This document shows positions 1 to 64,000 of a stretch of DNA of 64,000 nucleotides, piece by piece. The stretch comes from Halorhodospira halochloris. Lineage in GTDB: Bacteria > Pseudomonadota > Gammaproteobacteria > Nitrococcales > Halorhodospiraceae. Position numbers and translations under genes: made by a program. Numbering within the stretch: position 1 is the first letter of the stretch; each line of letters starts with the position of its first letter. The notes under the pieces were generated by a model. That model had not been told where the DNA came from, made no database searches, and saw only the letters and a list, made by a program, of their open reading frames with translations. The stretch covers positions 1,178,001 through 1,242,000 of the forward strand of contig NZ_AP017372.2 of NCBI RefSeq assembly GCF_002356555.2, given 5' to 3'.

Positions 1-498
1 TCGCCTTTCTCGGCTTTGAGTTGTACTGGAATCGGGATAGACGGGGCGAGTTGCGGGTGATGAAGCGCACGGCCCGCAAGAAACTGCAAGCAGCCAAGCG
101 ACGGTTGAAGGGCTGGATACGGGCCAACCGGCATCTGCCGGGGCGCGTGTTTATCCAGGAGCTGAATCGTAGACTGGTAGGTCATTACAACTACTTCGAG
201 CTCCGCAGCAATGAGCAGGGTCTAGGGAGCTACTACATCTTCGCCATACGGTGTGCCTTCAAGTGGCTGAACCGGCGAGGTGGCAAGCGCAGTAGTTTCA
301 ACTGGGCGCAATACATTGCGGCGTTGAGGAAGCTGGGAGCGGCGCAGCCGCGGATCGCGGAGAGGCAACGAGCGCATGCGGTCTTTGCATAAGGGCACGC
401 CCGGCGCGAAGGCGAGTACAACCGAGGAACCGGATGCGGGAAAACTGCATTTCCGGGTCTGTGCGGCGGCGCCTGGCAACGGGCGTTCCTACCGTGAG
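1..498 (+). mobile_element. Group II intron copy 1 (3' part, cut by window edge)
   Basis: The 3' end of a group II intron that begins before the window. It holds the end of the intron reverse transcriptase, then a domain V/VI-like RNA region at about 430-498 (a GC hairpin followed by a shorter one ending CCTACCGTGAG). The same 3' segment recurs at about 10715-10796 and 18995-19071 with only scattered differences, which defines the shared 3' boundary. The mrr gene follows within 30 bp, so the intron sits at the head of that cassette. Whether this copy has an attC site at its 5' side cannot be seen. Confidence 0.8.
3..392 (+). pseudogene. Group II intron reverse transcriptase/maturase, C-terminal part (partial)
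   Basis: About 129 residues of the maturase (X) domain region of a group II intron-encoded protein. It includes the basic RKKLQAAKRRLKGW stretch and the HYNYFELRSNEQGL segment. The catalytic YADD motif lies upstream, outside the window. At the site where copy 2 has a stop codon this copy reads CAFKWLNRR with an intact Trp codon, so it is the reference for that mutation. It ends at TAA, 390-392. Completeness of the full gene is unknown because the 5' part is cut by the window edge. Confidence 0.75.
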
Positions 499-524
499 AT
501 AGGTAAAGAGTATGGGAGAACCCC

Positions 525-1442
525 TTGGCTGTACCTGATTTTCAATCATTGATGTTGCCGTTGCTCAAATTTTCCGCTGATGGCGAAGAGCATACGATGC
601 AGGAAGCCCGTGAGGGTTTGGCTAAAATAATGGAGCTTTCCCAAGAAGATCTCGAGGAAAGACTGCCAAGCGGTCGGCAATCTACATTTGCAAACCGCGT
701 AGCCTGGGCCAAGGTCTATTTGACCCAAGCTGGAGTCCTGGAGTCGCCCAAGCGGGGCAAATTTCATATTTCTGATCGCGGTCGAAAAATTCTTTCAGAA
801 AACCCAGATCGGATAGACATAAAATTTTTGCAGCGGTTTGAGGAGTTTCAGGCATTCCGGCAGGCAAGCAGCAAAAACCGAACCGAGAAAGTAACCCACA
901 CGGGCGAAGATGAGACAGCGACTACGACTCCGGAAGAGACATTAGAGCAAGCCTACCAGCAATTACGGGATGAAACGGCAAACGAGCTGCTTCATCTGGT
1001 AAAGGACAATACGCCGGAATTTTTCGAAAAGCTGGTTGTTCACCTTATCGTTTCAATGGGCTATGGGGGCTCTGTAAATGAAGCGGGAAGGGCTACCCGG
1101 AAAACAGCGGATGAAGGTATTGATGGCGTCATCAAAGAAGATCGTCTCGGTCTGGAAACCATATACCTTCAGGCAAAGCGCTGGGAAGCAGCGGTTGGTC
1201 GACCAGAGATTCAGAAATTTGTTGGAGCACTTCATGGCCAACGGGCCAAGAAGGGGGTCTTCATCACAACCAGCCGATTCTCGAAAGAGGCTCTGGATTA
1301 CGTCGGTCAAATTGATCCGAAGGTTGTTCTGATAGATGGCGCAGATCTCGTGCAACTGATGATTGATCACGGTGTTGGAGTCAGTACGGCAACGATATAT
1401 GAAGTCAGAAAAGTGGATACGGACTTCTTCATTGAAGATTGA
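525..1442 (+). CDS. mrr: Type IV methyl-directed restriction endonuclease Mrr
   Basis: 305 residues, the usual length of Mrr. The N-terminal ~95 residues match the winged-helix Mrr_N domain. The C-terminal half is the Mrr catalytic domain of the PD-(D/E)XK superfamily, with Asp200 (GIDGVI) and the QAK motif at 216-218, followed by the typical VGRPEIQKFVGALHGQ and KKGVFITTS blocks. Family knowledge: Mrr cleaves DNA carrying foreign adenine or cytosine methylation. The start is TTG, supported by a GGGAG Shine-Dalgarno about 8 bases upstream and by alignment with E. coli Mrr, whose second residues are TVP. It lies between a group II intron and an attC site, so it is a cassette gene. The sequence looks intact. 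Confidence 0.9.
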   Translation: MAVPDFQSLMLPLLKFSADGEEHTMQEAREGLAKIMELSQEDLEERLPSGRQSTFANRVAWAKVYLTQAGVLESPKRGKFHISDRGRKILSENPDRIDIKFLQRFEEFQAFRQASSKNRTEKVTHTGEDETATTTPEETLEQAYQQLRDETANELLHLVKDNTPEFFEKLVVHLIVSMGYGGSVNEAGRATRKTADEGIDGVIKEDRLGLETIYLQAKRWEAAVGRPEIQKFVGALHGQRAKKGVFITTSRFSKEALDYVGQIDPKVVLIDGADLVQLMIDHGVGVSTATIYEVRKVDTDFFIED

Positions 1443-1451
1443 CCGAGACAC

Positions 1452-1529
1452 CTATAACAAGACGCGCCACGCGGATGGCCTTTTCTCCGCGTTGCTCCAA
1501 AAATGCCACCGGTGCGCTCTGCGTTGGGC
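1452..1529 (+). repeat. attC site 1
   Basis: Left core CTATAAC (1452-1458) and right core GTTGGGC (1523-1529) bracket an imperfect palindrome whose arms contain GCGCCAC and its complement GTGCGC. It ends the mrr cassette 10 bp after the stop codon. It is very similar to the decayed site at 28140-28218. Confidence 0.85.
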
Positions 1530-1567
1530 CTGTAAAGTCCAAACCCAGTTTTCAAGCAAACATTTTG

Positions 1568-1690
1568 ATGATTTATGTGACTGCATTGTATAAGTTACGC
1601 GATAAACGAGCCAAACGGCTTTTACTTTTGGAATCAACAGTAATGAAGTTGATCCGCAGCATGGATGAGCTCGAACCAGTGGAAGTATGA
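1568..1690 (+). CDS. Small protein upstream of the Septu-like ATPase
   Basis: 40-codon reading frame, basic in its first half and ending in DELEPVEV. Its TGA overlaps the ATG of the ATPase gene (ATGA at 1687-1690), which suggests translational coupling and real coding. I do not recognise a family. It could be a small partner or leader of the defence pair, or a coupling peptide. There is no clear Shine-Dalgarno, so confidence is modest. Confidence 0.4.
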   Translation: MIYVTALYKLRDKRAKRLLLLESTVMKLIRSMDELEPVEV

Positions 1691-3276
1691 TGTCAAATAA
1701 GCCTCAATCAATCCTATTTCACATCATTGGCCCGCGCGCCAGCGTTCCGCTTGCCGCCAAAAGATGGTCGGCATACCTGAGTCGCGATCAGTGGGATGAC
1801 TGGGGGAAGTATTGTACTCAATTTTACTTGACCGTTGTTGGCCAAGACGGAGAGCAACACGACATCGGTCAGGTAAAGATAGGGCAGCGCGGATTAAAGC
1901 CTCACGGAGGGTCTGCGGAGCTTCCACCAGGACATCGTAAGCCGAATGTTCCATCTGCCTTCGAACAATTGGAAGATGACTTCTTTTCCGTCGGGCAAGA
2001 TGACGAGTATTACGCGAATCTTGGGTCCCTTGGCGACACAGTCCGAGAGAGAATTCTCACTTGCCTGCGTGATGTGGCCTGGGATAAGGAGCGTTGGGAA
2101 TGGGCACAGAAAGAATATGTCATGGAGGAGTCGCTGCTTCGCTCTGTAACCCGTAGCATAGTTGAAGGACAATTTCGCCGTATGGCGCATGGTGATGCAC
2201 GCGTGACACGTTATGATTTCGCGTACACTCCTCCCAAAAGGTTGGGTGATGGTGCACCACCCTTCACGCTAGATTTCAGCGTCGAACCTAAGTCACCGAT
2301 TCCTACGAATGTCCATGTTCTCATTGGTCGGAATGGGGTTGGAAAAACCCGGTTACTTTCGCTGATGACAAAGGCGCTCGTCGCGAGGGACGCCGCAGCG
2401 AGACAATCAGGAAAGTTCGAGTTTACTGAGTTTAGGGAGCAAGATGGAACTTTTGCCAACGTGGTGGCGGTTTCGTTTAGCGCATTTGATGAAGCGGACC
2501 TATTGCCAGATCGAAATCCGGAGCCTGATTCCTTAGGTTTTTCTTACATCGGGCTGCGTGGTTGGTCTAGTAAATTACAATCGTCGTCAACCAAGCCTAA
2601 ATCTCCTAACATACTTGCGAGTGAGTTCGTGGACAGTTTGAAAGAGTGTCGCGTTGGAGCACGACGAAGGAGGTGGATTAATGTGATAACCACCCTCCAG
2701 ACGGATCCGGTTTTTAAGGCGGCCCAACTGGCCTCGATGATTGACGTGAACCTTTCCGACAAGGAAGAGCGAGAAGTGGTCTTGAAAACCTTCAAGGCCC
2801 TAAGCTCGGGACATAAAATCGTTCTCCTCACGCTAACACGTCTCGTTGAAAAGGTTGAGGAAAGAACGCTTGTTCTGATTGATGAACCAGAGGCTCACCT
2901 GCATCCCCCACTGTTGTCAGCAATGACACGCGCAATATCCGAATTTATGGTGAAACGAAATGGAGTGGCGATTGTAGCAACTCATTCTCCCGTGATTCTT
3001 CAAGAGGTTCCGAAGTCCTGCGTTTGGATACTCGATCGCATGTTAACAGTTTCGAAGGCGGAGCGGCCCTCAATTGAAACATTTGCCGAGAGCGTAGGCA
3101 TCCTGAGCCGGGAAGTGTTCCAGTTAGAACTCTCAAAATCGGGCTATCACCAGCTTTTAGGCGGATTATGTCAAAAATCAGCCAGCTATGAAGACGCGCT
3201 CGACCAGCTGGAAGGTCAACTCGGTGCAGAAGGCAAGGCTGTACTGAGGGGTATGTATCTGAACGATGAGGAATAA
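1687..3276 (+). CDS. AAA/RecF-like ATPase, Septu PtuA-like
   Basis: 529 residues. An N-terminal region of about 200 residues of unrecognised fold precedes an ABC/SMC-class ATPase: Walker A GRNGVGKT at 214-221, a signature-like LSSGHK segment, and Walker B LVLIDEPEAHLHP with Asp near residue 399, then an H-loop-like IVATHSP. This is the OLD/RecF/PtuA type of ATPase. It is followed after 9 bp by an HNH nuclease. ATPase plus HNH is the Septu (PtuAB) phage-defence architecture: PtuA forms a scaffold and PtuB cuts nucleic acid. Assignment to Septu rests on architecture and motifs only; the long N-terminal part could mark a divergent subtype. The pair occupies a single cassette between attC 1 and attC 2. 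Confidence 0.7.
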   Translation: MMSNKPQSILFHIIGPRASVPLAAKRWSAYLSRDQWDDWGKYCTQFYLTVVGQDGEQHDIGQVKIGQRGLKPHGGSAELPPGHRKPNVPSAFEQLEDDFFSVGQDDEYYANLGSLGDTVRERILTCLRDVAWDKERWEWAQKEYVMEESLLRSVTRSIVEGQFRRMAHGDARVTRYDFAYTPPKRLGDGAPPFTLDFSVEPKSPIPTNVHVLIGRNGVGKTRLLSLMTKALVARDAAARQSGKFEFTEFREQDGTFANVVAVSFSAFDEADLLPDRNPEPDSLGFSYIGLRGWSSKLQSSSTKPKSPNILASEFVDSLKECRVGARRRRWINVITTLQTDPVFKAAQLASMIDVNLSDKEEREVVLKTFKALSSGHKIVLLTLTRLVEKVEERTLVLIDEPEAHLHPPLLSAMTRAISEFMVKRNGVAIVATHSPVILQEVPKSCVWILDRMLTVSKAERPSIETFAESVGILSREVFQLELSKSGYHQLLGGLCQKSASYEDALDQLEGQLGAEGKAVLRGMYLNDEE

Positions 3277-3285
3277 TCACTGGTA

Positions 3286-4146
3286 ATGAGATACCTACCA
3301 CCACCAACAGACGAGGATGAAAAGCCCTTCGCTGCAGGCGACGTCTTCGAGACCTGCGTTTCTATGGTGAGAAACCCCGCTCTGAGAGCACAGCTGCGGG
3401 CCATTCGCTCGGATGTGGAGACTGAGGCCTCAGATTACGATGTTAAGGCAGCAGGCAGGCAGCTCTACCGAAAGCAACCTCATGGTCAAGTAGGGTCTGT
3501 TTCAGGCGACGAAATAGTGAAGGTTTATACACTCCGGATGGTGCCCAAAAAGTCAAAGGGGCGCTCTATTTACGACCGAATAATGGCAGCGCCCGTGCAT
3601 GGTAGATGCCCCCTATGTGGCATAGGGACAGTAAACACGCTTGATCACTATCTGCCCAAGACATTTTTTCCGGTCTATTCGGTGGCGCCCAACAATCTGG
3701 TTCCTGCCTGCAATTGGTGCCAGGGGGAAAAATCCGAGTATTATCCCATTACAAGAGACGGTCAGCTTCTCCATCCTTATTTTGACAATGTGGGCAACGA
3801 GGTTTGGCTTGGGGCCGAAGTGGTGGTTGGTGCGCCAGCTGGATTCCGCTACTTTGCCACACCACCCAGCCATTGGACGCAATCAGAAAAGGCACGAGTA
3901 GCGGTGCATATGAAGGAGCTAAATCTCCCGGTGTTGTTCTCCTCAAATGCCGGCAGCCGCCTTTCGGAAATTCGCGCCCGCCTCGCGAGCCTGCATCAAA
4001 AAGGTGGAGAGGCTGCCGTCCGTAATCACTTGCGCGATGAGCTTGCAAGCATAGAGGCTGACCATAATAATTCGTGGGCAGCGGCAATGTATCGGGCAGC
4101 CGTAGCAAGCGATTGGTTTTGTAATGGTGGATTTTTGGAAACCTGA
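3286..4146 (+). CDS. HNH endonuclease, Septu PtuB-like
   Basis: 286 residues. The central HNH module has a CPLC zinc pair at 108-111, the DH of the catalytic histidine motif at 120-121 (TLDHYLPK), Asn residues at 136-137 (APNNLVPAC) and a second zinc pair CNWC at 142-145. This is the treble-clef HNH form found in PtuB and related nucleases. The C-terminal 130 residues are helical and unassigned. It follows the ATPase at 9 bp, so both are probably one transcript. It ends 40 bp before attC 2. Alternatives are other ATPase-HNH systems, such as retron-associated PtuAB; no retron RT or ncRNA was seen in the cassette. Confidence 0.72.
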   Translation: MRYLPPPTDEDEKPFAAGDVFETCVSMVRNPALRAQLRAIRSDVETEASDYDVKAAGRQLYRKQPHGQVGSVSGDEIVKVYTLRMVPKKSKGRSIYDRIMAAPVHGRCPLCGIGTVNTLDHYLPKTFFPVYSVAPNNLVPACNWCQGEKSEYYPITRDGQLLHPYFDNVGNEVWLGAEVVVGAPAGFRYFATPPSHWTQSEKARVAVHMKELNLPVLFSSNAGSRLSEIRARLASLHQKGGEAAVRNHLRDELASIEADHNNSWAAAMYRAAVASDWFCNGGFLET

Positions 4147-4188
4147 CACACGCCAAACCAAATTGGCAAGATTTTGATATATAGACCA

Positions 4189-4276
4189 GCCCAACAATGC
4201 AATTTCACGCGGACTGCCAAAAACTGCTCCGCTTTGCTATACAGTTTTTGGTATACAGTGATTTGCGGCGTTATGC
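4189..4276 (+). repeat. attC site 2
   Basis: Left core GCCCAAC (4189-4195) and right core GTTATGC (4270-4276). Between them the arms pair imperfectly around an ACTGCCAAAAACTG / CAGTTTTTGG internal complement. It closes the Septu-like cassette. Confidence 0.8.
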
Positions 4277-4300
4277 GGATTACAGTGATGCTGGTGTACA

Positions 4301-5158
4301 ATGCGATGGCTTGACCTTGCGGTTTCTCCCCGTTTCTCTTGGCCTAATCGGCAAGTCGAGATCCCGTTTGAGGGTTATAGGGTTGTTCTCCAGCCTCGCC
4401 GCCAAGCTCCAGAGGATGAAGTGGAACTGGCCGCTACGATGTCAGTGTTTGATTCGAATGGTACATCCTTCGAAGTAGGGGGCACGGTTGCAAGTAGGTT
4501 CCTCAGCCGGATTGCATGGTCACATAACGGGGGGGTGGTTGAGCTATTTGCGGTCGGATCAAATTTCCCTGGAAGACCAGGACGACTTGGTCAAGGTACT
4601 TACGAGCGTTCAGGATGGGCTCAGATTGAGCCTTGGGATTTTATCTATCTTCCCGCTGCCGATGACCAAGAAGCAGATTTGGCACTGGGCTTGTTCCGGG
4701 AAGGTATGTCCGTCAACTCAACGCCGTTCGCCTTCCTCAGCTACTTCAAGGTTTTGAACATTCACCACGGCGGCGGGGCGGGTCAGAAGACTTGGATTAA
4801 CGACAATCTTCACCGCATTTGGTATCGCCCGGCTCTCAATCGTTTGGCTGAGATTCAGAAGAACGAAGCGGATGTTGGAAGATACCTCTATGAAGAAGGG
4901 CGGTGCGCTGTTGCACATGCACACGGGACACCTTTGGTGAATCCAGACAGCTATGCTGATAGACGGCGGATGGAAGGTGATCTGAAGCTAATGAAAGAAA
5001 TAGCAGCCTTGTTTATTGAGACGGAGTTCGGCGTATTGTCCGACAGCTCGTACTGGGAGAGCCTGCGCGAGGGTGGATCTCCGAAGTCTGAACTGTTACG
5101 GAAGGCGGTACAAGAGGATGGTCGTATCGTTTATGTGCCAGAACAACTATCCGCATAA
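4301..5158 (+). CDS. Cassette protein of unknown function (possible MauJ-like)
   Basis: 285 residues, soluble, no signal peptide or membrane segment. Some database entries named methylamine utilisation protein MauJ resemble this style (an N-terminal beta-rich half, then a helical half with HHGGGAGQKTW and a GRCAVAHAHGTPLVNPDS segment), but I recall this only loosely and see no methylamine genes nearby. The His-rich AHAHG motif could bind a metal or nucleotide. It starts 24 bp after the attC 2 right core, the position expected for a cassette gene. It looks intact. A defence or stress role is possible given the neighbours, but nothing in the sequence shows it. Confidence 0.55.
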   Translation: MRWLDLAVSPRFSWPNRQVEIPFEGYRVVLQPRRQAPEDEVELAATMSVFDSNGTSFEVGGTVASRFLSRIAWSHNGGVVELFAVGSNFPGRPGRLGQGTYERSGWAQIEPWDFIYLPAADDQEADLALGLFREGMSVNSTPFAFLSYFKVLNIHHGGGAGQKTWINDNLHRIWYRPALNRLAEIQKNEADVGRYLYEEGRCAVAHAHGTPLVNPDSYADRRRMEGDLKLMKEIAALFIETEFGVLSDSSYWESLREGGSPKSELLRKAVQEDGRIVYVPEQLSA

Positions 5159-5518
5159 TCGGGTAAGGGCGGGTTTCTAGCCTGCCCTCCCCACAACACC
5201 TAGCATGAGGGTCCGCACTAGGCGGTTCACGAGAATGGAGCACACAATGGATCAGGCATATCCGTGGGCTTTCATCCACTGATCCCGGACGGAGATCAAC
5301 CCTTGGTTCGCGAGCCAAGCATTCGTCATCCCGGTCTGCATCGCCAGCGTCCGCGACAGTCGCCAATAGCTCTTGCTACTGAGTGCCGTGAGGATCGCGT
5401 GGCGTTTGCCCGTCCCGAGGGCCAGCAGGTTGTAAGCGATCAATCCAAGGCGTTATTTAGCTAACTTTTTCTCATCACTATTCTGTCTCTACCATTTATT
5501 CAACGGAGACGGCAAGTG
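5159..5518. other. Decayed stretch between cassettes
   Basis: Apart from the maturase-like remnant at 5252-5443, this stretch has a short inverted pair around 5191-5233 (ACACCTAG and CTAGGCGGTT) that could be a shrunken attC, and a GCGTTATTT string near 5450 that looks like an orphan attC right core. No intact gene is seen. Confidence 0.35.
5252..5443 (-). pseudogene. Group II intron maturase C-terminal remnant (different lineage)
   Basis: About 60 residues on the minus strand ending MKAHGYA. The pattern (SKSYWRLSRTLAMQTGMTNAWL then QGLISVRDQW) resembles the extreme C-terminus of LtrA-type maturases. It does not resemble the plus-strand intron copies in this window, so it would be a remnant of a second intron lineage. 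No upstream RT domain is present. The assignment is from pattern memory and is weak. Confidence 0.4.
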
Positions 5519-5674
5519 ATGACGACCACAAGACAAACAACTGTTTTACTCTCAGAGAGCGAGTGGCTAGCACTCCTCGAAAAGCAAGAAGCAAGTGATC
5601 TAACCATAAAGGACTTTTGTGCTCAACATGGCGTGTCACGCTCAGCCTTTTTTAGTTGGCGGAGAAGAGTCTAG
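5519..5674 (+). pseudogene. IS66-family TnpA-like fragment
   Basis: 51 codons with the helix-turn-helix pattern of the IS66 accessory protein: DLTIKDFCAQHGVSRSAFFSWRRR. Intact family members continue well past this point, but here the frame stops at TAG right where it meets the DUF4160 remnant. No IS66 TnpB, TnpC or terminal repeats are visible, so only this 5' fragment was left behind by a recombination event. Confidence 0.6.
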
Positions 5675-5849
5675 GATGTATGTTCATGTGATATCGACAG
5701 ATGGAGAAGCCAAGTTTTGGCTGGAGCCTGACCTTCAACTGGCCCGCAACTATCGGTATGGTCGGCCACAGCTGAGAGAAATCGAAGCCCTAATAGGGGT
5801 GCATTACGATGAGCTTGTCGACGCTTAGAAACAGCACTTCGGAAGTTGA
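5659..5849 (+). pseudogene. DUF4160 protein, N-terminally truncated with Trp-to-stop change
   Basis: Reads ESRMYVHVISTDGEAKFWLE..., the C-terminal two-thirds of a DUF4160 protein. The N-terminus is replaced by the IS66 fragment. Near the end, DELVDA is followed by TAG (5826-5828) and then in the same frame by KQHFGS and a TGA at 5847-5849. Relatives usually read AWKKHFG there, so TAG stands for a Trp codon. The truncated frame would end at 5828. DUF4160 is usually paired with a DUF2442 protein, as here, and is thought to form a toxin-antitoxin-like pair. Confidence 0.65.
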
Positions 5850-6075
5850 AGTAACCAACATTTCGAGTCACGGCGTGTGGCTCCTTGCTCACGATAAGGA
5901 GCTTTTTATGCCGTATGAGGAGTTCCCGTGGTTCAAGGATCAGCCGGTGAAGTCGATCCTCCATGTCGAGGAGCCTTCGCCAGGTCATTACTATTGGCCG
6001 GATATCGATGTCGATTTAACCGACGAGATTATTGAGCACCCGGAAAGGTTCCCGAATCTTGCAAAAAGTATATAA
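5809..6075 (+). CDS. DUF2442 protein
   Basis: 88 residues, the usual length. The family pattern SEVEVTNISSHGVWLL, ELFMPYEEFPWFKD and GHYYWPDIDVDLTDE...HPERFP is complete. The start at 5809 overlaps the end of the DUF4160 remnant, as in other pairs of this type. Function is not established; the pair is often treated as a toxin-antitoxin-like module. Its partner is broken here, so this gene may be an orphan. Confidence 0.75.
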   Translation: MSLSTLRNSTSEVEVTNISSHGVWLLAHDKELFMPYEEFPWFKDQPVKSILHVEEPSPGHYYWPDIDVDLTDEIIEHPERFPNLAKSI

Positions 6076-6104
6076 ACCACTGTTAGGCATCAGAAGGATT
6101 AGGT

Positions 6105-6443
6105 ATGAGCTTCCAGTCAGGTAGAGTCTTTCTTCACTGGAACTACTACATTGCACTTGAGCAGGATCTGGCCAAGCTGTCGCGCTATATAGAATTTACA
6201 GAGGGCAATTTTTCAACGTATTCAATTGAGCTTGCGCACCTTCTGTTGGCCGCTTCCTCCGAAGTGGATGTTGTGATGAAGGAACTTTGCAGTATTCTGA
6301 GCCCCAATGACCGACGGAGGAATATAGGCGATTATAAACGGGTCGTTGAGAGAGGGTTGCCCCGTGTTGTTGGCTGCCAAAATCCGTACATATTTGGCGG
6401 AGGATTCAAGAATAAGCATATCTACTGGGTAGCTACAAGCTAA
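6105..6443 (+). CDS. Hypothetical cassette protein, probably C-terminally truncated
   Basis: 112 residues beginning MSFQSGRVFLHWNYY, with helical SIELAHLLLAASSEVDVVMKELC. I recall uncharacterised proteins with this start that are longer (roughly 200 residues), so this copy is likely truncated. A GAAGGA ribosome site lies 8 bases before the ATG. Just upstream, TATAAAC and GTTAGGC (6072-6090) look like left and right attC cores with the stem removed. No function can be proposed. Confidence 0.45.
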   Translation: MSFQSGRVFLHWNYYIALEQDLAKLSRYIEFTEGNFSTYSIELAHLLLAASSEVDVVMKELCSILSPNDRRRNIGDYKRVVERGLPRVVGCQNPYIFGGGFKNKHIYWVATS

Positions 6444-6957
6444 GACTAACTACCACGCTCTGTGTCGATTTCTGCTTTCGCTTGTCCCTTCTTTTCCTTA
6501 TAAACCAGTAGCTGGCTCTGTGGGCCCTGTGGGCGAGAGCCCTGAGAGTCTGGGCAGGCGGCGGGCAACCCGCAGGGTTGTCCACGGGCTGTCCACACGG
6601 CCCGTAGGGCTCAGGGCGGCGCGAAGCGCTCGTCCACAAGTCCACAGAGCTATTGCTTAAGCAGCTAAAAGTACTGGAGTTTTGCTTATAAGAGGGTGAG
6701 AATCGGTAGGCAAGTAGTAAGGGCGACGCGACATCAGGTAACCAGAGGCTGACAACCCTCCTGATGCCGCGCCCACCGCGTCCTGCGACACGGCACTTAT
6801 CAGTATCCTCGGGTTTAGCGCCGTTGTCCAGTGTTTGCAATTTACCTGGATAAGCGCGCGGGAGCCCCGCGACAACAGGCCGTATCGGCAGCGCGCGCAC
6901 ACCAGATAAACGCTTCATCGTTGGACGACAGGTAGATGATAGGAGTCAAGGTGGCGT
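6444..6957. other. Non-coding stretch with GC-rich inverted repeats and DnaA-box-like strings
   Basis: No convincing gene. Between about 6508 and 6655 an imperfect inverted repeat (GCTCTGTGGG...GCCCTGAG against CTCAGGGC...CCACAGAGC) encloses a cluster of four TGTCCAC/CGTCCAC/AGTCCACA strings that resemble degenerate DnaA boxes. The remaining part (6660-6957) has possible attC-like cores at about 6871 and 6920 but no clear stem. See findings. Confidence 0.35.
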
Positions 6958-7458
6958 ATGGATCCTATTCAGAAAGGCATCGCCGAGCTTGAGCGGCAGC
7001 GGAAGGCTGTAAGATTCAATTACTGCGTTTTTGCCGCAGCTCTGCGCGAAAGCTCAGAACACTTTCAGTGCGTCAGGGAAGCCGATTACGGGCGGGTAGC
7101 CTCTCTTGACCGAGTCCTTCGCATAGCGCTCGCGGAGCAAAGTGGGGAGGCGCGGTGCCCTCCCTATTGGAGTAAACGCGCCGAGGCCCACGCTACATCT
7201 GTGGCAGTCTACAGCAAGTTCTACGCCGCGATGATGGGGGTGTTCGGGTTGGGTACTGCCTACTTCCTTGGGGACAGCAACTGGGCCTTAACGGTTACAC
7301 TCGGTCTATTGCTCGCGGTGCTGACGAAGGCAAAATGGGGTGTGGACAAGTATGCCGCTGGTCTTCAGCGGGTTCGGGACGCTCTGGAGCGCATTGAAGA
7401 TTCCCCGAAACCCGATACGCTCGAGCGTCCGAGTGTAGAGCGTCCAACAAAAGCTTGA
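6958..7458 (+). CDS. Small membrane protein of unknown function
   Basis: 166 residues. The N-terminal 85 residues are soluble and helical with Cys at several positions. Two adjacent membrane segments follow (about FYAAMMGVFGLGTAYFLG and ALTVTLGLLLAVLTKA, separated by a short DSNW turn), then a charged tail. The soluble domain + hairpin layout resembles SLATT-type defence effectors in outline, but no family was recognised. Its 3' end overlaps the left core of attC 3, which is common for cassette genes. The start is supported by GATAGGAGT upstream. Confidence 0.55.
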   Translation: MDPIQKGIAELERQRKAVRFNYCVFAAALRESSEHFQCVREADYGRVASLDRVLRIALAEQSGEARCPPYWSKRAEAHATSVAVYSKFYAAMMGVFGLGTAYFLGDSNWALTVTLGLLLAVLTKAKWGVDKYAAGLQRVRDALERIEDSPKPDTLERPSVERPTKA

Positions 7459-7516
7459 ACCCGACCGGCTTCTCCGCTGGCGCTCCGAAGCCGTCGGGTT
7501 AAGCTGGGCGTTGGGC
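7442..7516 (+). repeat. attC site 3
   Basis: Left core GTCCAAC (7442-7448), right core GTTGGGC (7510-7516), with paired arms AACCCGACCGGCTTC / GAAGCCGTCGGGTT, a near-perfect stem. Confidence 0.88.
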
Positions 7517-7540
7517 CATGAACTCCTGCACATGACGCGG

Positions 7541-7575
7541 TTGACCAAGCGGTAGTCCGTGCATACAATGTATGT
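7541..7575 (+). promoter_or_regulatory. brnTA promoter and operator (copy 1)
   Basis: -35 TTGACC at 7541-7546, 17-bp spacer, -10 TACAAT at 7564-7569. The operator-like inverted repeat CATACAATGTATG at 7562-7574 covers the -10. The toxin ATG begins 6 bases after the -10, so transcription should start at or next to the ATG (leaderless). Confidence 0.7.
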
Positions 7576-7863
7576 ATGATAGGTTTTGATTGGGATCCGC
7601 AAAAGGCGCGTGCAAATCTCGAGAAGCACGGCATTTCTTTTGAAGAAGCGAAATCCGTATTCTTTGATGAATATGCGCGGCAGTTCTTCGATGAAGAACA
7701 TTCGTCTAGCGAAGAGCGGTTCATTATGCTTGGTTTGAGCAATGCACTACGGATTCTGGTCGTATGCCACTGCGAGCGTTCCGGCGGAGATGTCATCAGA
7801 ATCATTTCCGCGCGGAAAGCGACTACCAATGAGCGTAAGTATTACGAAGGTCCGCCGCTATGA
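7576..7863 (+). CDS. brnT: BrnT toxin (copy 1)
   Basis: 95 residues, BrnT-type RNase toxin (RelE-like fold). The family pattern is intact: FDWDPQKARANLEKHGISFE at the start, a central EERFIMLG segment and the C-terminal IRIISARKATTNERKYYE. BrnT inhibits translation by RNA cleavage and is neutralised by BrnA; the complex represses its own promoter. The stop overlaps the brnA start (ATGA), typical of the operon. The ATG follows the -10 by 6 bp with no room for a Shine-Dalgarno. Confidence 0.9.
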   Translation: MIGFDWDPQKARANLEKHGISFEEAKSVFFDEYARQFFDEEHSSSEERFIMLGLSNALRILVVCHCERSGGDVIRIISARKATTNERKYYEGPPL

Positions 7864-8075
7864 AAGATGAGTATGATTTTTCGAAGATGAAGTCGCGTCG
7901 CAACCCGTACGCTTCGAAGTTAAAGCGACAGGTGACGATTCGCATGGGCGACGACGTCGTGGAGTATTTCAAGCAGCTTTCGGAAGAAACGGGGATTCCG
8001 TATCAGAGTTTGATCAATCTCTATTTGCGCGATTGCATGGCCCACGGAAGGAGGCCTGACTTGTCATGGCGTTAA
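7860..8075 (+). CDS. brnA: BrnA antitoxin (copy 1)
   Basis: 71 residues starting MKDEYDFSKMKSRRNPYA, the usual BrnA N-terminus, followed by a ribbon-helix-helix VTIRMGDDVVEYFKQLSEE and GIPYQSLINLYLRDC. The RHH domain binds the operator; the N-terminal part covers the toxin. It overlaps brnT by 4 bp and ends just before attC 4. It looks intact. Confidence 0.88.
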   Translation: MKDEYDFSKMKSRRNPYASKLKRQVTIRMGDDVVEYFKQLSEETGIPYQSLINLYLRDCMAHGRRPDLSWR

Positions 8076-8077
8076 TC

Positions 8078-8137
8078 GCCCAACAAAGCCATGCAGCCGA
8101 CGCTCGTACCTCGCGCGGCTGATGGCTCGCGTTGGGC
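8078..8137 (+). repeat. attC site 4
   Basis: Short 60-bp site: left core GCCCAAC (8078-8084), right core GTTGGGC (8131-8137), arms AGCCATGCAGCCG / CGGCTGATGGCT. It is nearly identical to attC 15 (19567-19626) and to the half site at 27507-27537. Confidence 0.88.
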
Positions 8138-8154
8138 CTCAAGGAGATGAAACG

Positions 8155-9339
8155 TTGCAGCTGATATCAAGCAACAAGAAACTTGCTCGAACACTATCGC
8201 GCCTTATTGAAAGCCATGCCGAGGCCAAGTTTGCGGTTGCATGGGCTTCCTCGGGAAACTCCGTTTTTGACCTCATTCAAGAACATACATCGCGGATTAC
8301 GCGGGCCATAATTGGAACCCACTTCTACCAAACACACCCTGATGTAATTGATGCATTTCAGGGGAAGGAAAACGCCCGGTTTGTGCTTCAGCCGAGTGGT
8401 GTATTTCACCCAAAGCTATACCTTTTTACCAGTGAGGATCGATGGGAGGCGCTGATTGGAAGTGCCAATCTCACATCTGGAGCCCTCAGTACAAACTCAG
8501 AAGCCATGTTGCTGATTGGAGGCGCCGGTGACGACTCAACTTCAGTGCGGAACGAAGTCGTCAGTCTCATTGACCGCTACTAGGAAATGGCCAAACCAAT
8601 CAAGAAGAGCGAAGCGGCGGCCTACCGCGAGGTATGGAAACGAAAACAGCCGGCACTCCGCCGTTTGACGGGGCAGTACGGGTCGAGCAAAACAGAGAAG
8701 CCGCCTACTGCTTCATCTGTGATGTCAATGGCATGGGATAATTACATCAACGCAGTGAAGGCCGATCGGCATCATGGTTTTGAGGGGCGCTGTGAACTTC
8801 TCGCAACTGTGGCCCGTGCCTTTGCCGAGCATCGAACCTTCGAATCAATGCCTTTGCCCTTGCGAAAGACGATTGCCGGACTGCCGAACGACCAAGAAAG
8901 CCGTTGGGGTTGGTTCGAAAGCATGCAGGGAGCGGGCTACTATCACCAAGCCGTTAACGAAAACAATAAGCATCTTTCTAAGGCTCTCGACAGGATACCG
9001 TCGCGGGGCGTGGTCTCGCGCTCGGAGTATGAAGCATACATCGCAGAGTTCCTAAAGGCCTTTCCAAATGGAAGACATGGGGTTGCTATCGCCAGTCGCC
9101 TTTTGGCATTAAAGCGACCAGACCAATTCGTTTGCCTAGACTCAAAGAACCAACGCGGACTCTGTCGTGATTTCGGCATCGTTCGAAATGGTATCGACTA
9201 CGACAGGTATTGGGACGAAATTATCGAGCGCATTACCGATTCGCCCTGGTGGAACTCAACGCGACCAAGAAATGCCAAGGAAGCTGCCGTCTGGGACGGA
9301 CGAGCTGCAATGCTCGACGCGATCTTTTATGAAGAATGA
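8155..9339 (+). pseudogene. Phospholipase-D-family nuclease-like protein, split by TAG
   Basis: Two frames in the same phase separated by one TAG (8581-8583). The first part has a PLD-type active-site region: FHPKLYLF (HxK) followed by LIGSANLT. It reads SLIDRY, then the stop, then EMAKPIKKSEAAAYREVW. From memory, relatives read DRYW at this point, so TAG replaces a Trp codon (TGG). The rest (8584-9339) holds a conserved helical domain ending LDAIFYEE. The start is TTG at 8155, preceded by AAGGAG; an ATG at 8122 lies inside the attC. Restored length is about 394 residues. The function would be nucleic-acid hydrolysis, probably defence. Either it is inactive or the stop is read through. Confidence 0.6.
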
Positions 9340-9340
9340 A

Positions 9341-9437
9341 GCCCAACAATGAGCTGCACCTGACGTTTGACGCGAGGCGCTTTTTGTGAAGCACAAAACC
9401 ACCACACGTCAAACGCAGGTGAGCCCGGGCGTTATCG
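9341..9437 (+). repeat. attC site 5 (carries group II intron copy 2)
   Basis: Left core GCCCAAC (9341-9347), then arms GAGCTGCACCTGACGTTTGA paired with TCAAACGCAGGTGAGC, and GTTAT (9431-9435), after which group II intron sequence begins. The right core is therefore interrupted by the intron. Confidence 0.8.
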
Positions 9438-10796
9438 CGCCGAGCAAAGCTCGGCGTATCTTGCGGGGTGGAAGTCCCCGTCGGGCAAGGGTTTGCCACC
9501 CACCCGTACCGAGTCTTGGACCTGTGGCGGAGTGAGGGAAGACGAACAAGGCAGGTTAAGCGTAGACAGAGAATCCTGTAGGCCGTAGGGGTGGTCGCGC
9601 ACCCTGAAGTGCTGGTACAGCTTCGACAAGCTCAGTTCCGGACGCCGAGGGTTTTAACGTGCCCGAGGGCAACACGAAGCACCCGCAATGGCGAGGGTGT
9701 GGAGGTCTGGCGGGGTCATCAGGCCGTGGCATGCAGGGAGAGATACGTCGGAGAACTCGGGAAGCCCCGAAGGGCTCCTGTGGTGGTGAAGGCCGGCAAG
9801 GGCCTACGGCTATTGAGACACGAAGGGGAAACCTGGAGACGAAGCGCTACCGGACCCGTCGGGTCCGGCGTTGCTACATCCCCAAGGAGGATGGCGGCGA
9901 GCGTCCATTGGGGATACCGGCGGTGGAGGACAGGCTGTTGCAAGCGGCCTGTGCTCGGATACTGACCGCCATCTACGAGGCGGACTTTCTGGACGGGAGC
10001 TACGGCTACCGGCCAGGGAAGAGCGCTAAGGACGCGGTGGCTGATCTGGGTTCAACCTCTGCACTATGCGCTGGACCTCTGGTTCGAGCAGGTGGTGAAG
10101 CCACGTTGTCGAGGACAGGCGCTGCTGGTTCGGTATGCCGATGACTATGTCTGCGCGTTTCAGTTTCAGGAGGATGCCCAGCGCTTCTATCGTGCAGTGC
10201 CGCGCCGGCTGGGTCGGTTTGGGCTGCAGGTGGCGCCGGAGAAGACACGGCTGATGCGATTCAGCCGGTTCCATCCGGGGTTGCGGCGACGATTTGGCTT
10301 TCTCGGCTTCGAGTTGAACTGGAGCCGGGATCGACGGGGCGAGCTGCGGGTGATGAAGCGCACGGCCCGCAAGAAACTGCAAGCAGCCAAGCGACGGTTG
10401 AAGGGCTGGATACGGGCCAACCGGCACCTGCCGGGGCGCGTGTTTATCCAGGAGCTGAATCGTAGACTGGTAGGTCATTACAACTACTTCGGGCTCCGCA
10501 GCAATGAGCAGGGTCTAGGGAGCTACCACATCTTCGCCATCCGGTGCGCCTTCAAGTAGCTGAACCGGCGAGGCGGCAAGCGCAGTAGTTTCAACTGGGC
10601 GCAATACATTGAGGCCTTGCGGAAGCTGGGAGTGGCACAGCCGCGGATTACGGAGAGGCAACGAGCGCATGGGGTCTTTGCATAAGGGCACGCCCGGCGC
10701 GAAGGCGAGTACAACCGAGGAACCGGATGCGGGAAAACCGCACGTCCGGGTCTGTGCGGGGGGGGGCGCCCGGCAACGGGCGTTCCTACCGTGAGA
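9436..10796 (+). mobile_element. Group II intron copy 2 (RT-defective)
   Basis: Starts right after GTTAT of attC 5 with a hairpin CGCCGAGCAAAGCTCGGCG, shared with copy 3, and ends at CCTACCGTGAG (10796). The 5' ~400 bases are non-coding and probably fold as domains I-III. Domain V is a CCGGATGCGGGAAAACCGC-type hairpin near 10721. The encoded RT has a large internal deletion at about 10053 and a nonsense codon at 10557. The ribozyme parts at both ends are retained, so splicing with an RT supplied in trans is conceivable. Insertion next to an attC core resembles group IIC-attC introns, but here the intron lies on the same strand as the cassette genes. Confidence 0.75.
9845..10686 (+). pseudogene. 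Group II intron reverse transcriptase, deleted and with TAG
   Basis: The N-terminal piece (frame ending near 10050) reads [22 protein letters not shown] and [17 protein letters not shown], i.e. RT blocks 1-2. It is then joined out of frame to [20 protein letters not shown], losing the middle RT blocks. YADD is present near 10138. The codon at 10557-10559 is TAG where copies 1 and 3 have TGG (CAFKW). After it the frame continues intact to 10686. No functional protein can be made from this copy. Confidence 0.75.
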
Positions 10797-10833
10797 GGCC
10801 CATCTCAGCTGCACCATCTTGCCATAGTAACGC

Positions 10834-10868
10834 TTGACGTTATTAACGCTTAGCGTCATTATTGAGTC
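10834..10868 (+). promoter_or_regulatory. higBA promoter/operator
   Basis: -35 TTGACG (10834-10839), 17-bp spacer, -10 CATTAT (10857-10862), and the higB ATG 6 bases later. The spacer carries repeated TAACGCTTGACG / TAACGCTTAGCGT half-sites suited to HigA binding. Leaderless toxin transcript predicted. Confidence 0.65.
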
Positions 10869-11147
10869 ATGATCATCTCGTTCAAGTGTAGGGATACAGA
10901 GAAGCTGGCCAGGGGGCAGCGCGTCAAACGCTTTGTGAATTTTGAGCGGGTTGCGCTGAGGAAGCTCCGCCAGCTTCAAGTCGCAAACCAGCTGGAGGAC
11001 CTTAAGGTGCCGCCCGGCAATAGGCTGGAAGCGTTGAGTGGTGATCGCCGAGGCCAGTACAGCATCCGGATCAATCAGCAGTTTCGATTGTGCTTCCGGT
11101 GGACGAAAGCTGGCGCGGAAGATGTCGAAATCGTTGATTACCATTAG
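10869..11147 (+). CDS. higB: HigB toxin (RelE/ParE superfamily)
   Basis: 92 residues, the standard HigB size. Family features: MIISFKCRDTEKLARG, a central LQVANQLEDLKVPPGNRLEALSGDR segment and a C-terminal QFRLCFRWTKAGAEDVEIVDYH. HigB is a ribosome-dependent mRNase. The toxin-first order with higA 10 bp downstream is typical. The gene lies directly after group II intron copy 2 and its own promoter. It appears intact. Confidence 0.88.
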   Translation: MIISFKCRDTEKLARGQRVKRFVNFERVALRKLRQLQVANQLEDLKVPPGNRLEALSGDRRGQYSIRINQQFRLCFRWTKAGAEDVEIVDYH

Positions 11148-11157
11148 GGGGTGACTT

Positions 11158-11472
11158 ATGCGCGATATTGATCCTGTAACGCCTGGCGAGTTGCTGAAAG
11201 AAGAGTTTCTTGAGCCTATGGGGATCTCTCAGTATCGACTTGCCAAAGAAATTGGAGTACCGGCTCAGCGTATTGGACAAATAATTGCTGGGAAGCGCTC
11301 TATAACCGCCGATACGGATCTACGACTCTGTCGTTTCTTTGGGCTATCCAATGGCTATTGGCTTCGGGCGCAAGCTGCTTACGATACTGAGGTGACTGAA
11401 GATGCTTTGGCCGAGCAGCTGAGTAATATTAGACCTTGGAATTCGGGCTCACCCGCAGATCGCAGGGCATAA
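11158..11472 (+). CDS. higA: HigA antitoxin, XRE family
   Basis: 104 residues. It begins MRDIDPVTPGELLKEEFLEP, then an XRE helix-turn-helix (QYRLAKEIGVPAQRIGQIIAGKRSI) and LRLCRFFGLSNGYWLRAQAAYD, as in HigA. It binds HigB and represses the operon. A GGGGG Shine-Dalgarno precedes the ATG. Its last codons run into the left core of attC 6. Confidence 0.88.
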   Translation: MRDIDPVTPGELLKEEFLEPMGISQYRLAKEIGVPAQRIGQIIAGKRSITADTDLRLCRFFGLSNGYWLRAQAAYDTEVTEDALAEQLSNIRPWNSGSPADRRA

Positions 11473-11526
11473 CCAGTCGCGTCACGCGGACGCGCTAAAG
11501 CGCGCCGGTGCGCTTTGCCGTTAAAT
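11467..11526 (+). repeat. attC site 6
   Basis: Left core GCATAAC (11467-11473), right core GTTAAAT (11520-11526), arms CGCGTCACGCGGACGCGC / GCGCGCCGGTGCGC. It begins inside the higA stop region. Confidence 0.8.
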
Positions 11527-11539
11527 GCCAAGAGGAATC

Positions 11540-12004
11540 ATGCAGAAGTCAGCAATAATTTCCGAATGCGGAAACTACAGGTATGAACTAAAACGGATTT
11601 GGGATGATTCCAAGCCTTGGGTTCTATTTGTTTGTCTCAATCCGTCAACGGCAGACCATGAAGAAGAGGACAATACTTCTCGGGTATGTATAAACTACGC
11701 TAAACGTTGGGGCTATGGTGGGCTAGTTATAGCAAATCTATTTGCATACAGATCTACTTATAAGTCAGTGCTCTATCAAGCTCCAGACCCAGTGGGCCCA
11801 GAAAATGACCAGCACTTGCACCGGCTCAGCAAAGAGGCAGTCGAAACGGTATGCGCATGGACAGATGATGGCGCATTCATGGAGCGTGACTTGGCTGTAT
11901 TGCCAATCTTAAAATCACCAAAGTGCTTAACCAAGCTAAAAAGCGGCAGGCCGGGCCATCCGCTGTATAAAAGCAAAGAACTAAAGCCTACTCCTTTGCT
12001 ATAA
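11540..12004 (+). CDS. DUF1643 family protein
   Basis: 154 residues with the DUF1643 pattern: YELKRIWDD, VLFVCLNPSTADHEEEDNT, INYAKRWGYGGLVIANLFAYRST, and the C-terminal LKSGRPGHPLYKSKELKP. The biochemical role is unknown; the family is common in gene cassettes and near phages. The start at 11540 is preferred because AGAGGA lies 6 bases upstream; an ATG at 11525 falls in the attC right core. It looks intact. Confidence 0.8.
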   Translation: MQKSAIISECGNYRYELKRIWDDSKPWVLFVCLNPSTADHEEEDNTSRVCINYAKRWGYGGLVIANLFAYRSTYKSVLYQAPDPVGPENDQHLHRLSKEAVETVCAWTDDGAFMERDLAVLPILKSPKCLTKLKSGRPGHPLYKSKELKPTPLL

Positions 12005-12006
12005 GC

Positions 12007-12078
12007 ATTTAACAAGTCACTGCACCGGATGCCAATTCCGCTGACGCTCCATTGCCACCGGTGAGTTCAACGTTGGGT
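12007..12078 (+). repeat. attC site 7
   Basis: Left core ATTTAAC (12007-12013), right core GTTGGGT (12072-12078), arms AAGTCACTGCACCGG / CCACCGGTGAGTTC. Confidence 0.82.
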
Positions 12079-12084
12079 GTTAGT

Positions 12085-12897
12085 ATGAAGTTTTGCTATT
12101 TCGATGAGAGCGGGACGGGCGGTCAGCAGGTGGCCGTCATGGCCGGAGTAATTGTAGATGCAAACAGGATGCATCTTACAAAAGACGCATGGAGCGAGCT
12201 TCTCGCTGAACTCTCGCGAATTGTCGGCGTGGAAGTTCAGGAATTTCATACGCACAAATTCTACTCCGGACAAGGAATCTGGAAAGGAATTGACGGGCCA
12301 GACCGCGCCAGTATCATTTCAGCAATAATCCAGTGGATGGCGGATAGGAAACACCGGGTGACCTATTCAGCTGTCGACCGCGAAAAATTTGAATCAATTC
12401 AGCCGAAGGACGGTCGGTTGAGCGACCTCAGCATATGGCGAACACTCGGCCTGCATACGGCTCTTGGCCTGCAACGCTGCCACCAGAAAGAAAGCAAGAC
12501 AAAAGGGCATACGGTTCTTGTTTATGATGAGCAGGTGATCGAGAAAGAGAAATTCACGGACCTGATCCTTAACCCGCCAGAGTGGACTGAATCCTACTAC
12601 GGTCGTGCAAAGAAAGATCCGCCTCTGCAGCAGCTTATAGATGTTCCCCATTTTGTAGATTCAAGGAAGGTAGAAATGGTACAGGTGGCAGACCTATATG
12701 CCTTTATTTTGCGCCGATTTTTTGAACTGACCGAGGGGCATGACTCGCCGAAGTACGCCGACGAAATCGACCGGATCAACGAATGGGAGGAGGCGATATT
12801 CGAACAGACCATCTCGAACGGACACATTTATCCCAAGAAGGGCGCACCCGAGGCGGCAATGGTTTTCAAACAAGTGGCGCCGAACTCTTGCGCGTAA
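12085..12897 (+). CDS. DUF3800 protein (RNase H-fold, putative nuclease)
   Basis: 270 residues. It starts MKFCYFDESG, the DUF3800 signature with an Asp-Glu pair at residues 7-8 that suggests a metal site. A mid-protein HTVLVYDEQ and the late KVEMVQVADLYAFILRRFFE supply further acidic residues of an RNase H-like fold. DUF3800 proteins are frequent in integrons and defence islands, and their substrate is unknown. The gene lies 6 bp after attC 7 and ends at attC 8, so it is alone in its cassette. Confidence 0.75.
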   Translation: MKFCYFDESGTGGQQVAVMAGVIVDANRMHLTKDAWSELLAELSRIVGVEVQEFHTHKFYSGQGIWKGIDGPDRASIISAIIQWMADRKHRVTYSAVDREKFESIQPKDGRLSDLSIWRTLGLHTALGLQRCHQKESKTKGHTVLVYDEQVIEKEKFTDLILNPPEWTESYYGRAKKDPPLQQLIDVPHFVDSRKVEMVQVADLYAFILRRFFELTEGHDSPKYADEIDRINEWEEAIFEQTISNGHIYPKKGAPEAAMVFKQVAPNSCA

Positions 12898-12898
12898 C

Positions 12899-12970
12899 AC
12901 CCAACAAGACGCTGCAGCAGACCGCGCAACCGCTGGGCGGTTGCGCGGCGGCTGAGTGCACTCGTTAGAC
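12899..12970 (+). repeat. attC site 8
   Basis: Left core ACCCAAC (12899-12905), right core GTTAGAC (12964-12970). The inner stem CGCGCAACCGCTGGGCGG / TTGCGCGG and outer GACGCTGCAG / GAGTGCACTC are partly paired. Confidence 0.82.
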
Positions 12971-13027
12971 CCGCTGGGAAGTGAGGATCTCACATGCACA
13001 AACGCTTCTGGGTAGGAATGACCCCAA

Positions 13028-14185
13028 ATGCAGATCATCACCGACGGCCCTGATATTCCGGAAGCGCTACTGCAGGCGCACGAGGAAGGTCGTGTGGTGT
13101 TTTTCTGCGGCGCGGGCATTTCCTACCCTGCCGGTTTGCCGGGTTTCAAGGGGCTGGTGGAGCAGATCTACAAGCTGAATGGCACATCACTCAACGATAT
13201 TGAGCGTGACGCCTTCGAGCGCGGAGAGTTCGATGCCACGCTCGATCTCCTGGAGCGGCGCCTGCCAGGGCAGCGACTGGCTGTCCGAAGCAAACTGGCG
13301 CAAGCGCTGAAACCGAAGCTCCGCCGCAAAGGTGCTACCGATACGCAGGCGGCGCTGTTACGTCTGGCGCGCAGCCGCGAGGGCGCGCTACGGCTGGTCA
13401 CCACCAACTTCGACCGCATCTTTCATGTGGCAGCCAAACGCACGGGCCAAGCGTTTCAAGCCCACGCTGCCCCGATGCTGCCGATTCCGAAAAACAGCCG
13501 CTGGGATGGGCTGGTCTATCTGCACGGATTGCTGTCGGAAAAGGCCGACGACACCGCCCTGAATCGGCTGGTGGTCACCAGTGGTGATTTCGGCTTGGCG
13601 TATCTGACCGAACGTTGGGCGGCCCGCTTCGTGAGCGAGTTGTTCCGCAACTACGTGGTCTGTTTCGTGGGCTACAGCATCAACGACCCGGTACTGCGCT
13701 ACATGATGGATGCGCTGGCAGCTGATCGGATGCTGGGTGAAGTCACTCCGCAAGCCTGGGCACTGGGTGATTGTGAACCGGGGCAGGAGCACCGGAAAAC
13801 CATCGAATGGGAAGCGAAGGGTGTCACGCCCATTCTCTACAACGTGCCGACTGGCAGCTACGACCATTCCACGCTGCACCAGACCCTGCACGCTTGGGCA
13901 GAGACATACCGTGACGGCGTGCTGGCCAAAGAAGCCATCGTTGTTAAACATGCACTGACGCGCCCGCAGGAGAGCACGCAGCAGGACGATTTCGTCGGGC
14001 GAATGCTTTGGGCTCTGTCGGATAAATCAGGCTTACCGGCAAAACGCTTCGCCGACTTCAACCCCGCTCCGTCACTGGACTGGCTGCTGGAAGCTTTCTC
14101 GGACGAACGTTTTCAGTACAGAGATCTGACTCGATTCGGAGTGCCGCTAACATGCCAGAGATATCTCGTTTTTTCGGTATCGTGA
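13028..14185 (+). pseudogene. SIR2-domain defence protein, C-terminally truncated
   Basis: 385 residues. The SIR2 NAD-binding core is intact: FFCGAGISYPAGLPGF at 26-40, LVTTNFDRIF, the YLHGLL histidine, VVTSGDFG, and FVGYSINDPVLRYM. Such proteins usually carry a long C-terminal sensor region (DUF4020-type relatives exceed 1000 residues). Here homologous sequence stops near RYRDLTRFGVP and runs out of frame into the DUF4160 gene at 14152. Full-length relatives deplete NAD+ upon phage infection. The truncated product keeps the whole NADase domain but not the sensor, so it is either dead or unregulated. It could still be expressed as a short SIR2 protein. Confidence 0.65.
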
Positions 14186-14470
14186 TCAGGATGTATTTTG
14201 AGGATCACAATCCGCCGCATGTACACGTAGAGTACCAAGGCGACAGGGCGATTTTCGATTTCGAGGGGAATATCCTTAAAGGTGGGCTTTCGTCACGGAC
14301 CGCGGTAAAGCTAGTAAGGGAGTGGATTGACCTTCGGGCCGTAAGCGGTCATTCTGTGACGTACTACCTAAACTAACAGGCAATAGCTACCCTTGCCCGA
14401 CGAGCTCCGCAAGGACTGGGAGCTGGCGCAATCCGGACGTGCCCTGGAAAAGATAGATCCATTGCCGTGA
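14152..14470 (+). pseudogene. DUF4160 protein interrupted by a 51-bp insertion
   Basis: The N-terminal part MPEISRFFGIVIRMYFEDHN...HVHVEYQGD runs to WIDLRA at 14340. The C-terminal part LPDELRKDWELAQSGRALEK, ending IDPLP and TGA, resumes at about 14392-14470. The 51 bp between carry TAA stops, so the gene is broken; the first frame ends at 14376. Removing the insert restores a standard ~88-residue protein, as in the intact copy at 15885. The restored stop overlaps a GTG of the DUF2442 partner, as in the intact pair. Confidence 0.7.
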
Positions 14471-14478
14471 GAGAAACC

Positions 14479-14751
14479 ATGTGGGATTTTAACGACGTTG
14501 TCCGGCTTGAGTATAAAGGCGAGTACACGTACTTCGTAGAGTTCGACGATGGAGTAAGTGGTATCGTAGATTTCTCGTCACTTCTTGAGCGTGGGCCAGT
14601 GTTTAGCGCACTAAAGGACAAGAAAGTGTTCTCGCAGGCCCGAATTGAGGGCGGTACGATCGCCTGGCCAAACGGTGCCGATATCGCGCCTGAAACGCTA
14701 TACCGAGAATGCGAACAAGCAGGTTCAGGCGACGCTTTGCAGCGCGCCTGA
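14479..14751 (+). CDS. DUF2442 protein (second pair)
   Basis: 90 residues: MWDFNDVVRLEYKGEYTYFV, GVSGIVDFSSLLERGPVFSALKD and IAWPNGADIAPETLY, all DUF2442 features. A GTG at 14467 overlapping the DUF4160 stop is an alternative start. Its C-terminal codons lie inside the attC 9 stem, so the last ~14 residues are attC-encoded. Confidence 0.75.
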   Translation: MWDFNDVVRLEYKGEYTYFVEFDDGVSGIVDFSSLLERGPVFSALKDKKVFSQARIEGGTIAWPNGADIAPETLYRECEQAGSGDALQRA

Positions 14752-14766
14752 CCTGCGGCGTTATGC
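14710..14766 (+). repeat. attC site 9
   Basis: Left core TGCGAAC (14710-14716), right core GTTATGC (14760-14766), arms AAGCAGGTTCAGGCG / CGCCTGACCTGCGG. It overlaps the end of the DUF2442 gene. Confidence 0.8.
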
Positions 14767-14790
14767 AGCCAAGGCACAAGGGTGGGGCTC

Positions 14791-15168
14791 ATGGAGTTAG
14801 TTAGATCTATCACTCAGGTAGTCCGAAACGCGGAAGAATTTAGTCGTTTGGACGCTCAGAGCGCATCGGTCGCGCTGGAGCGATTCTCACAGTTCTTCCA
14901 TTGGTACTATTTTTCTCATATAGATACCTTCGCGCCTAGCAAGTTTATCGGGTATGCCGACACCACTCTCGAAGATTACTCGGGAGAAGGTACGGGCACA
15001 GACACGCAAGCATGCCTCGCAAAGTGGTTCCGAAAAGTAGAGCCTGGGGATGAGCAATATGATGAGCTGGCGAAAAAACTCCGGTCATACGCGTCGAAGC
15101 TAGGTAAGAGTATAAGTCGAAGGACATTTCAAGCGGCCCTTCCAACTACCGCTGAGCTCAGCCGTTAG
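14791..15168 (+). CDS. Hypothetical cassette protein
   Basis: 125 residues with no recognised family. It is helical at the N-terminus (MELVRSITQVVRNAEEF), has an aromatic FSQFFHWYYFSHIDTF patch, and a basic C-terminal part. The ATG at 14791 has GGTGGGG upstream; a GTG at 14782 is possible. It begins 25 bp after attC 9, as expected for a cassette gene. Function unknown. Confidence 0.5.
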   Translation: MELVRSITQVVRNAEEFSRLDAQSASVALERFSQFFHWYYFSHIDTFAPSKFIGYADTTLEDYSGEGTGTDTQACLAKWFRKVEPGDEQYDELAKKLRSYASKLGKSISRRTFQAALPTTAELSR

Positions 15169-15222
15169 CGGAAGGAAGTCATCGGGGCTATACTGAGAGC
15201 CCGAGCTGAATCGGAGACTGAA

Positions 15223-15453
15223 ATGGCAAAGGCAATTTCTGAAATTAAAGCTGAAATTCAGGAACTTGAGCTACTACAGAAGCGCGAGCTCTTGGGTCTT
15301 CTGGTGGCCGACTTGGAAGAATCCGAAGGTGGGGAGTTGGACGAGATTTGGCTGAAGGAAGCTCAGCGGCGTTTCCAGGAATTGAAGGACGGCTCTGTCA
15401 CGGGAGTTCCGGCTAGTCAGGTGTTCGCGAAACTTGAGCGTCGCCTTGGCTGA
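15223..15453 (+). CDS. Addiction-module antitoxin (PF09720-type)
   Basis: 76 residues typical of the 'putative addiction module component' family: IQELELLQKRELLGLLVADL and DEIWLKEAQRRFQELKDGSV...SQVFAKLERRLG. It pairs with the ParE-type toxin that overlaps its stop (TGATG at 15451-15455). Antitoxin-first order, with GGAGA ribosome site 6 bases upstream. Looks intact. Confidence 0.8.
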   Translation: MAKAISEIKAEIQELELLQKRELLGLLVADLEESEGGELDEIWLKEAQRRFQELKDGSVTGVPASQVFAKLERRLG

Positions 15454-15749
15454 TGGATTGGGAGTTCCATCCTGAAGCTGAAGCGGAGTTTATAGAATCA
15501 GCGGCTAACTACGAAAGTGAAGTACCTGGGCTTGGCCGAAGATTCGGGCGCGCCGTATACGAAGCCCTGGACCTAATGATGGAAAACCCCAAAATGGGAT
15601 CACCGCTTGATGGTGTGCTTCGATCCTTTGTTGTTGGCAATTTCCCCTACTCCATCATCTATGCCCCCTATGAAGATTACCTTTTTGTACTGGCCGTTGC
15701 CCACAGTAGCCGCAAGCCTGGATACTGGAGGAAACGGCCTTTCCGCTAA
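15453..15749 (+). CDS. ParE/RelE-family toxin
   Basis: 98 residues: FHPEAEAEFIESAANYESEV, GRRFGRAVYEALDLM, NFPYSIIYAPYEDYLFVLAVAHSSRKPGYW. These are the classic ParE-family blocks with the C-terminal R/K-PGYW motif. Predicted to poison gyrase or translation, neutralised by the overlapping upstream antitoxin. Its stop codon lies in the left core of attC 10. Confidence 0.83.
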   Translation: MDWEFHPEAEAEFIESAANYESEVPGLGRRFGRAVYEALDLMMENPKMGSPLDGVLRSFVVGNFPYSIIYAPYEDYLFVLAVAHSSRKPGYWRKRPFR

Positions 15750-15828
15750 CAAGTCGCTCAAGTACGTTCCGCGCTTCGCGCTCCACCGGACGCGGCTGAC
15801 GCCGCGCAGCTTAGCTTAGACGTTCGGC
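15744..15828 (+). repeat. attC site 10
   Basis: Left core CGCTAAC (15744-15750), right core GTTCGGC (15822-15828), arms AAGTCGCTCAAG / CTTAGCTTAGAC and an inner GTTCCGCGCTTCGCGC / GCGGCTGACGCCGCGC. Confidence 0.75.
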
Positions 15829-15884
15829 AGGAACTATGGGAACGTGCCAAAATGATAGGGATATCCACATAAAGGGGTGAATAT

Positions 15885-16151
15885 ATGCCCGTGATTTCAA
15901 TGTTCTACGGGATCATCATCCGGATGTACTTCTTGGACAACCAGCACCATGGCGTGCCGCACATCCATGCGCGCTATGGGGAGCACGAAGCGTCAGTCGG
16001 ACTGTACGATGGTGAAATACTCGCAGGAGAGCTTTCAAGGAAACAGTTGCGCCTCGTTCAAGCTTGGATCGAGCTGCATCGTGATGAACTGGTGGCTGAC
16101 TGGGAGTTGGCGGTGGCCGGAGAGACCCCATACAAGATAGATCCATTGTGA
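15885..16151 (+). CDS. DUF4160 protein (intact copy)
   Basis: 88 residues, full length: MPVISMFYGIIIRMYFLDN, VPHIHARYGEHEASVGLYDG, GELSRKQLRLVQAWIELHRD and DWELAVAGE...KIDPL. This is the only undamaged member among three in the window. The AAAGGGGTGA ribosome site lies just before the ATG. Its stop overlaps the region where the DUF2442 partner begins. Probably a toxin-antitoxin-like module; the toxic partner is not established. Confidence 0.8.
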   Translation: MPVISMFYGIIIRMYFLDNQHHGVPHIHARYGEHEASVGLYDGEILAGELSRKQLRLVQAWIELHRDELVADWELAVAGETPYKIDPL

Positions 16152-16159
16152 GGTTGAGT

Positions 16160-16408
16160 ATGTATTGGGATGTGAAGAAAGTGCGTCCGTTGGACGACTA
16201 TCAAATCTACGTTGAACTGGAAGATGGAAGGAAAGGTCTTTTTGATCTCAAGCCATATTTAGAGCACGGCGTTTTTAGAGAGTTAAAAGATAAATCGTAC
16301 TTTCGCCAGGTCGACGTTGTGTTTGGCGCTGTTACATGGCCCCATGAACAGGATATTGCGCCAGAAACGCTGCTGGCCGGGCTGAAACCAGTTGAAAACA
16401 CACATTGA
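16160..16408 (+). CDS. DUF2442 protein (third pair)
   Basis: 82 residues: MYWDVKKVRPLDDYQIYVEL, RKGLFDLKPYLEHGVFRELKD and VTWPHEQDIAPETLL. The start at 16160 has GAGG 9 bases upstream; GTG at 16148 is the alternative and would overlap the DUF4160 stop. It forms an intact pair with the preceding gene. Confidence 0.78.
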   Translation: MYWDVKKVRPLDDYQIYVELEDGRKGLFDLKPYLEHGVFRELKDKSYFRQVDVVFGAVTWPHEQDIAPETLLAGLKPVENTH

Positions 16409-16471
16409 GGTCGCACGCCGTCGGCCCGAAAGGCCAGTGGTTCGGTTGTGGCTTGATCGCGAGTGACCATG

Positions 16472-16535
16472 ACCTAACAACCGGTTGCGGCGGACGGTCC
16501 CCTGCGCTGCCCCTCACCGAACCGGAACGTTAGCT
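16472..16535 (+). repeat. attC site 11
   Basis: Left core ACCTAAC (16472-16478), right core GTTAGCT (16529-16535), arms AACCGGTTGCGG / CCGAACCGGAAC. The 60 bp before it (16409-16471) hold nothing recognisable. Confidence 0.78.
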
Positions 16536-16548
16536 CATGAGTACAAAA

Positions 16549-16575
16549 AGCACACAATGTGCTATACTCCAACTT
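16549..16575 (+). promoter_or_regulatory. brnT-like promoter/operator (copy 2)
   Basis: Perfect inverted repeat AGCACACAATGTGCT (16549-16563) abutting a -10 TATACT (16563-16568). The toxin ATG is 7 bases later. The -35 is weak. The arrangement suggests autorepression and a leaderless message. Confidence 0.6.
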
Positions 16576-16854
16576 ATGAAGCCAATCACATGGAACCCAG
16601 AGAAGAACAAGCTCCACAAAGAGGAAAGGAGCATCTCGTTCGAGGATGTGGTTTTGCATATCTCGATAGGGGGTATCCTGAATACGTTCGAGCACCCGAA
16701 TCAGGAACGGTACCCGGGCCAACAGATTCACGTGATTGATATAGAGGGGTATGCATATCTGGTGCCCTTCGTTGAGTCGGAAAATGAGGTTTTTCTGAAA
16801 ACGATCATTCCGAGCCGGAGAGCGACCAAAATCTATTTGGGAGGTCCGAAATGA
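16576..16854 (+). CDS. BrnT-like toxin (copy 2)
   Basis: 92 residues: ITWNPEKNKLHKEERSISFED, a central YPGQQIHVIDIEGYAYLVPF and the C-terminal EVFLKTIIPSRRATKIYLGG. This is the BrnT/RelE-like layout found with CopG-type antitoxins. The start at 16576 fits the operator position; an ATG at 16537 lies within the attC core. It overlaps the antitoxin gene by 4 bp. Looks intact. Confidence 0.75.
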   Translation: MKPITWNPEKNKLHKEERSISFEDVVLHISIGGILNTFEHPNQERYPGQQIHVIDIEGYAYLVPFVESENEVFLKTIIPSRRATKIYLGGPK

Positions 16855-17123
16855 GCAGGCTGGATAAAGAAGAGCAGGAAATTCTGGATGCGTTCGAGGC
16901 TGGAGAGCTACAGCGAGCACCAGATATTGACGATCGGAAAGCGCGGCATCAGCAGTACGCAGAGGCCATGTTCAAAAAAGATGCCCGCATCAATATCAGG
17001 CTTTCTTCCAAGGATCTTCGGGGGCTTCAGAAGAAAGCTCTGGCTGAAGGTATTCCCTACCAAACACTTGTTGCCAGCATCCTTCATAAGTATGTGGAAG
17101 GTCGCTTGCATGAGGATCGTTAG
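16851..17123 (+). CDS. CopG/BrnA-like antitoxin (copy 2)
   Basis: 90 residues. An acidic N-terminus (EEQEILDAFEAGELQ) is followed by a ribbon-helix-helix segment: ARINIRLSSKDLRGLQKKAL and EGIPYQTLVASILHKYVEG. This is the CopG-antitoxin pattern. ATGA overlap with the toxin. Expected to bind the inverted repeat at 16549-16563. Confidence 0.78.
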   Translation: MSRLDKEEQEILDAFEAGELQRAPDIDDRKARHQQYAEAMFKKDARINIRLSSKDLRGLQKKALAEGIPYQTLVASILHKYVEGRLHEDR

Positions 17124-17469
17124 CTAACGAGGCCATGCATCGGATGCCAAAACCTCATCGAGACGGATAAACCGCTGGATGCGGCGCTAAAGCAACTGCA
17201 GGTTGATAGTAACGAGCGAATTGACAGGCTCAACCGAGAATCACGCGGCATTTTTATAATCAGCGCCGGCAGTGGATGGGTAGATGAGGATATTGTGCAC
17301 TGTGGCCACGATGTTACTGCTCAGTATGTAACCTCGCCACCTGGAGAAGGAACCCCAGCTTCCCGAGCTTGGCCTTGTTGCATAATCCATGGGTGTTGAG
17401 AGTTGGCGGCGGAGTTCTGGTAATCGTAGTAGGTGGTTTAGCGGTGAGATGGCTATGGACATAGCGCCC
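17122..17469. other. Degenerate attC (17122-17197) and cassette remnant
   Basis: AGCTAAC at 17122-17128 looks like a left attC core. CGCTAAAGC near 17190-17197 could be a decayed right core (GCT for GTT). Between them only the GCATCGG / GGATGCGG pair is complementary. The rest (17198-17469) has an open stretch of about 80 codons (LQVDSNERIDRLNRESRGIF, then a stop near 17398) without a start codon or known family, followed by a short hydrophobic frame. No gene can be supported. Confidence 0.4.
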
Positions 17470-17558
17470 TATAAACAGTCGGTCAACCGGACGCCAAAAG
17501 CTTGCCGCTTTTGGTGCCCTCCGCTGGCGCTCCGGCGCCGGTTACCTTTGCGTTGGGC
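17470..17558 (+). repeat. attC site 13
   Basis: Left core TATAAAC (17470-17476), right core GTTGGGC (17552-17558), arms GTCGGTCAACCGG / CCGGTTACC and an inner CCAAAAGC / GCTTTTGG hairpin. Confidence 0.82.
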
Positions 17559-17567
17559 GCTGCCCTG

Positions 17568-17602
17568 TTGGCTGATATGCATATCATATGCATACTAGGC
17601 GC
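17568..17602 (+). promoter_or_regulatory. brnTA promoter/operator (copy 3)
   Basis: -35 TTGGCT (17568-17573), 17-bp spacer, -10 CATACT (17591-17596), then 6 bases to an ATG at 17603. The spacer contains ATATGCATATCATATGCAT, an inverted repeat suited to BrnA. Confidence 0.65.
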
Positions 17603-17870
17603 ATGGAGAATCGAATTCGACCCGGAAAAGGCGGCATCTAACCTTCGCAAACACCGCCCCAGCTTTGCGCATGCCGAGCAGGCGCTCCGGGATCCACTTG
17701 GCATCACCAGTGAGGATCCCGACTCGAAAGGTGAGCCCCGCTTCGTCACTCTTGGCGCAGACTCCCTGGGCCGAATTCTGGTCTTAGTCCACACCCCGCG
17801 GGACGATCGAGTCCGAATCATTTCCGCGCGAAAAGCCAGCCCACACGAGGCAAGGAACTACCATGCGTAA
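17603..17870 (+). pseudogene. brnT: BrnT toxin (copy 3), +1 frameshift after codon 2
   Basis: From the ATG at 17603 the sequence is ATG GAG A ATC GAA TTC GAC CCG. Dropping the extra A (about 17609) gives MEIEFDPEKAASNLRKH, the usual BrnT start, and the rest of the protein is intact through VRIISARKASPHEARNYHA. As written, the ATG frame is wrong. An in-frame ATG exists at 17577, but it lies between the -35 and -10 and would add an odd HIICILGAWR extension. I infer toxin inactivation by one inserted base. If transcription starts further upstream, the 17577 start could still make a protein. Confidence 0.6.
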
Positions 17871-18114
17871 AGAGTATGACTTCAGTAAGGGTAAGCGAGG
17901 TCCTGCCGTAGAATCCCCTGGAAAGACCCGAATCACCATCATGCTTGATAACGACATTATTGAGTCATTTCGAGCGCGGGCTGAAGCCAGAGGTGTTGGT
18001 TATCAAACCGCGATTAATGAGGCCCTCCGGGCGGCCCTGAATGACGAGAATGTACCGTTAACTGCCGGCAAACTAAGGGAGATACTTCGGCAGGAGTTGC
18101 ATCATGCCGACTAA
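17863..18114 (+). CDS. brnA: BrnA antitoxin (copy 3)
   Basis: 83 residues: MRKEYDFSKGKRG, then RITIMLDNDIIESFRARAEA and GVGYQTAINEALRAAL, the BrnA RHH layout. It overlaps brnT by 8 bp. Antitoxin intact beside a damaged toxin, the expected order of decay for an addiction module. Confidence 0.85.
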   Translation: MRKEYDFSKGKRGPAVESPGKTRITIMLDNDIIESFRARAEARGVGYQTAINEALRAALNDENVPLTAGKLREILRQELHHAD

Positions 18115-18116
18115 GC

Positions 18117-18210
18117 GCCCAACAAAATGCTCAAGCGGACGCGGGGTAACTTTCGGGCCGGCAAAGCCGGGTTGGTTCCGTGCCCGCGCCGCTTAGCATA
18201 GACGTTATCG
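18117..18210 (+). repeat. attC site 14 (carries group II intron copy 3)
   Basis: Left core GCCCAAC (18117-18123), arms AAATGCTCAAGCGG / CCGCTTAGCATAGAC with an inner GGGCCGGCAAAGCCGGGTTGG hairpin, and GTTAT at 18204-18208, after which the intron 5' hairpin begins. Confidence 0.8.
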
Positions 18211-19071
18211 CGCCGAGCAAAGCTCGGCGTATCTTGCGGGGTGAAAGTCCCCCCGGGTAAGGGTTTGCAACCCACCCGTATCGAGTCTTGGACCTGTGGC
18301 GGAGTCAGGGAGGGCGAACAAGGCAGGTTAAGCGTATCTGCACTACGCGCTGGACCTTTGGTTCGAGCGGGTGGTGAAGCCACGTTGCCGAGGACAGGCG
18401 CTGCTGGTTCGGTATGCCGATGACTATGTCTGCGCGTTTCAGTTTCAGGAGGATGCCCAGCGCTTCTATCGTGCAGTGCCGCGCCGGCTGGGTCGGTTTG
18501 GGCTGCAGGTGGCGCCGGAGAAGACACGGCTGATGCGATTCAGCCGGTTCCATCCGGGGTTGCGGCGACGATTTGGCTTTCTCGGCTTCGAGTTGTACTG
18601 GAGCCGGGATCGGCGGGGCGAGCTGCGGGTGATGAAGCGTACGGTCCGCAAGAAACTGCAAGCAGCCAAGCGGCGGTTGAAGGGCTGGATACGGGCCAAC
18701 CGGCACCTGCCGGGGCGCGTGTTTATCCAGGAGCTGAATCGTAGACTGGTAGGTCATTACAACTACTTCGGGCTCCGCAGCAATGAGCAGGGTCTAGAGA
18801 GCTACTACATCTTCGCCACCCGGTGCGCCTTCAAGTGGCTGAACCGCCGAGGTGGCAAGCGCAGTAGTTTCAACTGGGCGCAATACATTGCGGCGTTGAG
18901 GAAGCTGGGAGTGGAGCAGCCGCGGATTACGGAGAGGCAACGAGCGCATGCGGTCTTTGCATAAGGGCACGCCCGTCGCGAAGGCGAGTACAACCGAGGA
19001 ACCGGATGCGGGAAAACTGCACGTCCGGGTCTGTGCGGGGGCGGCCGGCAACGGGCGTTCCTACCGTGAGA
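18208..19071 (+). mobile_element. Group II intron copy 3 (large internal deletion)
   Basis: Same 5' end as copy 2 (CGCCGAGCAAAGCTCGGCG hairpin after GTTAT) for about 130 bases, to AGGCAGGTTAAGCGTA at ~18334. It then jumps directly into the RT gene at the [10 protein letters not shown] codons, so most of domains I-III and the first RT half are gone. Domain V/VI and the CCTACCGTGAG end are kept. It cannot self-splice as drawn. It separates attC 14 from the hicAB cassette. Confidence 0.75.
18335..18964 (+). pseudogene. Group II intron RT, C-terminal half
   Basis: From [17 protein letters not shown] through the catalytic YADD motif (near 18417) and the maturase region to TAA at 18962-18964. The C-terminal frame is open without stops and encodes Trp at the CAFKW site. 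The first RT blocks are deleted, so it is not a functional RT. Confidence 0.75.
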
Positions 19072-19110
19072 TGCAGGCCGGACACCGAGGATTACAAGGA
19101 CGGTGAAGCG

Positions 19111-19370
19111 ATGAGAAAATATTCGAAGATTCGGCAGAAGATTCTGTCGGGCAGCTCAGACTCGAATGTTGAATTCTCAGTCCTTTGTCAGCTTCTGGTC
19201 CGGCTAGGATTTGAGGAGCGTGTCAGAGGTAGTCATCACATATTTACCCGGGATGGTGTAGCGGAATACTCAACCTGCAGCCCAAAGGGAGCAAGGCCAA
19301 GCCGTATCAGGTCAAACAGGTCAGGAGTATCTTGGTCAAGTACCGGTTGGGAGAGACTGATGTCGATTAA
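19111..19370 (+). pseudogene. hicA: HicA toxin, one-base deletion
   Basis: N-terminal part MRKYSKIRQKILSG...CQLLVRLGFEERVRGSHHIF is HicA with the catalytic His in GSHHIF. After GVAE (about 19264) a base is missing: adding one A gives EILNLQPKGSKAKPYQVKQV...GETDVD and a TAA at 19368-19370, the proper HicA end. As it stands the frame runs on into hicB. HicA cleaves mRNA and HicB neutralises it. Confidence 0.7.
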
Positions 19371-19572
19371 GTATGAGCTGATAATCTACTGGAGTGATGA
19401 GGACCAGTCCTTCGTCGTAGAGGTTCCGGAGTTGCCGGGCTGCATGGCGGACGGCGAAACTTATGAAGAGGCTGTGGCGAACGCCCAGCAGGTTATTAAA
19501 GAGTGGATCGAGACCGCCCGTGAGCTTGGCCGGCCGGTCCCGGAGCCGCGAGGGCGATTGATGTATGCATAA
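19360..19572 (+). CDS. hicB: HicB antitoxin
   Basis: 70 residues: MSIKYELIIYWSDEDQSFVV, EVPELPGCMADGETYEEAVANA and WIETARELGRPVPEP. This is the HicB partial RNase H-like domain (short form without a DNA-binding tail). Its ATG overlaps the end of the restored hicA. Because of the hicA frameshift, the same frame is open from 19111 through 19572, making a HicA-HicB fusion of 153 residues possible. Confidence 0.8.
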   Translation: MSIKYELIIYWSDEDQSFVVEVPELPGCMADGETYEEAVANAQQVIKEWIETARELGRPVPEPRGRLMYA

Positions 19573-19626
19573 CAAAGCCATTCAGCCGACGCTCGTGCCT
19601 CACGTGGCTGATGGCTGACGTTATGT
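19567..19626 (+). repeat. attC site 15
   Basis: Left core GCATAAC (19567-19573), right core GTTATGT (19620-19626), arms AGCCATTCAGCCG / CGTGGCTGATGGCT. Nearly the same sequence as attC 4. The IS605-type element begins at its right edge. Confidence 0.85.
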
Positions 19627-19730
19627 ACTAAGGAGGGTAGGTGAGTCCTACCAAAACGCGCCGCAGTGCTCCGCCTATAGCCGCGCAGCGGCTTAGGGGG
19701 TGGTGAAGCGGCGCATGGCGCGCAGCGCCA

Positions 19731-20147
19731 TTACTCTGGGGCTTCCTGTTGTTCGATGTACTGCTTCAAGACCGACAGCGGCGCACCACCGACGGTAATG
19801 ATGCAGTAGCTGCGACTCCAGAATACCGGTTTGCGCCAGTAATACTGTTGAAGATGCTCCCCGAACTCCTTGCGGATGAGCCGGGAGGTCACCGTCTTTA
19901 GATTGTTGACGAAGGCGGAGGGGGCGGTGCGCGGCGTCAACTCCAAGAGCAGGTGCAGATGGTCGGGCTCGCCGTTGAACTCCAGCACCTCGCCTTCCCA
20001 CTTTTCGGTCGTCGCCCGAGCGATTGCCTCTAAGCGGGAGAGCATCGGTTGGGTGATGCACGGGCGTCGATACTTGGTAACCACAACCAAGTGGTATTGA
20101 AGTCGGAAGGTGCAGTGATATAGCTGCTTTAGTGGTTGCGATTCCAT
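19731..20147 (-). CDS. tnpA: IS200-type Y1 HUH transposase TnpA
   Basis: 138 residues from the ATG at 20147 (MESQPLKQLYHC). It has the HUH motif HLHLL in EPDHLHLLLEL and the catalytic Tyr in VLKQYIEQQ. Family length is 130-155. It moves the element as single-stranded DNA by cutting and joining hairpin-marked ends. An upstream ATG at 20189 overlaps tnpB and is less likely. Appears intact. Confidence 0.88.
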   Translation of the reverse strand: MESQPLKQLYHCTFRLQYHLVVVTKYRRPCITQPMLSRLEAIARATTEKWEGEVLEFNGEPDHLHLLLELTPRTAPSAFVNNLKTVTSRLIRKEFGEHLQQYYWRKPVFWSRSYCIITVGGAPLSVLKQYIEQQEAPE

Positions 20148-20169
20148 AACAACCAAGTATACTGGAAAC

Positions 20170-21444
20170 ATGATCCAACGCAAAGCCACCTATCGACTTT
20201 ACCCAACAGCTGAGCAGCTTGCCGCCTTGGAGCATCAGCTGTGGGTTCACTGCCTGCTGTGGAACGAGGCGCTCGCCGAGCGGCGCTGGGCTTGGAGCGA
20301 GCGGCAGGAGTCGTTGGGGTTCTCGGCACAGTGCAAGCGGCTGACCGAGTGGCGTAGCCAATCGAAACTTCTGAGTGGACTCAATGCCCAGTCTGAGCAG
20401 GTCACCCTCAAACGGTTGGATCTGGCGTTTCAGCACTTCTTTCGCCGGGTGAAGCAGGGCGAGACGCCGGGCTTCCCCCGCTTCAAGTCCCTGCACCGGT
20501 TCAAGGGCTGGGGGTACAAGACCCACGGCGACGGCTGGCGGCTGTTGACCAACGAGCAGATGCAGCACGGCACCCTGCGTCTCTCCGGCGTTGGTGCGGT
20601 CGCCGTTCGGGGCAGACCCCGCACCCCTGGCACACCCAAGACTTGCGAGATCATCAAACGCGGTGATCGCTGGTATGCCAGCATTACGCTGAACTGCGAG
20701 CCGGTGCGAGAGTGTGGCGAGAAGATGGGCGGGCTCGACTGGGGCTTGGAGACCTTCGCCACTGTGGCGACCGCGCAAGGTGCCGAGACCATCGATAACC
20801 CCCGCCACCTTGCCGGCACCTTGGATGCCATCCGTGGCGTACAGCGCGAGATCTCCCGCAAGGAGGAGGCGGCCAAGAAGGCGTCGGGTAGGAGTCGGGG
20901 CTTCCCCATCTCCAACCGGTTGCGCAAGGCGTACGATGAGTTGCGCCGGCTGCATCGCAAGGTGGCCAATCAGCGCCACGACTTTCTCCATCAGGTCTCT
21001 GCCCGACTGATCAAAGAGTTCAGCGCTTTGGGCCTGGAGGCGCTGAGCATTCGGAACATGACCGCCAAAGGCGGTCAGCATAAGAGGGGCTTGAACCGCG
21101 GTATTCTTGATGCCGCTGGCGGGGCCTTCCATCAATTGCTCGGGTACAAAGCGGAAGAGGCTGGTGCTTGGGCGGTGGAGGCCCCGACGCGGCAGATCAA
21201 ACCCTCGCAGACCTGCCACGCCTGCGGGCAGCAAGAGAAGAAACCGCTCGGCCAGCGCTGGCACAGCTGCCCTTGCGGCGCGTCCTGTTCACGGGACGAG
21301 AACGCCGCTCGGGTGCTGTTGGCTTGGCTGGAGCGGAGTTTATCCGGTCGGGAACCGGCCGATGCGTGGAGGGAGGTCAGACCGGGTCATCCTTTGGATG
21401 AATCGGCACTCCCGTCGAAGCGCGAAACTCACGCCATAGCGTAA
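20170..21444 (+). CDS. tnpB: TnpB RNA-guided nuclease (IS605 OrfB)
   Basis: 424 residues. RuvC-like catalytic residues: Asp190 in GGLDWGLETF, Glu290 in ALGLEALSIRNM, and Asp376 in SRDENAARVL. The zinc ribbon CHACG (349-353) pairs with CPCG (367-370); the second knuckle is CxC rather than the usual CxxC. TnpB proteins are guided by an RNA from the element's right end (omegaRNA), expected over the tnpB 3' end and right end here, ~21300-21461. Frame intact. The sequence continues about 45 residues past the zinc ribbon. Confidence 0.88.
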   Translation: MIQRKATYRLYPTAEQLAALEHQLWVHCLLWNEALAERRWAWSERQESLGFSAQCKRLTEWRSQSKLLSGLNAQSEQVTLKRLDLAFQHFFRRVKQGETPGFPRFKSLHRFKGWGYKTHGDGWRLLTNEQMQHGTLRLSGVGAVAVRGRPRTPGTPKTCEIIKRGDRWYASITLNCEPVRECGEKMGGLDWGLETFATVATAQGAETIDNPRHLAGTLDAIRGVQREISRKEEAAKKASGRSRGFPISNRLRKAYDELRRLHRKVANQRHDFLHQVSARLIKEFSALGLEALSIRNMTAKGGQHKRGLNRGILDAAGGAFHQLLGYKAEEAGAWAVEAPTRQIKPSQTCHACGQQEKKPLGQRWHSCPCGASCSRDENAARVLLAWLERSLSGREPADAWREVRPGHPLDESALPSKRETHAIA

Positions 21445-21565
21445 GCTTGGCGGGAGTAGTTCATCGGGCACTGCCGGATGCCGACATGGCGCGGAATCGC
21501 GTGGCTGAGCGGGAGGAGGGCGATCTAAGGTCGGGCGGTGTCTAGTGTAGTGTTGGAGGCCAGGG

Positions 21566-22885
21566 ATGCAACTGAGTCGATCCCAAGCGTGTGGGGCGAT
21601 CTTTCGTGCCGGAGTGGCGGCAGTAGATGGTTACGCGGCGGTGGCGAAGGCGCTGCAGCTGGAAGGCGAGTGGCTGCGCATCGGCGAGGAGTGGCTCGAT
21701 CTAAGCACGATGCGGCGGTTGATTGTCATCGGTGCTGGGAAGGCGACTTGGGCGATGGCGGCTGCAGTGGAGGCGGCCCTCGGTGAACGCATCGATAGTG
21801 GCGTGATCAGCGTAAAGTACGGGCACACGGGCAGCCCTGCCCTGGAGCGCATCCGTGTTATCGAGGCAGGTCACCCGCTGCCCGACGCCGCTAGCTTGAA
21901 GGGGGCTAGTGAGGCATTGGCTCTGCTCGACGGATGCGAGGATAACGATCTTGTCATCGGCTTGCTATCTGGCGGAGCTTCAGCCCTGTGGGAGCAACCG
22001 GTAGCGGGGCTGAAGTTGGCCGATCTTGAAGAGACGCAGCGGGTATTGCTGGCGTCCGGGGCCGATATCGCCGCGATGAATAGCGTACGGCGTGCGCTGT
22101 CGACCATTAAAGGCGGCGGAGCGGCTCGCCACGCCTCACCTGCCCGCTGTAGCGTGTTGGTGATCTCTGATGTGCTTGGCGATGACCTGGATACCATAGC
22201 CTCGGCACCCTTTCGTCCCGCAGCTGCCGTTAGTCGCCACAGTGCGTGCGCGGAGATAGAGCGCCTCGGGCTGCGGCCACATCTTCCCGCTGCCGTGCTG
22301 CGCTTTTTAGACAGTGCGGATGGAGTGGAGGAGGGTTCCGGAGAGGTGGCGACTAGCAATCCACCGCACACCGTTGTTGCGAACAACGCTCAAGCGGTGG
22401 CGGCGGCCGCCGAACATGCGCGCCGTCTGGGCTATCGGGTGGAATGCTGGCCAGAGCCTTTGGTTGGCCCGGTGGAGTCGGTGGTTGAGGCATGGTGGCA
22501 GGCGGTAGCAGGCGTGGATCTCAGCGAGGGGCCGGTATGTCTTATCGGCGGTGGTGAGCCAACAGTGACCCTGCCGCAATCGCCGGAGGAGGGCGGGCGA
22601 AGTCAGCACGCCGCCTTGTTATTGGCGCTCCGGGCGCGGGCGCGGGGGCGTGACGATGTAACCTTGCTTTGTGCTGGCACTGACGGTACTGATGGGCCGA
22701 CCACCGTTGCTGGGGGCTGTGTTGATGGCGAGAGTGCTGCACGCATGGAGGCGGCTGGCTATGACCCGGTTAATGCCGTCGAGAACTTTGCCTCCGGACC
22801 GGCACTGGCGGCTGCTGGTGCGCAGGTAGTAACCGGGCCGACCCAGACCAACGTTATGGATCTGTGGGTGGCGTTGGTCGGCTGA
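21566..22885 (+). CDS. Glycerate 2-kinase (DUF4147/MOFRL family)
   Basis: 439 residues. N-terminal DUF4147 domain with VIGAGKATWAMAAAVE (about 52-67), GHPLPDAASLKGASEAL, and the LLSGGASALWEQP loop. The C-terminal MOFRL domain has CLIGGGEPTVTLP, LLCAGTDGTDGPTTVAGGCV and GPTQTNVMDLWV. These proteins (GckA/TtuD, often mis-named hydroxypyruvate reductase) phosphorylate D-glycerate to 2-phosphoglycerate. It stands alone just after the IS element, with ~100 bp of leader. Looks intact and vertically inherited. Confidence 0.85.
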   Translation: MQLSRSQACGAIFRAGVAAVDGYAAVAKALQLEGEWLRIGEEWLDLSTMRRLIVIGAGKATWAMAAAVEAALGERIDSGVISVKYGHTGSPALERIRVIEAGHPLPDAASLKGASEALALLDGCEDNDLVIGLLSGGASALWEQPVAGLKLADLEETQRVLLASGADIAAMNSVRRALSTIKGGGAARHASPARCSVLVISDVLGDDLDTIASAPFRPAAAVSRHSACAEIERLGLRPHLPAAVLRFLDSADGVEEGSGEVATSNPPHTVVANNAQAVAAAAEHARRLGYRVECWPEPLVGPVESVVEAWWQAVAGVDLSEGPVCLIGGGEPTVTLPQSPEEGGRSQHAALLLALRARARGRDDVTLLCAGTDGTDGPTTVAGGCVDGESAARMEAAGYDPVNAVENFASGPALAAAGAQVVTGPTQTNVMDLWVALVG

Positions 22886-23081
22886 TGGCGAGGCGGTAAG
22901 CAGGTCTTTAATCGCCTGATCAACCGCTTCAGTCCGTTTACGAGCCAACTTCTTGTGGTCTCGCTTGAAGCTCTTGCCCAGCTCACTCCCACCAAACTAG
23001 AAGAGTTAGCCTCGGCAGAAGTTAGCTGAGCTACGGCTGCTCATTCGGTGTCCGAAATCATTTGGCCAGAACAAACCGCTA

Positions 23082-26000
23082 TCATGAGTTGCTCAAACTG
23101 AAGATCTGGCTGAGTTGAGTATCGTCCAGATTGCCGATCCATTGCTCCCCGCTTTCCACTGTCATCTCAGTGAGGGCGCGCTTGGACTGGATCATGTCAT
23201 TGATCCGCTCCTCGAAGGTGCCCTGGGTAAGCAGGCGGTGGACCTGTACCGTCTGAGATTGGCCGATGCGGTAGGCGCGGTCGGTGGCCTGAGCTTCGAC
23301 TGCCGGGTTCCACCAAAGGTCAAAGTGGATGACATGGGATGCCGCAGTCAGGTTAAGGCCGGTGCCGGCGGCCTTAAGCGATAACACCAACACCCGCTCG
23401 GTGCGATCGTTCTGGAAGCGGTTAACAATCTCGTCGCGCTGGTTACGAGAAAGCCCGCCGTGGAGAAATGCCGGGGATCGCCCGGTGGTAGCGGCAACCG
23501 CATCCTGAAGAAGGCTGCCTGCCTCGCGGAACTGAGTGAAGATTATTGCCTTCTCATGGCGATGGTGGATCGGCTCAAGGAGTTCGAGCAGGCGCTGCAT
23601 CTTGCCAGATGCTTCGCTGGCGCTATCGCCCTCCTTGAGATACTGACGCGGATGGTTACAGATCTGCTTGAGGGCTAGGATCATCTGTAGCACTAGGCCT
23701 TGACGCTGGAAGGTGTCAGAGGTTCCGTGGATAACCTCCAGGCCCTCGCGCACCACCGATTCATACAGCGCGCTCTGCTCAGGGGTAAGCTGACAGTACT
23801 GATCCTGCTCTATCTTCTCCGGCAGATCGGTGATTATGCTGCGGTCGGTCTTCAGTCGCCGCATCAGGAAGGGGGCAGTTATCTGGCGAAAACGCGCAGC
23901 CGCTTGCTGATCACCGTGGGTTTGAATAGGGGTGATGTAATCGCGCGTGAAGCGCTTTAATGGCCCCAGAAAGCCCGGATTGCAGAAATCCATTAGGCTC
24001 CAGTATTCGGCTAAGCGGTTCTCGACCGGGGTGCCACTCATGGCCACCCGGGTGCCGGCGGAGAGCGACTTGACCGCTTTAGTCTGGGTCGCCTGGGGGT
24101 TTTTAAGGTTCTGCGCCTCATCGGCTACCAGCACCCGCCACGCCCGACGGCGCAGGCGAGTGGCGTCGCTGCGCGCAACACCATAAGTGGTGAGCACAAT
24201 CTGTGGCGGCTCTTCTTTATCTGGCAGGGAGCGCTGAGCGCCGTGATAGATCGTAGCGCTCAGCGTCGGGGCGAACTGCTCAATCTCGCGCAGCCAGTTA
24301 CTGAGCAGGCTAGTCGGAACCACGATCAACGCTGGCCGCTGCGCCAACTCACCCTCGTCGTGAAGCTGCGCAAGCAGTGCCAATACCTGCACGGTCTTGC
24401 CCAAGCCCATATCGTCAGCGATCACGCAGCCTAGCCCGGCCCTGACGTTGCCGTAGAGCCACTGGAAACCGCGGTGCTGGTAAGGGCGCAGCTCAGCGGC
24501 TAACGTGGGCGGCTGAGGGCGTTCGATCTCCTGGTGCAGTGCCGCTACGCGTTCTTTAGCGCTCTCGTCTAACTCCACCGGGTTCCCGGCGTACTCCCCG
24601 GTAAGGGCGACCCGAGTCAACTCAGCACCGTCAACCTTTGGCGGATTGGCTAGGTGGCGGCGCAGACGTTCGATTTGCTGCGGATCAAGGTAGACGTATT
24701 GACCACGAAAGCGAACTAGACCGGTTGCCCCTGCAACCAGCTCCTCGAAGGTCTCCGGATCAACTATCGAATTCCCGACCGCCACTTGCCAGTCGAAGCG
24801 AAACAGGTCGTTGGCACTAAGATGGCCACTTCCTTCGCTGCTGCTGGAGGTAAGCTTCATGGTTGCGCTCGGCGGCCGCCCGAGACGCTCTAGGGCACGG
24901 GGTAGCAGGGTACGTACACCAAGTAGCTGCAGGGTCGGTAAGACCTCAAAGAGCAGCTGCGGTATCTCCTCAAGGGTCAGTGCCAGCGGCTTACGGGCAC
25001 TGTCGCGCAGGTACTCGCGGAGCGGCGGATAGGCGTCGGCAAGCATAGCCGTGGTGCGCAGCAGACTGCTATGGCCCTGGCCACCCTCGGCGAGAACCTC
25101 GGCGAGTGGTCGATGGGGCCTGGTGCCATTCTGGGTGCCGGCCCCCGCGCCGCCGCTGCTATCCGGATCCTCACCAACCTCAATGGAGAGCTCGAAGGCC
25201 TCCGGCTCCGGCTCATCTATGCGCAAGGTCAGGGTCTGCGCCGACTCAGCTAAGTGAAGCCAGCGTAGCCAATTGTGGAGGCTAGCGGCGGTGCCAGCTT
25301 GACCTGGATCGGTTAAACGTGCACAGCCACCCCCGAACAGCAGATTGGCTACCGCATCGTTGCGCGCACTGTCGGAGAGTTCACTCCCCTCACGGATCCA
25401 ATAATCCATAAACAGTCCGCACAGCAGGCGCCCCCGAGTTAGCCGGTCGAGCCGACTATCGGCGGCAGATTCGGTCAGCTGGATGAGGCTATCCGGAGTC
25501 CCCGCGGCTAGGGTTTGAAGGAGGTTTTTGACTTGCTGATCCAGGCTAGCTGGCATCCACAGAACACTAGTGCTTCCCCCGCTGACGGTCAGTACCCAGG
25601 GCACTGCCGCACCTGCTGCGGTGAGGTGCAAGGCCGTGCGGTAGGCTGCATGCAGAGCCGCTACCTCAGGCTGCAGGTCGGCAACCCGTTCGGCGTCCAG
25701 GGGGGAGAGCAGCTCAATAAGATCGGCAATCTCGGCGGCTGAACTGCAGCCGTCGATACGCAAATCGTCCTCAGCATCTAACACCAGCGTCGGGCGATCT
25801 TCCGGCGTCAAGGTCAAGGTATCGAGTTGACCCTCGTGACCCTGAGCATCACTGCGTGCGGTCTCGGCCAAGGCGCGCTGAGCATGGCGTGCAACACGCC
25901 GCATTTGCGTGCGCCAGAGCTTACGGTAACTGTTTAGCCCACCGACTGGTGGCTCTTGAGGCAGGGCATCGGGGATCGCCTCGACGCGCTCGGGCAGCTG

Positions 26001-26645
26001 TGAGAAGTCTAGTTCTGCTAATGCGCCCGGGTCGGCGGCAGTCTCTTGCGGCGGTTTTGCGCTACTACTTATGCTTAGCGCCGCGGCAAGGCCCGGCGGC
26101 TCGTCCGTGCCGTCACCCTCAGCGATATGGTGACCGCGCTCGCGCAGCGCGGCAAGCAGGTCGATGCCGCGCAATCGGAAGACCAGGAATGGGTCGGCAT
26201 CTATCTCCCGGGTTAACAGGTATATAGCCGCCGCTAGGTGCTTGCACGGCACCGCCCAGTCCGGACAGGAACAGCCCATCTGAAGCTCCTGCCAGCTGCC
26301 CGGAAAGACCGGTACACCCTCCTTTTGAGCGCGCTCTAACACTGCCGGGTCGAGCTGGCGATTTAGCAGCCCAGCGAGCAGGGCCGGGTCGTCTGCAATG
26401 GTATCGATTAGCTGACGGGTCTGTTGTGCCTTTAAGGGAGGAACTTGTAGGGATACCTTATATGGCTGGCGGCGTGAGCCTTTGACCCGTGCCTTAATCT
26501 CGCCCTGGTTTACGGTCAGATCCTGCACTGATCCGTTGTTGGCATAGCGCCGCCCCCGCGGTAAGCGGTTTGAGTAATCGATCTTATGCAGGGCGCCGAG
26601 CCACTGCTCACCCCACCAGGTTCTGCCGAAGGTTGCGCGTTTCAT
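23082..26645 (-). CDS. SWIM zinc-finger / SNF2-family helicase
   Basis: 1187 residues. The N-terminal SWIM finger reads GCSCPDWAVPCKHLAAAIYLL (C-x-C...C-x-H) near residues 127-147. A long middle region follows, then SNF2 helicase motifs: Walker A DDMGLGKTVQVLALL, motif II VADEAQNLKNP, motif III MSGTPVENRLAEYW, and the C-terminal helicase lobe with HLGGLSRNQRDEIV-type and HFDLWWNPAVEAQATDRAYRIGQ blocks. It is a DNA-dependent ATPase that remodels protein-DNA complexes; substrate unknown. Some SWIM-SNF2 proteins belong to defence systems, but it lies among core genes here. A separate gene order (glycerate kinase convergent) suggests its own transcript. Confidence 0.85.
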   Translation of the reverse strand: MKRATFGRTWWGEQWLGALHKIDYSNRLPRGRRYANNGSVQDLTVNQGEIKARVKGSRRQPYKVSLQVPPLKAQQTRQLIDTIADDPALLAGLLNRQLDPAVLERAQKEGVPVFPGSWQELQMGCSCPDWAVPCKHLAAAIYLLTREIDADPFLVFRLRGIDLLAALRERGHHIAEGDGTDEPPGLAAALSISSSAKPPQETAADPGALAELDFSQLPERVEAIPDALPQEPPVGGLNSYRKLWRTQMRRVARHAQRALAETARSDAQGHEGQLDTLTLTPEDRPTLVLDAEDDLRIDGCSSAAEIADLIELLSPLDAERVADLQPEVAALHAAYRTALHLTAAGAAVPWVLTVSGGSTSVLWMPASLDQQVKNLLQTLAAGTPDSLIQLTESAADSRLDRLTRGRLLCGLFMDYWIREGSELSDSARNDAVANLLFGGGCARLTDPGQAGTAASLHNWLRWLHLAESAQTLTLRIDEPEPEAFELSIEVGEDPDSSGGAGAGTQNGTRPHRPLAEVLAEGGQGHSSLLRTTAMLADAYPPLREYLRDSARKPLALTLEEIPQLLFEVLPTLQLLGVRTLLPRALERLGRPPSATMKLTSSSSEGSGHLSANDLFRFDWQVAVGNSIVDPETFEELVAGATGLVRFRGQYVYLDPQQIERLRRHLANPPKVDGAELTRVALTGEYAGNPVELDESAKERVAALHQEIERPQPPTLAAELRPYQHRGFQWLYGNVRAGLGCVIADDMGLGKTVQVLALLAQLHDEGELAQRPALIVVPTSLLSNWLREIEQFAPTLSATIYHGAQRSLPDKEEPPQIVLTTYGVARSDATRLRRRAWRVLVADEAQNLKNPQATQTKAVKSLSAGTRVAMSGTPVENRLAEYWSLMDFCNPGFLGPLKRFTRDYITPIQTHGDQQAAARFRQITAPFLMRRLKTDRSIITDLPEKIEQDQYCQLTPEQSALYESVVREGLEVIHGTSDTFQRQGLVLQMILALKQICNHPRQYLKEGDSASEASGKMQRLLELLEPIHHRHEKAIIFTQFREAGSLLQDAVAATTGRSPAFLHGGLSRNQRDEIVNRFQNDRTERVLVLSLKAAGTGLNLTAASHVIHFDLWWNPAVEAQATDRAYRIGQSQTVQVHRLLTQGTFEERINDMIQSKRALTEMTVESGEQWIGNLDDTQLSQIFSLSNS

Positions 26646-26733
26646 GAAAAAGCTCCGTTTTAAAAAGGCCCTAATATTGGATAGTGAATAACTCCTTATG
26701 TCGATGCCCTAGTCGGTTTTTGCTGTGTGGACG

Positions 26734-27507
26734 TTATGCTGTCAGCTCTTTTTCGGCTAGCATCCCCTCGTTGACCATCGCTGCAGCTCCAGCTACAGCG
26801 ACCGGCAGGATACAGAAGTTGAGCAACGGCACGGTATTGGCTATCGATGCGGCGCCTCCGAAACCAAGTGCTGCCCAGCGGTAGCGACCAATGATGCTGC
26901 CTTGTTGGCGAAAGCTCAGATCGTGGTTGCCGAGCGGCGGATCGAGGTACTCACGGGCAAGCATCCAGGCGCCGAAGAGTAGCCACAACAGCGGGGCTAG
27001 GGCGTTTAGGCCTGGAATCACAAAGAGTAGCAGCAGTGGCAACGCGCAGGCTGCGAAGTAGACGAGCTTGTAGATTTCCGAAATCACGGCGGGTAAGGCA
27101 TTGCGCAAAAACAACAGCTTGCCTCGCTGCTGTTTCGGAGGCAGTTTGCCGCTTAGATGAGCCTCCACGGCCGCTGCTAGTGGCCCCATAAAAGGGGCAG
27201 CTACCACGTTAGCGACTAGGCTGGCGACATAAAATAGCACCAGTAGCGCGGCAATTATATAGAGTGGCCACAGCAGCCACGTCAGCCACTCCAGCCAAGC
27301 AGGCACTCCGCTTTGCAGCCATAAGATAAGCTCATAGACTGCCATCCCGCCGGTCAGCAGCACCCCTGCGAAGAGTAGCACGTTGATAACCAGTGGGGCG
27401 GCTACGTAGCGCTTTACCCCTGGAGCCATGACTAATCGGAACCCACGCAGGAACCAGCAGGCGCCACTCCGGAGACTGTTGGTGTTAAAAGCGTTCCTGG
27501 TGAACAT
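26734..27507 (-). CDS. cysZ: CysZ sulfate transporter
   Basis: 257 residues, usual length 250-260. Four or more hydrophobic stretches, including VAAPLVINVLLFAGVLLTGG and FAACALPLLLLFVIPGLNAL, with CysZ-type SLRSGACWFLRGFRLVM at the start and EYLDPPLGNHDLSFRQQ. It imports sulfate for cysteine synthesis. Upstream of its ATG (27508 on) the sequence is half an attC site, so the native promoter appears to be lost; GCGAGG from the attC lies 2-3 bases before the ATG and is a poor ribosome site. The next cassette's genes run in the same direction and could supply transcription. Confidence 0.85.
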   Translation of the reverse strand: MFTRNAFNTNSLRSGACWFLRGFRLVMAPGVKRYVAAPLVINVLLFAGVLLTGGMAVYELILWLQSGVPAWLEWLTWLLWPLYIIAALLVLFYVASLVANVVAAPFMGPLAAAVEAHLSGKLPPKQQRGKLLFLRNALPAVISEIYKLVYFAACALPLLLLFVIPGLNALAPLLWLLFGAWMLAREYLDPPLGNHDLSFRQQGSIIGRYRWAALGFGGAASIANTVPLLNFCILPVAVAGAAAMVNEGMLAEKELTA

Positions 27508-27537
27508 ACCTCGCGCGGCTCATGGATGGCGTTAGCA
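27507..27537 (+). repeat. Half attC site (right half)
   Basis: ACCTCGCGCGGCTCATGGAT followed by GCGTTAGCA matches the right half of attC 4 (ACCTCGCGCGGCTGATGGCT then CGCGTTGGGC). The left half has been replaced by cysZ sequence: the junction is the cysZ start codon itself. Confidence 0.65.
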
Positions 27538-27539
27538 CC

Positions 27540-27815
27540 TCACTCGGTCCGACGGTTCTGGTCGACATCGTCTGCCAGCCAAACCTTGATGAGTGATTGA
27601 TAGGGCATATCGCGTTTGTTCGCTTCGATCTTGATTCGATCAAGCAGAGCTTCGGGCAAACGCAGTGATATTGTCTTGGTTGAGGGCTTCAGCTTGGGGA
27701 AAGAGGCGCGTTGAGCCTGGCTCCAGTCTACATAATCGGCAGAGTCATGGCTTTCCCAGAATTCTCTTTCTTCAGCTTCGTTCTTGAAATCAGGCGTCTT
27801 TTTCAGCTTGCTCAT
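27540..27815 (-). CDS. CopG/BrnA-like antitoxin (copy 4)
   Basis: 91 residues from the ATG at 27815 (MSKLKKTPDFKNEAEEREFW). The WESHDSADYVDW segment and TISLRLPEALLDRIKIEANK...PYQSLIKVWLAD ribbon-helix-helix are the CopG-antitoxin pattern. It overlaps the toxin's 3' end by 26 bp. It lies on the strand opposite to the attC orientation of its cassette. Confidence 0.78.
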   Translation of the reverse strand: MSKLKKTPDFKNEAEEREFWESHDSADYVDWSQAQRASFPKLKPSTKTISLRLPEALLDRIKIEANKRDMPYQSLIKVWLADDVDQNRRTE

Positions 27816-28101
27816 AAATGACCCTCTCTTTGCGGTGCATGTCACGAGCGGAAATCACCCGGATCAGTAAACCGCCTTGTCTCAATGTGAAAGTGATATG
27901 CAACAGTCTTTCATCGTCAGTTTCACCAAGGGCGTGGTAACGGGCTTCTTTCTGGCTGTGCTTGGCGTCCTCCAGCACCAGAAGCGGCTCGTTAAAAAAT
28001 ATCGCTTCCGCTTCGGACTGGCTCACATCGTGTTTCTCCACATTCTTGCGGGAATTGCCTTCATCCCAGTCAAAGCCTGTAACTTGCGCCCAATCGATCA
28101 T
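27790..28101 (-). CDS. brnT: BrnT toxin (copy 4)
   Basis: 103 residues: MIDWAQVTGFDWDEGNSRKN with VEKHDVSQSEAEAIFF, HSQKEARYHALGETDDERLL and LIRVISARDMHRKERVIYE. Full BrnT pattern; appears intact. The ATG is 6 bases downstream of a -10 element on the minus strand. Paired with the overlapping antitoxin. Confidence 0.85.
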   Translation of the reverse strand: MIDWAQVTGFDWDEGNSRKNVEKHDVSQSEAEAIFFNEPLLVLEDAKHSQKEARYHALGETDDERLLHITFTLRQGGLLIRVISARDMHRKERVIYEQAEKDA

Positions 28102-28135
28102 ATTTGTATATTATCACCATATACCAATCCGTCAA
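28102..28135 (-). promoter_or_regulatory. brnTA promoter/operator (copy 4)
   Basis: On the minus strand: -35 TTGACG (28130-28135), about 16-bp spacer, -10 TAATAT, then 6 bases to the brnT ATG at 28101. The inverted repeat GTATAT-N7-ATATAC at 28106-28124 overlaps the -10. Predicted leaderless and autorepressed. Confidence 0.65.
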
Positions 28136-28139
28136 CACG

Positions 28140-28218
28140 TGCTAACAAGGCGCGCCATGCGGGTGGCCTTTTTCTCCGCGTTGCTCCGAAAAGGCCACCG
28201 GTGCGCTCTGCGATGGCA
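28140..28218 (+). repeat. Decayed attC site 17
   Basis: Left core TGCTAAC (28140-28146) and arms nearly identical to attC 1 (GCGCGCCATGCGGGTGGCC / GGCCACCGGTGCGC). The right core is GATGGCA instead of GTTRRRY, so the site should not recombine. It marks the outer end of the integron-derived segment. Confidence 0.72.
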
Positions 28219-28508
28219 GGTCCACGCCCCACAGGTGGGGAGTGTTCTGTGCGCCATCGCCGTGGGCGAGAGCGTCTACCACGCCATCGATAACGCCGGA
28301 CGGCTGCGGCGGGAGCGCTTCGCAGATTAAAGTTGGTGGTGGTGGTCGTGAGCTTGAGCTCAGCGCTCTGCGGTGTTCCTGCAATGTGCATAGCCTCACC
28401 TCCAGCATTAATACTCCCGCCGTTGCATACAAGCATCCCACCACTTAACTCATGGCCCCCTCACCCAAGAGATCAGCTGATTTAGTGGTACTTTTTTTGC
28501 CCAATATT
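28219..28508. other. Intergenic stretch upstream of rimP promoter
   Basis: Nothing intact. An open stretch ending at 28330 (AIAVGESVYHAIDNAGRLRR, then ERFAD and stop) may be the tail of a lost gene. The rest (28331-28508) has no recognisable gene or repeat. Confidence 0.4.
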
Positions 28509-28537
28509 TTGTCGTTAGCGCCACGGCTGTGTATAAT
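28509..28537 (+). promoter_or_regulatory. Sigma-70 promoter of the rimP-nusA-infB operon
   Basis: -35 TTGTCG (28509-28514), 17-bp spacer, perfect -10 TATAAT (28532-28537). Transcription should start near 28544, giving a leader of about 118 bases before rimP. Confidence 0.75.
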
Positions 28538-28544
28538 TGCCCGA

Positions 28545-28645
28545 TAAAGGTGGCCTTGAAGAGCCATGCTCTTTGGGCCGCACGCCCGATGGCTCATTGA
28601 AGCGCCAGCGGGCTGAGAGTTAGGGCCGTAGGCCCTTTTTTTGTT
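28545..28645 (+). terminator. Structured leader ending in an intrinsic terminator before rimP
   Basis: The leader contains a GAAGAGCCATGCTCTTT hairpin (~28558-28574), a region around GGGCCGCACGCCC, and AGGGCCGTAGGCCC followed by seven T (28622-28641), a classic intrinsic terminator 20 bp before the rimP ATG. Most transcripts from the promoter would end here, giving a ~100-nt RNA, unless read-through is regulated. NusA, encoded in this operon, acts on such hairpins, so attenuation by NusA is a plausible loop. Confidence 0.65.
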
Positions 28646-28661
28646 TGTATGTGGTGGTGCA

Positions 28662-29120
28662 ATGGCTGAGATTCAGACCCTTCATGCTTTGCTAGAGCCC
28701 ACGGTCGAAGGGCTTGGCTACGAGTTGGTGGGAGTGGAGATGACCGGGGCCAAAGGCAATCTGACCCTTAGGCTCTATATTGATACGCCTGCCGGCATCC
28801 GCCTGGAGGACTGTGAGGCGGTGAGTCATCAGGTCAGTGGGCTCTTGGATGTAGAAGACCCAATCCCTGGGGCGTACTCGCTAGAGGTCTCATCGCCCGG
28901 GCTGGACAGGCCTATCTTCAAGGTGGCCGACTACGACCGGTTCAGCGGCGAGAGGGTCAAGCTGCGCCTCCATGAGCTTTATGAGGGGCGGCGTAAGCTT
29001 ACGGGGAGACTGCTCGGTATTGAAGGCGACAGGATTAAGGTACAAGAAGAGGGCGATGGGCAAGAGTACAGCATCCCCATCGAGTTGATTGAAAAGGCTC
29101 GGCTAGATTTGGAGCCGTAA
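28662..29120 (+). CDS. rimP: Ribosome maturation factor RimP
   Basis: 152 residues (family ~150). MAEIQTLHALLEPTVEGLGY, LRLYIDTPAGIRLEDCEAVS, and the SPGLDRPIF motif are diagnostic. It assists 30S subunit maturation. The ATG at 28662 is chosen because the homologous N-terminus starts there; an in-frame ATG at 28641 lies in the terminator. First gene of the operon, 37 bp before nusA. Confidence 0.93.
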   Translation: MAEIQTLHALLEPTVEGLGYELVGVEMTGAKGNLTLRLYIDTPAGIRLEDCEAVSHQVSGLLDVEDPIPGAYSLEVSSPGLDRPIFKVADYDRFSGERVKLRLHELYEGRRKLTGRLLGIEGDRIKVQEEGDGQEYSIPIELIEKARLDLEP

Positions 29121-29157
29121 TTGGTTTGCCGCAGTTTAACAGCGGAGTCGTTGAGGC

Positions 29158-30657
29158 ATGAGTAAAGATATATTGCTGGTCGTGGAGGCCACCTCTAACG
29201 AGAAGGGTGTCGATAGGGAGGTGATCTTTGAGGCCATTGAGGCGGCATTAGCGTCAGCCACCCGTAAGCGTCATCCAGAGGATATTGATGCCCGCGTGTC
29301 GGTTGATCGGGTAAGCGGTGATTACAGTACCTACCGGCGCTGGGAAGTGGTCGAGGATGAGTTCGAGATTGAGTCGCCGCAGCGGCAAATCACCCTGGAG
29401 CAAGCGCGCGAGAAAGATCCTGATGTTCAGATAGGCGACCACGTGGAAGAGCAGATCGAGTCGGTAGATTTTGGCCGTATCGCAGCTCAGACCGCCAAGC
29501 AGGTGATAGTCCAGAAGGTCAGAGATGCCGAACGGGCGAAGATAGTCGAAGCCTACAAGAGCCGTATCGGCGAGCTGCTGACCGGTACCGTCAAGCGGAT
29601 GGACAAGGGGGCGGCGATACTCGATTTAGGTGACAGTACCGAGGCTATAGTTAGTCGCGAAGACCTAATTCCGCGCGAGGCGGTCAGGCCTAATGATCGC
29701 CTGCGGGGCTATCTGCGTGATGTCCGCTCAGAACAGCGGGGACCGCAGCTTTTTATTAGCCGAACTAGTAATGAGTTCCTTGTCGAACTGTTCAAGATAG
29801 AGGTGCCGGAGGTCGGCCAGGGTCTGATTGAGATTCTCGGTGCAGCGCGTGATCCAGGTCTGCGCGCCAAGATCTCGGTGCGCCCACTCGACCCGCGCAT
29901 TGACCCGGTTGGTGCCTGCGTCGGCATGCGTGGTTCAAGGGTTCAGGCAGTTTCCAATGAGCTCAGCGGTGAACGGATAGACATAATCCCTTGGGATGAG
30001 AATCCGGCTCAATTTGTCATAAATGCCCTTGCTCCGGCTGAGGTTGAATCGATAGTAGTCGACGAGGAGCGCGGTGCAATGGACATTGCCGTGGCCGAAG
30101 AACAGCTTTCCCAGGCCATAGGTCGCGGCGGTCAGAACGTGCGCCTAGCTAGTGAGTTGACTGGCTGGGAGCTAAACGTGATGACTGCCGAAGAGGCAGA
30201 GGCTAAGAGTGAGCGGGAGGCGGGCGAGTTGCTGCGCTTGTTTGTCGATAATCTTGATGTCGACGAAGATGTCGCAACCGTTTTGGTCCAGGAGGGTTTC
30301 TCAAGCATAGAGGAAGTCGCCTATGTGCCCACGGCCGAACTGCTCGAGGTGGAAGAGTTCGACGAGGAGATAGTTGAGGCCCTGCGCGCTCGTGCACGCG
30401 ATGTCTTGCTCGCTCAGGCCATCGCCCAACAAGGCAACGGCAGTGAATCAGGGCCTAGTGATGAGCTACTTGCGCTTGAGGGAATGGATGAGCAGACTGC
30501 TCAAGCGTTGAGTGAGCGGGGCATTGCTAGTGTTGAGGATTTGGCAGATCAGTCGGTCGATGAGTTGATGGAAATCGATGGCATGGATGAGCAGCGCGCC
30601 GGAAGATTGATTATGAAGGCTCGTGAACCATGGTTCGCTGATAGTGCAGATAACTAA
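29158..30657 (+). CDS. nusA: Transcription termination/antitermination factor NusA
   Basis: 499 residues, full length. N-terminal RNAP-binding domain, S1 domain ([18 protein letters not shown] at about 138-155), KH1 with [20 protein letters not shown]2 with [18 protein letters not shown], and two C-terminal acidic helix-hairpin repeats ([20 protein letters not shown] and [16 protein letters not shown]) as in gammaproteobacteria. It modulates pausing and termination. TTGAGG ribosome site 3-9 bases upstream. Confidence 0.95.
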
Positions 30658-30720
30658 CTTGCTGAATAAACGATAGGGCTGACGAGGTCTTGATGTAGTG
30701 GGCCGCGTCTGGAGAGTGTT

Positions 30721-33486
30721 ATGGCGGAAACGACGGTTAAGCAATTTGCGCAGACGGTAGGGATTCCTGTCGAGCGCCTGCAAATGCAGCTGGATGCAGC
30801 GGGTCTCGGGCAGCGTGATCAGGAGGCCGTGCTTTCGGCAGAGGATAAGGCGACTCTGCTCGCCCATCTGCGCCAAGATGGTGAGCAGCAGGGTGAGGAG
30901 GATGGCGCGTCGCCTAAGAAGATCACTCTCAAAAGGCGCAGCCACAGCCAAATCAAGATGCCGGCAGGGCGGGATACCAGCTCTCGCGGGCCGCGGCAGA
31001 CACGAACTGTGAATGTTGAAGTGCGTAAGAAGCGTACTTATGTCAAGCGCAGCGATATCGAGTCCGAAGAGCAACGTAAGAGTTCGGCTGAGGATGAAAA
31101 GGCTCAGCTTGAGCGCGCCCTTGTAGAGGATCAGGCCCATCGTGAAGAGGCGCAGGCTCTGGGCGAGGCTGACAAGGCAGCGACCCCAAGTAGCGACGAA
31201 GCTGTGGAGAGTGTCAGCGAAGCCGATCAGGATGCGACAGCTGCTGTTGAGCAGGCAGATCATGCTAATGCAGGAGCCGAAGGCGTTGCAGAGGAAAGCG
31301 CGCAGGTCGAGACCGACACTGTCTCCGCCGCACAAGAAGGTGACGAGGAGACTGGCGAGACAACTGATCAATTGCAACCAGATCATGATCAGCCCGCTGA
31401 CCCAGAACAGAAGGTAGCGGAGGAGACTGCCCGGGCTCAGGCTGAGGCGCTTAAGGATAAGCCTAAGAGTCAACAGGATGAGGCTAAGAAGCGTGAAGAG
31501 GAGCGCGAGCGCAAACGCACTGAGCTGGAGGCGAAAAGAGAGCGCGAGGCTGAAGAGCGCGCGGCCCGCAAGCAGGAAGTCAAGCCTAAGAAGAAGAAAA
31601 AGGATAAATCCGCTGAATCCTCGGCATCTCCGGGGCGCGGCGGAAAGCGCAAAAAGCAGAGTTCTGCTGAGCAGCAACAGACTGCGGCAAGCCAGTTGCA
31701 ACAGGGGTTTGAGCGGCCAACCGCGCCGGTGGTGCGCGAGGTCGAGATACCGGAGTCAATAACCGTTGCTGAGCTCGCGGAACGGATGAGTGTCAAAGCG
31801 GCTTCATTGATCAAGGAGATGATGAAGCAAGGGGTGATGGCGACCATCAACCAGGCCATCGACCAGGAAACGGCTGCTATCTTGGTCGAGGAGATGGGTC
31901 ATAAGCCCAAGCTGCAAAGTGATAATGATCTAGAGCAAGAGATCCTGCGTCAGAGCGAGGAGCCCGAGGGTGATCGGGTTGGTCGAGCCCCGGTGGTAAC
32001 CGTTATGGGGCACGTCGATCACGGCAAGACCTCACTGCTCGATTATATCCGTCGCGCCAAGGTAGCTTCTGGTGAGGCGGGTGGTATAACCCAGCATATA
32101 GGTGCCTATCGGGTTGAGTCTTCCAGTGGTAGTGCAACCTTCCTGGATACCCCCGGCCACGAGGCCTTCACCGCAATGCGCGCACGGGGAGCCAAGATGA
32201 CGGACATCGTGGTCCTTGTCGTGGCTGCCGATGACGGGGTTATGCCGCAGACTAAAGAGGCCGTCGAGCATGCCCGAGCCGCCGAAGTGCCTATCGTAGT
32301 TGCCGTGAATAAGATGGACAAGCCAGAGGCTAACCCGGATCGGGTCAAGCAGGAGCTGGCGCAGATGGAGGTCATCCCCGAAGAGTGGGGCGGAGATACT
32401 CAGTTTGTCCACGTCTCTGCTATCAGCGGCGATGGGGTTGATGAGCTGGTTGAGGCGATAGTGTTGCAGGCCGAGCTGCTTGAGCTAAGCGCTGTAGAGG
32501 ATTGCCCTGCGCAAGGTGTGGTGCTGGAGTCGAGCCTGGATAGAGGGCGTGGCTCTGTAGCTACAGTGCTGGTGCAGAATGGCTACCTCAAACGCGGCGA
32601 TACTATGATCTCGGGCACCGAGTTTGGCCGTGTCAGAGCTCTTATTGATGAGCATGGCAAGCGGATTGAGCAGGCTGGCCCCTCGTCGCCGGTTGAGGTA
32701 CTGGGGCTTTCTGGTTTGCCCGAAGCAGGTGATGACTTTCACGTTGTTGAGGATGAGCGCAAGGCTCGCGAAATCGCTGCGCAGAGAGCTGAGCGCGAGC
32801 GCGAAAAGCGTCTGGCACAGCAGCAGAAGGCGCGCATGGAAAACCTCTTCTCACAGCTCAAAGAAGAGGATATGGCTACCGTTAACCTGGTTGTCAAGGC
32901 AGATGTGCACGGTTCGGCTGAGGCCTTGCGCCAGTCGCTTGAAGATCTCTCGCGTGATGAGGTCCGGGTGCGCGTTGTCTCCTCAGGAGTGGGCGGAATC
33001 ACTGAGTCGGATGCCAACCTGGCTCTGGCCTCAGAGGCAATAATAATCGGCTTCAATGTGCGTGCCGATGCCGCTGCGAAGCGCATTGTGCAAGAGAACG
33101 GGGTAGACCTGCACTACTATAGCGTCATCTATGACGCCATCGAGCAGGTTAAAAACGCTATCTCCGGCATGCTTGAGCCGACCCTCGAGGAACGCATTCT
33201 GGGCACTGCTGAGGTGCGCGATGTCTTCCGCTCTTCGAAGATGGGCCTGATAGCCGGCTGCCTAGTTGTGGATGGGGTAGTGAGACGCCGCAACCCGATT
33301 CGTGTGCTGCGTGATAATGTGGTCATCTTCGAGGGCGAGTTGGAATCATTGCGCCGGTTCAAGGACGACGTTAATGAGGTGCGCGCTGGTACCGAGTGCG
33401 GTATCGGTGTCAAGAACTATAACGACGTAAAGGTTGGCGATCAGATCGAGTGTTTCGAGAAAATAGAGGTGCAGCGCAGCCTGTAG
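30721..33486 (+). CDS. infB: Translation initiation factor IF-2
   Basis: 921 residues. IF2_N at the start ([20 protein letters not shown]), then ~270 residues of very acidic and Lys/Arg/Ala-rich linker typical of halophile IF-2, a second N-domain ([19 protein letters not shown]), and the GTPase: G1 [11 protein letters not shown]3 DTPGHEAF, G4 NKMDKPEA. Domains II-IV follow to EKIEVQRSL. It brings fMet-tRNA to the 30S subunit. Stop codon is TAG. Spacing of 6 bp to rbfA. Confidence 0.95.
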
Positions 33487-33492
33487 CAGGTT

Positions 33493-33894
33493 ATGGCAAA
33501 AGATTATCCGCGCAGCCGCCGTATGGCCGAACAGATTCGCCGTGAGCTGGATGAGGTTATCCGAGAGGATGTAGATGACCCGCGGGTTGGATCTGTGACC
33601 CTTTCAGAGGTGCAGGTAAGCCGTGATTTGGGTCAGGCGCATATATATGTCTCCGTTCTTGGGGCCCAAGCAGAAGAGGTTGAATCCTGCGTGGAGGTGC
33701 TTAACCAAGCCCACGGCTTTCTGCGCACTCGGGTGGCGAAGAAGATTAGATCCAAGCGGATGCCGCAGTTGCGCTTTGTGCACGACACTGCCTTCGATCG
33801 AGCTGCACGCTTGAGTGCTATAATCGACGAGGTGGCACCCCAAAGCGAGTCTCAAGCCGAATCTGACGTTGATAGCGAAGCGAGCAAGGAGTAA
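33493..33894 (+). CDS. rbfA: Ribosome-binding factor A
   Basis: 133 residues. [41 protein letters not shown]-like block and [20 protein letters not shown] are typical of RbfA, a KH-fold 16S maturation factor needed for cold growth. The C-terminal tail is acidic ([16 protein letters not shown]), a halophile trait. Tight spacing with infB and truB. Confidence 0.93.
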
Positions 33895-33902
33895 TACGCT
33901 AC

Positions 33903-34820
33903 ATGCCGAAGAGGCGCAAAGGACGCAAGGTAACAGGGATACTGTTACTCGATAAGCCCGCGGGTCACACTTCCAACGATGCCTTGCAGAGGGTGAAAAG
34001 GCTTTTCGGGGCGCGTAAGGCTGGCCACACGGGTAGTCTGGATCCCTTGGCTACCGGGCTTCTGCCAATCTGTTTTGGTGATGCCACCAAGGTATCTGGC
34101 TTTTTGCTGGATGCCGACAAGCACTATCAGGTCACCTGTAAGCTTGGGGTTGCAACAGATACCGGTGATGCCGAAGGTGAAATAACCGAACAGGTTGGAA
34201 TACCAGATCTCGATGAGTCGAGTGTTGAAGCTGCGCTTGCAGGTTTTCGTGGGTGCATTGAGCAGTTGCCGCCGATGTACTCCGCCATTAAGCATCAAGG
34301 CCAGCGCCTTTACAATCTCGCTCGTCAGGGCGTTGAAGTCGAGCGTGACCTGCGCGAGGTAGAGATACATCAGCTGCTCCTGGAAGATTTGCGCGAAGGT
34401 GAGTTGGACTTGCGGGTGCACTGCTCGAAGGGGACTTATATTCGCACCTTGGCTGAGGACATAGCCCAGGCACTGGGAACAGTTGGCCATGTCATTGCGC
34501 TGCGCAGAGACGGCTTGGGGCCGTATCGGCAGCCGCAGTTGTGGACTATTGAGCAACTTGAGAGTTGTGCTGAACGTGGACGAGATGCCTTGGATGCTAC
34601 TCTGGAGCCGATGGACACTGCTCTTGAGCAGTATCCGGCCATTGAGCTAGCCGATGATCTGGCATTTTTTGTCAGCCAAGGACAGCCGGTATTTGTGCCC
34701 AAGGCCCCGAGCGAGGGATGGGTTCGCCTGTATGACGCCAAACGCAAGTTCTTGGGTATGGGGCAGATTCTTGATGATGGGCGGGTTGGCCCTAAGCGCT
34801 TGATAGCGAAAGCCGCTTGA
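33903..34820 (+). CDS. truB: tRNA pseudouridine-55 synthase TruB
   Basis: 305 residues. [20 protein letters not shown], the catalytic Asp in [14 protein letters not shown] (about residue 48), [19 protein letters not shown], and [19 protein letters not shown] are the TruB blocks; the C-terminal PUA-like region ends [14 protein letters not shown]. Modifies U55 in the T-loop of tRNAs. 8 bp after rbfA. Confidence 0.94.
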
Positions 34821-34874
34821 TGGGCGCTGAATTATCAAAATCAAATCTGTCGGGGCGATTTCTTGTTTATATAC

Positions 34875-34911
34875 CCTCGGCGAGGATAAACTAGCGGCCT
34901 TATCGCCGAGG
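34875..34911 (+). promoter_or_regulatory. Hairpin in the rpsO leader
   Basis: CCTCGGCGAGGATAA pairs with TTATCGCCGAGG around an ACTAGCGGCC loop, 33 bp upstream of the rpsO ATG. A TATATA -10-like box lies at 34868-34873 without a good -35. Its position fits S15 autoregulation through a leader structure, known in E. coli and other groups, but no pseudoknot is proven here. No T-run follows, so it is not a terminator. Confidence 0.45.
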
Positions 34912-34943
34912 CGAAACCGAGAGTTAGAGATCAGGAGTTATAA

Positions 34944-35213
34944 ATGTCGTTAGATGTAGAAAAGAAAGCGGAGATTGTAAAGAACTTTCAGCGTTCTCCC
35001 TCAGACACTGGTTCTCCGGAAGTTCAGATTGCTCTGCTTTCGGCACGAATCCAGCATTTGACGGATCACTTTGCTGTCCATAAGCAGGATCACCACTCGC
35101 GCCAAGGTCTCCTTAAGCTGGTTAGTCAGCGGCGCAAGTTGCTCGATTACCTCAAGCGCAAGGATCGTAGCCGTTATCTTGATGTGATCAATCGGCTCGG
35201 GATCCGCAAGTAA
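34944..35213 (+). CDS. rpsO: 30S ribosomal protein S15
   Basis: 89 residues, exact family length. [40 protein letters not shown] and [20 protein letters not shown] are the universal S15 blocks. Binds 16S rRNA early in assembly. AGGAG ribosome site 7 bases upstream. Followed by pnp at 18 bp, the conserved rpsO-pnp order. Confidence 0.96.
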
Positions 35214-35231
35214 GCGCAAGGGGAATAGTAG

Positions 35232-37340
35232 ATGAGTGAGAGCGAGCTAAACCTGCCGACAATCAAGAGATCTTTTCAATACGGTGACCATGAAGTCACC
35301 CTTGAGACCGGAGGGATTGCCCGTCAGGCAGATGGTGCGGTAATTGTGAACATGGCTGACACTGTCGTTCTGGTAACGGCGGTCGGCGATAAGGATCCGA
35401 GTGCTGCGCGGGATTTTCTGCCCTTGACGGTAAACTATCAGGAGCGTACCTACGCAGCGGGGCGGATACCGGGCGGTTTTTTCAAGCGCGAGGGTCGCCC
35501 GTCTGAGAAAGAGACGCTTACCTGCCGGCTTATTGATAGGCCTATCCGTCCGATGTTTCCAGAGGGTTTCCGTCAGGAGGTGCAGATCATTGCGACCGTG
35601 CTCTCACTCAATGATGAGGTCGACCCGGATATTCCGGCAATGATCGGTACTTCTGCGGCGTTGGCCATCTCTGGGATCCCGTTTGATGGGCCGATGGGTG
35701 CATGCAGGGTTGGCTACATTGACGGCGAGTTTAGCCTCAATCCTACTTACAGCGATTTGGAAAACTCGGATCTCGATTTGGTCGTGGCGGGTTCGCGTGA
35801 TGCGGTCCTGATGGTTGAGTCGGAAGCCAACCTGCTGCCTGAAAGTACCATGCTGGATGCCGTTCTCTTCGGCCATGAACAGCTGCAAAAGGCCATTAAC
35901 GCCATCGATGAATTAGCAGCCGAGGTGGGTAAGCCACGTTGGGATTGGCAGCCGCCGCAGAAGAGTACTGCTCTTGAAGAAGCGGTTGCCGAGTGCATCT
36001 ATGCGGAGCTTGAGCAGGCTTATCAGATAGCCGATAAGCAGGAGCGACAAGAAAAGGTAGCTGCCCTTAGGGATAAGGCAGTTGAGCAAATTGGCGATGA
36101 TGAGCGCGAAGGATGGAGCTGCGCAGAGGTCGGTGAGGTCTTTAAAGGGCTTGAGAAGAAGATAGTCCGCGGTCGCATCATAGCCGGGGAGCCACGGATA
36201 GATGGGCGCGATAATCACACTGTGCGTCCGTTGAATATCCAGGCAGGTGTTCTGCCCCGCACACACGGATCGGCAATCTTTACCCGCGGCGAGACGCAGG
36301 CGATAGTCGTTACGACTCTCGGTACTGGACGCGATGCCCAAGTCATCGATGCACTTGAGGGCGAGCGCCGCGAACAGTTTATGCTCCACTACAACTTCCC
36401 GCCTTATTGTGTTGGTGAGACTGGCTTTATTGGCACCCCTAAACGTCGCGAGATAGGCCATGGCAAACTGGCCAAGCGCGGTGTCGAGGCAGTGATGCCT
36501 AGTCAGGAAGAGTTCCCGTATGTGATTAGGGTAGTTTCCGAGGTAACAGAATCGAACGGATCTTCCTCGATGGCTACCGTATGTGGCACCAGCCTTTCGC
36601 TTATGGATGCGGGGGTGCCCCTTAAGACGCAAGTTGCCGGGATTGCCATGGGTCTTATCAAGGAGGGCGATCAATTTGCTGTCCTAACCGATATCCTTGG
36701 TGATGAGGATCACCTTGGTGATATGGATTTCAAGGTCGCCGGTAGCCTGGACGGCGTTACAGCGCTGCAGATGGATATCAAGATCGATGGTATTACCCGT
36801 GAGATTATGGAGAATGCCCTGGAGAGTGCCCGCAACGGTCGTCTCCATATCCTTGAGCAGATGAATAAAGTGTTAGGGCAACCGCGCGATCAGATGTCGG
36901 AGTATGCACCGCGGCTGTTGACCATGAAGATTGACCCGGAGCGTATCCGTGACGTCATCGGCAAGGGCGGGGCTACCATCCGTGGACTTACCGAGGAGAC
37001 GGGCACCAGCATCGACATCAGTGATGAGGGGGTTGTTACCATAGCCTCGGCTGATAAGAGTGCCGCGGAGGAGGCCAAGCGGCGCATCGAACTGCTTACC
37101 GCTGATGTTGAGGTGGGCAGGGTCTATGACGGCAAGGTTGCTAAACTCATGGACTTCGGCGCCTTTGTCAACATCCTCCCCGGTCGTGATGGTCTTGTAC
37201 ATATCTCCCAGATCTCCAATAATCGCGTTGAGAATGTTGCCGACGAGTTAGCCGAAGGGGATGCGGTGCGCGTCAAGGTCCTTGAGGTTGACCGTCAGGG
37301 ACGGATTCGCCTGTCGATGAAAGCAGTCGAGGAAGAGTAG
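35232..37340 (+). CDS. pnp: Polyribonucleotide nucleotidyltransferase
   Basis: 702 residues, full length. Two RNase PH domains (first with [20 protein letters not shown], second with [20 protein letters not shown], catalytic [20 protein letters not shown]), then KH ([19 protein letters not shown]) and S1 ([20 protein letters not shown]). Phosphorolytic 3'-5' exoribonuclease of the RNA degradosome. It ends with TAG and a strong terminator follows. Confidence 0.96.
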
Positions 37341-37365
37341 CGGCCGCTTTTCGGCGTTTTATCCC

Positions 37366-37403
37366 AGCCCGTCCCTAACCGGGGCGGGCTGCGGTCATTT
37401 TTG
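37366..37403 (+). terminator. Intrinsic terminator after pnp
   Basis: CAGCCCGTCCC and GGGGCGGGCTG form a GC stem with a TAACC loop, followed by CGGTCATTTTT. It closes the rimP-pnp operon. The remaining gap to relA holds fold-back repeat 1 and ~150 bp (37581-37733) with no clear feature. Confidence 0.75.
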
Positions 37404-37450
37404 GTGAATTTTGCCAGTGCTAAGAAGAAGCACTAGGAGTAACCTCTACC

Positions 37451-37580
37451 AACTCCCCCGGAGCCACTCGACTGCCTCGGTTTGGAGGAGGCAGTGGGTC
37501 CACCCTAGGAGGCTTCATAGCGCCATCCCTGGCGACAAGAACTCCAAACCGGTGTGGTCGAGTGGCTCCGGGGGAGTATT
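37451..37580. repeat. Fold-back repeat R1
   Basis: Arms of ~38 bp: ACTCCCCCGGAGCCACTCGA at the left, matched by TCGAGTGGCTCCGGGGGAGT at the right, with CTCCAAACC at the inner edge. The core (37490-37541) reads ...GAGGCTTCATAGCGCCATCC, a diverged form of the shared core, in plus orientation. Between the pnp terminator and relA. Confidence 0.8.
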
Positions 37581-37733
37581 AGATGTCCCCTAGGGTTTGT
37601 CCCTGCACCATTTTTAGTAGCAACCACTTGTATCCCCTCACTATCGCCCTCATAACAGCGCAAAGATCTGCGCAGCACTCGCTGAAGGTGCGATTGCCAC
37701 GGATGGTTAAGCCACAATGGGGGTCCGGATAAT

Positions 37734-39938
37734 ATGGTCCAGACAGCTTTTACAGATATCGATGATCTCTCCACGCTGACTGTCGATGGCTGGCTGCGCC
37801 GGCTTCCTGCGCGCTTCGATAGTGAGGAATTGGGCTTAATTGCCCAGGCATGGGATCTGGCTCGGCACAAGGGCGATAATCTGCAGCGTCAGAGCGGTGA
37901 AAGCTATTTTGAGCACGGTGTAGCTACAGCGACGGCCTTGGCTGGCCTCGGCCTTGATGCAACCACCTTGGCCGCTGCTCTGGTCCACGACCTACCGGAT
38001 CTGGATGGTAGTTATAAGCAGATTCTCCAGCGTAAGCTAAATGCCGATATCGCCGATTTGGTGCAGGGCGTGTGCCGTATGCACGGGTTGGGTAGTTTTC
38101 ATGATTCGGCTGAACTGGAATCTGCTCACGGGAGCCGGGTTGAAGGCTTGCGCAAGATGCTGTTGGCTATGGCGCGTGATGTGCGTGTGGTCTTTATTAC
38201 CCTCGCCGAGCGGTTGCACGATCTGCGCAGCGCTAAGGAGATGGATCCGAGCCAGCGCCAGCAGCTAGCCCGCGAGACTCAGGAAATCTACGCCCCGCTG
38301 GCTAATCGATTAGGGATTTGGCAGCTTAAGTGGGAGTTAGAGGATTTATCCTTCCGCTACCTTGAGCCTGATAGCTATCAAGAGCTGGCTAGCATGCTCG
38401 CGGAACGGCGTAGCGATCGTGAAGTCTATATTCAGCGGGTACGGGCCGAGCTTCAGGCAGCTCTCGACGAGCAAGGGGTTAGCGCCCAGGTCTATGGGCG
38501 ACCTAAGCATATATTTAGCATCTATCGCAAAATGCAGCGCAAGGGATTGCGCTTTGATGAGCTCTATGACCTGCGCGCTCTGCGTGTCTTGGTCGATAGT
38601 GTGCAGCAGTGCTACGCCGCAATGGGTATAGTCCACGGGCTCTGGACACCCATCCCGCGTGAGTTCGACGACTACATTGCAACACCAAAGGAGAACAATT
38701 ATCGGTCACTGCACACTGCTGTAGTCGGCCCAGAGGGTAAGGCACTGGAAGTGCAGATTCGCACCCACCAGATGCATCAAGAGGCCGAGCTGGGTATTGC
38801 TGCACATTGGCGCTATAAAGAGGGCGGCAAGCAGGATGCGAATTTTGAGCGCAAGGTCGCATGGCTGCGCCAACTTCTTGAATGGGGCGGGGAGGATGGC
38901 GAGGCCGAGGACTTCGTCGATCAGGTGCGTGCCGAGGTATTTGCTGACAGGGTCTATGCCCTGACGCCAAGTGGTGATGTTATAGATCTGCCTCGTGGAG
39001 CCACCCCGCTGGACTTTGCCTATCATATTCATACCAGCTTGGGGCATCGGTGCCGGGGAGCTAAGATAAATAACCGCATCGTGCAATTGACCCGTCAGCT
39101 TGAGAATGGTGACCGGGTCGAGATAATGACTGCGCGCGAGGAGCGCCCGAGCCGTGACTGGCTTAACCCGCAGCTCGGGTTCCTCTACACCAATAGGGCG
39201 CGGAGCAAAGTCCGCACCTGGTTCAAGCAGCGTGACCACGATAAGAATGTCGCTGCCGGTAGACAAGTACTGGATAAGGAGTTGACGCGTCTTGGTGTGG
39301 ACGATGTCAGCATCGAAGAGCTAGCCAACCAGAGCCGGTACCAGAAGGCTGAGGCATTTCTATCCGCTCTGGGTCGGGGTGAGGTGACCAGCGGGCACAT
39401 AGCCTCGTTGTTGCGTAATCGTTTGTTGCCCCAGCGTCCTGAGCCCCCCCCGGCCAATGCCCAAGCGCGCCGAGCTACCGGCAGCGAGGGTGACATAACA
39501 GTTGAGGGGGTAGGCAATTTGTTGACCCGGATGGCGCGCTGCTGTGCACCTGCCCCAGGGGACCCGATAGTCGGCTTTATCACTCGCGGATCAGGGGTTA
39601 CAATCCATCGTCAGGACTGCAAAGATTTCGGTCATTTGCGCGAGCGTGAGCCGGAACGGGTGCTCGATGTAAGCTGGAGCACCGAGCCCGAGGGGCGCTA
39701 TCCGGTAAGGATAAATGTTCGCTCCGCCGAACTTAATGCCGTGCTTGCTGAGATTACCCGCTTGGTATCCAGTGAAGGGGCGCGCTTAGGTGGCGTGACG
39801 ACCCATACTGAGCAGGCCGATAGTTACCGTACCGAGCTCGACCTGCAGGTAAGTGATGTTCAGCAGTTAGCCCGGCTAATGGAGAAGTTGTCCGGTTTGG
39901 AGAACGTCGATTCGGTCTGGCGCGGCAGCAGCTCATAA
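37734..39938 (+). CDS. relA: GTP pyrophosphokinase RelA, (p)ppGpp synthetase I
   Basis: 734 residues. The HD region is degenerate: LVHDLPDLDGSY lacks the HDxxED of SpoT hydrolases, so this is a synthetase-only RelA. The synthetase domain has GRPKHIFSIYRKMQRKG, the EFDDYIATPKENNYRSLHTA block and EVQIRTHQMHQEAELGIAAH. TGS (VYALTPSGDVIDLPRGATPL), zinc-finger-like RCCAPAPGDPIVGFITRG and ACT domains follow. It makes (p)ppGpp on stalled ribosomes. Monocistronic as far as seen. Confidence 0.93.
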   Translation: MVQTAFTDIDDLSTLTVDGWLRRLPARFDSEELGLIAQAWDLARHKGDNLQRQSGESYFEHGVATATALAGLGLDATTLAAALVHDLPDLDGSYKQILQRKLNADIADLVQGVCRMHGLGSFHDSAELESAHGSRVEGLRKMLLAMARDVRVVFITLAERLHDLRSAKEMDPSQRQQLARETQEIYAPLANRLGIWQLKWELEDLSFRYLEPDSYQELASMLAERRSDREVYIQRVRAELQAALDEQGVSAQVYGRPKHIFSIYRKMQRKGLRFDELYDLRALRVLVDSVQQCYAAMGIVHGLWTPIPREFDDYIATPKENNYRSLHTAVVGPEGKALEVQIRTHQMHQEAELGIAAHWRYKEGGKQDANFERKVAWLRQLLEWGGEDGEAEDFVDQVRAEVFADRVYALTPSGDVIDLPRGATPLDFAYHIHTSLGHRCRGAKINNRIVQLTRQLENGDRVEIMTAREERPSRDWLNPQLGFLYTNRARSKVRTWFKQRDHDKNVAAGRQVLDKELTRLGVDDVSIEELANQSRYQKAEAFLSALGRGEVTSGHIASLLRNRLLPQRPEPPPANAQARRATGSEGDITVEGVGNLLTRMARCCAPAPGDPIVGFITRGSGVTIHRQDCKDFGHLREREPERVLDVSWSTEPEGRYPVRINVRSAELNAVLAEITRLVSSEGARLGGVTTHTEQADSYRTELDLQVSDVQQLARLMEKLSGLENVDSVWRGSSS

Positions 39939-40008
39939 AGGGATTTTGTAGAGATTTGCGCAGTGCAATTAGGTCTGCGCAATCAGCACTCGAAGAGGAG
40001 ATGGCGAC

Positions 40009-41772
40009 GTGGTTGACCAGGGAAGGAAGTCAGCGAGTATTGCTCGGCTAGGTGTTCTCATGGTGCTGGCATGGATTGCTGGCTGCGAAGGGCTCGATAG
40101 CCACGGCTCGGAGCAGTTAAAGCCGGTTTATTTGGTTGCTGGGCAGGGCAGTGACCGCGCCCAGCCCCAGGGTAGGGTTACCGTAAAGGGGGTGGTGAGC
40201 GGTGAGTTCCTTGGTGAAGATCAGCTTAACGGCTTTTTCATTCAAGGGCTGGAGAGCGCACCTGATGGCAAGCCGGCTGGATTGTTTGTCTATGCCCCGC
40301 AAATCGATGAATTTGCTGCCGAGAAGGTTGCTGCGTTGGAACAGGGCAGGGTAGTGCGCATAACTGGGCAGGCCGGTGAGTTCCATGGCCGTCCCCAATT
40401 AAGCCGTATTGAATCAATCGAGATAAAGGGCAAGGCCCCGCTAGAGAGCTACGAGTTGGCGTGGCCGGCGCAGAATAAGTGGCGATTTGAGGGGGTCCAT
40501 GTAACCATCGCAACAGATATGTTAGTTAGCGGCAACTATAAGCTGTCGCGTTTTGGTAGCCTGAAGCTGACCCCCGAGCGGCGGGCCTTTCGGCCGACTA
40601 ACTTTGCCCCTGGAGATGGCCCGGAGCAGCCGCGCCTGCGCGGACAAAGGCTGATTCTAGATGATGGCAGCTATTCGTGGTACCCCGATCCTATCCCCTA
40701 CCTCAATGATGATAATACCCGCAGGGTCGGCAGTCGGGTCAAAGAACTAAGCGGGGTGCTCACCCACGCCTTTGAGCAGTGGCGTATCCACCCCACCGAA
40801 GAGCCAACCTTTAAGGACTCTAATCCGCGTCCGCAACCTCTTGCAGAACCGGCAGCGGAAGAGGTGCGGGTAGCCGCATTCAATGTCGAGAACTATTTCC
40901 TTACCCTCGGCGAGCGCGGGGCCTCAAGCCAGCGCGAACTCGAGTTTCAACGGGCCAAGCTAATTGCTGCGGCGAGCTATCTAAATGCCGACATATTGGC
41001 CTTGGTTGAGATGGAGAACCGTGCCGACGCCCCAGAGGGTTTGGTCGAGCGGCTGAGTAAGGCCACAGATCAGCCGTGGGAGCTAGTGCGTGATCCTGAG
41101 GCAGGTAGCGCTGATGCAGGCAGCGATGCTATCAAGGTATCCATCGCGTATCGTGCTGATCGCGTTAAGAGAGTTGGTGAGGCACAGCGCGATAGAGCCG
41201 AGGTCCATCACCGACCGCCATTACTGGCCGTTTTTCGGGCCAGCGGCGGGGAGCACGACGACGGCGAACAGCAGGGTGAGCCTTTTGCGGTGGCAGCCAT
41301 CCACTTCAAGGCCAAGGTGGGCTGCCCTGAGAGCGGTGATATAGACCGCGGGCAGGGATGCTGGAATCTGCGGCGTAAGGAACAGGCAGAGGCACTGATT
41401 GAGTTTATCCGCGCCTGGCAGGAGGAAAATGACGATATACCGGTACTGATTGCCGGCGATCTCAATGCCTATGGTGATGAGGATCCGGCGAGAGTCCTGG
41501 CGAGCGCCGCGAAGGTCGATTTGTTAGCTGAGCATATCGCTTGGCCGCAACGCTATACCTATGTTTTTCGCGGGGAATCGGGTTATTTAGACCATCTTCA
41601 AGCTGCCCCCCGGTTGGCAGAAAGGGTTACAGCCGTTCACACCTTGCCGATCAATGCCGATGAGCCGCGCTTTTTGGAATTCGATGATGGCGGTCCGCGG
41701 GGCAGGTATCGTGACTCGAGTCCGTTTCGCTCGTCAGATCATGACCCTATCGCTGTAGATCTGCGCCAATAG
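40009..41772 (+). CDS. ExeM/NucH-type extracellular endonuclease, lipoprotein
   Basis: 587 residues. Begins at GTG with GAGGAG upstream. The signal peptide ends in the lipobox IAGC (Cys at about residue 26), so it is probably an outer-membrane-anchored lipoprotein. An OB-fold domain (VTVKGVVSGEFLGEDQLNGF) precedes the endonuclease/exonuclease/phosphatase domain: VAAFNVENYFLTLG, ILALVEMEN, AAIHFKAKVGCPESG, LIAGDLNAYGDEDP, YTYVFRGESGYLDHL and SSDHDPIAVDL carry the catalytic Asn, Glu, Asp and His. Likely degrades extracellular DNA for phosphate or biofilm turnover. Fold-back repeat R2 overlaps its stop codon region. Confidence 0.85.
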   Translation: MVDQGRKSASIARLGVLMVLAWIAGCEGLDSHGSEQLKPVYLVAGQGSDRAQPQGRVTVKGVVSGEFLGEDQLNGFFIQGLESAPDGKPAGLFVYAPQIDEFAAEKVAALEQGRVVRITGQAGEFHGRPQLSRIESIEIKGKAPLESYELAWPAQNKWRFEGVHVTIATDMLVSGNYKLSRFGSLKLTPERRAFRPTNFAPGDGPEQPRLRGQRLILDDGSYSWYPDPIPYLNDDNTRRVGSRVKELSGVLTHAFEQWRIHPTEEPTFKDSNPRPQPLAEPAAEEVRVAAFNVENYFLTLGERGASSQRELEFQRAKLIAAASYLNADILALVEMENRADAPEGLVERLSKATDQPWELVRDPEAGSADAGSDAIKVSIAYRADRVKRVGEAQRDRAEVHHRPPLLAVFRASGGEHDDGEQQGEPFAVAAIHFKAKVGCPESGDIDRGQGCWNLRRKEQAEALIEFIRAWQEENDDIPVLIAGDLNAYGDEDPARVLASAAKVDLLAEHIAWPQRYTYVFRGESGYLDHLQAAPRLAERVTAVHTLPINADEPRFLEFDDGGPRGRYRDSSPFRSSDHDPIAVDLRQ

Positions 41773-41929
41773 GTGGCCTCTAAAAACTCCGCCGGCGCCG
41801 CCATCCGCCCCGGTGTGGAGGTCTTGGCGCCAGGGATGGCGCCATGAAGCCTCCAGGGATGGATTCACGGCGTCCTCCACACCGGGGCGGATGGTGGCGC
41901 CGGCGGAGTTTTTAGAGGTTCCCAATAGG
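41766..41929. repeat. Fold-back repeat R2 with flanking 8-bp direct repeats
   Basis: Arms CCTCTAAAAACTCCGCCGGC (41777 on) and GCCGGCGGAGTTTTTAGAGG (to 41918) are exact complements and extend inward through CCGCCCCGGTGTGGAGG / CCTCCACACCGGGGCGG. The core lies between in minus orientation. CCAATAGG occurs at 41766-41773 and again at 41922-41929, each exactly 3 bp outside the arms: a candidate target-site duplication. The left copy contains the exeM stop codon. Confidence 0.88.
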
Positions 41930-41975
41930 CAAAAATAGATGAAATACAGGGGCATTTGCTTGTATCTTACCCGCC

Positions 41976-43649
41976 ATGAATCGTGAACAACTTCACCAAG
42001 CGCTCAATCAGCTGCCGGAGCAGCTGTTAGCACTAGATAGTCTGATAGCTCGGGAGCGCCAGGCCCCATGGCTAGCTAGGCGTGATCAAGTCATTCGCCG
42101 CACTAGATCTATGCTCGGGCGCATTGAGCGTGTCGATGAGCCTCTCCTGGTGGTTATTGCCGGAGGCACCGGGGCTGGTAAATCGACACTCGCTAATACC
42201 CTGGCTGGAGATGCCGTCTCGGCCACTAGTGCCCGCCGTCCGACCACATCGAGCCCCACCGCAATTGGTCAGGTTGCTGACCTTGAGGCGGTTTTGCGCC
42301 ACGGGGTTTTGTCCGCTCAGAGTGAATCCGGGTCAATTCAGGCGGTGCCGGTTGAGAGTGTCCCCGCCGGATTAGTGGTAGTCGACTCACCGGATGTAGA
42401 TAGTATTGAGACCGCTAACCGGGATGTTGCCGAACGCTTGCTAGAGGTCGCGGACGTATGGCTATGGCTGGCTACGGCGCGTACCTACGCCGATGAGGCG
42501 GGGATGGTCTATTTGCGGCAAGCCGCACGGCTGGATGTCTCAAGCCTGGTAGTGCTGACGCAGGTCAGTCTTGCCGAAGCCGATGAGATCATTCCCGATC
42601 TCGAGGACAAGCTGCATGAGGCGGGCCACCGGCAGGTGGAAATATATGTTGTGCCGCAGGTAGATACGGCTCAACAGCAGTTGCCGGTCAGCGCGGCTGC
42701 TGCGGTAGTCGAGCGGATACGTGACTTGGCTCCCGAGCAGGAGCGCGCCGAACACCGGTGGCGAACCGTTATAGGCGGTGTGCGCGCCTTACCCGATGAG
42801 CTTGATGAACTTATCAGCGAGGTCGAAACTGATAGAGCTAGCGTGCTCGCCTTAGAGAATACCCTGGAGCAAATCTATGGCGCTGCGCCGCAGCGGGTTA
42901 TTGAGCAGTTAAAGGATGCTGCCCCGCTGCGCCATGAAGTGCTGCGCCGCTGGAGTGAATTGGTTGGTGATGGATGGCTGCAGCGTCAGCTACATGCGGC
43001 GGCGAGCCGTTTCCCGCGCGGTATTTTCGATCGCCTGCCATTTTTTGGTAAGCGCGGCGAAGCTATTCAGCAGCAGGCTGTCGAGCAGGCTAGGGAAGGT
43101 GTGGCGGGATTGATAACGGAGGTGCTTGAGCATGCTGCCGGGGAGGTCGAGTCAAACTGGCGCGCTAACGGCAATGGTCGGGTTATCCTCGACAGGCTTG
43201 GTTCCCCTCGCGCTAGTGGTGAGGCAGCTCAGTACGAGCAAGCCCAGGAACTTGTTGAGGCTTGGGAAAAGAGGGTGGCTGAGCACGTTGCCACTATCGG
43301 CCAGGAGAAGTTGACCCAGGCGCGGCGAGCAACTACCGGGATTAACGCCACAGTAACCAGTGCCGCGGTTGTTCTGTTTACCCTCAGTGGTGGGCTGACG
43401 TTGGGGGAGGTGGCTTTGACCGCGGCCGGTTCAACCACCACTCACACGGTGCTCTCACGTATCCTCGGCGAGCGCAACGTCAATCAGCTCATTGAGGATA
43501 TCCGGGTCGATCTTGAGCAGCTCATAGAGGGCCTTGCTAAGCAACAGGCAGGGCTTTATCGAGATTTGCTTGAGCAGGCTGTGCCGAGCGATGAGCATAT
43601 AGTCGCTGTGCAGGAGTATCGTCAGCGGTTGGGGGCATTGCAATTATGA
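41976..43649 (+). CDS. Dynamin-like/GTPase-domain protein A
   Basis: 557 residues. G1 VIAGGTGAGKSTLANTLAG near residues 60-78, a switch-like RRPTTSSPTA, G3 VVVDSPDVDS, then a long helical stalk-like region with amphipathic stretch VTSAAVVLFTLSGGLTLGEV that may touch membrane. G4 is not canonical (VVLTQVS). Tandem GTPases of this form are best known in Actinobacteria; in a gammaproteobacterium they are unusual. It overlaps the next gene (ATGA), so the two products probably act together in membrane remodelling. Function unproven. Confidence 0.6.
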   Translation: MNREQLHQALNQLPEQLLALDSLIARERQAPWLARRDQVIRRTRSMLGRIERVDEPLLVVIAGGTGAGKSTLANTLAGDAVSATSARRPTTSSPTAIGQVADLEAVLRHGVLSAQSESGSIQAVPVESVPAGLVVVDSPDVDSIETANRDVAERLLEVADVWLWLATARTYADEAGMVYLRQAARLDVSSLVVLTQVSLAEADEIIPDLEDKLHEAGHRQVEIYVVPQVDTAQQQLPVSAAAAVVERIRDLAPEQERAEHRWRTVIGGVRALPDELDELISEVETDRASVLALENTLEQIYGAAPQRVIEQLKDAAPLRHEVLRRWSELVGDGWLQRQLHAAASRFPRGIFDRLPFFGKRGEAIQQQAVEQAREGVAGLITEVLEHAAGEVESNWRANGNGRVILDRLGSPRASGEAAQYEQAQELVEAWEKRVAEHVATIGQEKLTQARRATTGINATVTSAAVVLFTLSGGLTLGEVALTAAGSTTTHTVLSRILGERNVNQLIEDIRVDLEQLIEGLAKQQAGLYRDLLEQAVPSDEHIVAVQEYRQRLGALQL

Positions 43650-45388
43650 TCCATCGGCAAGGAAGCTATAGCGATTCCGCAATTGATCATAAAGTCGCTC
43701 CTAACTGCGAGGGTGAGCCAACAGCGCAGCAGAGCTCGACAAATGCAGCATCAGGTAAGGGACATACCCAGCAATTACAGGCGTTGCAAGATATCGTCGA
43801 TCTAGCCGAGCTCGGCGCGGGACGCCTAGATAACACTTTGCTTGATCAGCTGCGCAACCTAGAACAGCGCGCAGCGCAGCGCCTATCCCGATCCCGCGAG
43901 CATGTGGTTATCGCCCTTGCTGGAGGCACGGGTAGCGGAAAATCTTCGCTGCTCAATGCAATTATCGGCACTAACGTCTCCTCCCCGGGCGTCAAGCGGC
44001 CGACTACTGATCATGCCATTGGGGTTAGCATAGGGTCGGGAGAGGATGCGGCGCCGCTACTCGATTGGTTGCAGGTATTTGAGCGGCACTGTTTGGAGGC
44101 TGAGGGGCAGCTGAGCGGGATGGCTGGGGCGGTCATTCTCGATTTGCCGGATATAGATTCGGTTGTCGCGGCGCATTGGGATAGCGCCGAGCGGCTTATC
44201 GAACGCTGCGATTTGCTGATCTGGGTCGTTGATCCGCTCAAATACGCCCACGCCATAGGTCATCAGCGCTATTTAGCTAATTTGGCCCACCATGCCGAGG
44301 TCCTGGTGGTTACTCTTAATCATGCTGATCGTCTGGCTCAGGGCGATAGAGCTGATTGCATTAACCATCTCCAGCAACTGCTTGCCGAACATGGCCTTGA
44401 TAAGGCCAGAAGCTTACCTGCTTCGGCCAATACCGGTGAAGGGGTTGATCTGCTTAGGCAGATCATCGCCGAAGAGGTGCGTGAGCGCAGGGCCCCGGTA
44501 GAGCGGCTGCGCGCTGACTCGCAAGCGCTCAAGCAACAGGTCGGGCAGTCGGTGCCTGATCCCGGTGTTTTCTCTATAGACACACACGAGCTGCTTGAGA
44601 TGCAGCATGAGGCTCTCAATGAACGCGATCTGCTCCAAGCTGCGGCGGCTCTCTACCGGCGTATGGCCATCCAGTCGACCGCCTCGCCGCTAAAGAGGAT
44701 GGTCTTTTGGGGGGCTAAAAAGCTATGGCGGGGGGTGTTCGGTAACGGGCAAGAGGGCAATAAACTCGCCAGTAAGGCATCAGATAAAACCGCCACCAAC
44801 ACCTCAGATCATCTCACTAGCGCGGATCGCCCGCCAATAAAAATTTCTGAGCAGCGCCTGCGTTATGGCTTGGTAGATGCAGTTGATCACCTTGTTCAGC
44901 GCCTGCCGGCACCGGCCGCTCATCGCCTGCGCGAGGCGGCTGCTCAAAGTGCTAAACCATTCGCCGCCGGACTGCGACAGCAGCTCGAAGAATCCCTGCT
45001 TATAGAGCCCCGTAGACGCTGGTGGTGGCGCTCGGTGGCACTGCTGCGAGGGGTGGGTGAACTCGCTGCGTTGGCTGGAATTGCCTGGCTTATGCTGCGC
45101 TCGCTAGCCGATTGGTTGGTCTTGCCGCCAGTGCCGGTACCAATGTTTGTCGGTGAATTGGGCTGGCCGCCGGTGTTGATATTCGGCGGTATCAGCGCCA
45201 GCATCCTCATTGGTCTTGCCGCCAGGCCGGCTGCTAGTGTCGGTGCCCGGCGTCACAGTGCGCTATTGCGCCGCCAGATAAGTCGAGTTGTTGAATCCCA
45301 AGCAGCAGAAAAGAACCTCGGCAGCCTCAGCGGTGAACTAGATAAGATCCGCCAACTCTCGCTGCGTGCCTGTCGCGGGGCAAATTAA
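43646..45388 (+). CDS. Dynamin-like/GTPase-domain protein B, membrane-anchored
   Basis: 580 residues. G1 ALAGGTGSGKSSLLNAIIG, switch RPTTDHAIGV, G3 LDLPDIDSVV, G4 TLNHADRL (NxxD with His for Lys). Near the C-terminus two membrane segments, ELAALAGIAWLMLRSLADWL and PPVLIFGGISASILIGLAA, anchor it. Paired by overlap with protein A. Likely a membrane-linked large GTPase pair. No defence or division genes adjoin it. Confidence 0.6.
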   Translation: MIHRQGSYSDSAIDHKVAPNCEGEPTAQQSSTNAASGKGHTQQLQALQDIVDLAELGAGRLDNTLLDQLRNLEQRAAQRLSRSREHVVIALAGGTGSGKSSLLNAIIGTNVSSPGVKRPTTDHAIGVSIGSGEDAAPLLDWLQVFERHCLEAEGQLSGMAGAVILDLPDIDSVVAAHWDSAERLIERCDLLIWVVDPLKYAHAIGHQRYLANLAHHAEVLVVTLNHADRLAQGDRADCINHLQQLLAEHGLDKARSLPASANTGEGVDLLRQIIAEEVRERRAPVERLRADSQALKQQVGQSVPDPGVFSIDTHELLEMQHEALNERDLLQAAAALYRRMAIQSTASPLKRMVFWGAKKLWRGVFGNGQEGNKLASKASDKTATNTSDHLTSADRPPIKISEQRLRYGLVDAVDHLVQRLPAPAAHRLREAAAQSAKPFAAGLRQQLEESLLIEPRRRWWWRSVALLRGVGELAALAGIAWLMLRSLADWLVLPPVPVPMFVGELGWPPVLIFGGISASILIGLAARPAASVGARRHSALLRRQISRVVESQAAEKNLGSLSGELDKIRQLSLRACRGAN

Positions 45389-45421
45389 GGGGGGCGATAA
45401 ACAAACTCAATTTGCCCCCCA
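45388..45421. terminator. Possible bidirectional terminator
   Basis: GGGGGGC and GCCCCCC flank an AT-rich 18-base loop between the convergent GTPase operon and ectC. No strong T-run follows on either side, so the call is weak. Confidence 0.35.
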
Positions 45422-45498
45422 TAGACATAGACCTGATGAATCCCAGGTGCCCGCAGCACACTCCACCAGCGCCGCTGTCCAGAGAACCGTTGCTCCGG

Positions 45499-45879
45499 TT
45501 AATCGAGAATCGGGTAAGTACCGTTTTCGTCATGCACCTCGCGACCGGTCAAGGCTGGGTTGAAGACGCACATTAATCGCAGCTCTTGTTCGGCACGAAG
45601 ATAGTGTTTCTCGTGGCCGTCGAGGGCATAGAGCATGCCCGGCTCAATCGGGTAAGTCTCACCACCGACTACTTCGATCTCACCCTTGCCCGAAATGCAG
45701 TAGACCGACTCGACGTGGTTGGCATACCAGATAAACATGTCTGTTCCGGCCTTGATGATGGTCTCATGAAAAGAGAAGCCCATCCCGTCACTCTTGAGTA
45801 TAAAGCGGCGGCTTATGAAGTTGTCCGTCTCTACCTCGCGCTCGGAACCGCGAATATCATCCAAATGGCGTACGATCAT
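45499..45879 (-). CDS. ectC: L-ectoine synthase EctC
   Basis: 126 residues (family ~130). Cupin-fold: MIVRHLDDIRGSEREVETDN, MGFSFHETIIKAGTDMFIWY, HVESVYCISGKGEIE and YALDGHEKHYLRAEQELRLM, with metal-binding Glu, Tyr and His. It closes the ectoine ring from N-gamma-acetyl-diaminobutyrate. Last gene of the minus-strand ectABC operon. Confidence 0.95.
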   Translation of the reverse strand: MIVRHLDDIRGSEREVETDNFISRRFILKSDGMGFSFHETIIKAGTDMFIWYANHVESVYCISGKGEIEVVGGETYPIEPGMLYALDGHEKHYLRAEQELRLMCVFNPALTGREVHDENGTYPILD

Positions 45880-45930
45880 GCTGTGTTTTACCTTTAAATT
45901 GCAGATATGGTTAGTGAGCTGAACCTGATA

Positions 45931-47214
45931 TCAGCTGATAGAGCAACGCTGCAGCGCCTCTCCGACCGCTCGGTCGATTATCTCGAGGCCGATATTTAAG
46001 TCCTCATCGCTAATGATTAATGGCGGAAGTAGTTTCAGCACATCGTCTTCGGGGCCTGAGGTCTCGATTATCATGCCGTTCTCAAAAGCCACTTCTGATA
46101 CTGTGCCGGCTATTTCAGCGTCAGCGCTGAAGCGAATGCCACGCATCATGCCGCGACCGCGGTGTTCGCCGCCTGCTGCCGGGTACTTGTCAATGATCTT
46201 CTGCAGTGCGGAGTAGATAAGTTGACCCTTGCGTTCAGTTTCACGTTGCAGCTCGTCGTTGCTCCAGTAAAGCTCTAGGGCACGTTTAGCAGTGGCGAAG
46301 GCCAAGTTGTGGCCGCGGAAGGTGCCGTTATGTTCGCCCGGTTCCCAAATATCGTGCTCTGGTTTGACCAGGGTAAGGGCCAGGGGTAGGCCGTAACCGC
46401 TAATCGATTTGGATACGGTAACGATATCCGGCGAGATCCCCGCTTCTTCGAAGCTGAAGTATGGACCGGTGCGGCCATTGCCAGTTTGGATGTCGTCGAC
46501 AACAAGCAGTAGATCGTGTTTGCGACATACATCCTCCACTGCTTTGAGCCACTCCATGCTGCACGCAGCCAGCCCCCCTTCGCCCTGCACAGTCTCAGTG
46601 ATTATGGCGGCTGGCTTATCAATACCACTACCTTTATCCGCAAGCAGCTTGTCCATATAGTCGATGGTATCGACGTCTTTGCCAAAGTAGCCATCGTAGG
46701 GCATGCTCTCGCTGTAAGTCAGCGGGAAGCCGGCGCCACGGCGTTTGAAGGCATTGCCGGTGACAGCCAGGGAGCCTACCGTCATGCCGTGGAAGGCGTT
46801 AGTAAACGACAGCACCTTATGGCGTTCGGTCACCTTGCGCACTATCTTCAGGGCGGCCTCGACCGCATTGGTGCCGGTTGGTCCGGGGAACTGGACGCGG
46901 TAACTCATCCCGCGCGGCTCAAGGATATAGCGATTGAACGCATCGAGAAACTCAGCACGGGCAACTGAGGCCATGTCGAGGCTGTGGACAATGCGATCGC
47001 TCTCGATATAATCGAGCAGTACCTTCTTAAGTTCCGGGTTGTTGTGGCCGTAGTTAAGGACACTGGCTCCGGCGAAGAAGTCGAGATAGGGGTTGCCGTC
47101 GGTGTCGTAAATCCGCACCCCTTGGGCCCGGTCAAAAGGCTTGGGGAAGGTGCGAATATACGAACGCACCACCGATTCGTGGCGCTCAATGGTCTCCATT
47201 ACATCTAGGGTCAT
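45931..47214 (-). CDS. ectB: Diaminobutyrate-2-oxoglutarate transaminase EctB
   Basis: 427 residues. Class III aminotransferase with DFFAGASVLNYGHNNP, FPGPTGTNAVEAALK, the PLP lysine in TVSKSISGYGLPLALT and HNGTFRGHNLAFATAKRALE. It makes L-2,4-diaminobutyrate from aspartate semialdehyde. The ATG at 47214 has GAGAGG upstream. Second gene of ectABC. Confidence 0.95.
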   Translation of the reverse strand: MTLDVMETIERHESVVRSYIRTFPKPFDRAQGVRIYDTDGNPYLDFFAGASVLNYGHNNPELKKVLLDYIESDRIVHSLDMASVARAEFLDAFNRYILEPRGMSYRVQFPGPTGTNAVEAALKIVRKVTERHKVLSFTNAFHGMTVGSLAVTGNAFKRRGAGFPLTYSESMPYDGYFGKDVDTIDYMDKLLADKGSGIDKPAAIITETVQGEGGLAACSMEWLKAVEDVCRKHDLLLVVDDIQTGNGRTGPYFSFEEAGISPDIVTVSKSISGYGLPLALTLVKPEHDIWEPGEHNGTFRGHNLAFATAKRALELYWSNDELQRETERKGQLIYSALQKIIDKYPAAGGEHRGRGMMRGIRFSADAEIAGTVSEVAFENGMIIETSGPEDDVLKLLPPLIISDEDLNIGLEIIDRAVGEALQRCSIS

Positions 47215-47289
47215 GGCGCTGCCTCTCACTAGTGAAGTTGAATCTGGAGCACATGGGCTGTTTTAACGACTCCCATGGGCATGCAGCAA

Positions 47290-47784
47290 TCAGCGAATAG
47301 GTGCGATGCGGTAAAGTTCCTCGGCCTCATGTCCTGCAGGGAAGTGATCTTCGCGGAAATATTCGCTTGTACTTACCGTAGCCCCGCGTTCGCGCGCTAT
47401 TGCCTCAAAAAGGCGCTGCGAAGCGGTATTGGAGGGGGATATGGTGGTCTCAAGAGTAGTCGCTTGGGCTGCCCCGGGGCTATCCAGAAACGCCCTTAAC
47501 AGCCTTTTGCCAAGCCCCTTCCCTTGGGCATTCGGATCTACCCCGATTTGCCATAGGAAGATGCTATAGGGACGCTTAGGCGGGCAAAACCCGGTGACAA
47601 AGCCGATCAGATGCTCGTCTTCCTCGGCTACAACGCACGTATCAGCGAACTCGCTGCTCAGGAGCAGGTAGAGGTAGCAGGAGTTAACATCCAACACGCC
47701 GGTTCGCTGAACCACGCTATGGATCGCCGCGCCGTCATCAATCGAGGGCGCCCGGAAGACGATGCTGTCGTCAGTGTAAGTCAA
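47290..47784 (-). CDS. ectA: Diaminobutyrate acetyltransferase EctA
   Basis: 164 residues starting at TTG (LTYTDDSIVFRAPSIDDGAA). GNAT fold: VVQRTGVLDVNSCYLYLLLS, then FLWQIGVDPNAQGKGLGKRLL with the acetyl-CoA loop, and LETTISPSNTASQRLF. Longer frames toward 47940 run into fold-back repeat R3 and the promoter, so I reject them. AAAGAGCG lies ~10 bases before the TTG. Makes N-gamma-acetyl-diaminobutyrate. Confidence 0.92.
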   Translation of the reverse strand: MTYTDDSIVFRAPSIDDGAAIHSVVQRTGVLDVNSCYLYLLLSSEFADTCVVAEEDEHLIGFVTGFCPPKRPYSIFLWQIGVDPNAQGKGLGKRLLRAFLDSPGAAQATTLETTISPSNTASQRLFEAIARERGATVSTSEYFREDHFPAGHEAEELYRIAPIR

Positions 47785-47817
47785 TTGGCCACGCTCTTTA
47801 GCGTATAATTTGCTTAG

Positions 47818-47846
47818 TTTATAGCAAGCGCATGCGTTGTGGTCAA
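47818..47846 (-). promoter_or_regulatory. ectABC promoter, -35 within repeat R3
   Basis: On the minus strand: -35 TTGACC (47841-47846), 17-bp spacer, -10 TATAAA (47818-47823). The -35 lies in the outer arm of fold-back repeat R3. The transcript would have ~28 nt before the ectA TTG. Confidence 0.68.
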
Positions 47847-47979
47847 GCCCAACGGCAGGTCCTGAATATGCCAATATGGGGACGCTACAAGCCATCCCTG
47901 GAAGCTCTATGCTCGCCATCCATGGCGAGCAAAGCCCCATATTGGCATATCTCAGGACCTGCCGTTGGCTGCTTGATCC
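47840..47979. repeat. Fold-back repeat R3
   Basis: Arms CAACGGCAGGTCCTGAATAT...CCAATATGGGG at left and CCCCATATTGG...CAGGACCTGCCGTTG at right, with outer TGGTCAAGC / GCTTGATCCA. Core in plus orientation, diverged: GCCATCCCTGGAAGCTCTAT and GCCATCCATGGCGAGC. Lies between the divergent ectA and tsaB. Least like the others, so probably the oldest copy. Confidence 0.8.
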
Positions 47980-48000
47980 AGATGCTTATTCAAGGAACTG

Positions 48001-48028
48001 TTTTCAGGCTAGCGCTATAAGCTATAAT
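48001..48028 (+). promoter_or_regulatory. Putative tsaB promoter
   Basis: -35 TTTTCA (48001-48006), 16-bp spacer, -10 TATAAT (48023-48028), 38 bp before the tsaB ATG. Confidence 0.5.
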
Positions 48029-48065
48029 TGCAAAAAAATTGCATCATCAATCGAGTAGTTGCTTA

Positions 48066-48743
48066 ATGAGCCACTCCGTCATAATCGCCATCGAGACCGC
48101 AACCGAGGGCTGTTCCGTCGCTGTTGATACCGCGCATGGAGTAGTCGAGCGCTTTGTTGAAGCGCCGCGCGAGCATTCGGCAAGGCTGCTGCCGATGCTC
48201 GAAGAGGCCATGGCAGAAGCGGAAATCAGCTCAGCGCAGATTGCTGCTGTTGCATTTGGCCGGGGGCCGGGGGCATTTGTCGGGGTGCGCTTAGCCGCCT
48301 CGGTTGCTCAGGGTTTGTGTAGCGCCTGGCAGGTGCCGGCACTGCCGGTATCAACCCTCGAAGCGCTAGCCGCTGGGGCGGCTCGTGAACACGGCGCCGC
48401 TCGGGTGATTGCTGCCCTGGATGCGCGCATGGGGCAAGTCTATTGGGGAGCATATAGCCTGGCTGACGGGCAGCTGATGGAGGCTGAATCGGTCGATGCT
48501 GTTGCTGATCCTGAGCAGTTGGCAGCTGGTATATCTGGTGGCATATCTGGGCGTGACTATTTTGGGGTTGGCCGCGGTTTTGCTGCCTATTCCCATCTTT
48601 TGCCACGCCCTAGAGCAGGGCTTGCCGCGGATAGCTTGCCGCGAGCCGAGGATCTGTTACCGCGCGCGCGCAGCTTATTGGCGGCTGGACAGGCAGTCGC
48701 CCCAGATCAGGCGTTGCCGGTCTACCTGCGCGAAGGGGTCTAA
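48066..48743 (+). CDS. tsaB: tRNA t6A synthesis protein TsaB
   Basis: 225 residues. IIAIETATEGCSVAVDTAHG, HSARLLPMLEEAM, VAFGRGPGAFVGVRLAASVA and ALDARMGQVYWGAY are TsaB (YeaZ) signatures: an ASKHA-fold partner of TsaD in N6-threonylcarbamoyl-adenosine synthesis on tRNA. The ATG at 48066 matches the family start. Confidence 0.92.
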   Translation: MSHSVIIAIETATEGCSVAVDTAHGVVERFVEAPREHSARLLPMLEEAMAEAEISSAQIAAVAFGRGPGAFVGVRLAASVAQGLCSAWQVPALPVSTLEALAAGAAREHGAARVIAALDARMGQVYWGAYSLADGQLMEAESVDAVADPEQLAAGISGGISGRDYFGVGRGFAAYSHLLPRPRAGLAADSLPRAEDLLPRARSLLAAGQAVAPDQALPVYLREGV

Positions 48744-48759
48744 GGACGCAATAATTACT

Positions 48760-49692
48760 ATGCAGTTGAGAAAGATATCACTTTTAATTGTGTTGTGGTT
48801 GGTTGGCGCTAGCGCCCAAGCTTCGCAGGAGCCACAGGTCGTTGCCTCGATCAAACCTTTGCACTCTCTTGCCGCTGCTGTAATGGCAGATGTAGGCGAG
48901 CCGCAATTGCTGCTCTCCGCTGGAGATTCACCCCATACCTATTCGATGCGTCCATCTGATGCTCGAGCGGTGCGCGGGGCCGATTTAGTGCTATACGTCT
49001 CCGATCATCTTGAGGCATTTCTCAAGCCGGCATTGGAGGCGCGTGGCGATCAAAGTGGCAATATGGCGGCCGCCGACATGGATGGCATAACGCTGCTTGA
49101 TGGCAGGCAGGGGGCTGACCGGGAGTTGTCTGAGCACTCCAATGGCCACGACCATGCACACGGCCATGGGCATGACCATGAGCGTGATTACCATCTGTGG
49201 CTTGATCCGCACAATGCCCGGGTAATAGCTCGGCAACTCGCTGATAGGCTGGCGGAGCTGGATGCAGCGAATGCGCAAAAATACCGACATAACGCCGAAC
49301 AGTTGAGTAAGCGCCTCAAGGAGCTTGATGAGCGGATCAATGAGCGACTCGAGGGACTAAAGGGTAAGCCCTATGTTGTTTTTCATGATGCCTATCAGTA
49401 TTTTGAGAGGCGTTATGGGCTGCAATCGGCAGGGGTTGTAACGCTGACCCCGGAACAGCAGCCGGGGGCCGGGCATCTGCGCGAGATCCGCAGGCGGATG
49501 GTCGAGGAGGATGTGGTCTGCGTCTTTGTTGAGCCGCAGTTTGAGCCATCCATTGTCCGGGCCTTAACGCGTGGAGTGGAGGTTGGTGTCGGTGAGCTCG
49601 ACCCGATCGGGGCTGGACTTGAGCCAGGGCCGGAAGCTTACTTTAACCTGCTTGAGGATCTGGTCGAGTCGCTAAGAGACTGCCTTGAATAG
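48760..49692 (+). CDS. znuA: Zinc ABC transporter substrate-binding protein ZnuA
   Basis: 310 residues. Signal peptide (ISLLIVLWLVGASAQA), then VVASIKPLHSLAAAVMADVG, the His of DSPHTYSMRPSDA, a His-rich loop GHDHAHGHGHDHERDYH, LWLDPHNARVIA and VFHDAYQYFERRYG. The loop and conserved His residues are the ZnuA zinc site; it works in the periplasm. First gene of znuACB. I saw no clear Zur box upstream. Confidence 0.9.
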   Translation: MQLRKISLLIVLWLVGASAQASQEPQVVASIKPLHSLAAAVMADVGEPQLLLSAGDSPHTYSMRPSDARAVRGADLVLYVSDHLEAFLKPALEARGDQSGNMAAADMDGITLLDGRQGADRELSEHSNGHDHAHGHGHDHERDYHLWLDPHNARVIARQLADRLAELDAANAQKYRHNAEQLSKRLKELDERINERLEGLKGKPYVVFHDAYQYFERRYGLQSAGVVTLTPEQQPGAGHLREIRRRMVEEDVVCVFVEPQFEPSIVRALTRGVEVGVGELDPIGAGLEPGPEAYFNLLEDLVESLRDCLE

Positions 49693-49744
49693 AGCTGCTC
49701 AGGATAGGCGGTGCTAGACATTATAAGATGCCTAAGGGTTGCCA

Positions 49745-50500
49745 TTGGACATACGGGCAGGTGAGCGAGATAACAACTGGATAAAGGGTAGGGGGATACG
49801 CGTTCATTATGCCTCCAGGTGCATAATTGATGGCGTAGATATTGATGTTAATGCTGGCCGTATTACGACCCTGGTAGGTAATAACGGCGCCGGTAAATCT
49901 ACCCTACTGCGGGTTCTGATCGGGCTTACGCAGCCAAGCTCAGGTGCAGTAGAGCGCCGCGATGGGCTGCGGATTGGCTACGTCCCGCAGCATTTTAGCG
50001 TCGATTCAAGCTTGCCGATTACAGCACGGCGCTTTATTGCTTTGCGCGGCAAGGTCAGCAAGCAGCGCTGGCAGCAGGCAACTGCCGAGACCGCAGTAGA
50101 GAAGCTGCTTGAGCAGCCGCTGCAATCGCTCTCCGGGGGAGAGATGCGGCGGGTGCTGTTGGCCCGGGCGGTGCTGCACAACCCTGATGTGTTGGCCCTG
50201 GATGAGCCGGCCGCGGGCCTGGATGCCGGCAGTCAGGGGCAGCTCTATCGCTTGATCGGTAGCCTGCGAGAGCGCTACGGATGTGCCGTAGTCGTTGTCT
50301 CCCACGATCTTAACTTAGTTATGGCGGCTAGTGATGATGTGCTCTGCCTGGAAGATGGCCGCGTCGCCTGCCGCGGGGCACCGGCTTCGGTAGTCGAACA
50401 TCCTGAGTATCGTAAGCTCTTTGGGGCGCACTTAGGGCCGGATACGGCGGTATTTCGCCATAGCCACCCGCATAAGGTGGAGCTTAGCGATGATCATTGA
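49745..50500 (+). CDS. znuC: Zinc ABC transporter ATP-binding protein ZnuC
   Basis: About 251 residues; the start is uncertain (TTG at 49745 or 49739; no ATG fits). Walker A TLVGNNGAGKSTLLRVLIG, Q-loop GYVPQHF, signature LSGGEMRRVLLARA, Walker B VLALDEPAAGLD and the H-loop VVVSHDLNLV are complete. It drives zinc uptake with ZnuA and ZnuB; it overlaps znuB by 11 bp. Confidence 0.88.
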   Translation: MDIRAGERDNNWIKGRGIRVHYASRCIIDGVDIDVNAGRITTLVGNNGAGKSTLLRVLIGLTQPSSGAVERRDGLRIGYVPQHFSVDSSLPITARRFIALRGKVSKQRWQQATAETAVEKLLEQPLQSLSGGEMRRVLLARAVLHNPDVLALDEPAAGLDAGSQGQLYRLIGSLRERYGCAVVVVSHDLNLVMAASDDVLCLEDGRVACRGAPASVVEHPEYRKLFGAHLGPDTAVFRHSHPHKVELSDDH

Positions 50501-51311
50501 TGATCTGTTGCTCTTCGCCTTGGCCGCCGGCTTGGGATTGGCGCTGGTCACCGGGCCGTTGGGCAGTTTTGTCGTCTGGCGCCGCATGGCCTATTTCGGC
50601 GATACCCTTGCTCATTCGGCGTTGCTCGGTATAGCTCTGGGGTTTCTCTTTGGTATCGACCTTAACTTCGGCATCCTGGCGGTCTGCACCGCTATGGCAG
50701 TGCTGCTGGTTGTCTTGCGCCAGCGCCAACGCCTGGCTAGTGACACCGTGTTAGGGATACTGGCACATAGCTCCCTGTCGCTGGGGTTGGTGGCGATTGC
50801 CTTCATGGAGGGTTTGCGCGTCGATTTAATGGGCTACCTATTCGGTGACATCCTGGCAGTCGGGGGCAGTGATCTACTGTGGATATACGGCGGCGGGGCG
50901 GTTGTTTTAGGAGGGCTGATAGCTATATGGCGACCCCTTTTAGCCTCTACCCTGCATGAAGAGCTCGCTAAGGTTGAAGGGGTGAGAACGTTGCCGGTAC
51001 AGCTGGCCTTCATGGGGCTCATGGCCTTGACCATAGCCCTGGCGATGCAAATAGTCGGCATCCTGTTGGTGACTTCGTTGCTAATAATACCCGCTGCGAC
51101 GGCGCGAGCCTTCTCAAGAACGCCTGAGCAGATGGCAGTAGTCGCTGCACTGATCGGCTGCTTAGCGGTTATTGGCGGGCTGCTGGCCTCTTTTCATTGG
51201 GATCTGCCGACAGGCCCGAGCATAGTGGTTGCAGCTACGCTGATCTTCGCCTTAGTAACGGCTGTGCGCGGCCCTGGAGCTGCAGGGGGGAGCTTTGCAG
51301 CCAAGAGGTAG
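50490..51311 (+). CDS. znuB: Zinc ABC transporter permease ZnuB
   Basis: 273 residues, ABC-3 family with about eight hydrophobic helices. MAYFGDTLAHSALLGIALGF and LVTSLLIIPAATARAF are diagnostic. Translation is coupled to znuC through the 11-bp overlap. Last gene of the operon; repeat R4 follows. Confidence 0.9.
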   Translation: MIIDDLLLFALAAGLGLALVTGPLGSFVVWRRMAYFGDTLAHSALLGIALGFLFGIDLNFGILAVCTAMAVLLVVLRQRQRLASDTVLGILAHSSLSLGLVAIAFMEGLRVDLMGYLFGDILAVGGSDLLWIYGGGAVVLGGLIAIWRPLLASTLHEELAKVEGVRTLPVQLAFMGLMALTIALAMQIVGILLVTSLLIIPAATARAFSRTPEQMAVVAALIGCLAVIGGLLASFHWDLPTGPSIVVAATLIFALVTAVRGPGAAGGSFAAKR

Positions 51312-51349
51312 CGCCATGGCAGGTCTCTACCCCACTAGAGGGCCTTAAA

Positions 51350-51473
51350 AAAACCTCGAGCCATTAGCTGCCCCGGTATGGAGGTCATGGCGCTAGGGAT
51401 GGCGCCATGAAGCCTCCAAGGATGGATTCACGACGTCATCCACACCGAGGCAGCTAATGGCTCAAGAGGAAAT
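51350..51473. repeat. Fold-back repeat R4
   Basis: Arms CTCGAGCCATTAGCTGCCCC and GAGGCAGCTAATGGCTCAAG (a few mismatches at the inner and outer ends). Core in minus orientation, near-consensus (GGCGCCATGAAGCCTCCAAG, then GATGGATTCACGACGT). Between the convergent znuB and the methyltransferase gene, where it could serve as a bidirectional terminator. Confidence 0.85.
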
Positions 51474-51485
51474 GTGTTGCGATCT

Positions 51486-52250
51486 TTAGCGCCGCGGTCG
51501 CTTGAGTACCCATATCTCCAGCAGAGCCCACTCCTCTCCCGGGTAGTTCTCCTGCTCGAGGGCGGAGAGCTTGCGGTGGCGTGAGGCCATGCTGCCCACA
51601 AACTCCAGCTGTTCCAGGAGCACTCGCTTGGTGGCATCCGCCTTGTCAAGGGCGAAGGGGTTGAGGAAGTTGACTAGCATGTAACCTTCACGCTCGGTCT
51701 GAGCGAACGAATCGATAAGCTTCTGAATCGCCTCTGGCTCCAGGTAGACTAGGGCAGCTGTGGAGATGACGATATCGGCCTGGGCCATAGCCTCATTGAC
51801 GGCGTTCTGTTGCTGCTCGGTGGGGGCGTTGAGATCAGCAGTAATGGTCTGATCAAACAGACCTGCCGACGCGCCGTAGGCCATGGCGTTGGCGGAGATA
51901 TCGATTGCCGTGGTGTGCGCCGGAAAGCGCCGTGAGCCGTTGACTTGTCGGCAGGCCGCCTCGTCGCGCCAGTTCTCGCGGATCTGCTGAAAGTCCATGC
52001 CGTACAAGGTGGCCATGGTGGTATTGCCGAAACAGGCGCACAGGTCGAGGAAATTTAGCTGCTTGCCAGCAGAGGCTTGCTCTTTTGCCCAGGGCAGAAT
52101 CAGCCGATCGAAGGTCTGGCGGTTGAAGTCATCCGAGACATACTCCAAATCATCAAGAATACGCTCTTTGAAGGGAACCGGTGTCTCGGCTACGTAGATG
52201 TCGTCAAAGTGCTGTTTTTTCTCGTCGGTCTTCACGCCCGAGTTGGACAT
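51486..52250 (-). CDS. SAM-dependent methyltransferase-like protein
   Basis: 254 residues. Motif I-like FLDLCACFGNTTMATLYGMD, an acidic DISANAMAYGAS (motif II), and ADIVISTAALVYLEPEAIQK (motif IV region) fit a class I methyltransferase. Motif I is unusual (CACFGN in place of GxGxG), so activity may be different or SAM binding altered. The substrate is unknown. No signal peptide. Alone on the minus strand, convergent with znuB. Confidence 0.6.
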   Translation of the reverse strand: MSNSGVKTDEKKQHFDDIYVAETPVPFKERILDDLEYVSDDFNRQTFDRLILPWAKEQASAGKQLNFLDLCACFGNTTMATLYGMDFQQIRENWRDEAACRQVNGSRRFPAHTTAIDISANAMAYGASAGLFDQTITADLNAPTEQQQNAVNEAMAQADIVISTAALVYLEPEAIQKLIDSFAQTEREGYMLVNFLNPFALDKADATKRVLLEQLEFVGSMASRHRKLSALEQENYPGEEWALLEIWVLKRPRR

Positions 52251-52329
52251 AATTGGCTCCTTTGAAATTTGCTTGTAGTTGGCGCCCTCTGCGCGAGCGC
52301 GGGTGCTAGCCGGGGTATCGGCGCAGAGA

Positions 52330-52758
52330 TCAGCGCCGATAAAGCCGATCGGGCGGGATGAGGGGGTCTTCTATTACCTCCACACTATCACCGCGGATGG
52401 CGTTATAGAAACACGACTCCCTGCCGGTATGGCAGGCCGGTCCTTGTTGATCTACCAAAAGGAGGATGGTGTCGCCGTCACAGTCGAGCCGTAAGTCAAT
52501 CAGCCGTTGTACTTGGTTAGAGGTCTCACCCTTGCGCCAGAGCTTGGCCCGGGAGCGCGAATAGTAACATACTCTGCCTGTAGCGATGGTCTCTTGTAGC
52601 GCTTCACGGTTCATCCAGGCCATCATCAGCACCCGGCCGCTATCGTGCTGTTGCGCAATAGCCGGTAGCAGCCCATCATTGTTAAAGGGCAGGCTATCGA
52701 GGGTCTGTTGCAGTGGTAGACTTTCTCCGGTCTTTGCGGTCTCGTTTGTTTCGATCAT
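52330..52758 (-). CDS. hisI: Phosphoribosyl-AMP cyclohydrolase HisI
   Basis: 142 residues. LLPAIAQQHDSGRVLMMAWM, ATGRVCYYSRSRAKLWRKGE, LDCDGDTILLLVDQQGPACH and the metal Cys in CHTGRESCFY are the HisI blocks. It opens the purine ring in histidine synthesis (step 3). The protein lacks a fused HisE domain. Not near other his genes here. Confidence 0.93.
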   Translation of the reverse strand: MIETNETAKTGESLPLQQTLDSLPFNNDGLLPAIAQQHDSGRVLMMAWMNREALQETIATGRVCYYSRSRAKLWRKGETSNQVQRLIDLRLDCDGDTILLLVDQQGPACHTGRESCFYNAIRGDSVEVIEDPLIPPDRLYRR

Positions 52759-52869
52759 GCGCGGTACTATAAGGGCTGAAAGCAGTTAAAATCTACACCT
52801 AAGCTACATGGTTGCTGAACAGTTAAGTAACTCACCTTGCCTGCTTAGCAAAACCAGCTAGGAGAGAAA

Positions 52870-54405
52870 GTGACCGATATAATCGATTCACTTGAACAGC
52901 ATCGTAAGCTAGTCGAGCGGCTTTGTCGCGGACAGGGGCTTGGTTGGGAGGTCGATGAGGTTAAACGCATTGAGACCCACATCTCTACCGTTTTGCTTGC
53001 CGGTGAGTATGTTCTCAAGCTCAAAAAGCCTGTCAACCTTGGATTTCTTGATTTTTCCACCCTCGAGCGGCGTGGCCACTTCTGTGCTGAGGAGATTCGC
53101 CTTAACTCGCGTCTTGCGCCGCAGATCTACTTGCGTCGGGTAGAGATAACCGGCGACGTAGATGAGCCCGTTATTGAGGGCGACGGTGAGGTTCTTGAGT
53201 ACGCAGTGCTGATGCGCCGTTTCCCTGAGAATGAGCTGATGAATCGGCTGCTGCGGGAGGGGCGTTTGCCGGATAACGCGATAATCGATTTGGCAGAGAC
53301 GGTCGCGCAGTTCCACCGCTCGATACCGCAGGTCGAGACGGATAGTGACTACGGTCAGCCTGAGCGCGTTGCTGAGCCGGTTATGCAGAATTTTCAGCAA
53401 CTGAGCGGGCAGAGTGCCGCCGAGTCGGTGCGTGCCGAGTTACATGCCTTGCGCCGCTGGAGCGAGGCTGAGTTGCGCCGGCTTGAACCGGTGATGCGCG
53501 AGCGGCGCGAGGCAGGCATGATTCGTGAGTGCCACGGCGATCTGCATTTGGGCAATGTGGCTTGGCATGACGAGCAGGTCATCGTCTTCGATGGCATTGA
53601 ATTCGATCCGGCCCTGCGTTGGATCGATACCGTCAGCGAGATTGCCTTCACAGTCATGGATCTTGAATTCCAGGGGGTTAAGCGTCTGCGAAACATCTTT
53701 CTGGATGCTTATTTGCAGCGCACCGGAGACTATCAAGCCCTCAAATTACTACCTTTTTACGCTGTCTACCGGGCGCTGGTGAGGGCCAAGATAAACGGCT
53801 TTGAGGTTGAGCAGGGGGCCGGGTGCGGTGCTCAAGAAGCACTTGAGGAACACGTTCAGCTGGCGCGCAGTTTTACCCGGACGCGTAATCCGGAGCTGGT
53901 TATCACCTTCGGGTTGTCGGGGTCCGGGAAGAGTAGAAGGGCGCGGCGTCTGGTAGAGGAGCGGGGCTTTATTCGTTTGCGTTCCGATGTCGAGCGCAAG
54001 CGGCTGTTTGGGATGGATCCGCTAGATAGTTCCGAGTCAGGTCTGGATGAGGGTTTGTATACCCAAGATGCCAGTGATATGACTTATCAATACCTCTTGG
54101 ACCAAGCGCGCACGGCCCTGCGCGCGGGCTTTTCGGTGGCGGTTGATGCCGCTTTCCTTGCAGCAAAAAGGCGTAAACCTTTTCTCGATTTGGCCGAAGA
54201 GCTAGGTTGCCGGTTCCGCATCTTGCACGTCAGTGCTCGTGAGGAGGTCCTGCGCGAGAGATTGCGCCAACGCATGGCCAAGGGTAAGGATCCGTCCGAG
54301 GCCGGCGAGGCGGTGTTGGATGCTCAACTTAAGAGCGCCGAGCCCCCCACAGGTGAAGAGGCCCCATTCGTTGAGATGATCGACACCGAAGAGCGATTTC
54401 AGTAA
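52870..54405 (+). CDS. Fused aminoglycoside-phosphotransferase-like and AAA kinase protein
   Basis: 511 residues from GTG. The N-terminal 340 residues resemble APH-type kinases (CHGDLHLGNVAW Brenner loop, IVFDGIEFD). The C-terminal part is a P-loop kinase: LVITFGLSGSGKSRRARRLV. Such two-domain proteins are common in proteobacteria; substrate unknown. A GAGAG ribosome site is 4-8 bases upstream. Followed at 17 bp by glutamate-cysteine ligase, so probably co-transcribed. Confidence 0.75.
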   Translation: MTDIIDSLEQHRKLVERLCRGQGLGWEVDEVKRIETHISTVLLAGEYVLKLKKPVNLGFLDFSTLERRGHFCAEEIRLNSRLAPQIYLRRVEITGDVDEPVIEGDGEVLEYAVLMRRFPENELMNRLLREGRLPDNAIIDLAETVAQFHRSIPQVETDSDYGQPERVAEPVMQNFQQLSGQSAAESVRAELHALRRWSEAELRRLEPVMRERREAGMIRECHGDLHLGNVAWHDEQVIVFDGIEFDPALRWIDTVSEIAFTVMDLEFQGVKRLRNIFLDAYLQRTGDYQALKLLPFYAVYRALVRAKINGFEVEQGAGCGAQEALEEHVQLARSFTRTRNPELVITFGLSGSGKSRRARRLVEERGFIRLRSDVERKRLFGMDPLDSSESGLDEGLYTQDASDMTYQYLLDQARTALRAGFSVAVDAAFLAAKRRKPFLDLAEELGCRFRILHVSAREEVLRERLRQRMAKGKDPSEAGEAVLDAQLKSAEPPTGEEAPFVEMIDTEERFQ

Positions 54406-54422
54406 ACCAGTAAAGGGAATAC

Positions 54423-55790
54423 ATGTCTGGAGCACCTAGCTCGTCTACCGAGCCAGTCACCCATATCCATCAGTTAATCGCCTACATTGAGCAAGGAGCC
54501 CGCCCCAAGCACGAGTGGCGCATTGGTACCGAGCATGAGAAGTTCGTCCACCGGCTGGAGGACTTCGGCCCGGTAGATTATGCCGGGGAGAGGGGGATTG
54601 GCGAGTTTTTGATCAGGATGCAGCGCTTCGGTTGGGAGCCGGTCCATGAGGCAGGTAATGTGATCGCCCTCAAGCGCGCTGGAGGGGCCTCTATCAGCCT
54701 AGAGCCGGGCGGGCAGATAGAGCTTTCCGGCGCTCAGTTAGAGTCTCTGCACGATACCTGTTCGGAGGTAGGCAATCATCTCGAGCAGGTCAATGAGGTC
54801 TCGCGCGAGCTGCAGGTGGGCATGCTAGGGTTCGGTTTCCACCCGCATTGGCGCCGCGAGCAGATCCCGTGGATGCCTAAGCAGCGCTACGATGTGATGG
54901 GCCGTTATATGCCGCAGGTCGGCAGCATGGGCCTGGATATGATGCTGCGCACCTGCACGGTGCAGGTCAATCTGGATTTTTCCAGCGAGTCTGACATGGT
55001 CCGCAAGATGCGCGTCGGCATGGCTCTGCAGCCGATTGCTACCGCCTTGTTCGCCAACTCGCCGTTGTGTGAGGGTAAGCCCAACGGCTATTTGAGCTAT
55101 CGCAGTCGTGTTTGGGAGGATACCGATCCGGATCGCTGCGGGATTCTGCCCTTTGTCTTCGAGTCGGGCATGGGCATAGAGCGCTATGTCGAATACGTCC
55201 TCGACGTTCCCATGTACTTTGTCCATCGGGACGGCTTTTATGTCGACTGTGCCGGGGAGTCTTTCCGCGATTTTCTCGCCGGTCGTCTGCCGCAGTTACC
55301 CGGTGAGTATCCGACTCTGGGCGATTGGGATTTGCATTTATCGACCCTCTTCCCGGAAGTGCGGCTAAAGCAGTTTTTGGAGATGCGCGGGGCCGACGGC
55401 GGCGGCTGGCAAGGACTTTGTGCTTTGCCAGCACTGTGGACTGGACTTCTCTACGATAGCGCCGCGCTCAGTGCCGCTGAAGAGCTAATAAGTGACTGGA
55501 GTGGTGAAGAGGTTATGCAGCTACGCCATGAGGTACCCCGAACTGCCCTGCGGACGCAATTTCGCAATACTACGGTCCGGGAGATTGCCCGGGATGTTTT
55601 GGCTATAGCCGATGAGGGGTTGGCCAATCGTAATCGCCTGGATAAACGTGGCCGTGATGAGCGCCGCCATATTGAGCGGCTGTGGCAGACGGTGGATAGT
55701 GGTGTGACGCCGGCTGAGGAGCTGCTTGATGTCTTCCATAACCGTTGGCGAGGGGACATTGAGCCGGTCTATACTGAGTTTGCCTACTGA
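54423..55790 (+). CDS. gshA: Glutamate-cysteine ligase (plant/alphaproteobacterial type)
   Basis: 455 residues. WRIGTEHEKFVHRLEDFGPV, SISLEPGGQIELSGAQLESL, LGFGFHPHWRREQIPWMPKQ-type block with RYDVMGRYMPQVGSMGLDMM and TCTVQVNLDFSSESDM are the class 3 (plant-like) GCS signatures. First step of glutathione synthesis, feasible as a response to oxidative stress in a halophile. Its 3' side carries repeat R5. Confidence 0.9.
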   Translation: MSGAPSSSTEPVTHIHQLIAYIEQGARPKHEWRIGTEHEKFVHRLEDFGPVDYAGERGIGEFLIRMQRFGWEPVHEAGNVIALKRAGGASISLEPGGQIELSGAQLESLHDTCSEVGNHLEQVNEVSRELQVGMLGFGFHPHWRREQIPWMPKQRYDVMGRYMPQVGSMGLDMMLRTCTVQVNLDFSSESDMVRKMRVGMALQPIATALFANSPLCEGKPNGYLSYRSRVWEDTDPDRCGILPFVFESGMGIERYVEYVLDVPMYFVHRDGFYVDCAGESFRDFLAGRLPQLPGEYPTLGDWDLHLSTLFPEVRLKQFLEMRGADGGGWQGLCALPALWTGLLYDSAALSAAEELISDWSGEEVMQLRHEVPRTALRTQFRNTTVREIARDVLAIADEGLANRNRLDKRGRDERRHIERLWQTVDSGVTPAEELLDVFHNRWRGDIEPVYTEFAY

Positions 55791-55844
55791 ACTCGTCGCT
55801 GGAGCTTGCTGATAATCCTGCCGATTAGGCCGTTCTTTCCAACA

Positions 55845-55986
55845 GCCTCAAAAATCCCCCTGCGCCACTTGGTGCCCCCGGCGTGGAGGACGCCGTAAAT
55901 CCATCCCTGGAGGCTTCATGGCGCCATCCTTGGCGCCAAGACCTCCACTCCGGGGGCACCAAGTGGCGCAGGGGGATTTTTGAGGC
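55845..55986. repeat. Fold-back repeat R5
   Basis: Arms GCCTCAAAAATCCCCCTGCG and CGCAGGGGGATTTTTGAGGC are perfect complements, continuing inward through CCACTTGGTGCCCCCGG / CCGGGGGCACCAAGTGG. The core (plus orientation) differs from the R6 core at one base. GC stem plus TTTTT on both outer edges looks like a two-way intrinsic terminator between convergent gshA and the usp gene. Confidence 0.9.
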
Positions 55987-56015
55987 ATCTTGCAGCAGAT
56001 CAGAAGAAGCTCTCC

Positions 56016-56864
56016 TCAAGGTAGTACCAGTAGCGGGATGCGCAGCCGATCCACCAGTAACTCGGCTGCCTCGTAATGGATCAGCTGGCTGCGGCGGCTG
56101 AGGATTAGTTTACCTATACAATCATCTGCGACTATGCCGGCTATCTGCTCGGCATCGATGTCGGTTGTTGAGATCAGTCTTGCCCTTGGGTAGTGATCTA
56201 GGAGCCAGGGGCGCAGCTGCTTATCTATAAGCTCTGAGTCATTTTCCGGCTCAACAACTACCGTCGCTAGAGTCTCATGCTCGCCGAGCATGGCGTGGGC
56301 TAACCGTAACGTCTCGAGGCCAGAGTGGCTAGTAGAATCTGCTTCAATGAGAAGCGCTGCGCGCAGTTGCGTCTGTCTGCCTGCGACCGGCTGCTCCCAG
56401 ACCATTACCGGCCCCGGGGCTTGGCGGGTAACAGCCCGAGCCGTTGAGCCGAGGCGCAGTCCCCGAGTTCGGGCGTAGCCGACCCGGCCGAGGATCAGGA
56501 AGTCATCAGCGCTGATTTTCTGCAGTGTCTCGGGGATGACCCGGCCCCGACTTACATGCAGCTGCCATTTTATCTGGCGGCTGCCCGCGCAGCGGTTAAG
56601 GGCCCTGCGTGCCTCTTCGGCACGGTGGCGCATGCTCTCTTCCAGGGAGTTGCGGTCGATCTTGCGCACAGCACCTGATAGGCCGATTTCACGCGCCCAC
56701 GGGTAAGCGGCGCAGCGCAAGAGATCTTCCTCCTCGATAAATAGGGCAAGTAGCTCAGTCTGCCAGTGACAGGCTATATCAATAGCAGTATTCAACGCTT
56801 CAAGGCTGTTACGGGAGGCATCAATCAGCACAACAACCCGTTTGGGGCTGTACTCATTAACCAT
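56016..56864 (-). CDS. Tandem universal stress protein
   Basis: 282 residues with two UspA-like domains: VVVLIDASRNSLEALNTAID at the start, DFLILGRVGYARTRGLRLGS then TARAVTRQAPGPVMVW, and a second weaker repeat ending LLVDRLRIPLLVLP. The first domain's glycine-rich loop (GRVGYARTRG..GST) is the ATP-binding type. The ATG at 56864 overlaps the lon-like stop, so the two genes are coupled. Confidence 0.8.
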   Translation of the reverse strand: MVNEYSPKRVVVLIDASRNSLEALNTAIDIACHWQTELLALFIEEEDLLRCAAYPWAREIGLSGAVRKIDRNSLEESMRHRAEEARRALNRCAGSRQIKWQLHVSRGRVIPETLQKISADDFLILGRVGYARTRGLRLGSTARAVTRQAPGPVMVWEQPVAGRQTQLRAALLIEADSTSHSGLETLRLAHAMLGEHETLATVVVEPENDSELIDKQLRPWLLDHYPRARLISTTDIDAEQIAGIVADDCIGKLILSRRSQLIHYEAAELLVDRLRIPLLVLP

Positions 56865-59307
56865 TGATTTCCCCCTGGGACTCATCCGGTGAGCTGTTAT
56901 CAGCGCCTAACCTGTTATCACCCTGACTGTTATCATCCGCTCTGGAGCCATGCTGCGCCTGGGCGAATTTCTCCAGTCTTGCTGCTATCCTGGCGTATAG
57001 CGACCCTTCGCTCCAATTGCCTTCGGCATCCTGTTCACCCACCGGGGAGTCGGTCAGTAGATGCACAGCCTCATCGACGTAGTGCAGTGGATAGATATGG
57101 AATTGCCCTGCAGCTACAGCATCTCTGACCCTCTCGGCCAACATCAAATGGGCGACATTGCTCGCCGGCAAGGCGACCCCCTGGGTGCCGGTTAACCCTG
57201 CATCCTGGCAGATATCAAAAAAGCCCTCGATCTTCTCATTCACCCCGCCTACCGCTTGCACTTCGCCGAGTTGGTTAATCGAGCCGGTAAGGGCAATGTC
57301 CTGGCGCAGGGGTAGCTCACCGATAGCGGAGAGCAGGGCGCACAGTTCGGCTACCGAGGCACTGTCGCCATCGACGCCGGAATAGCTCTGCTCGAAGGCT
57401 ATGCTGGCTGACAGGGATAACTCGCTCTCTGGTGCGAAGCGCTTGGCTAAGTAGCGGGAGAGGATCATCACCCCTTTGGAGTGGATATTGCCTCCGAGCT
57501 TGGCCTCACGTTCGATGTCGATCAGCTGCCCTTTGCCGGGCCGGGCGGTAGCTGTTATGCGGGTCGGGCGGCCGAAGCTAAAGTTGCCTAGCTGAAGTAC
57601 AGAAAGCCCGTTAACGCATGCTATCTGCCTGCCATCCGTATTGATTACAAGTGTGCCACGACCGATCATCTGCCGACTGCGATCGCGCAACCTGGCGGCG
57701 CGCCGCTCCTGTGCGGCAAGGGTTTGTTCGATATGGCGGCGCTCAATGATCTGTTCATGATCGCCGGCAGCGTAATTATCGGCCTCCTGGAGTAGATCGG
57801 CTAGATTGCGTCCGCCCGCCTCAAGGCGCAGGCTGTCTTCGGCCATACGGCTGCTGTACTCGATTATCCGCGCTACGGCCTCGTTATTTAGATGGCGCAA
57901 ATCAAGTTGTGCGGCGAATGTGGCAATTAGCCGGGCGTAGAGCCTCTCGGTTTCACTATCCCGCGGTAGATCATCCTCAATGTCGGCCTCGATCTTGAAA
58001 AGATCAGGGAAATCCGGGTCGTAGGCCGAGAGCAGGTAATAGATGATGCGGTCACCGAGTAGAACGACCTTAGTGTCTAGTGGCATCGGTTCGGGCTCAA
58101 GGGTTACCGTACTCCAGAATCCGTGGACCTGTTCAAGCGACTCAATTCGCACCTCACCGGCGAATAGGGCCCGTTTCAAAGATTGCCAGGCATAGGGCTG
58201 AGTCAAGAGTTTTTGGGCATCGATTATCAGGTAGCCGCCATTAGCCTGGTGCAAAGAGCCGGGTCGGATGAGCCTGAAGTCGGTTAACAGTGCCCCTTGA
58301 AAGACGTGATGCTCGGTGCGCCCGACTAGGCGCTGGTGGTTGGGCAGATCCTCGTATACTACCGGAGCCCCTTGGTCCGGTTCGTGGTTGACGATAAGGT
58401 TGCCCCGGTACTGGTTTAGTACCGCTTCCATAGAGTCCTGGTTATCCTGCGGCTTGAATGCCTCGATGTTTTCAATGATGTCATTGCGGATTGCCTCTAG
58501 GTGTTCGGCAGCTACCGGGTTGTCAGCGCCGTAGCGCTGATGAAGCTGCTGAATACGGTGACCGATAGCGAGCAGGGTCATCTCTTCGTTGAGCTTGCGG
58601 GTCTGCTCTTGTACCTCTTTGCGCCACTTCGGCGCCTGTTTTGCTATCTGCTCGAGCTTCTCCTGTAAATATTCGATATTCTTCTGAATTTCCTTGCGCT
58701 CTTGCTCAGGAAGCTGCTGAAACTTGTCCGGTTCGATGACCTCACCGTTTCTCACCGGGGCGATGGTGAACCCGGATGGTGTCTGGAGCAGGGTGGCGTC
58801 GAGCTGTTCGGCCTCTTGTTGGAGTTGCTCAAAGGCTTCGCGCTGGCGGCGGTTGAGTTGCTGTTGGAGCTCATGGAGGCGATTTTGATACTCATCGCTC
58901 TCGAATGTGGCGGGGATGTTGCTGCGCAGCTCATCGATAAGCTCATCCAGGTCAGCGCACCACTTCTCCCCCTCGCCGGCAGGTAGCCGGAGCAGTTTGG
59001 GGTAAGTGGAGTCGTCAAAGTTATTCAGGTAGCACCAGTCCGAGGGGGTTTGCTGTGAGTTGGCACGGGCCTGGATGAGACGCCGAGCCAGATGTAGTTT
59101 GCCACTGCCGTCGGGGCCGAGAACGAATATGTTAAAGCCGTGCCGGGAGATCTGTGTACCCAACTCAAGGGCTTCAAGTGCCCGCTCTTGGCCAGGGGGC
59201 TGTGCTATCGGCTCCAGCTCAGCGGTGGAGTTAAAGCCTAGGTCGGCTGCTGGGCAGATACGGTAAAGCCTATCCAAGGACAGTGGCTGCGGCTTGTGCA
59301 TAGTCAC
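56857..59307 (-). CDS. Lon-like ATP-dependent protease (LonB/YcbZ type)
   Basis: 816 residues. The N-terminal AAA_32 region has a modified Walker A (FVLGPDGSGKLHLARRLI; Lys followed by Leu rather than Ser/Thr). A long coiled-coil insertion follows (about 130-230). Then GALLTDFRLIRPGSLHQANG, and the Lon protease domain with catalytic Ser in DGDSASVAELCALLSAIG and Lys in GGVNEKIEGFFDIC. The C-terminal tail is Asp/Ser-rich. It would degrade misfolded proteins; the coupled universal stress gene fits a stress role. Confidence 0.85.
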   Translation of the reverse strand: MTMHKPQPLSLDRLYRICPAADLGFNSTAELEPIAQPPGQERALEALELGTQISRHGFNIFVLGPDGSGKLHLARRLIQARANSQQTPSDWCYLNNFDDSTYPKLLRLPAGEGEKWCADLDELIDELRSNIPATFESDEYQNRLHELQQQLNRRQREAFEQLQQEAEQLDATLLQTPSGFTIAPVRNGEVIEPDKFQQLPEQERKEIQKNIEYLQEKLEQIAKQAPKWRKEVQEQTRKLNEEMTLLAIGHRIQQLHQRYGADNPVAAEHLEAIRNDIIENIEAFKPQDNQDSMEAVLNQYRGNLIVNHEPDQGAPVVYEDLPNHQRLVGRTEHHVFQGALLTDFRLIRPGSLHQANGGYLIIDAQKLLTQPYAWQSLKRALFAGEVRIESLEQVHGFWSTVTLEPEPMPLDTKVVLLGDRIIYYLLSAYDPDFPDLFKIEADIEDDLPRDSETERLYARLIATFAAQLDLRHLNNEAVARIIEYSSRMAEDSLRLEAGGRNLADLLQEADNYAAGDHEQIIERRHIEQTLAAQERRAARLRDRSRQMIGRGTLVINTDGRQIACVNGLSVLQLGNFSFGRPTRITATARPGKGQLIDIEREAKLGGNIHSKGVMILSRYLAKRFAPESELSLSASIAFEQSYSGVDGDSASVAELCALLSAIGELPLRQDIALTGSINQLGEVQAVGGVNEKIEGFFDICQDAGLTGTQGVALPASNVAHLMLAERVRDAVAAGQFHIYPLHYVDEAVHLLTDSPVGEQDAEGNWSEGSLYARIAARLEKFAQAQHGSRADDNSQGDNRLGADNSSPDESQGEING

Positions 59308-59386
59308 CTTTTTTCAGCAGTGGTTGCCAAGTTAGGAGAAGCCAATACCTTTGGTGCTACAGTGGTGGGATTGGCAGTTTCTCCCC

Positions 59387-60052
59387 CTATATACCCAAGA
59401 GCAAGTAGGCCACGAAGGCCGTTGCCAGTGATACGGTCAGGTTATCTTCACCGTTGCGCGATATGGCTTCAAATAGGGTGGCTATAGTGCCAATCGCGAC
59501 GGCTGGCAAGATCACCGTTGCCAGGCCATAAAACGGTGCCAGCACTATTACGGATAATGCCGTGCTGACCAGGAACATGGTCGCACTACCCTCAAAGCTC
59601 TTGGTGGCCCCGCGGATGTTATAGCGGTGCCGGCCTAGATAGTAGCCGACGAATCCGGCCAGGCCATCGCCCCAAGCCATGATGAGGATGCCGAGGACCG
59701 CAAACACCTCGCCTTCCAGCGGCCAGAGTACCGAGATGAGGATGACGTGGCTGAGCGCATAGTAGAAAAATCCGAGGTTGGTGCGCTTGGTGCCATCGCC
59801 GCTTACCAGGATCTTCAGCCGGGTAAGGCTTAGTATTACGCCGATGGTCACTAATGCCGTGGTGGTGATGGCGAGCCAGACTGGGATCTCAAACCACCAG
59901 GCGATAAGGATGATATGACCACCACCGATATGGGCGATCTTGCGGGCGAACTCCGGTTGGGCGCCGAAGTAGCGGCGCAGCCCTTCGGCGATAGCGATGA
60001 TCGCGGCAATGCCAATGATTGCTAGAGCAGCATGAAATAGGCTTGTAGTCAT
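59387..60052 (-). CDS. Polyprenol/diacylglycerol kinase-like membrane protein (SEC59/DGK1/VTE5 family)
   Basis: 221 residues with about six hydrophobic helices. FARKIAHIGGGHIILIAWWF, TNLGFFYYALSHVILISVLW and MAWGDGLAGFVGYYLGRHRYNIRGATKSFEGS are the CTP-dependent lipid kinase signatures. Members phosphorylate dolichol, phytol or diacylglycerol. In a phototroph a phytol kinase role is possible, but no pigment genes are present in the window. An upstream ATG at 60073 overlaps the porin stop and is an alternative start. Confidence 0.7.
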   Translation of the reverse strand: MTTSLFHAALAIIGIAAIIAIAEGLRRYFGAQPEFARKIAHIGGGHIILIAWWFEIPVWLAITTTALVTIGVILSLTRLKILVSGDGTKRTNLGFFYYALSHVILISVLWPLEGEVFAVLGILIMAWGDGLAGFVGYYLGRHRYNIRGATKSFEGSATMFLVSTALSVIVLAPFYGLATVILPAVAIGTIATLFEAISRNGEDNLTVSLATAFVAYLLLGI

Positions 60053-60062
60053 ATCTGGCGTC

Positions 60063-61238
60063 TCAAAAATCAAACCTCACTCCACTCGATAGCGCCCAGG
60101 TCGTACAGCCCCTATCGGCTGGCGAGGCATCCTCCATTGCCTCGCGATCCGGTCCCGCCGTACGGCCGTGGACCCAAGGTGCTAAGCAGGAATTACTTTT
60201 ATTGTTGATGTTGGCGAAGGTGGTATAGAGCCGGGTTCTCTCATCGGCGTGGAAGACGATACCCAGGGCGCCCATCCGCGCACCATAGCCGCTGCGATCG
60301 GCGTCGATGGCGTAATATTGACCGCGCAGTTCGAGGTCTTCGGCGAGGTTGTACTTTACACCCAGACCGCCACCTAGTGCATCCACATACCCCTCAGGAT
60401 CATCATTATTATTGTCAAAGTATGGGAAAGAGTCCTGGGTGATTTGCGCTAAGGCATAGAGGGTTAAGTTTTCGCTTGCCTCGAGTTTGACGCCTAGGCG
60501 GTAGCCCTCTCCGGAGCGGCGATCATCAAGTGTATCTCCCTCAGAGCCGTAATAGCGCTCATGCCCCAAGGCTAACCAAAACCGCTCGCCGACGTAGCGC
60601 AGCAAGGCGCTATAGGAGTTGAAATCATTATCATCGGCGGGGGTCTCTTCATCGCTATCACGATCCTCAGTATCGAAGCTATACTGCAACTCCACCCCCC
60701 AGCCTTGCTGCTCAGGGCTGATATAGCGGATACCACTGCGCATTCGCCCATCGAGGTGGGGGTTGTGTGGTCCGCGCAGCACATTGCGCGTGTCACCCAT
60801 TTGACCGCTAAACAGATCGGTGTCACCGCGCAGGTCTTTCAGGACTGTGTTCATGTAGCCGAGCTTGATCGTCCCCCACTCATCCTCAAGGCCGAGAAAG
60901 GCGCTGCGCGAGGCCCAATCCGCCCCTCTGCCACGATTAAAATCGATCCATTGCTCCACTTCGCCGAGCAGTTTCAGGCCGGTATCGAGAGTATGTTCGG
61001 CTTGAATGCCGATGCGGCTAGAGTTGCTAGCTAAATCAAAGGCTGAGTATTCGTCACCGCCGTGGTAGTAATCGACCGATACGTTAGCGCGACCGTAAAC
61101 CTCTATATCGGGGGAGTCATCCTCAGACAGCACCGCTGAGGGATAGCTGAGTGAGGCAATTAGCAGCGCGGCAGGGCCCAACAGGCGGCCATCAACCGAC
61201 CATGAGCGCTGCCGCTGCGGGCGTGTTGCCCGGCTCAC
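60063..61238 (-). CDS. Gram-negative porin
   Basis: 391 residues from GTG at 61238. A positively charged n-region and hydrophobic GPAALLIASLSYPSAVLSED form a signal peptide; cleavage is probably near SAVLS. The body shows beta-barrel porin patterns: DIEVYGRANVSVDYYHGG, SSRIGIQAEHTLDTGLKLLG, FLGLEDEWGTIKLGYMNT, and the C-terminal WALSSGVRFDF ends in Phe, as required for BAM assembly. Frames extended upstream run into repeat R6, so I reject them. The mature protein is acidic, as expected in a halophile. Confidence 0.8.
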   Translation of the reverse strand: MSRATRPQRQRSWSVDGRLLGPAALLIASLSYPSAVLSEDDSPDIEVYGRANVSVDYYHGGDEYSAFDLASNSSRIGIQAEHTLDTGLKLLGEVEQWIDFNRGRGADWASRSAFLGLEDEWGTIKLGYMNTVLKDLRGDTDLFSGQMGDTRNVLRGPHNPHLDGRMRSGIRYISPEQQGWGVELQYSFDTEDRDSDEETPADDNDFNSYSALLRYVGERFWLALGHERYYGSEGDTLDDRRSGEGYRLGVKLEASENLTLYALAQITQDSFPYFDNNNDDPEGYVDALGGGLGVKYNLAEDLELRGQYYAIDADRSGYGARMGALGIVFHADERTRLYTTFANINNKSNSCLAPWVHGRTAGPDREAMEDASPADRGCTTWALSSGVRFDF

Positions 61239-61247
61239 AGTAGCAGG

Positions 61248-61392
61248 AACCTCGAAATAACCCCTCGCTGCCATCAGCTGCCCCACTGTGGAGGACGCCG
61301 TAAATCCATCCCTGGAGGCTTCATGGCGCCATCCCTGGCGCCAAGACCTCCACAGCGGGGCGGCTGATGGCAGCGAGGGGTTATTTCGAGGT
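61248..61392. repeat. Fold-back repeat R6
   Basis: Arms ACCTCGAAATAACCCCTCGC and GCGAGGGGTTATTTCGAGGT are perfect complements, continuing through TGCCATCAGCTGCCCC / CGGGGCGGCTGATGGCA with one or two mismatches. Core in plus orientation, GTAAATCCATCCCTGGAGGC then TTCATGGCGCCATCCCTGGC. Lies 10 bp upstream of the porin start. Confidence 0.9.
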
Positions 61393-61518
61393 GCCCTAGC
61401 GGCTTTGAGAAGCTTTAGAAAAGGTCGGCTACGATTATGGCTAGTTAATCTGTCCATTTTTGCGGCTATGCCGTAGAGAATTGAATCAACACGCATCTAA
61501 GTAATCTGCCATGGGCAA

Positions 61519-62580
61519 TCAGTGGGGCTCCGGCGGCTGCGCAGAAAGACACCCTTGGGGGATCGGAGCGCCGTTGAGCAGGTGCTCGGCTAGGGCGTCG
61601 GCGAGATAGGGTGCCTGCAAGACAGCACGGCTGCCGAGGCCGTTTAGTAAGGCTAGCGGCTTACCGGGCAGGCGGCCGAGGATCGGTTTTTTCGATGGTG
61701 TCGCCGGGCGTAGCCCGGCGCGGTGATCGCTGACTCTAACCGCCGGGGGGCGGGCTAGCAGGCGAGGTAGTTGGGCGAGGAGGGTTTGACGTCCGGTGTT
61801 GCTGACGATTGCCGGGGTGTCGGTCTGGCCGTAAGTAGCACCGAGTTTGGCCTCACCATTGGGCAGGGGAGCCATCCAGCCGCCGGCGGCGTGGAATATG
61901 TATGGCGGCAGTGGCTCTTCGGGCGCTAGGGTCAGGACCTCGCCGGGTATTGTGGTTAGATCTAGTTCGGCTAGGAAGGGGTTGTGCCGGGCGTTCGGAC
62001 CCTCGCAAAAGATCGCCGCGGTAAAGCTTTGCTCGCCCCAGCGCACTCGGTCGGTGTCGATCTCAAGTTCGGCAGGATCGAAGCGCTGCCGGTATAGTGA
62101 GCCCTGCTCCCGGAGTAATCGTGCGGTAGCATCAAGAAGGGTCGGGGCATCGAGATGGCCGCCATGGATCTCGAAGCTGCCCAGCGGATCAGTGAGGATC
62201 CCGTTACAGCCGCCAGGCTGATGGAAGTCCCCGAGCCATCTGGCATACGGCTCTTGTTGCTTGCGCTTGCGATAGCGGGGGATCTCATCGCGATGGCAGA
62301 CGTTGTGCAGCAGCGTAAAACGGTGCAGGATCCGGCAGCCGAAACGGCGCTCTAGCTCTTGGTAACGCTGCCAAGAGAAGAGTACGCTCGGCGATCCTGC
62401 CGCTGGAAAGGTCAGCCTAGGGCCGGCTAGGGGGGTTGCCAAGCCGCCGGTGATGCGCGATGCCGCGTCGGCCTCGGCGCTGTCAACAACGCTGACTTGG
62501 CACCCGCGCTTAAGCAGGGCGAGTGCCGTCAAACTGCCGGCAAGCCCCTGGCCGACAATCAGGTAGTGGTAAGACTCCAA
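61519..62580 (-). CDS. FAD-dependent oxidoreductase (DAO family)
   Basis: 353 residues. The Rossmann FAD motif YLIVGQGLAGSLTALALLKR opens the protein; ASRITGGLATPLAGPRLTFP and the C-terminal VRVSDHRAGLRPATPSKKPI and LLNGLGSRAVLQAPYLADAL are typical of glycine/D-amino-acid oxidase-like enzymes related to the MnmC C-terminal domain. Substrate unknown. Stop region adjoins ~130 bp before repeat R6. Confidence 0.75.
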   Translation of the reverse strand: MESYHYLIVGQGLAGSLTALALLKRGCQVSVVDSAEADAASRITGGLATPLAGPRLTFPAAGSPSVLFSWQRYQELERRFGCRILHRFTLLHNVCHRDEIPRYRKRKQQEPYARWLGDFHQPGGCNGILTDPLGSFEIHGGHLDAPTLLDATARLLREQGSLYRQRFDPAELEIDTDRVRWGEQSFTAAIFCEGPNARHNPFLAELDLTTIPGEVLTLAPEEPLPPYIFHAAGGWMAPLPNGEAKLGATYGQTDTPAIVSNTGRQTLLAQLPRLLARPPAVRVSDHRAGLRPATPSKKPILGRLPGKPLALLNGLGSRAVLQAPYLADALAEHLLNGAPIPQGCLSAQPPEPH

Positions 62581-62637
62581 CTGATGTTTCCCTTATGGTT
62601 GGGTATGATGGGAGCGCAGTTAGCCAATCAACCGCTA

Positions 62638-62916
62638 TCAATAATCCCTATCGTGCAGATCTAGGCTGCCCAAATCCCCCGCTGTGGGGTTCTCATTATT
62701 GCCACCGGGGGCGTTTGAGAAGGTTGCTTCTGCTATGTCGCCTGACTCAGGCATGAAAACTGTAACCGTGTCACCTTCAACGGTTCCGTTAGGTAAGCGG
62801 TTTAGGGGTACAATCTCCATGCTCGCTTCGGGGCCGATAAGGATTCTGGCCAAGCCTTGGTCTATGGAATCAACGGTAGCCATCTGACCGGCTTGGTGAT
62901 CATGGTCGCTAATCAT
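62638..62916 (-). CDS. DUF3006-like small protein
   Basis: 92 residues. The ATVDSIDQGLARILIGPEAS and VPLNRLPNGTVEGDTVTVFM segments match the DUF3006 beta-barrel-like pattern; the C-terminal tail (NAPGGNNENPTAGDLGSLD) is low-complexity. Often next to a secreted MBL-fold protein, not seen here. An in-frame ATG at about 62883 (MATVD) may be the true start. Confidence 0.55.
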   Translation of the reverse strand: MISDHDHQAGQMATVDSIDQGLARILIGPEASMEIVPLNRLPNGTVEGDTVTVFMPESGDIAEATFSNAPGGNNENPTAGDLGSLDLHDRDY

Positions 62917-63124
62917 GACCGAGAGCCTCTATTGCCAACATTGTTGCGGACGGTGTAAGACGTATCACCAATAATAGCCGCTTCGATGCGCAAACTAAAA
63001 CACCAAAGTTGGTTAGTCTAGTTCAGAGTATGGCTGGTGAGGCGAAGAACCGCGGATAATTATTTTGTTATCAGTGTCATTGTGGTGAAGTTGTACACTG
63101 ACTACCGACAACGGAGGATGATAA

Positions 63125-63907
63125 ATGAGGATAGGAAAAGTATGCCGGGCGAGCTTGCTCGGGTGGGGATTGGGGCTGTTGCTAGCATCGAGCGCCGCTC
63201 TGGCTAACCCTCAGGAAGAGCTGGTACATGCCGCCATCGATGGTGGCCCGGATGATATTGCCGCTGCTGTTGAAAACGGCGCAGACGTTAATGAGCCCCA
63301 CGAGGGTGGCTGGACCGCCTTAATGATAGCGGCCGAACTCAATGATGCCGATGTGGTTAAGAAGCTTATCGACGAGGGGGCAGACGTCTCGGTACAGCGC
63401 GAGGCTAGCGGTTTCTCGGCGCTGATGATTGCCGCCGAGCACAATGATGCCGAGGTTGTGCAAGCCCTGCTTGATGCCGGTGCCGATACTGAGATGCGGG
63501 ATAATGAAGACTGGACAGCCTTAATGCTGGCGGCCGCATGGAATGACCCCGAGGTGGTTGAAGTACTGCTGGATGGCGGAGCTGATATTGACGCGCGCAG
63601 TGACGGTGGGGGCACCGCGCTCATTTTTGCGGCGCGCAATAATAATGCGGCGATGGTAGAGGCCCTTATTGAGGGCGGCGCCGATGTCAATGCCCGCAAT
63701 GAGTGGGGATTTACCAGCCTGATGGCGGCATCTTACGCCAATGAGCCAGGGGTGGTTAGCTCGTTGATTGAGGCCGGCGCCGATCCGACCTTGACTGATC
63801 GGCACGATCAAACAGCCGCCGACTGGGGTAGGCGCAATTCCCGAGTTCACGATACACAAGTCTATTATGCCATGCGCGATGCCGAGGAAGAGGTTCAGGA
63901 GGAGTGA
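63125..63907 (+). CDS. Secreted ankyrin-repeat protein
   Basis: 260 residues. Signal peptide (about 1-27: ASLLGWGLGLLLASSAALA), then five to six ankyrin repeats of 33 residues from about 35 to 235 (GWTALMIAAELNDADVVKKL, GFSALMIAAEHNDAEVVQAL, DWTALMLAAAWNDPEVVEVL, and so on). Periplasmic ankyrin proteins often bind partner enzymes (catalase, phospholipase, Tae-type toxins). GGAGG ribosome site 8 bases upstream. The last ~90 bp of the window (63908-64000) show nothing. Confidence 0.85.
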   Translation: MRIGKVCRASLLGWGLGLLLASSAALANPQEELVHAAIDGGPDDIAAAVENGADVNEPHEGGWTALMIAAELNDADVVKKLIDEGADVSVQREASGFSALMIAAEHNDAEVVQALLDAGADTEMRDNEDWTALMLAAAWNDPEVVEVLLDGGADIDARSDGGGTALIFAARNNNAAMVEALIEGGADVNARNEWGFTSLMAASYANEPGVVSSLIEAGADPTLTDRHDQTAADWGRRNSRVHDTQVYYAMRDAEEEVQEE

Positions 63908-64000
63908 GCGCTGGGGCTGGAGTGCTGATTAGCGCTGCAGGTCAGTCAGCTGTTTTCCTCAGGCAGTCGCGGAGACGGTACTAACGCACAACCGGCAGAT

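Follow-up and report, generated by a model that had tools for sequence, protein, structure and literature searches.

The window analysed here, a 64,000-nt stretch of the Halorhodospira halochloris genome (NZ_AP017372.2, positions 1,178,001 to 1,242,000), contains six foldback elements, R1 to R6. A covariance model of the apex recovers exactly six in the 64 kb (E ≤ 1), at the places given for them in an earlier note on this DNA, and none in the region below 37 kb. R1 (37451–37580, plus strand) is a diverged foldback, with arms at 37452–37487 and 37542–37577, an apex at 37479–37550 and CTAGG at both outer flanks. R2 (41777–41918, minus strand) is an intact member of the main subfamily, with inverted repeats at 41765–41821 and 41874–41930 and a minus-strand apex at 41812–41883; flank comparison shows a target duplication, CAATAG, to its left (41767–41772) and right (41923–41928). 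R3 (47840–47979, plus strand) is again diverged, with its apex at 47872–47944. R4 (51350–51473, minus strand) has arms at 51355–51382 and 51439–51466 and a minus-strand apex at 51375–51446. The last two lie on the plus strand: R5 (55845–55986; arms 55845–55889 and 55942–55986, 98% complementary; apex 55880–55951) and R6 (61248–61392; inverted repeats 61246–61294 and 61347–61395, 94% complementary; apex 61285–61356). Calling all six intergenic is only roughly right, since R1, R3 and R6 coincide in part with ORFs from a mechanical listing, although such ORFs are themselves no evidence of genes.

Arm complementarity is 89–98% in five ungapped pairs; R3, outside the ungapped list, nevertheless folds as a single stem. 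All six elements share the core of ∼52 bp ascribed to them, with the apices of R1 and R3 more diverged (model scores of 50.6 and 53.9 bits, against 70.8–93.3 bits for the remaining elements). R5 and R6 do differ at only 1 of 52 apex bases and have unlike arms. The proposal that each core carries two copies of CCATCCCTGG fails, since the exact pair is present solely in R2 and R6, with one copy in R1, R3 and R5 and no exact copy in R4. Similarly, the arms are locus-specific only in part: many copies have in common the outer ends (CCTC...AAA) as well as the inner ∼14 bp, and it is the middle ∼20 bp that are hypervariable.

Searching the whole genome for the core, as the earlier note had proposed, gave 233 copies of a 35-bp apex at ≤3 mismatches, 131 of them on the minus strand, and none with a reversed-pattern control. 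For arm-level comparisons 128 genome copies were read, of which 122 were usable for arm positions. The identity of an arm to the complement of its partner at the same locus was 0.80 for positions 14–24 and 0.77 for positions 24–34, compared with 0.50 and 0.48 between loci, and 102 distinct arm middles were found among the 122 copies. The stems, with a median length of 46 columns, flank a 52-nt apex. Terminal inverted repeats are common to the copies, with ends recognisable in 99 of the 128. A 6-bp target duplication in a single register was present in 20 of these 99 (0.47 in shuffled data), and a 5-bp flank match in 35 (0.97 when shuffled). That the exact duplication, in its best register, is confined to those 20 copies is a weak point for transposition. 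The variable arm segment is flanked externally by the conserved terminal repeats and then by the target duplications; because both sit outside the arms, the arms are part of the element, which is MITE-like, mobile and ∼145 bp long, each repeat being a single copy. From the outside inwards it would consist of the target duplication of 6 bp, then GGNACCTCTAAAA as a short terminal repeat, the palindromic arm in its hypervariable part, the inner arm, which is conserved, and the apex, which is predicted to fold as two small hairpins, giving the palindrome a T-shaped tip.

A subfamily of 44 copies has common arms, and therefore the arms travel with the core and are rewritten later. The earlier note had reasoned that, if identical arms accompanied the core at many loci, they would be merely diverged parts of one element; this subfamily shows such sharing, and the other arms are highly diverse. 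Within it, 54 identical changes were found in both arms of one copy, compared with 10.7 in shuffled data (maximum 21 in 1000 shuffles). Mismatches are thus not, overall, as frequent as drift would make them, two-sided changes being about five times the number in shuffles, with one-sided changes also common. At arm positions 15–34 there were 39 symmetric and 20 one-sided changes, and divergence per site was 0.046 in the arms and 0.013 in the apex. Changes private to one copy were more often one-sided (31) than symmetric (13), as would be expected of fresh mutations before copying, and equally of plain drift. Insertions also occur symmetrically in both arms, for example in L058 and L118, which have the insertion in common and their ends in opposite order. 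Ends of two types were found in 39 of 53 typed copies, where shuffling gave 27.1 (only 2 of 2000 shuffles reach 39), and in a subfamily of 30 the apex lies in one orientation between distinguishable ends in 12 cases and in the other in 10. Comparing helices across genomes of three families (675 cells) gave 156 two-sided changes, 6 one-sided and 18 unpaired, so that G-U intermediates are nearly absent. Read on the plus strand, arm mismatches comprise 78 G-U and 99 A-C, with no G-U strand bias.

The same behaviour can be followed at a fixed site. We examined the best 50 matching orthologous sites for one locus in a genus other than that of the window. The element is kept in 35 of the 50 sites (species), all 35 in the same orientation and none with an inverted apex; the 15 remaining sites yielded two weak opposite-orientation matches with 6 substitutions, which were not accepted as elements. 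Two of the 35 (L357 and L360), which carry an additional insertion within the apex and have no usable stem, were excluded, leaving 33. Among these the 22-nt right arms are of 27 distinct kinds, and at arm positions 7–24 agreement is 47% between species, compared with 94% within a locus, whilst conservation is 83% in the apex and 62% in the leader. Close pairs, defined by leader identity of at least 75% and no more than 6 differing arm positions, numbered 54, although they are not independent; together they show 175 symmetric and 54 one-sided differences. L384, when compared with either L370 or L383, has 96% leader identity and 4 symmetric but no one-sided arm changes. Other pairs among the closest, with leaders 95–100% identical (L342/L347, L342/L355 and L353/L365), show one-sided differences only. 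Hairpin-templated rewriting of the arms, one of two explanations put forward in the earlier note, is supported by this symmetric change and by the two-sided excess. Orthologous elements at one fixed site still change their arms symmetrically, so that at least part of the rewriting follows insertion.

Taken together, a combination of MITE-like spread, repeated template switching from arm to arm and inversion of the apex is, in our judgement, the likely explanation of these repeats. The whole element would spread by transposition, as the target duplications and copy number suggest; since the stretches read held no autonomous element that has these ends, the case for mobility is built on these two. 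The long inverted repeat would then let replication switch template between the arms repeatedly. A substitution or small insertion arising in one arm appears, from the pattern of changes, to be copied into the other, probably when the DNA folds on itself, with polymerase template switching as the presumed agent; the arms therefore drift quickly and yet remain complementary. The apex appears, again as a pattern, to be inverted occasionally between the ends, and its separate conservation would reflect some factor that requires its two loops. Template switching is reported to produce arm homogenisation and reversible spacer inversion (PMC8604942), and the arm and apex patterns fit both. Quasipalindrome template-switch mutation also resembles what we see in its clustered multi-base changes (PMC8604942, and Ripley 1982 cited there). 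In that source the process is described for scattered short repeats, in contrast to the one family treated here, in which it would act repeatedly, shape arm diversity and span a 52-bp spacer; the yeast spacer inversions described there altered 2–5 bp, far below the 52-bp apex.

What the apex might do is suggested by its loops, both of which read CANGGANG on one strand. The site consensus for Rsm/CsrA is given as A/UCANGGANGU/A (PMC6849547), with which the loops agree. They could thus belong to an RNA part of the element, in which the two CANGGANG hairpins bind RsmA/CsrA and the element serves as a mobile site or sponge; this is compatible with the template-switch explanation and, judged from sequence, is a tentative possibility. 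In its favour, CANGGANG is kept in both loops of 33/33 usable orthologous elements, the two N positions alone varying (the detection pattern included the first loop, with 5 substitutions allowed, and not the second). Of the 128 matches across the class, 123 and 125 have it as well, in part because the search pattern demanded it. The csrA gene is commoner in element-bearing genomes (72/77, against 241/292 others, P = 0.02), a weak association that is uncorrected for genome size, completeness or relatedness. Against an RNA role, orientation with respect to genes shows no preference in the genome of the window (16 against 18 in tandem contexts), a named set leans the opposite way (18 against 7), and the mismatches have no G-U bias. 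Two such loops per element and stems that are free to vary recall known Rsm/CsrA-binding hairpins (PMC6849547); the differences are that these lie in a dispersed mobile element with no orientation preference in the window's genome, and that the window elements and eight named loci match no Rfam family at cut-off. R6 was also scanned against Rfam at a loose threshold; the loose matches, mainly to eukaryotic microRNA models, fall below the cut-off and were read as chance.

Ectopic gene conversion or recombination among copies, swapping interior blocks and so shuffling pieces of arm and apex between loci, is unlikely to be the main source of arm diversity. Chimaeric copies with two arm types do occur (L044, L125 and L160), L327 and L330, which come from two genomes and from loci that do not correspond, have almost the same arms and different second hairpins, and L370 and L384 differ in the first hairpin plus blocks of the arms. 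Conversion between copies could likewise swap both arms together. Yet donors would be few for the diversity of arm middles noted above, as far as the 128 copies read can show, 13 symmetric changes are private to a single copy of the 44-copy subfamily, and arms differ among the five copies that were read from a Marinobacter-like genome. Moreover, conversion alone leaves the matching of the two arms unexplained.

Selection for stem pairing, with the hairpin acting as RNA or DNA and ordinary compensatory substitutions falling on one arm at a time, would account for pairing that persists across species and for one-sided differences, as intermediates. We consider it improbable, given how few G-U intermediates there are (6 one-sided against 156 two-sided cells), the lack of the strand bias that RNA selection would give, and the symmetric insertions. 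The comparisons of L384 with L370 and L383 also tell against it, albeit in few pairs, as 4 of 22 arm positions have changed on both sides at 4% leader divergence and constrained stems would be slower. The other explanation in the earlier note, that terminator hairpins already present at each site, with arms native to it, receive the core in their loops, fits the strong arm differences between loci and the A and T runs of some arms, which resemble bidirectional terminators, but is very improbable in view of the shared terminal repeats and target duplications outside the arms, the arms common to the 44-copy subfamily, and copies that are not restricted to 3' ends (16 of 74 classable copies, of 102, lie between divergent ORFs). 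The empty-site check that the earlier note had suggested, for which R2, R3 and R4 could be aligned with same-genus relatives, revealed no hairpin with the same arms, a weak result given flanks only 65–76% identical.

Within the class the apex occurs in 77 of 369 genomes, spread over many gammaproteobacterial families. Like MITEs, the element is short, is present in high copy, lacks a long open frame itself, and has terminal inverted repeats and target duplications. It differs in its near-complete palindromic interior, its class-wide conserved apex and its arms, which vary between copies yet stay complementary, and in that its parent transposon was not found. Fifteen stretches, chosen from 128 terminal-repeat matches (≤2 mismatches), were examined for ends, cores and repeats in common, and included nothing resembling an autonomous IS; 13 carry further copies, and L161 and L162 have no accepted core. 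An ORF between two weak inverted ends in L161 matched no Pfam family, and comparing 568 ORFs from the fetched loci revealed no recurrent transposase. Genes enclosed by paired elements, a KAP P-loop NTPase in L242 and an AAA_14/DUF4143 ATPase in L006, at first resembled cargo; this was rejected in view of the ORF comparison and of the L315 pair, which surrounds seemingly ordinary genes. An 80-nt query was unmatched in plasmid and phage collections, viral contigs had 0 exact matches, and open-licence literature, searched by sequence strings and by topic, yielded no earlier description of the repeat.

With transposition and template switching as the preferred reading, a broader one can be put forward, more speculatively than the RNA role by itself: class-wide mobile DNA whose conserved payload is a putative Rsm/CsrA-recognition hairpin pair, carried on the apex of a palindromic structure whose arms are rewritten by hairpin-templated copying. 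If so, the tip alone would be inherited as sequence, and the arms only as self-complementarity, and the element would combine the roles of a mobile post-transcriptional control site and of a natural record of template-switch mutation. The preferred reading, if right, would itself mean that the heritable feature is a relation between two sequences and not a sequence, maintained by the copying of one arm from its partner. Given hundreds of copies in a genome and genus-wide orthologs, the rate, tract length and strand preference of template switching would become measurable in nature, and the CANGGANG loops point to a link with a global RNA regulator that can be tested directly. It would also explain an abundant class of intergenic DNA, since the repeats are found in many gammaproteobacterial families.

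REP palindromes and BIMEs are also intergenic and present in hundreds of copies. REPs measure 20–40 bp, with GTAG- and CGTC-tagged types (PMC3733652), whereas the present element is ∼145 bp, with two apical hairpins within long arms. Target duplications at elements of the present genome are a further difference. As with REP heterodimers, inverted pairs of two alternating types occur at several Xanthomonas, Stenotrophomonas and Halopseudomonas loci. Y1_Tnp (RAYT) is found in 60 of the 77 element-bearing genomes and in 181 of the 292 others (P = 0.01); many-copy genomes such as G122, G125, G131, G290 and G368 are without it. The minus strand of the apex contains an internal CGTC (GGCGTCC in R2).

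The six foldback elements that the earlier note had reported in the window (R1–R6, ~125–145 bp each, between 37451 and 61392, all in its second half) were borne out by a covariance model derived from copies in this genome and others, which gave exactly six matches in the window and none further at E ≤ 1. Over the whole genome (2.83 Mb, one contig), a search for the 35-bp apex allowing three mismatches gives 233 occurrences, split 102 to 131 between the strands, compared with no matches for a reversed-pattern control. More diverged copies are also present, the core being found at up to nine substitutions in 13 of 15 stretches picked by the terminal repeat alone.

Of 128 copies read in this genome, 122 form stems 20 or more columns long (median 46). 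Of the 5501 stem columns in total, 327 are mismatches and 93 are gaps; 12 stems are perfect. Outermost is the target site, followed inwards by the terminal repeat GGNACCTCTAAAA, then ~20 bp of hypervariable arm, then an inner arm resembling CCCCGGTGTGGAGG, and finally a 52-nt apex which folds into two hairpins, forming a T-shaped tip. The hypervariable segment takes 102 distinct forms among the 122 copies, yet the identity of its halves is 0.80 and 0.77 within a locus, against 0.50 and 0.48 between loci. At one locus (L162, 1967–2046) a hairpin with GGGCACCTC ends lacks the apex core; it could derive from the element by deletion, or be a terminator unrelated to it.

The earlier note had offered rewriting of the arms by hairpin-templated synthesis as one explanation, and this is supported by an orthologous site followed in another genus (f188/g291, perhaps Marinobacter), where the element is intergenic, between a regulator-like ORF and an acyl-CoA-dehydrogenase-like ORF. 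Among the best-matching 50 of the 116 genomes with the flank (120 genomes in all), 35 keep the element, in one and the same orientation, and 15 are without it; two of the 35 were omitted because of an insertion inside the apex, leaving 33 for comparison. Their right arms are of 27 distinct sequences, or 22 groups at up to two differences. The left arm agrees at 94% with the right arm of its own locus and at 47% with right arms of other loci; agreement between species at arm positions 7–24 is likewise 47%. Mismatches occupy 55 of 946 stem columns. Agreement between species is 83% for the apex and 62% for the 110-bp leader. For 54 close pairs, chosen to have leaders ≥75% identical and no more than six differing positions, there were 175 symmetric and 54 one-sided differences; these pairs are not independent. 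Copy L384 differs from both L370 and L383 by four symmetric and no one-sided changes (leader identity 96%). The pairs L342/L347, L342/L355 and L353/L365 show one-sided differences only (leader identity 95–100%), and we read such changes as new mutations awaiting copying. Arm rewriting is seen here in place, at a fixed site. The apex has apparently been lost from L344 and L367, which retain a short palindrome, and in the two omitted copies, L357 and L360, other sequence is inserted within the first apical hairpin at the site before the acyl-CoA-dehydrogenase-like ORF.

The same pattern is seen within the window's genome, in a subfamily of 44 copies with arms in common. Here 54 departures from the consensus are identical in both arms of one copy, whereas pairing left arms with the right arms of other copies gave a mean of 10.7 and a maximum of 21 over 1000 shuffles. 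Insertions and adjacent substitutions account for several of the symmetric changes; L058 and L118, for example, have extra bases in both arms. One-sided departures number 71. Symmetric and one-sided changes number 39 and 20 at arm positions 15–34, 14 and 39 at outer positions 35–43, and 13 and 31 among changes private to a single copy. Changes per site are 0.046 in the arms and 0.013 in the apex.

The apex also flips between the element ends. The two end types (..AA or ..G before CCTC) are unlike in 39 of 53 typed copies, where 27.1 would be expected; 2 of 2000 shuffles reach 39. For 30 main-subfamily copies whose ends are clear, apex orientation splits 12 to 10, the other eight having equal or untyped ends; L058 and L118 share a rare insertion but have opposite end order. 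Polymerases that switch template between inverted repeats are recorded to cause clustered arm homogenisation and reversible spacer inversion (PMC8604942), and both patterns are present in the foldback elements. Such switching between arms would take place at replication.

A genuine alternative to template switching is ectopic conversion between copies. Chimaeric copies exist, and L327 and L330 are alike in their arms but unlike in the second hairpin. In L044, L125 and L160 the two arms within each copy are of unlike types, possibly as scars left when copies recombined. The helix comparison (25 sequences, three families) gave 156 two-sided, six one-sided and 18 unpaired among 675 cells, and arm mismatches show no G–U bias (78 G–U against 99); the scarcity of G–U pairs and this lack of bias point to a DNA process rather than to selection on an RNA stem. 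The remaining explanation, that a terminator already at the site received the core in its loop, is not supported, as the variable arms are enclosed by the terminal repeats and the target duplications.

It follows from this placement that the arms arrived with the element, which is a mobile unit, arms included. Among 99 copies with recognisable ends, 20 have identical 6-bp flanks in one register, where shuffles give 0.47, and 35 have identical 5-bp flanks, where shuffles give 0.97; R2, for example, has CAATAG on either flank. In same-genus relatives the R2, R3 and R4 sites are short intergenic stretches in which no matching hairpin was found, the adjoining matched DNA being 65–76% identical, in weak agreement with arms arriving with the element. 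Y1 transposases are weakly associated with the element (60 of 77 element-bearing and 181 of 292 other genomes, P = 0.01), and none was found in several genomes with many copies. The window itself has a match to Y1_Tnp, an IS200-like transposase, at 19746–20111 on the minus strand, and two Rfam models of group II introns attain their cut-off at 9471–10795 on the plus strand, in the integron half. Inverted element pairs flank a KAP-family P-loop NTPase in Shewanella (L242, 5104–7149) and an AAA_14/DUF4143 protein in the window's genome (L006, 1501–3072, with L005); these proteins might be cargo.

The apex model matched 77 of 369 genomes of the class at E ≤ 0.01, in many families. In a phylum sample, 16 of 299 genomes matched at E ≤ 0.0001, all 16 from the same class, the share of other classes in that sample not being shown. 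Named genomes scanned with a pattern gave at least 119 stretches; each of the 80 listed is either named as a gammaproteobacterium or labelled simply Proteobacteria, and they include Xanthomonas, Stenotrophomonas, Marinobacter, Shewanella, Ectothiorhodospira and Cellvibrio. In the copies compared, the apex is on long complementary arms, mostly unlike between loci; those of one genome (G009) have arms in common, with symmetric differences. Several genera have copies in inverted pairs of two alternating types, ~150–320 bp apart, and one locus (L336, G595:C1, 946–2082) holds six same-orientation copies with a period of ~227 bp.

On the minus strand of the apex, each loop reads CANGGANG in all 33 usable orthologs, varying only at the two N positions. 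Class-wide, the two loops agree with it in 123 and 125 of 128 matches, with a search pattern that itself favoured CANGGANG. This is a published Rsm/CsrA recognition consensus (PMC6849547). The window's genome has csrA, as do 72 of 77 element-bearing and 241 of 292 other genomes (P = 0.02). Orientation counts against an RNA role, since no preference relative to genes was found in the window's genome (16 versus 18 in tandem contexts) and named loci lean opposite to the expectation for such a role (18 versus 7). The kinds of component, MITE and template switching, are already known; within the literature searched, what is new is how they are combined, how far the combination extends, and the conserved loop code. 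Several reading frames are open through the apex, which forms part of mechanically listed ORFs (lists of L006, L257 and L161) and may therefore be mis-annotated as protein in public genomes.
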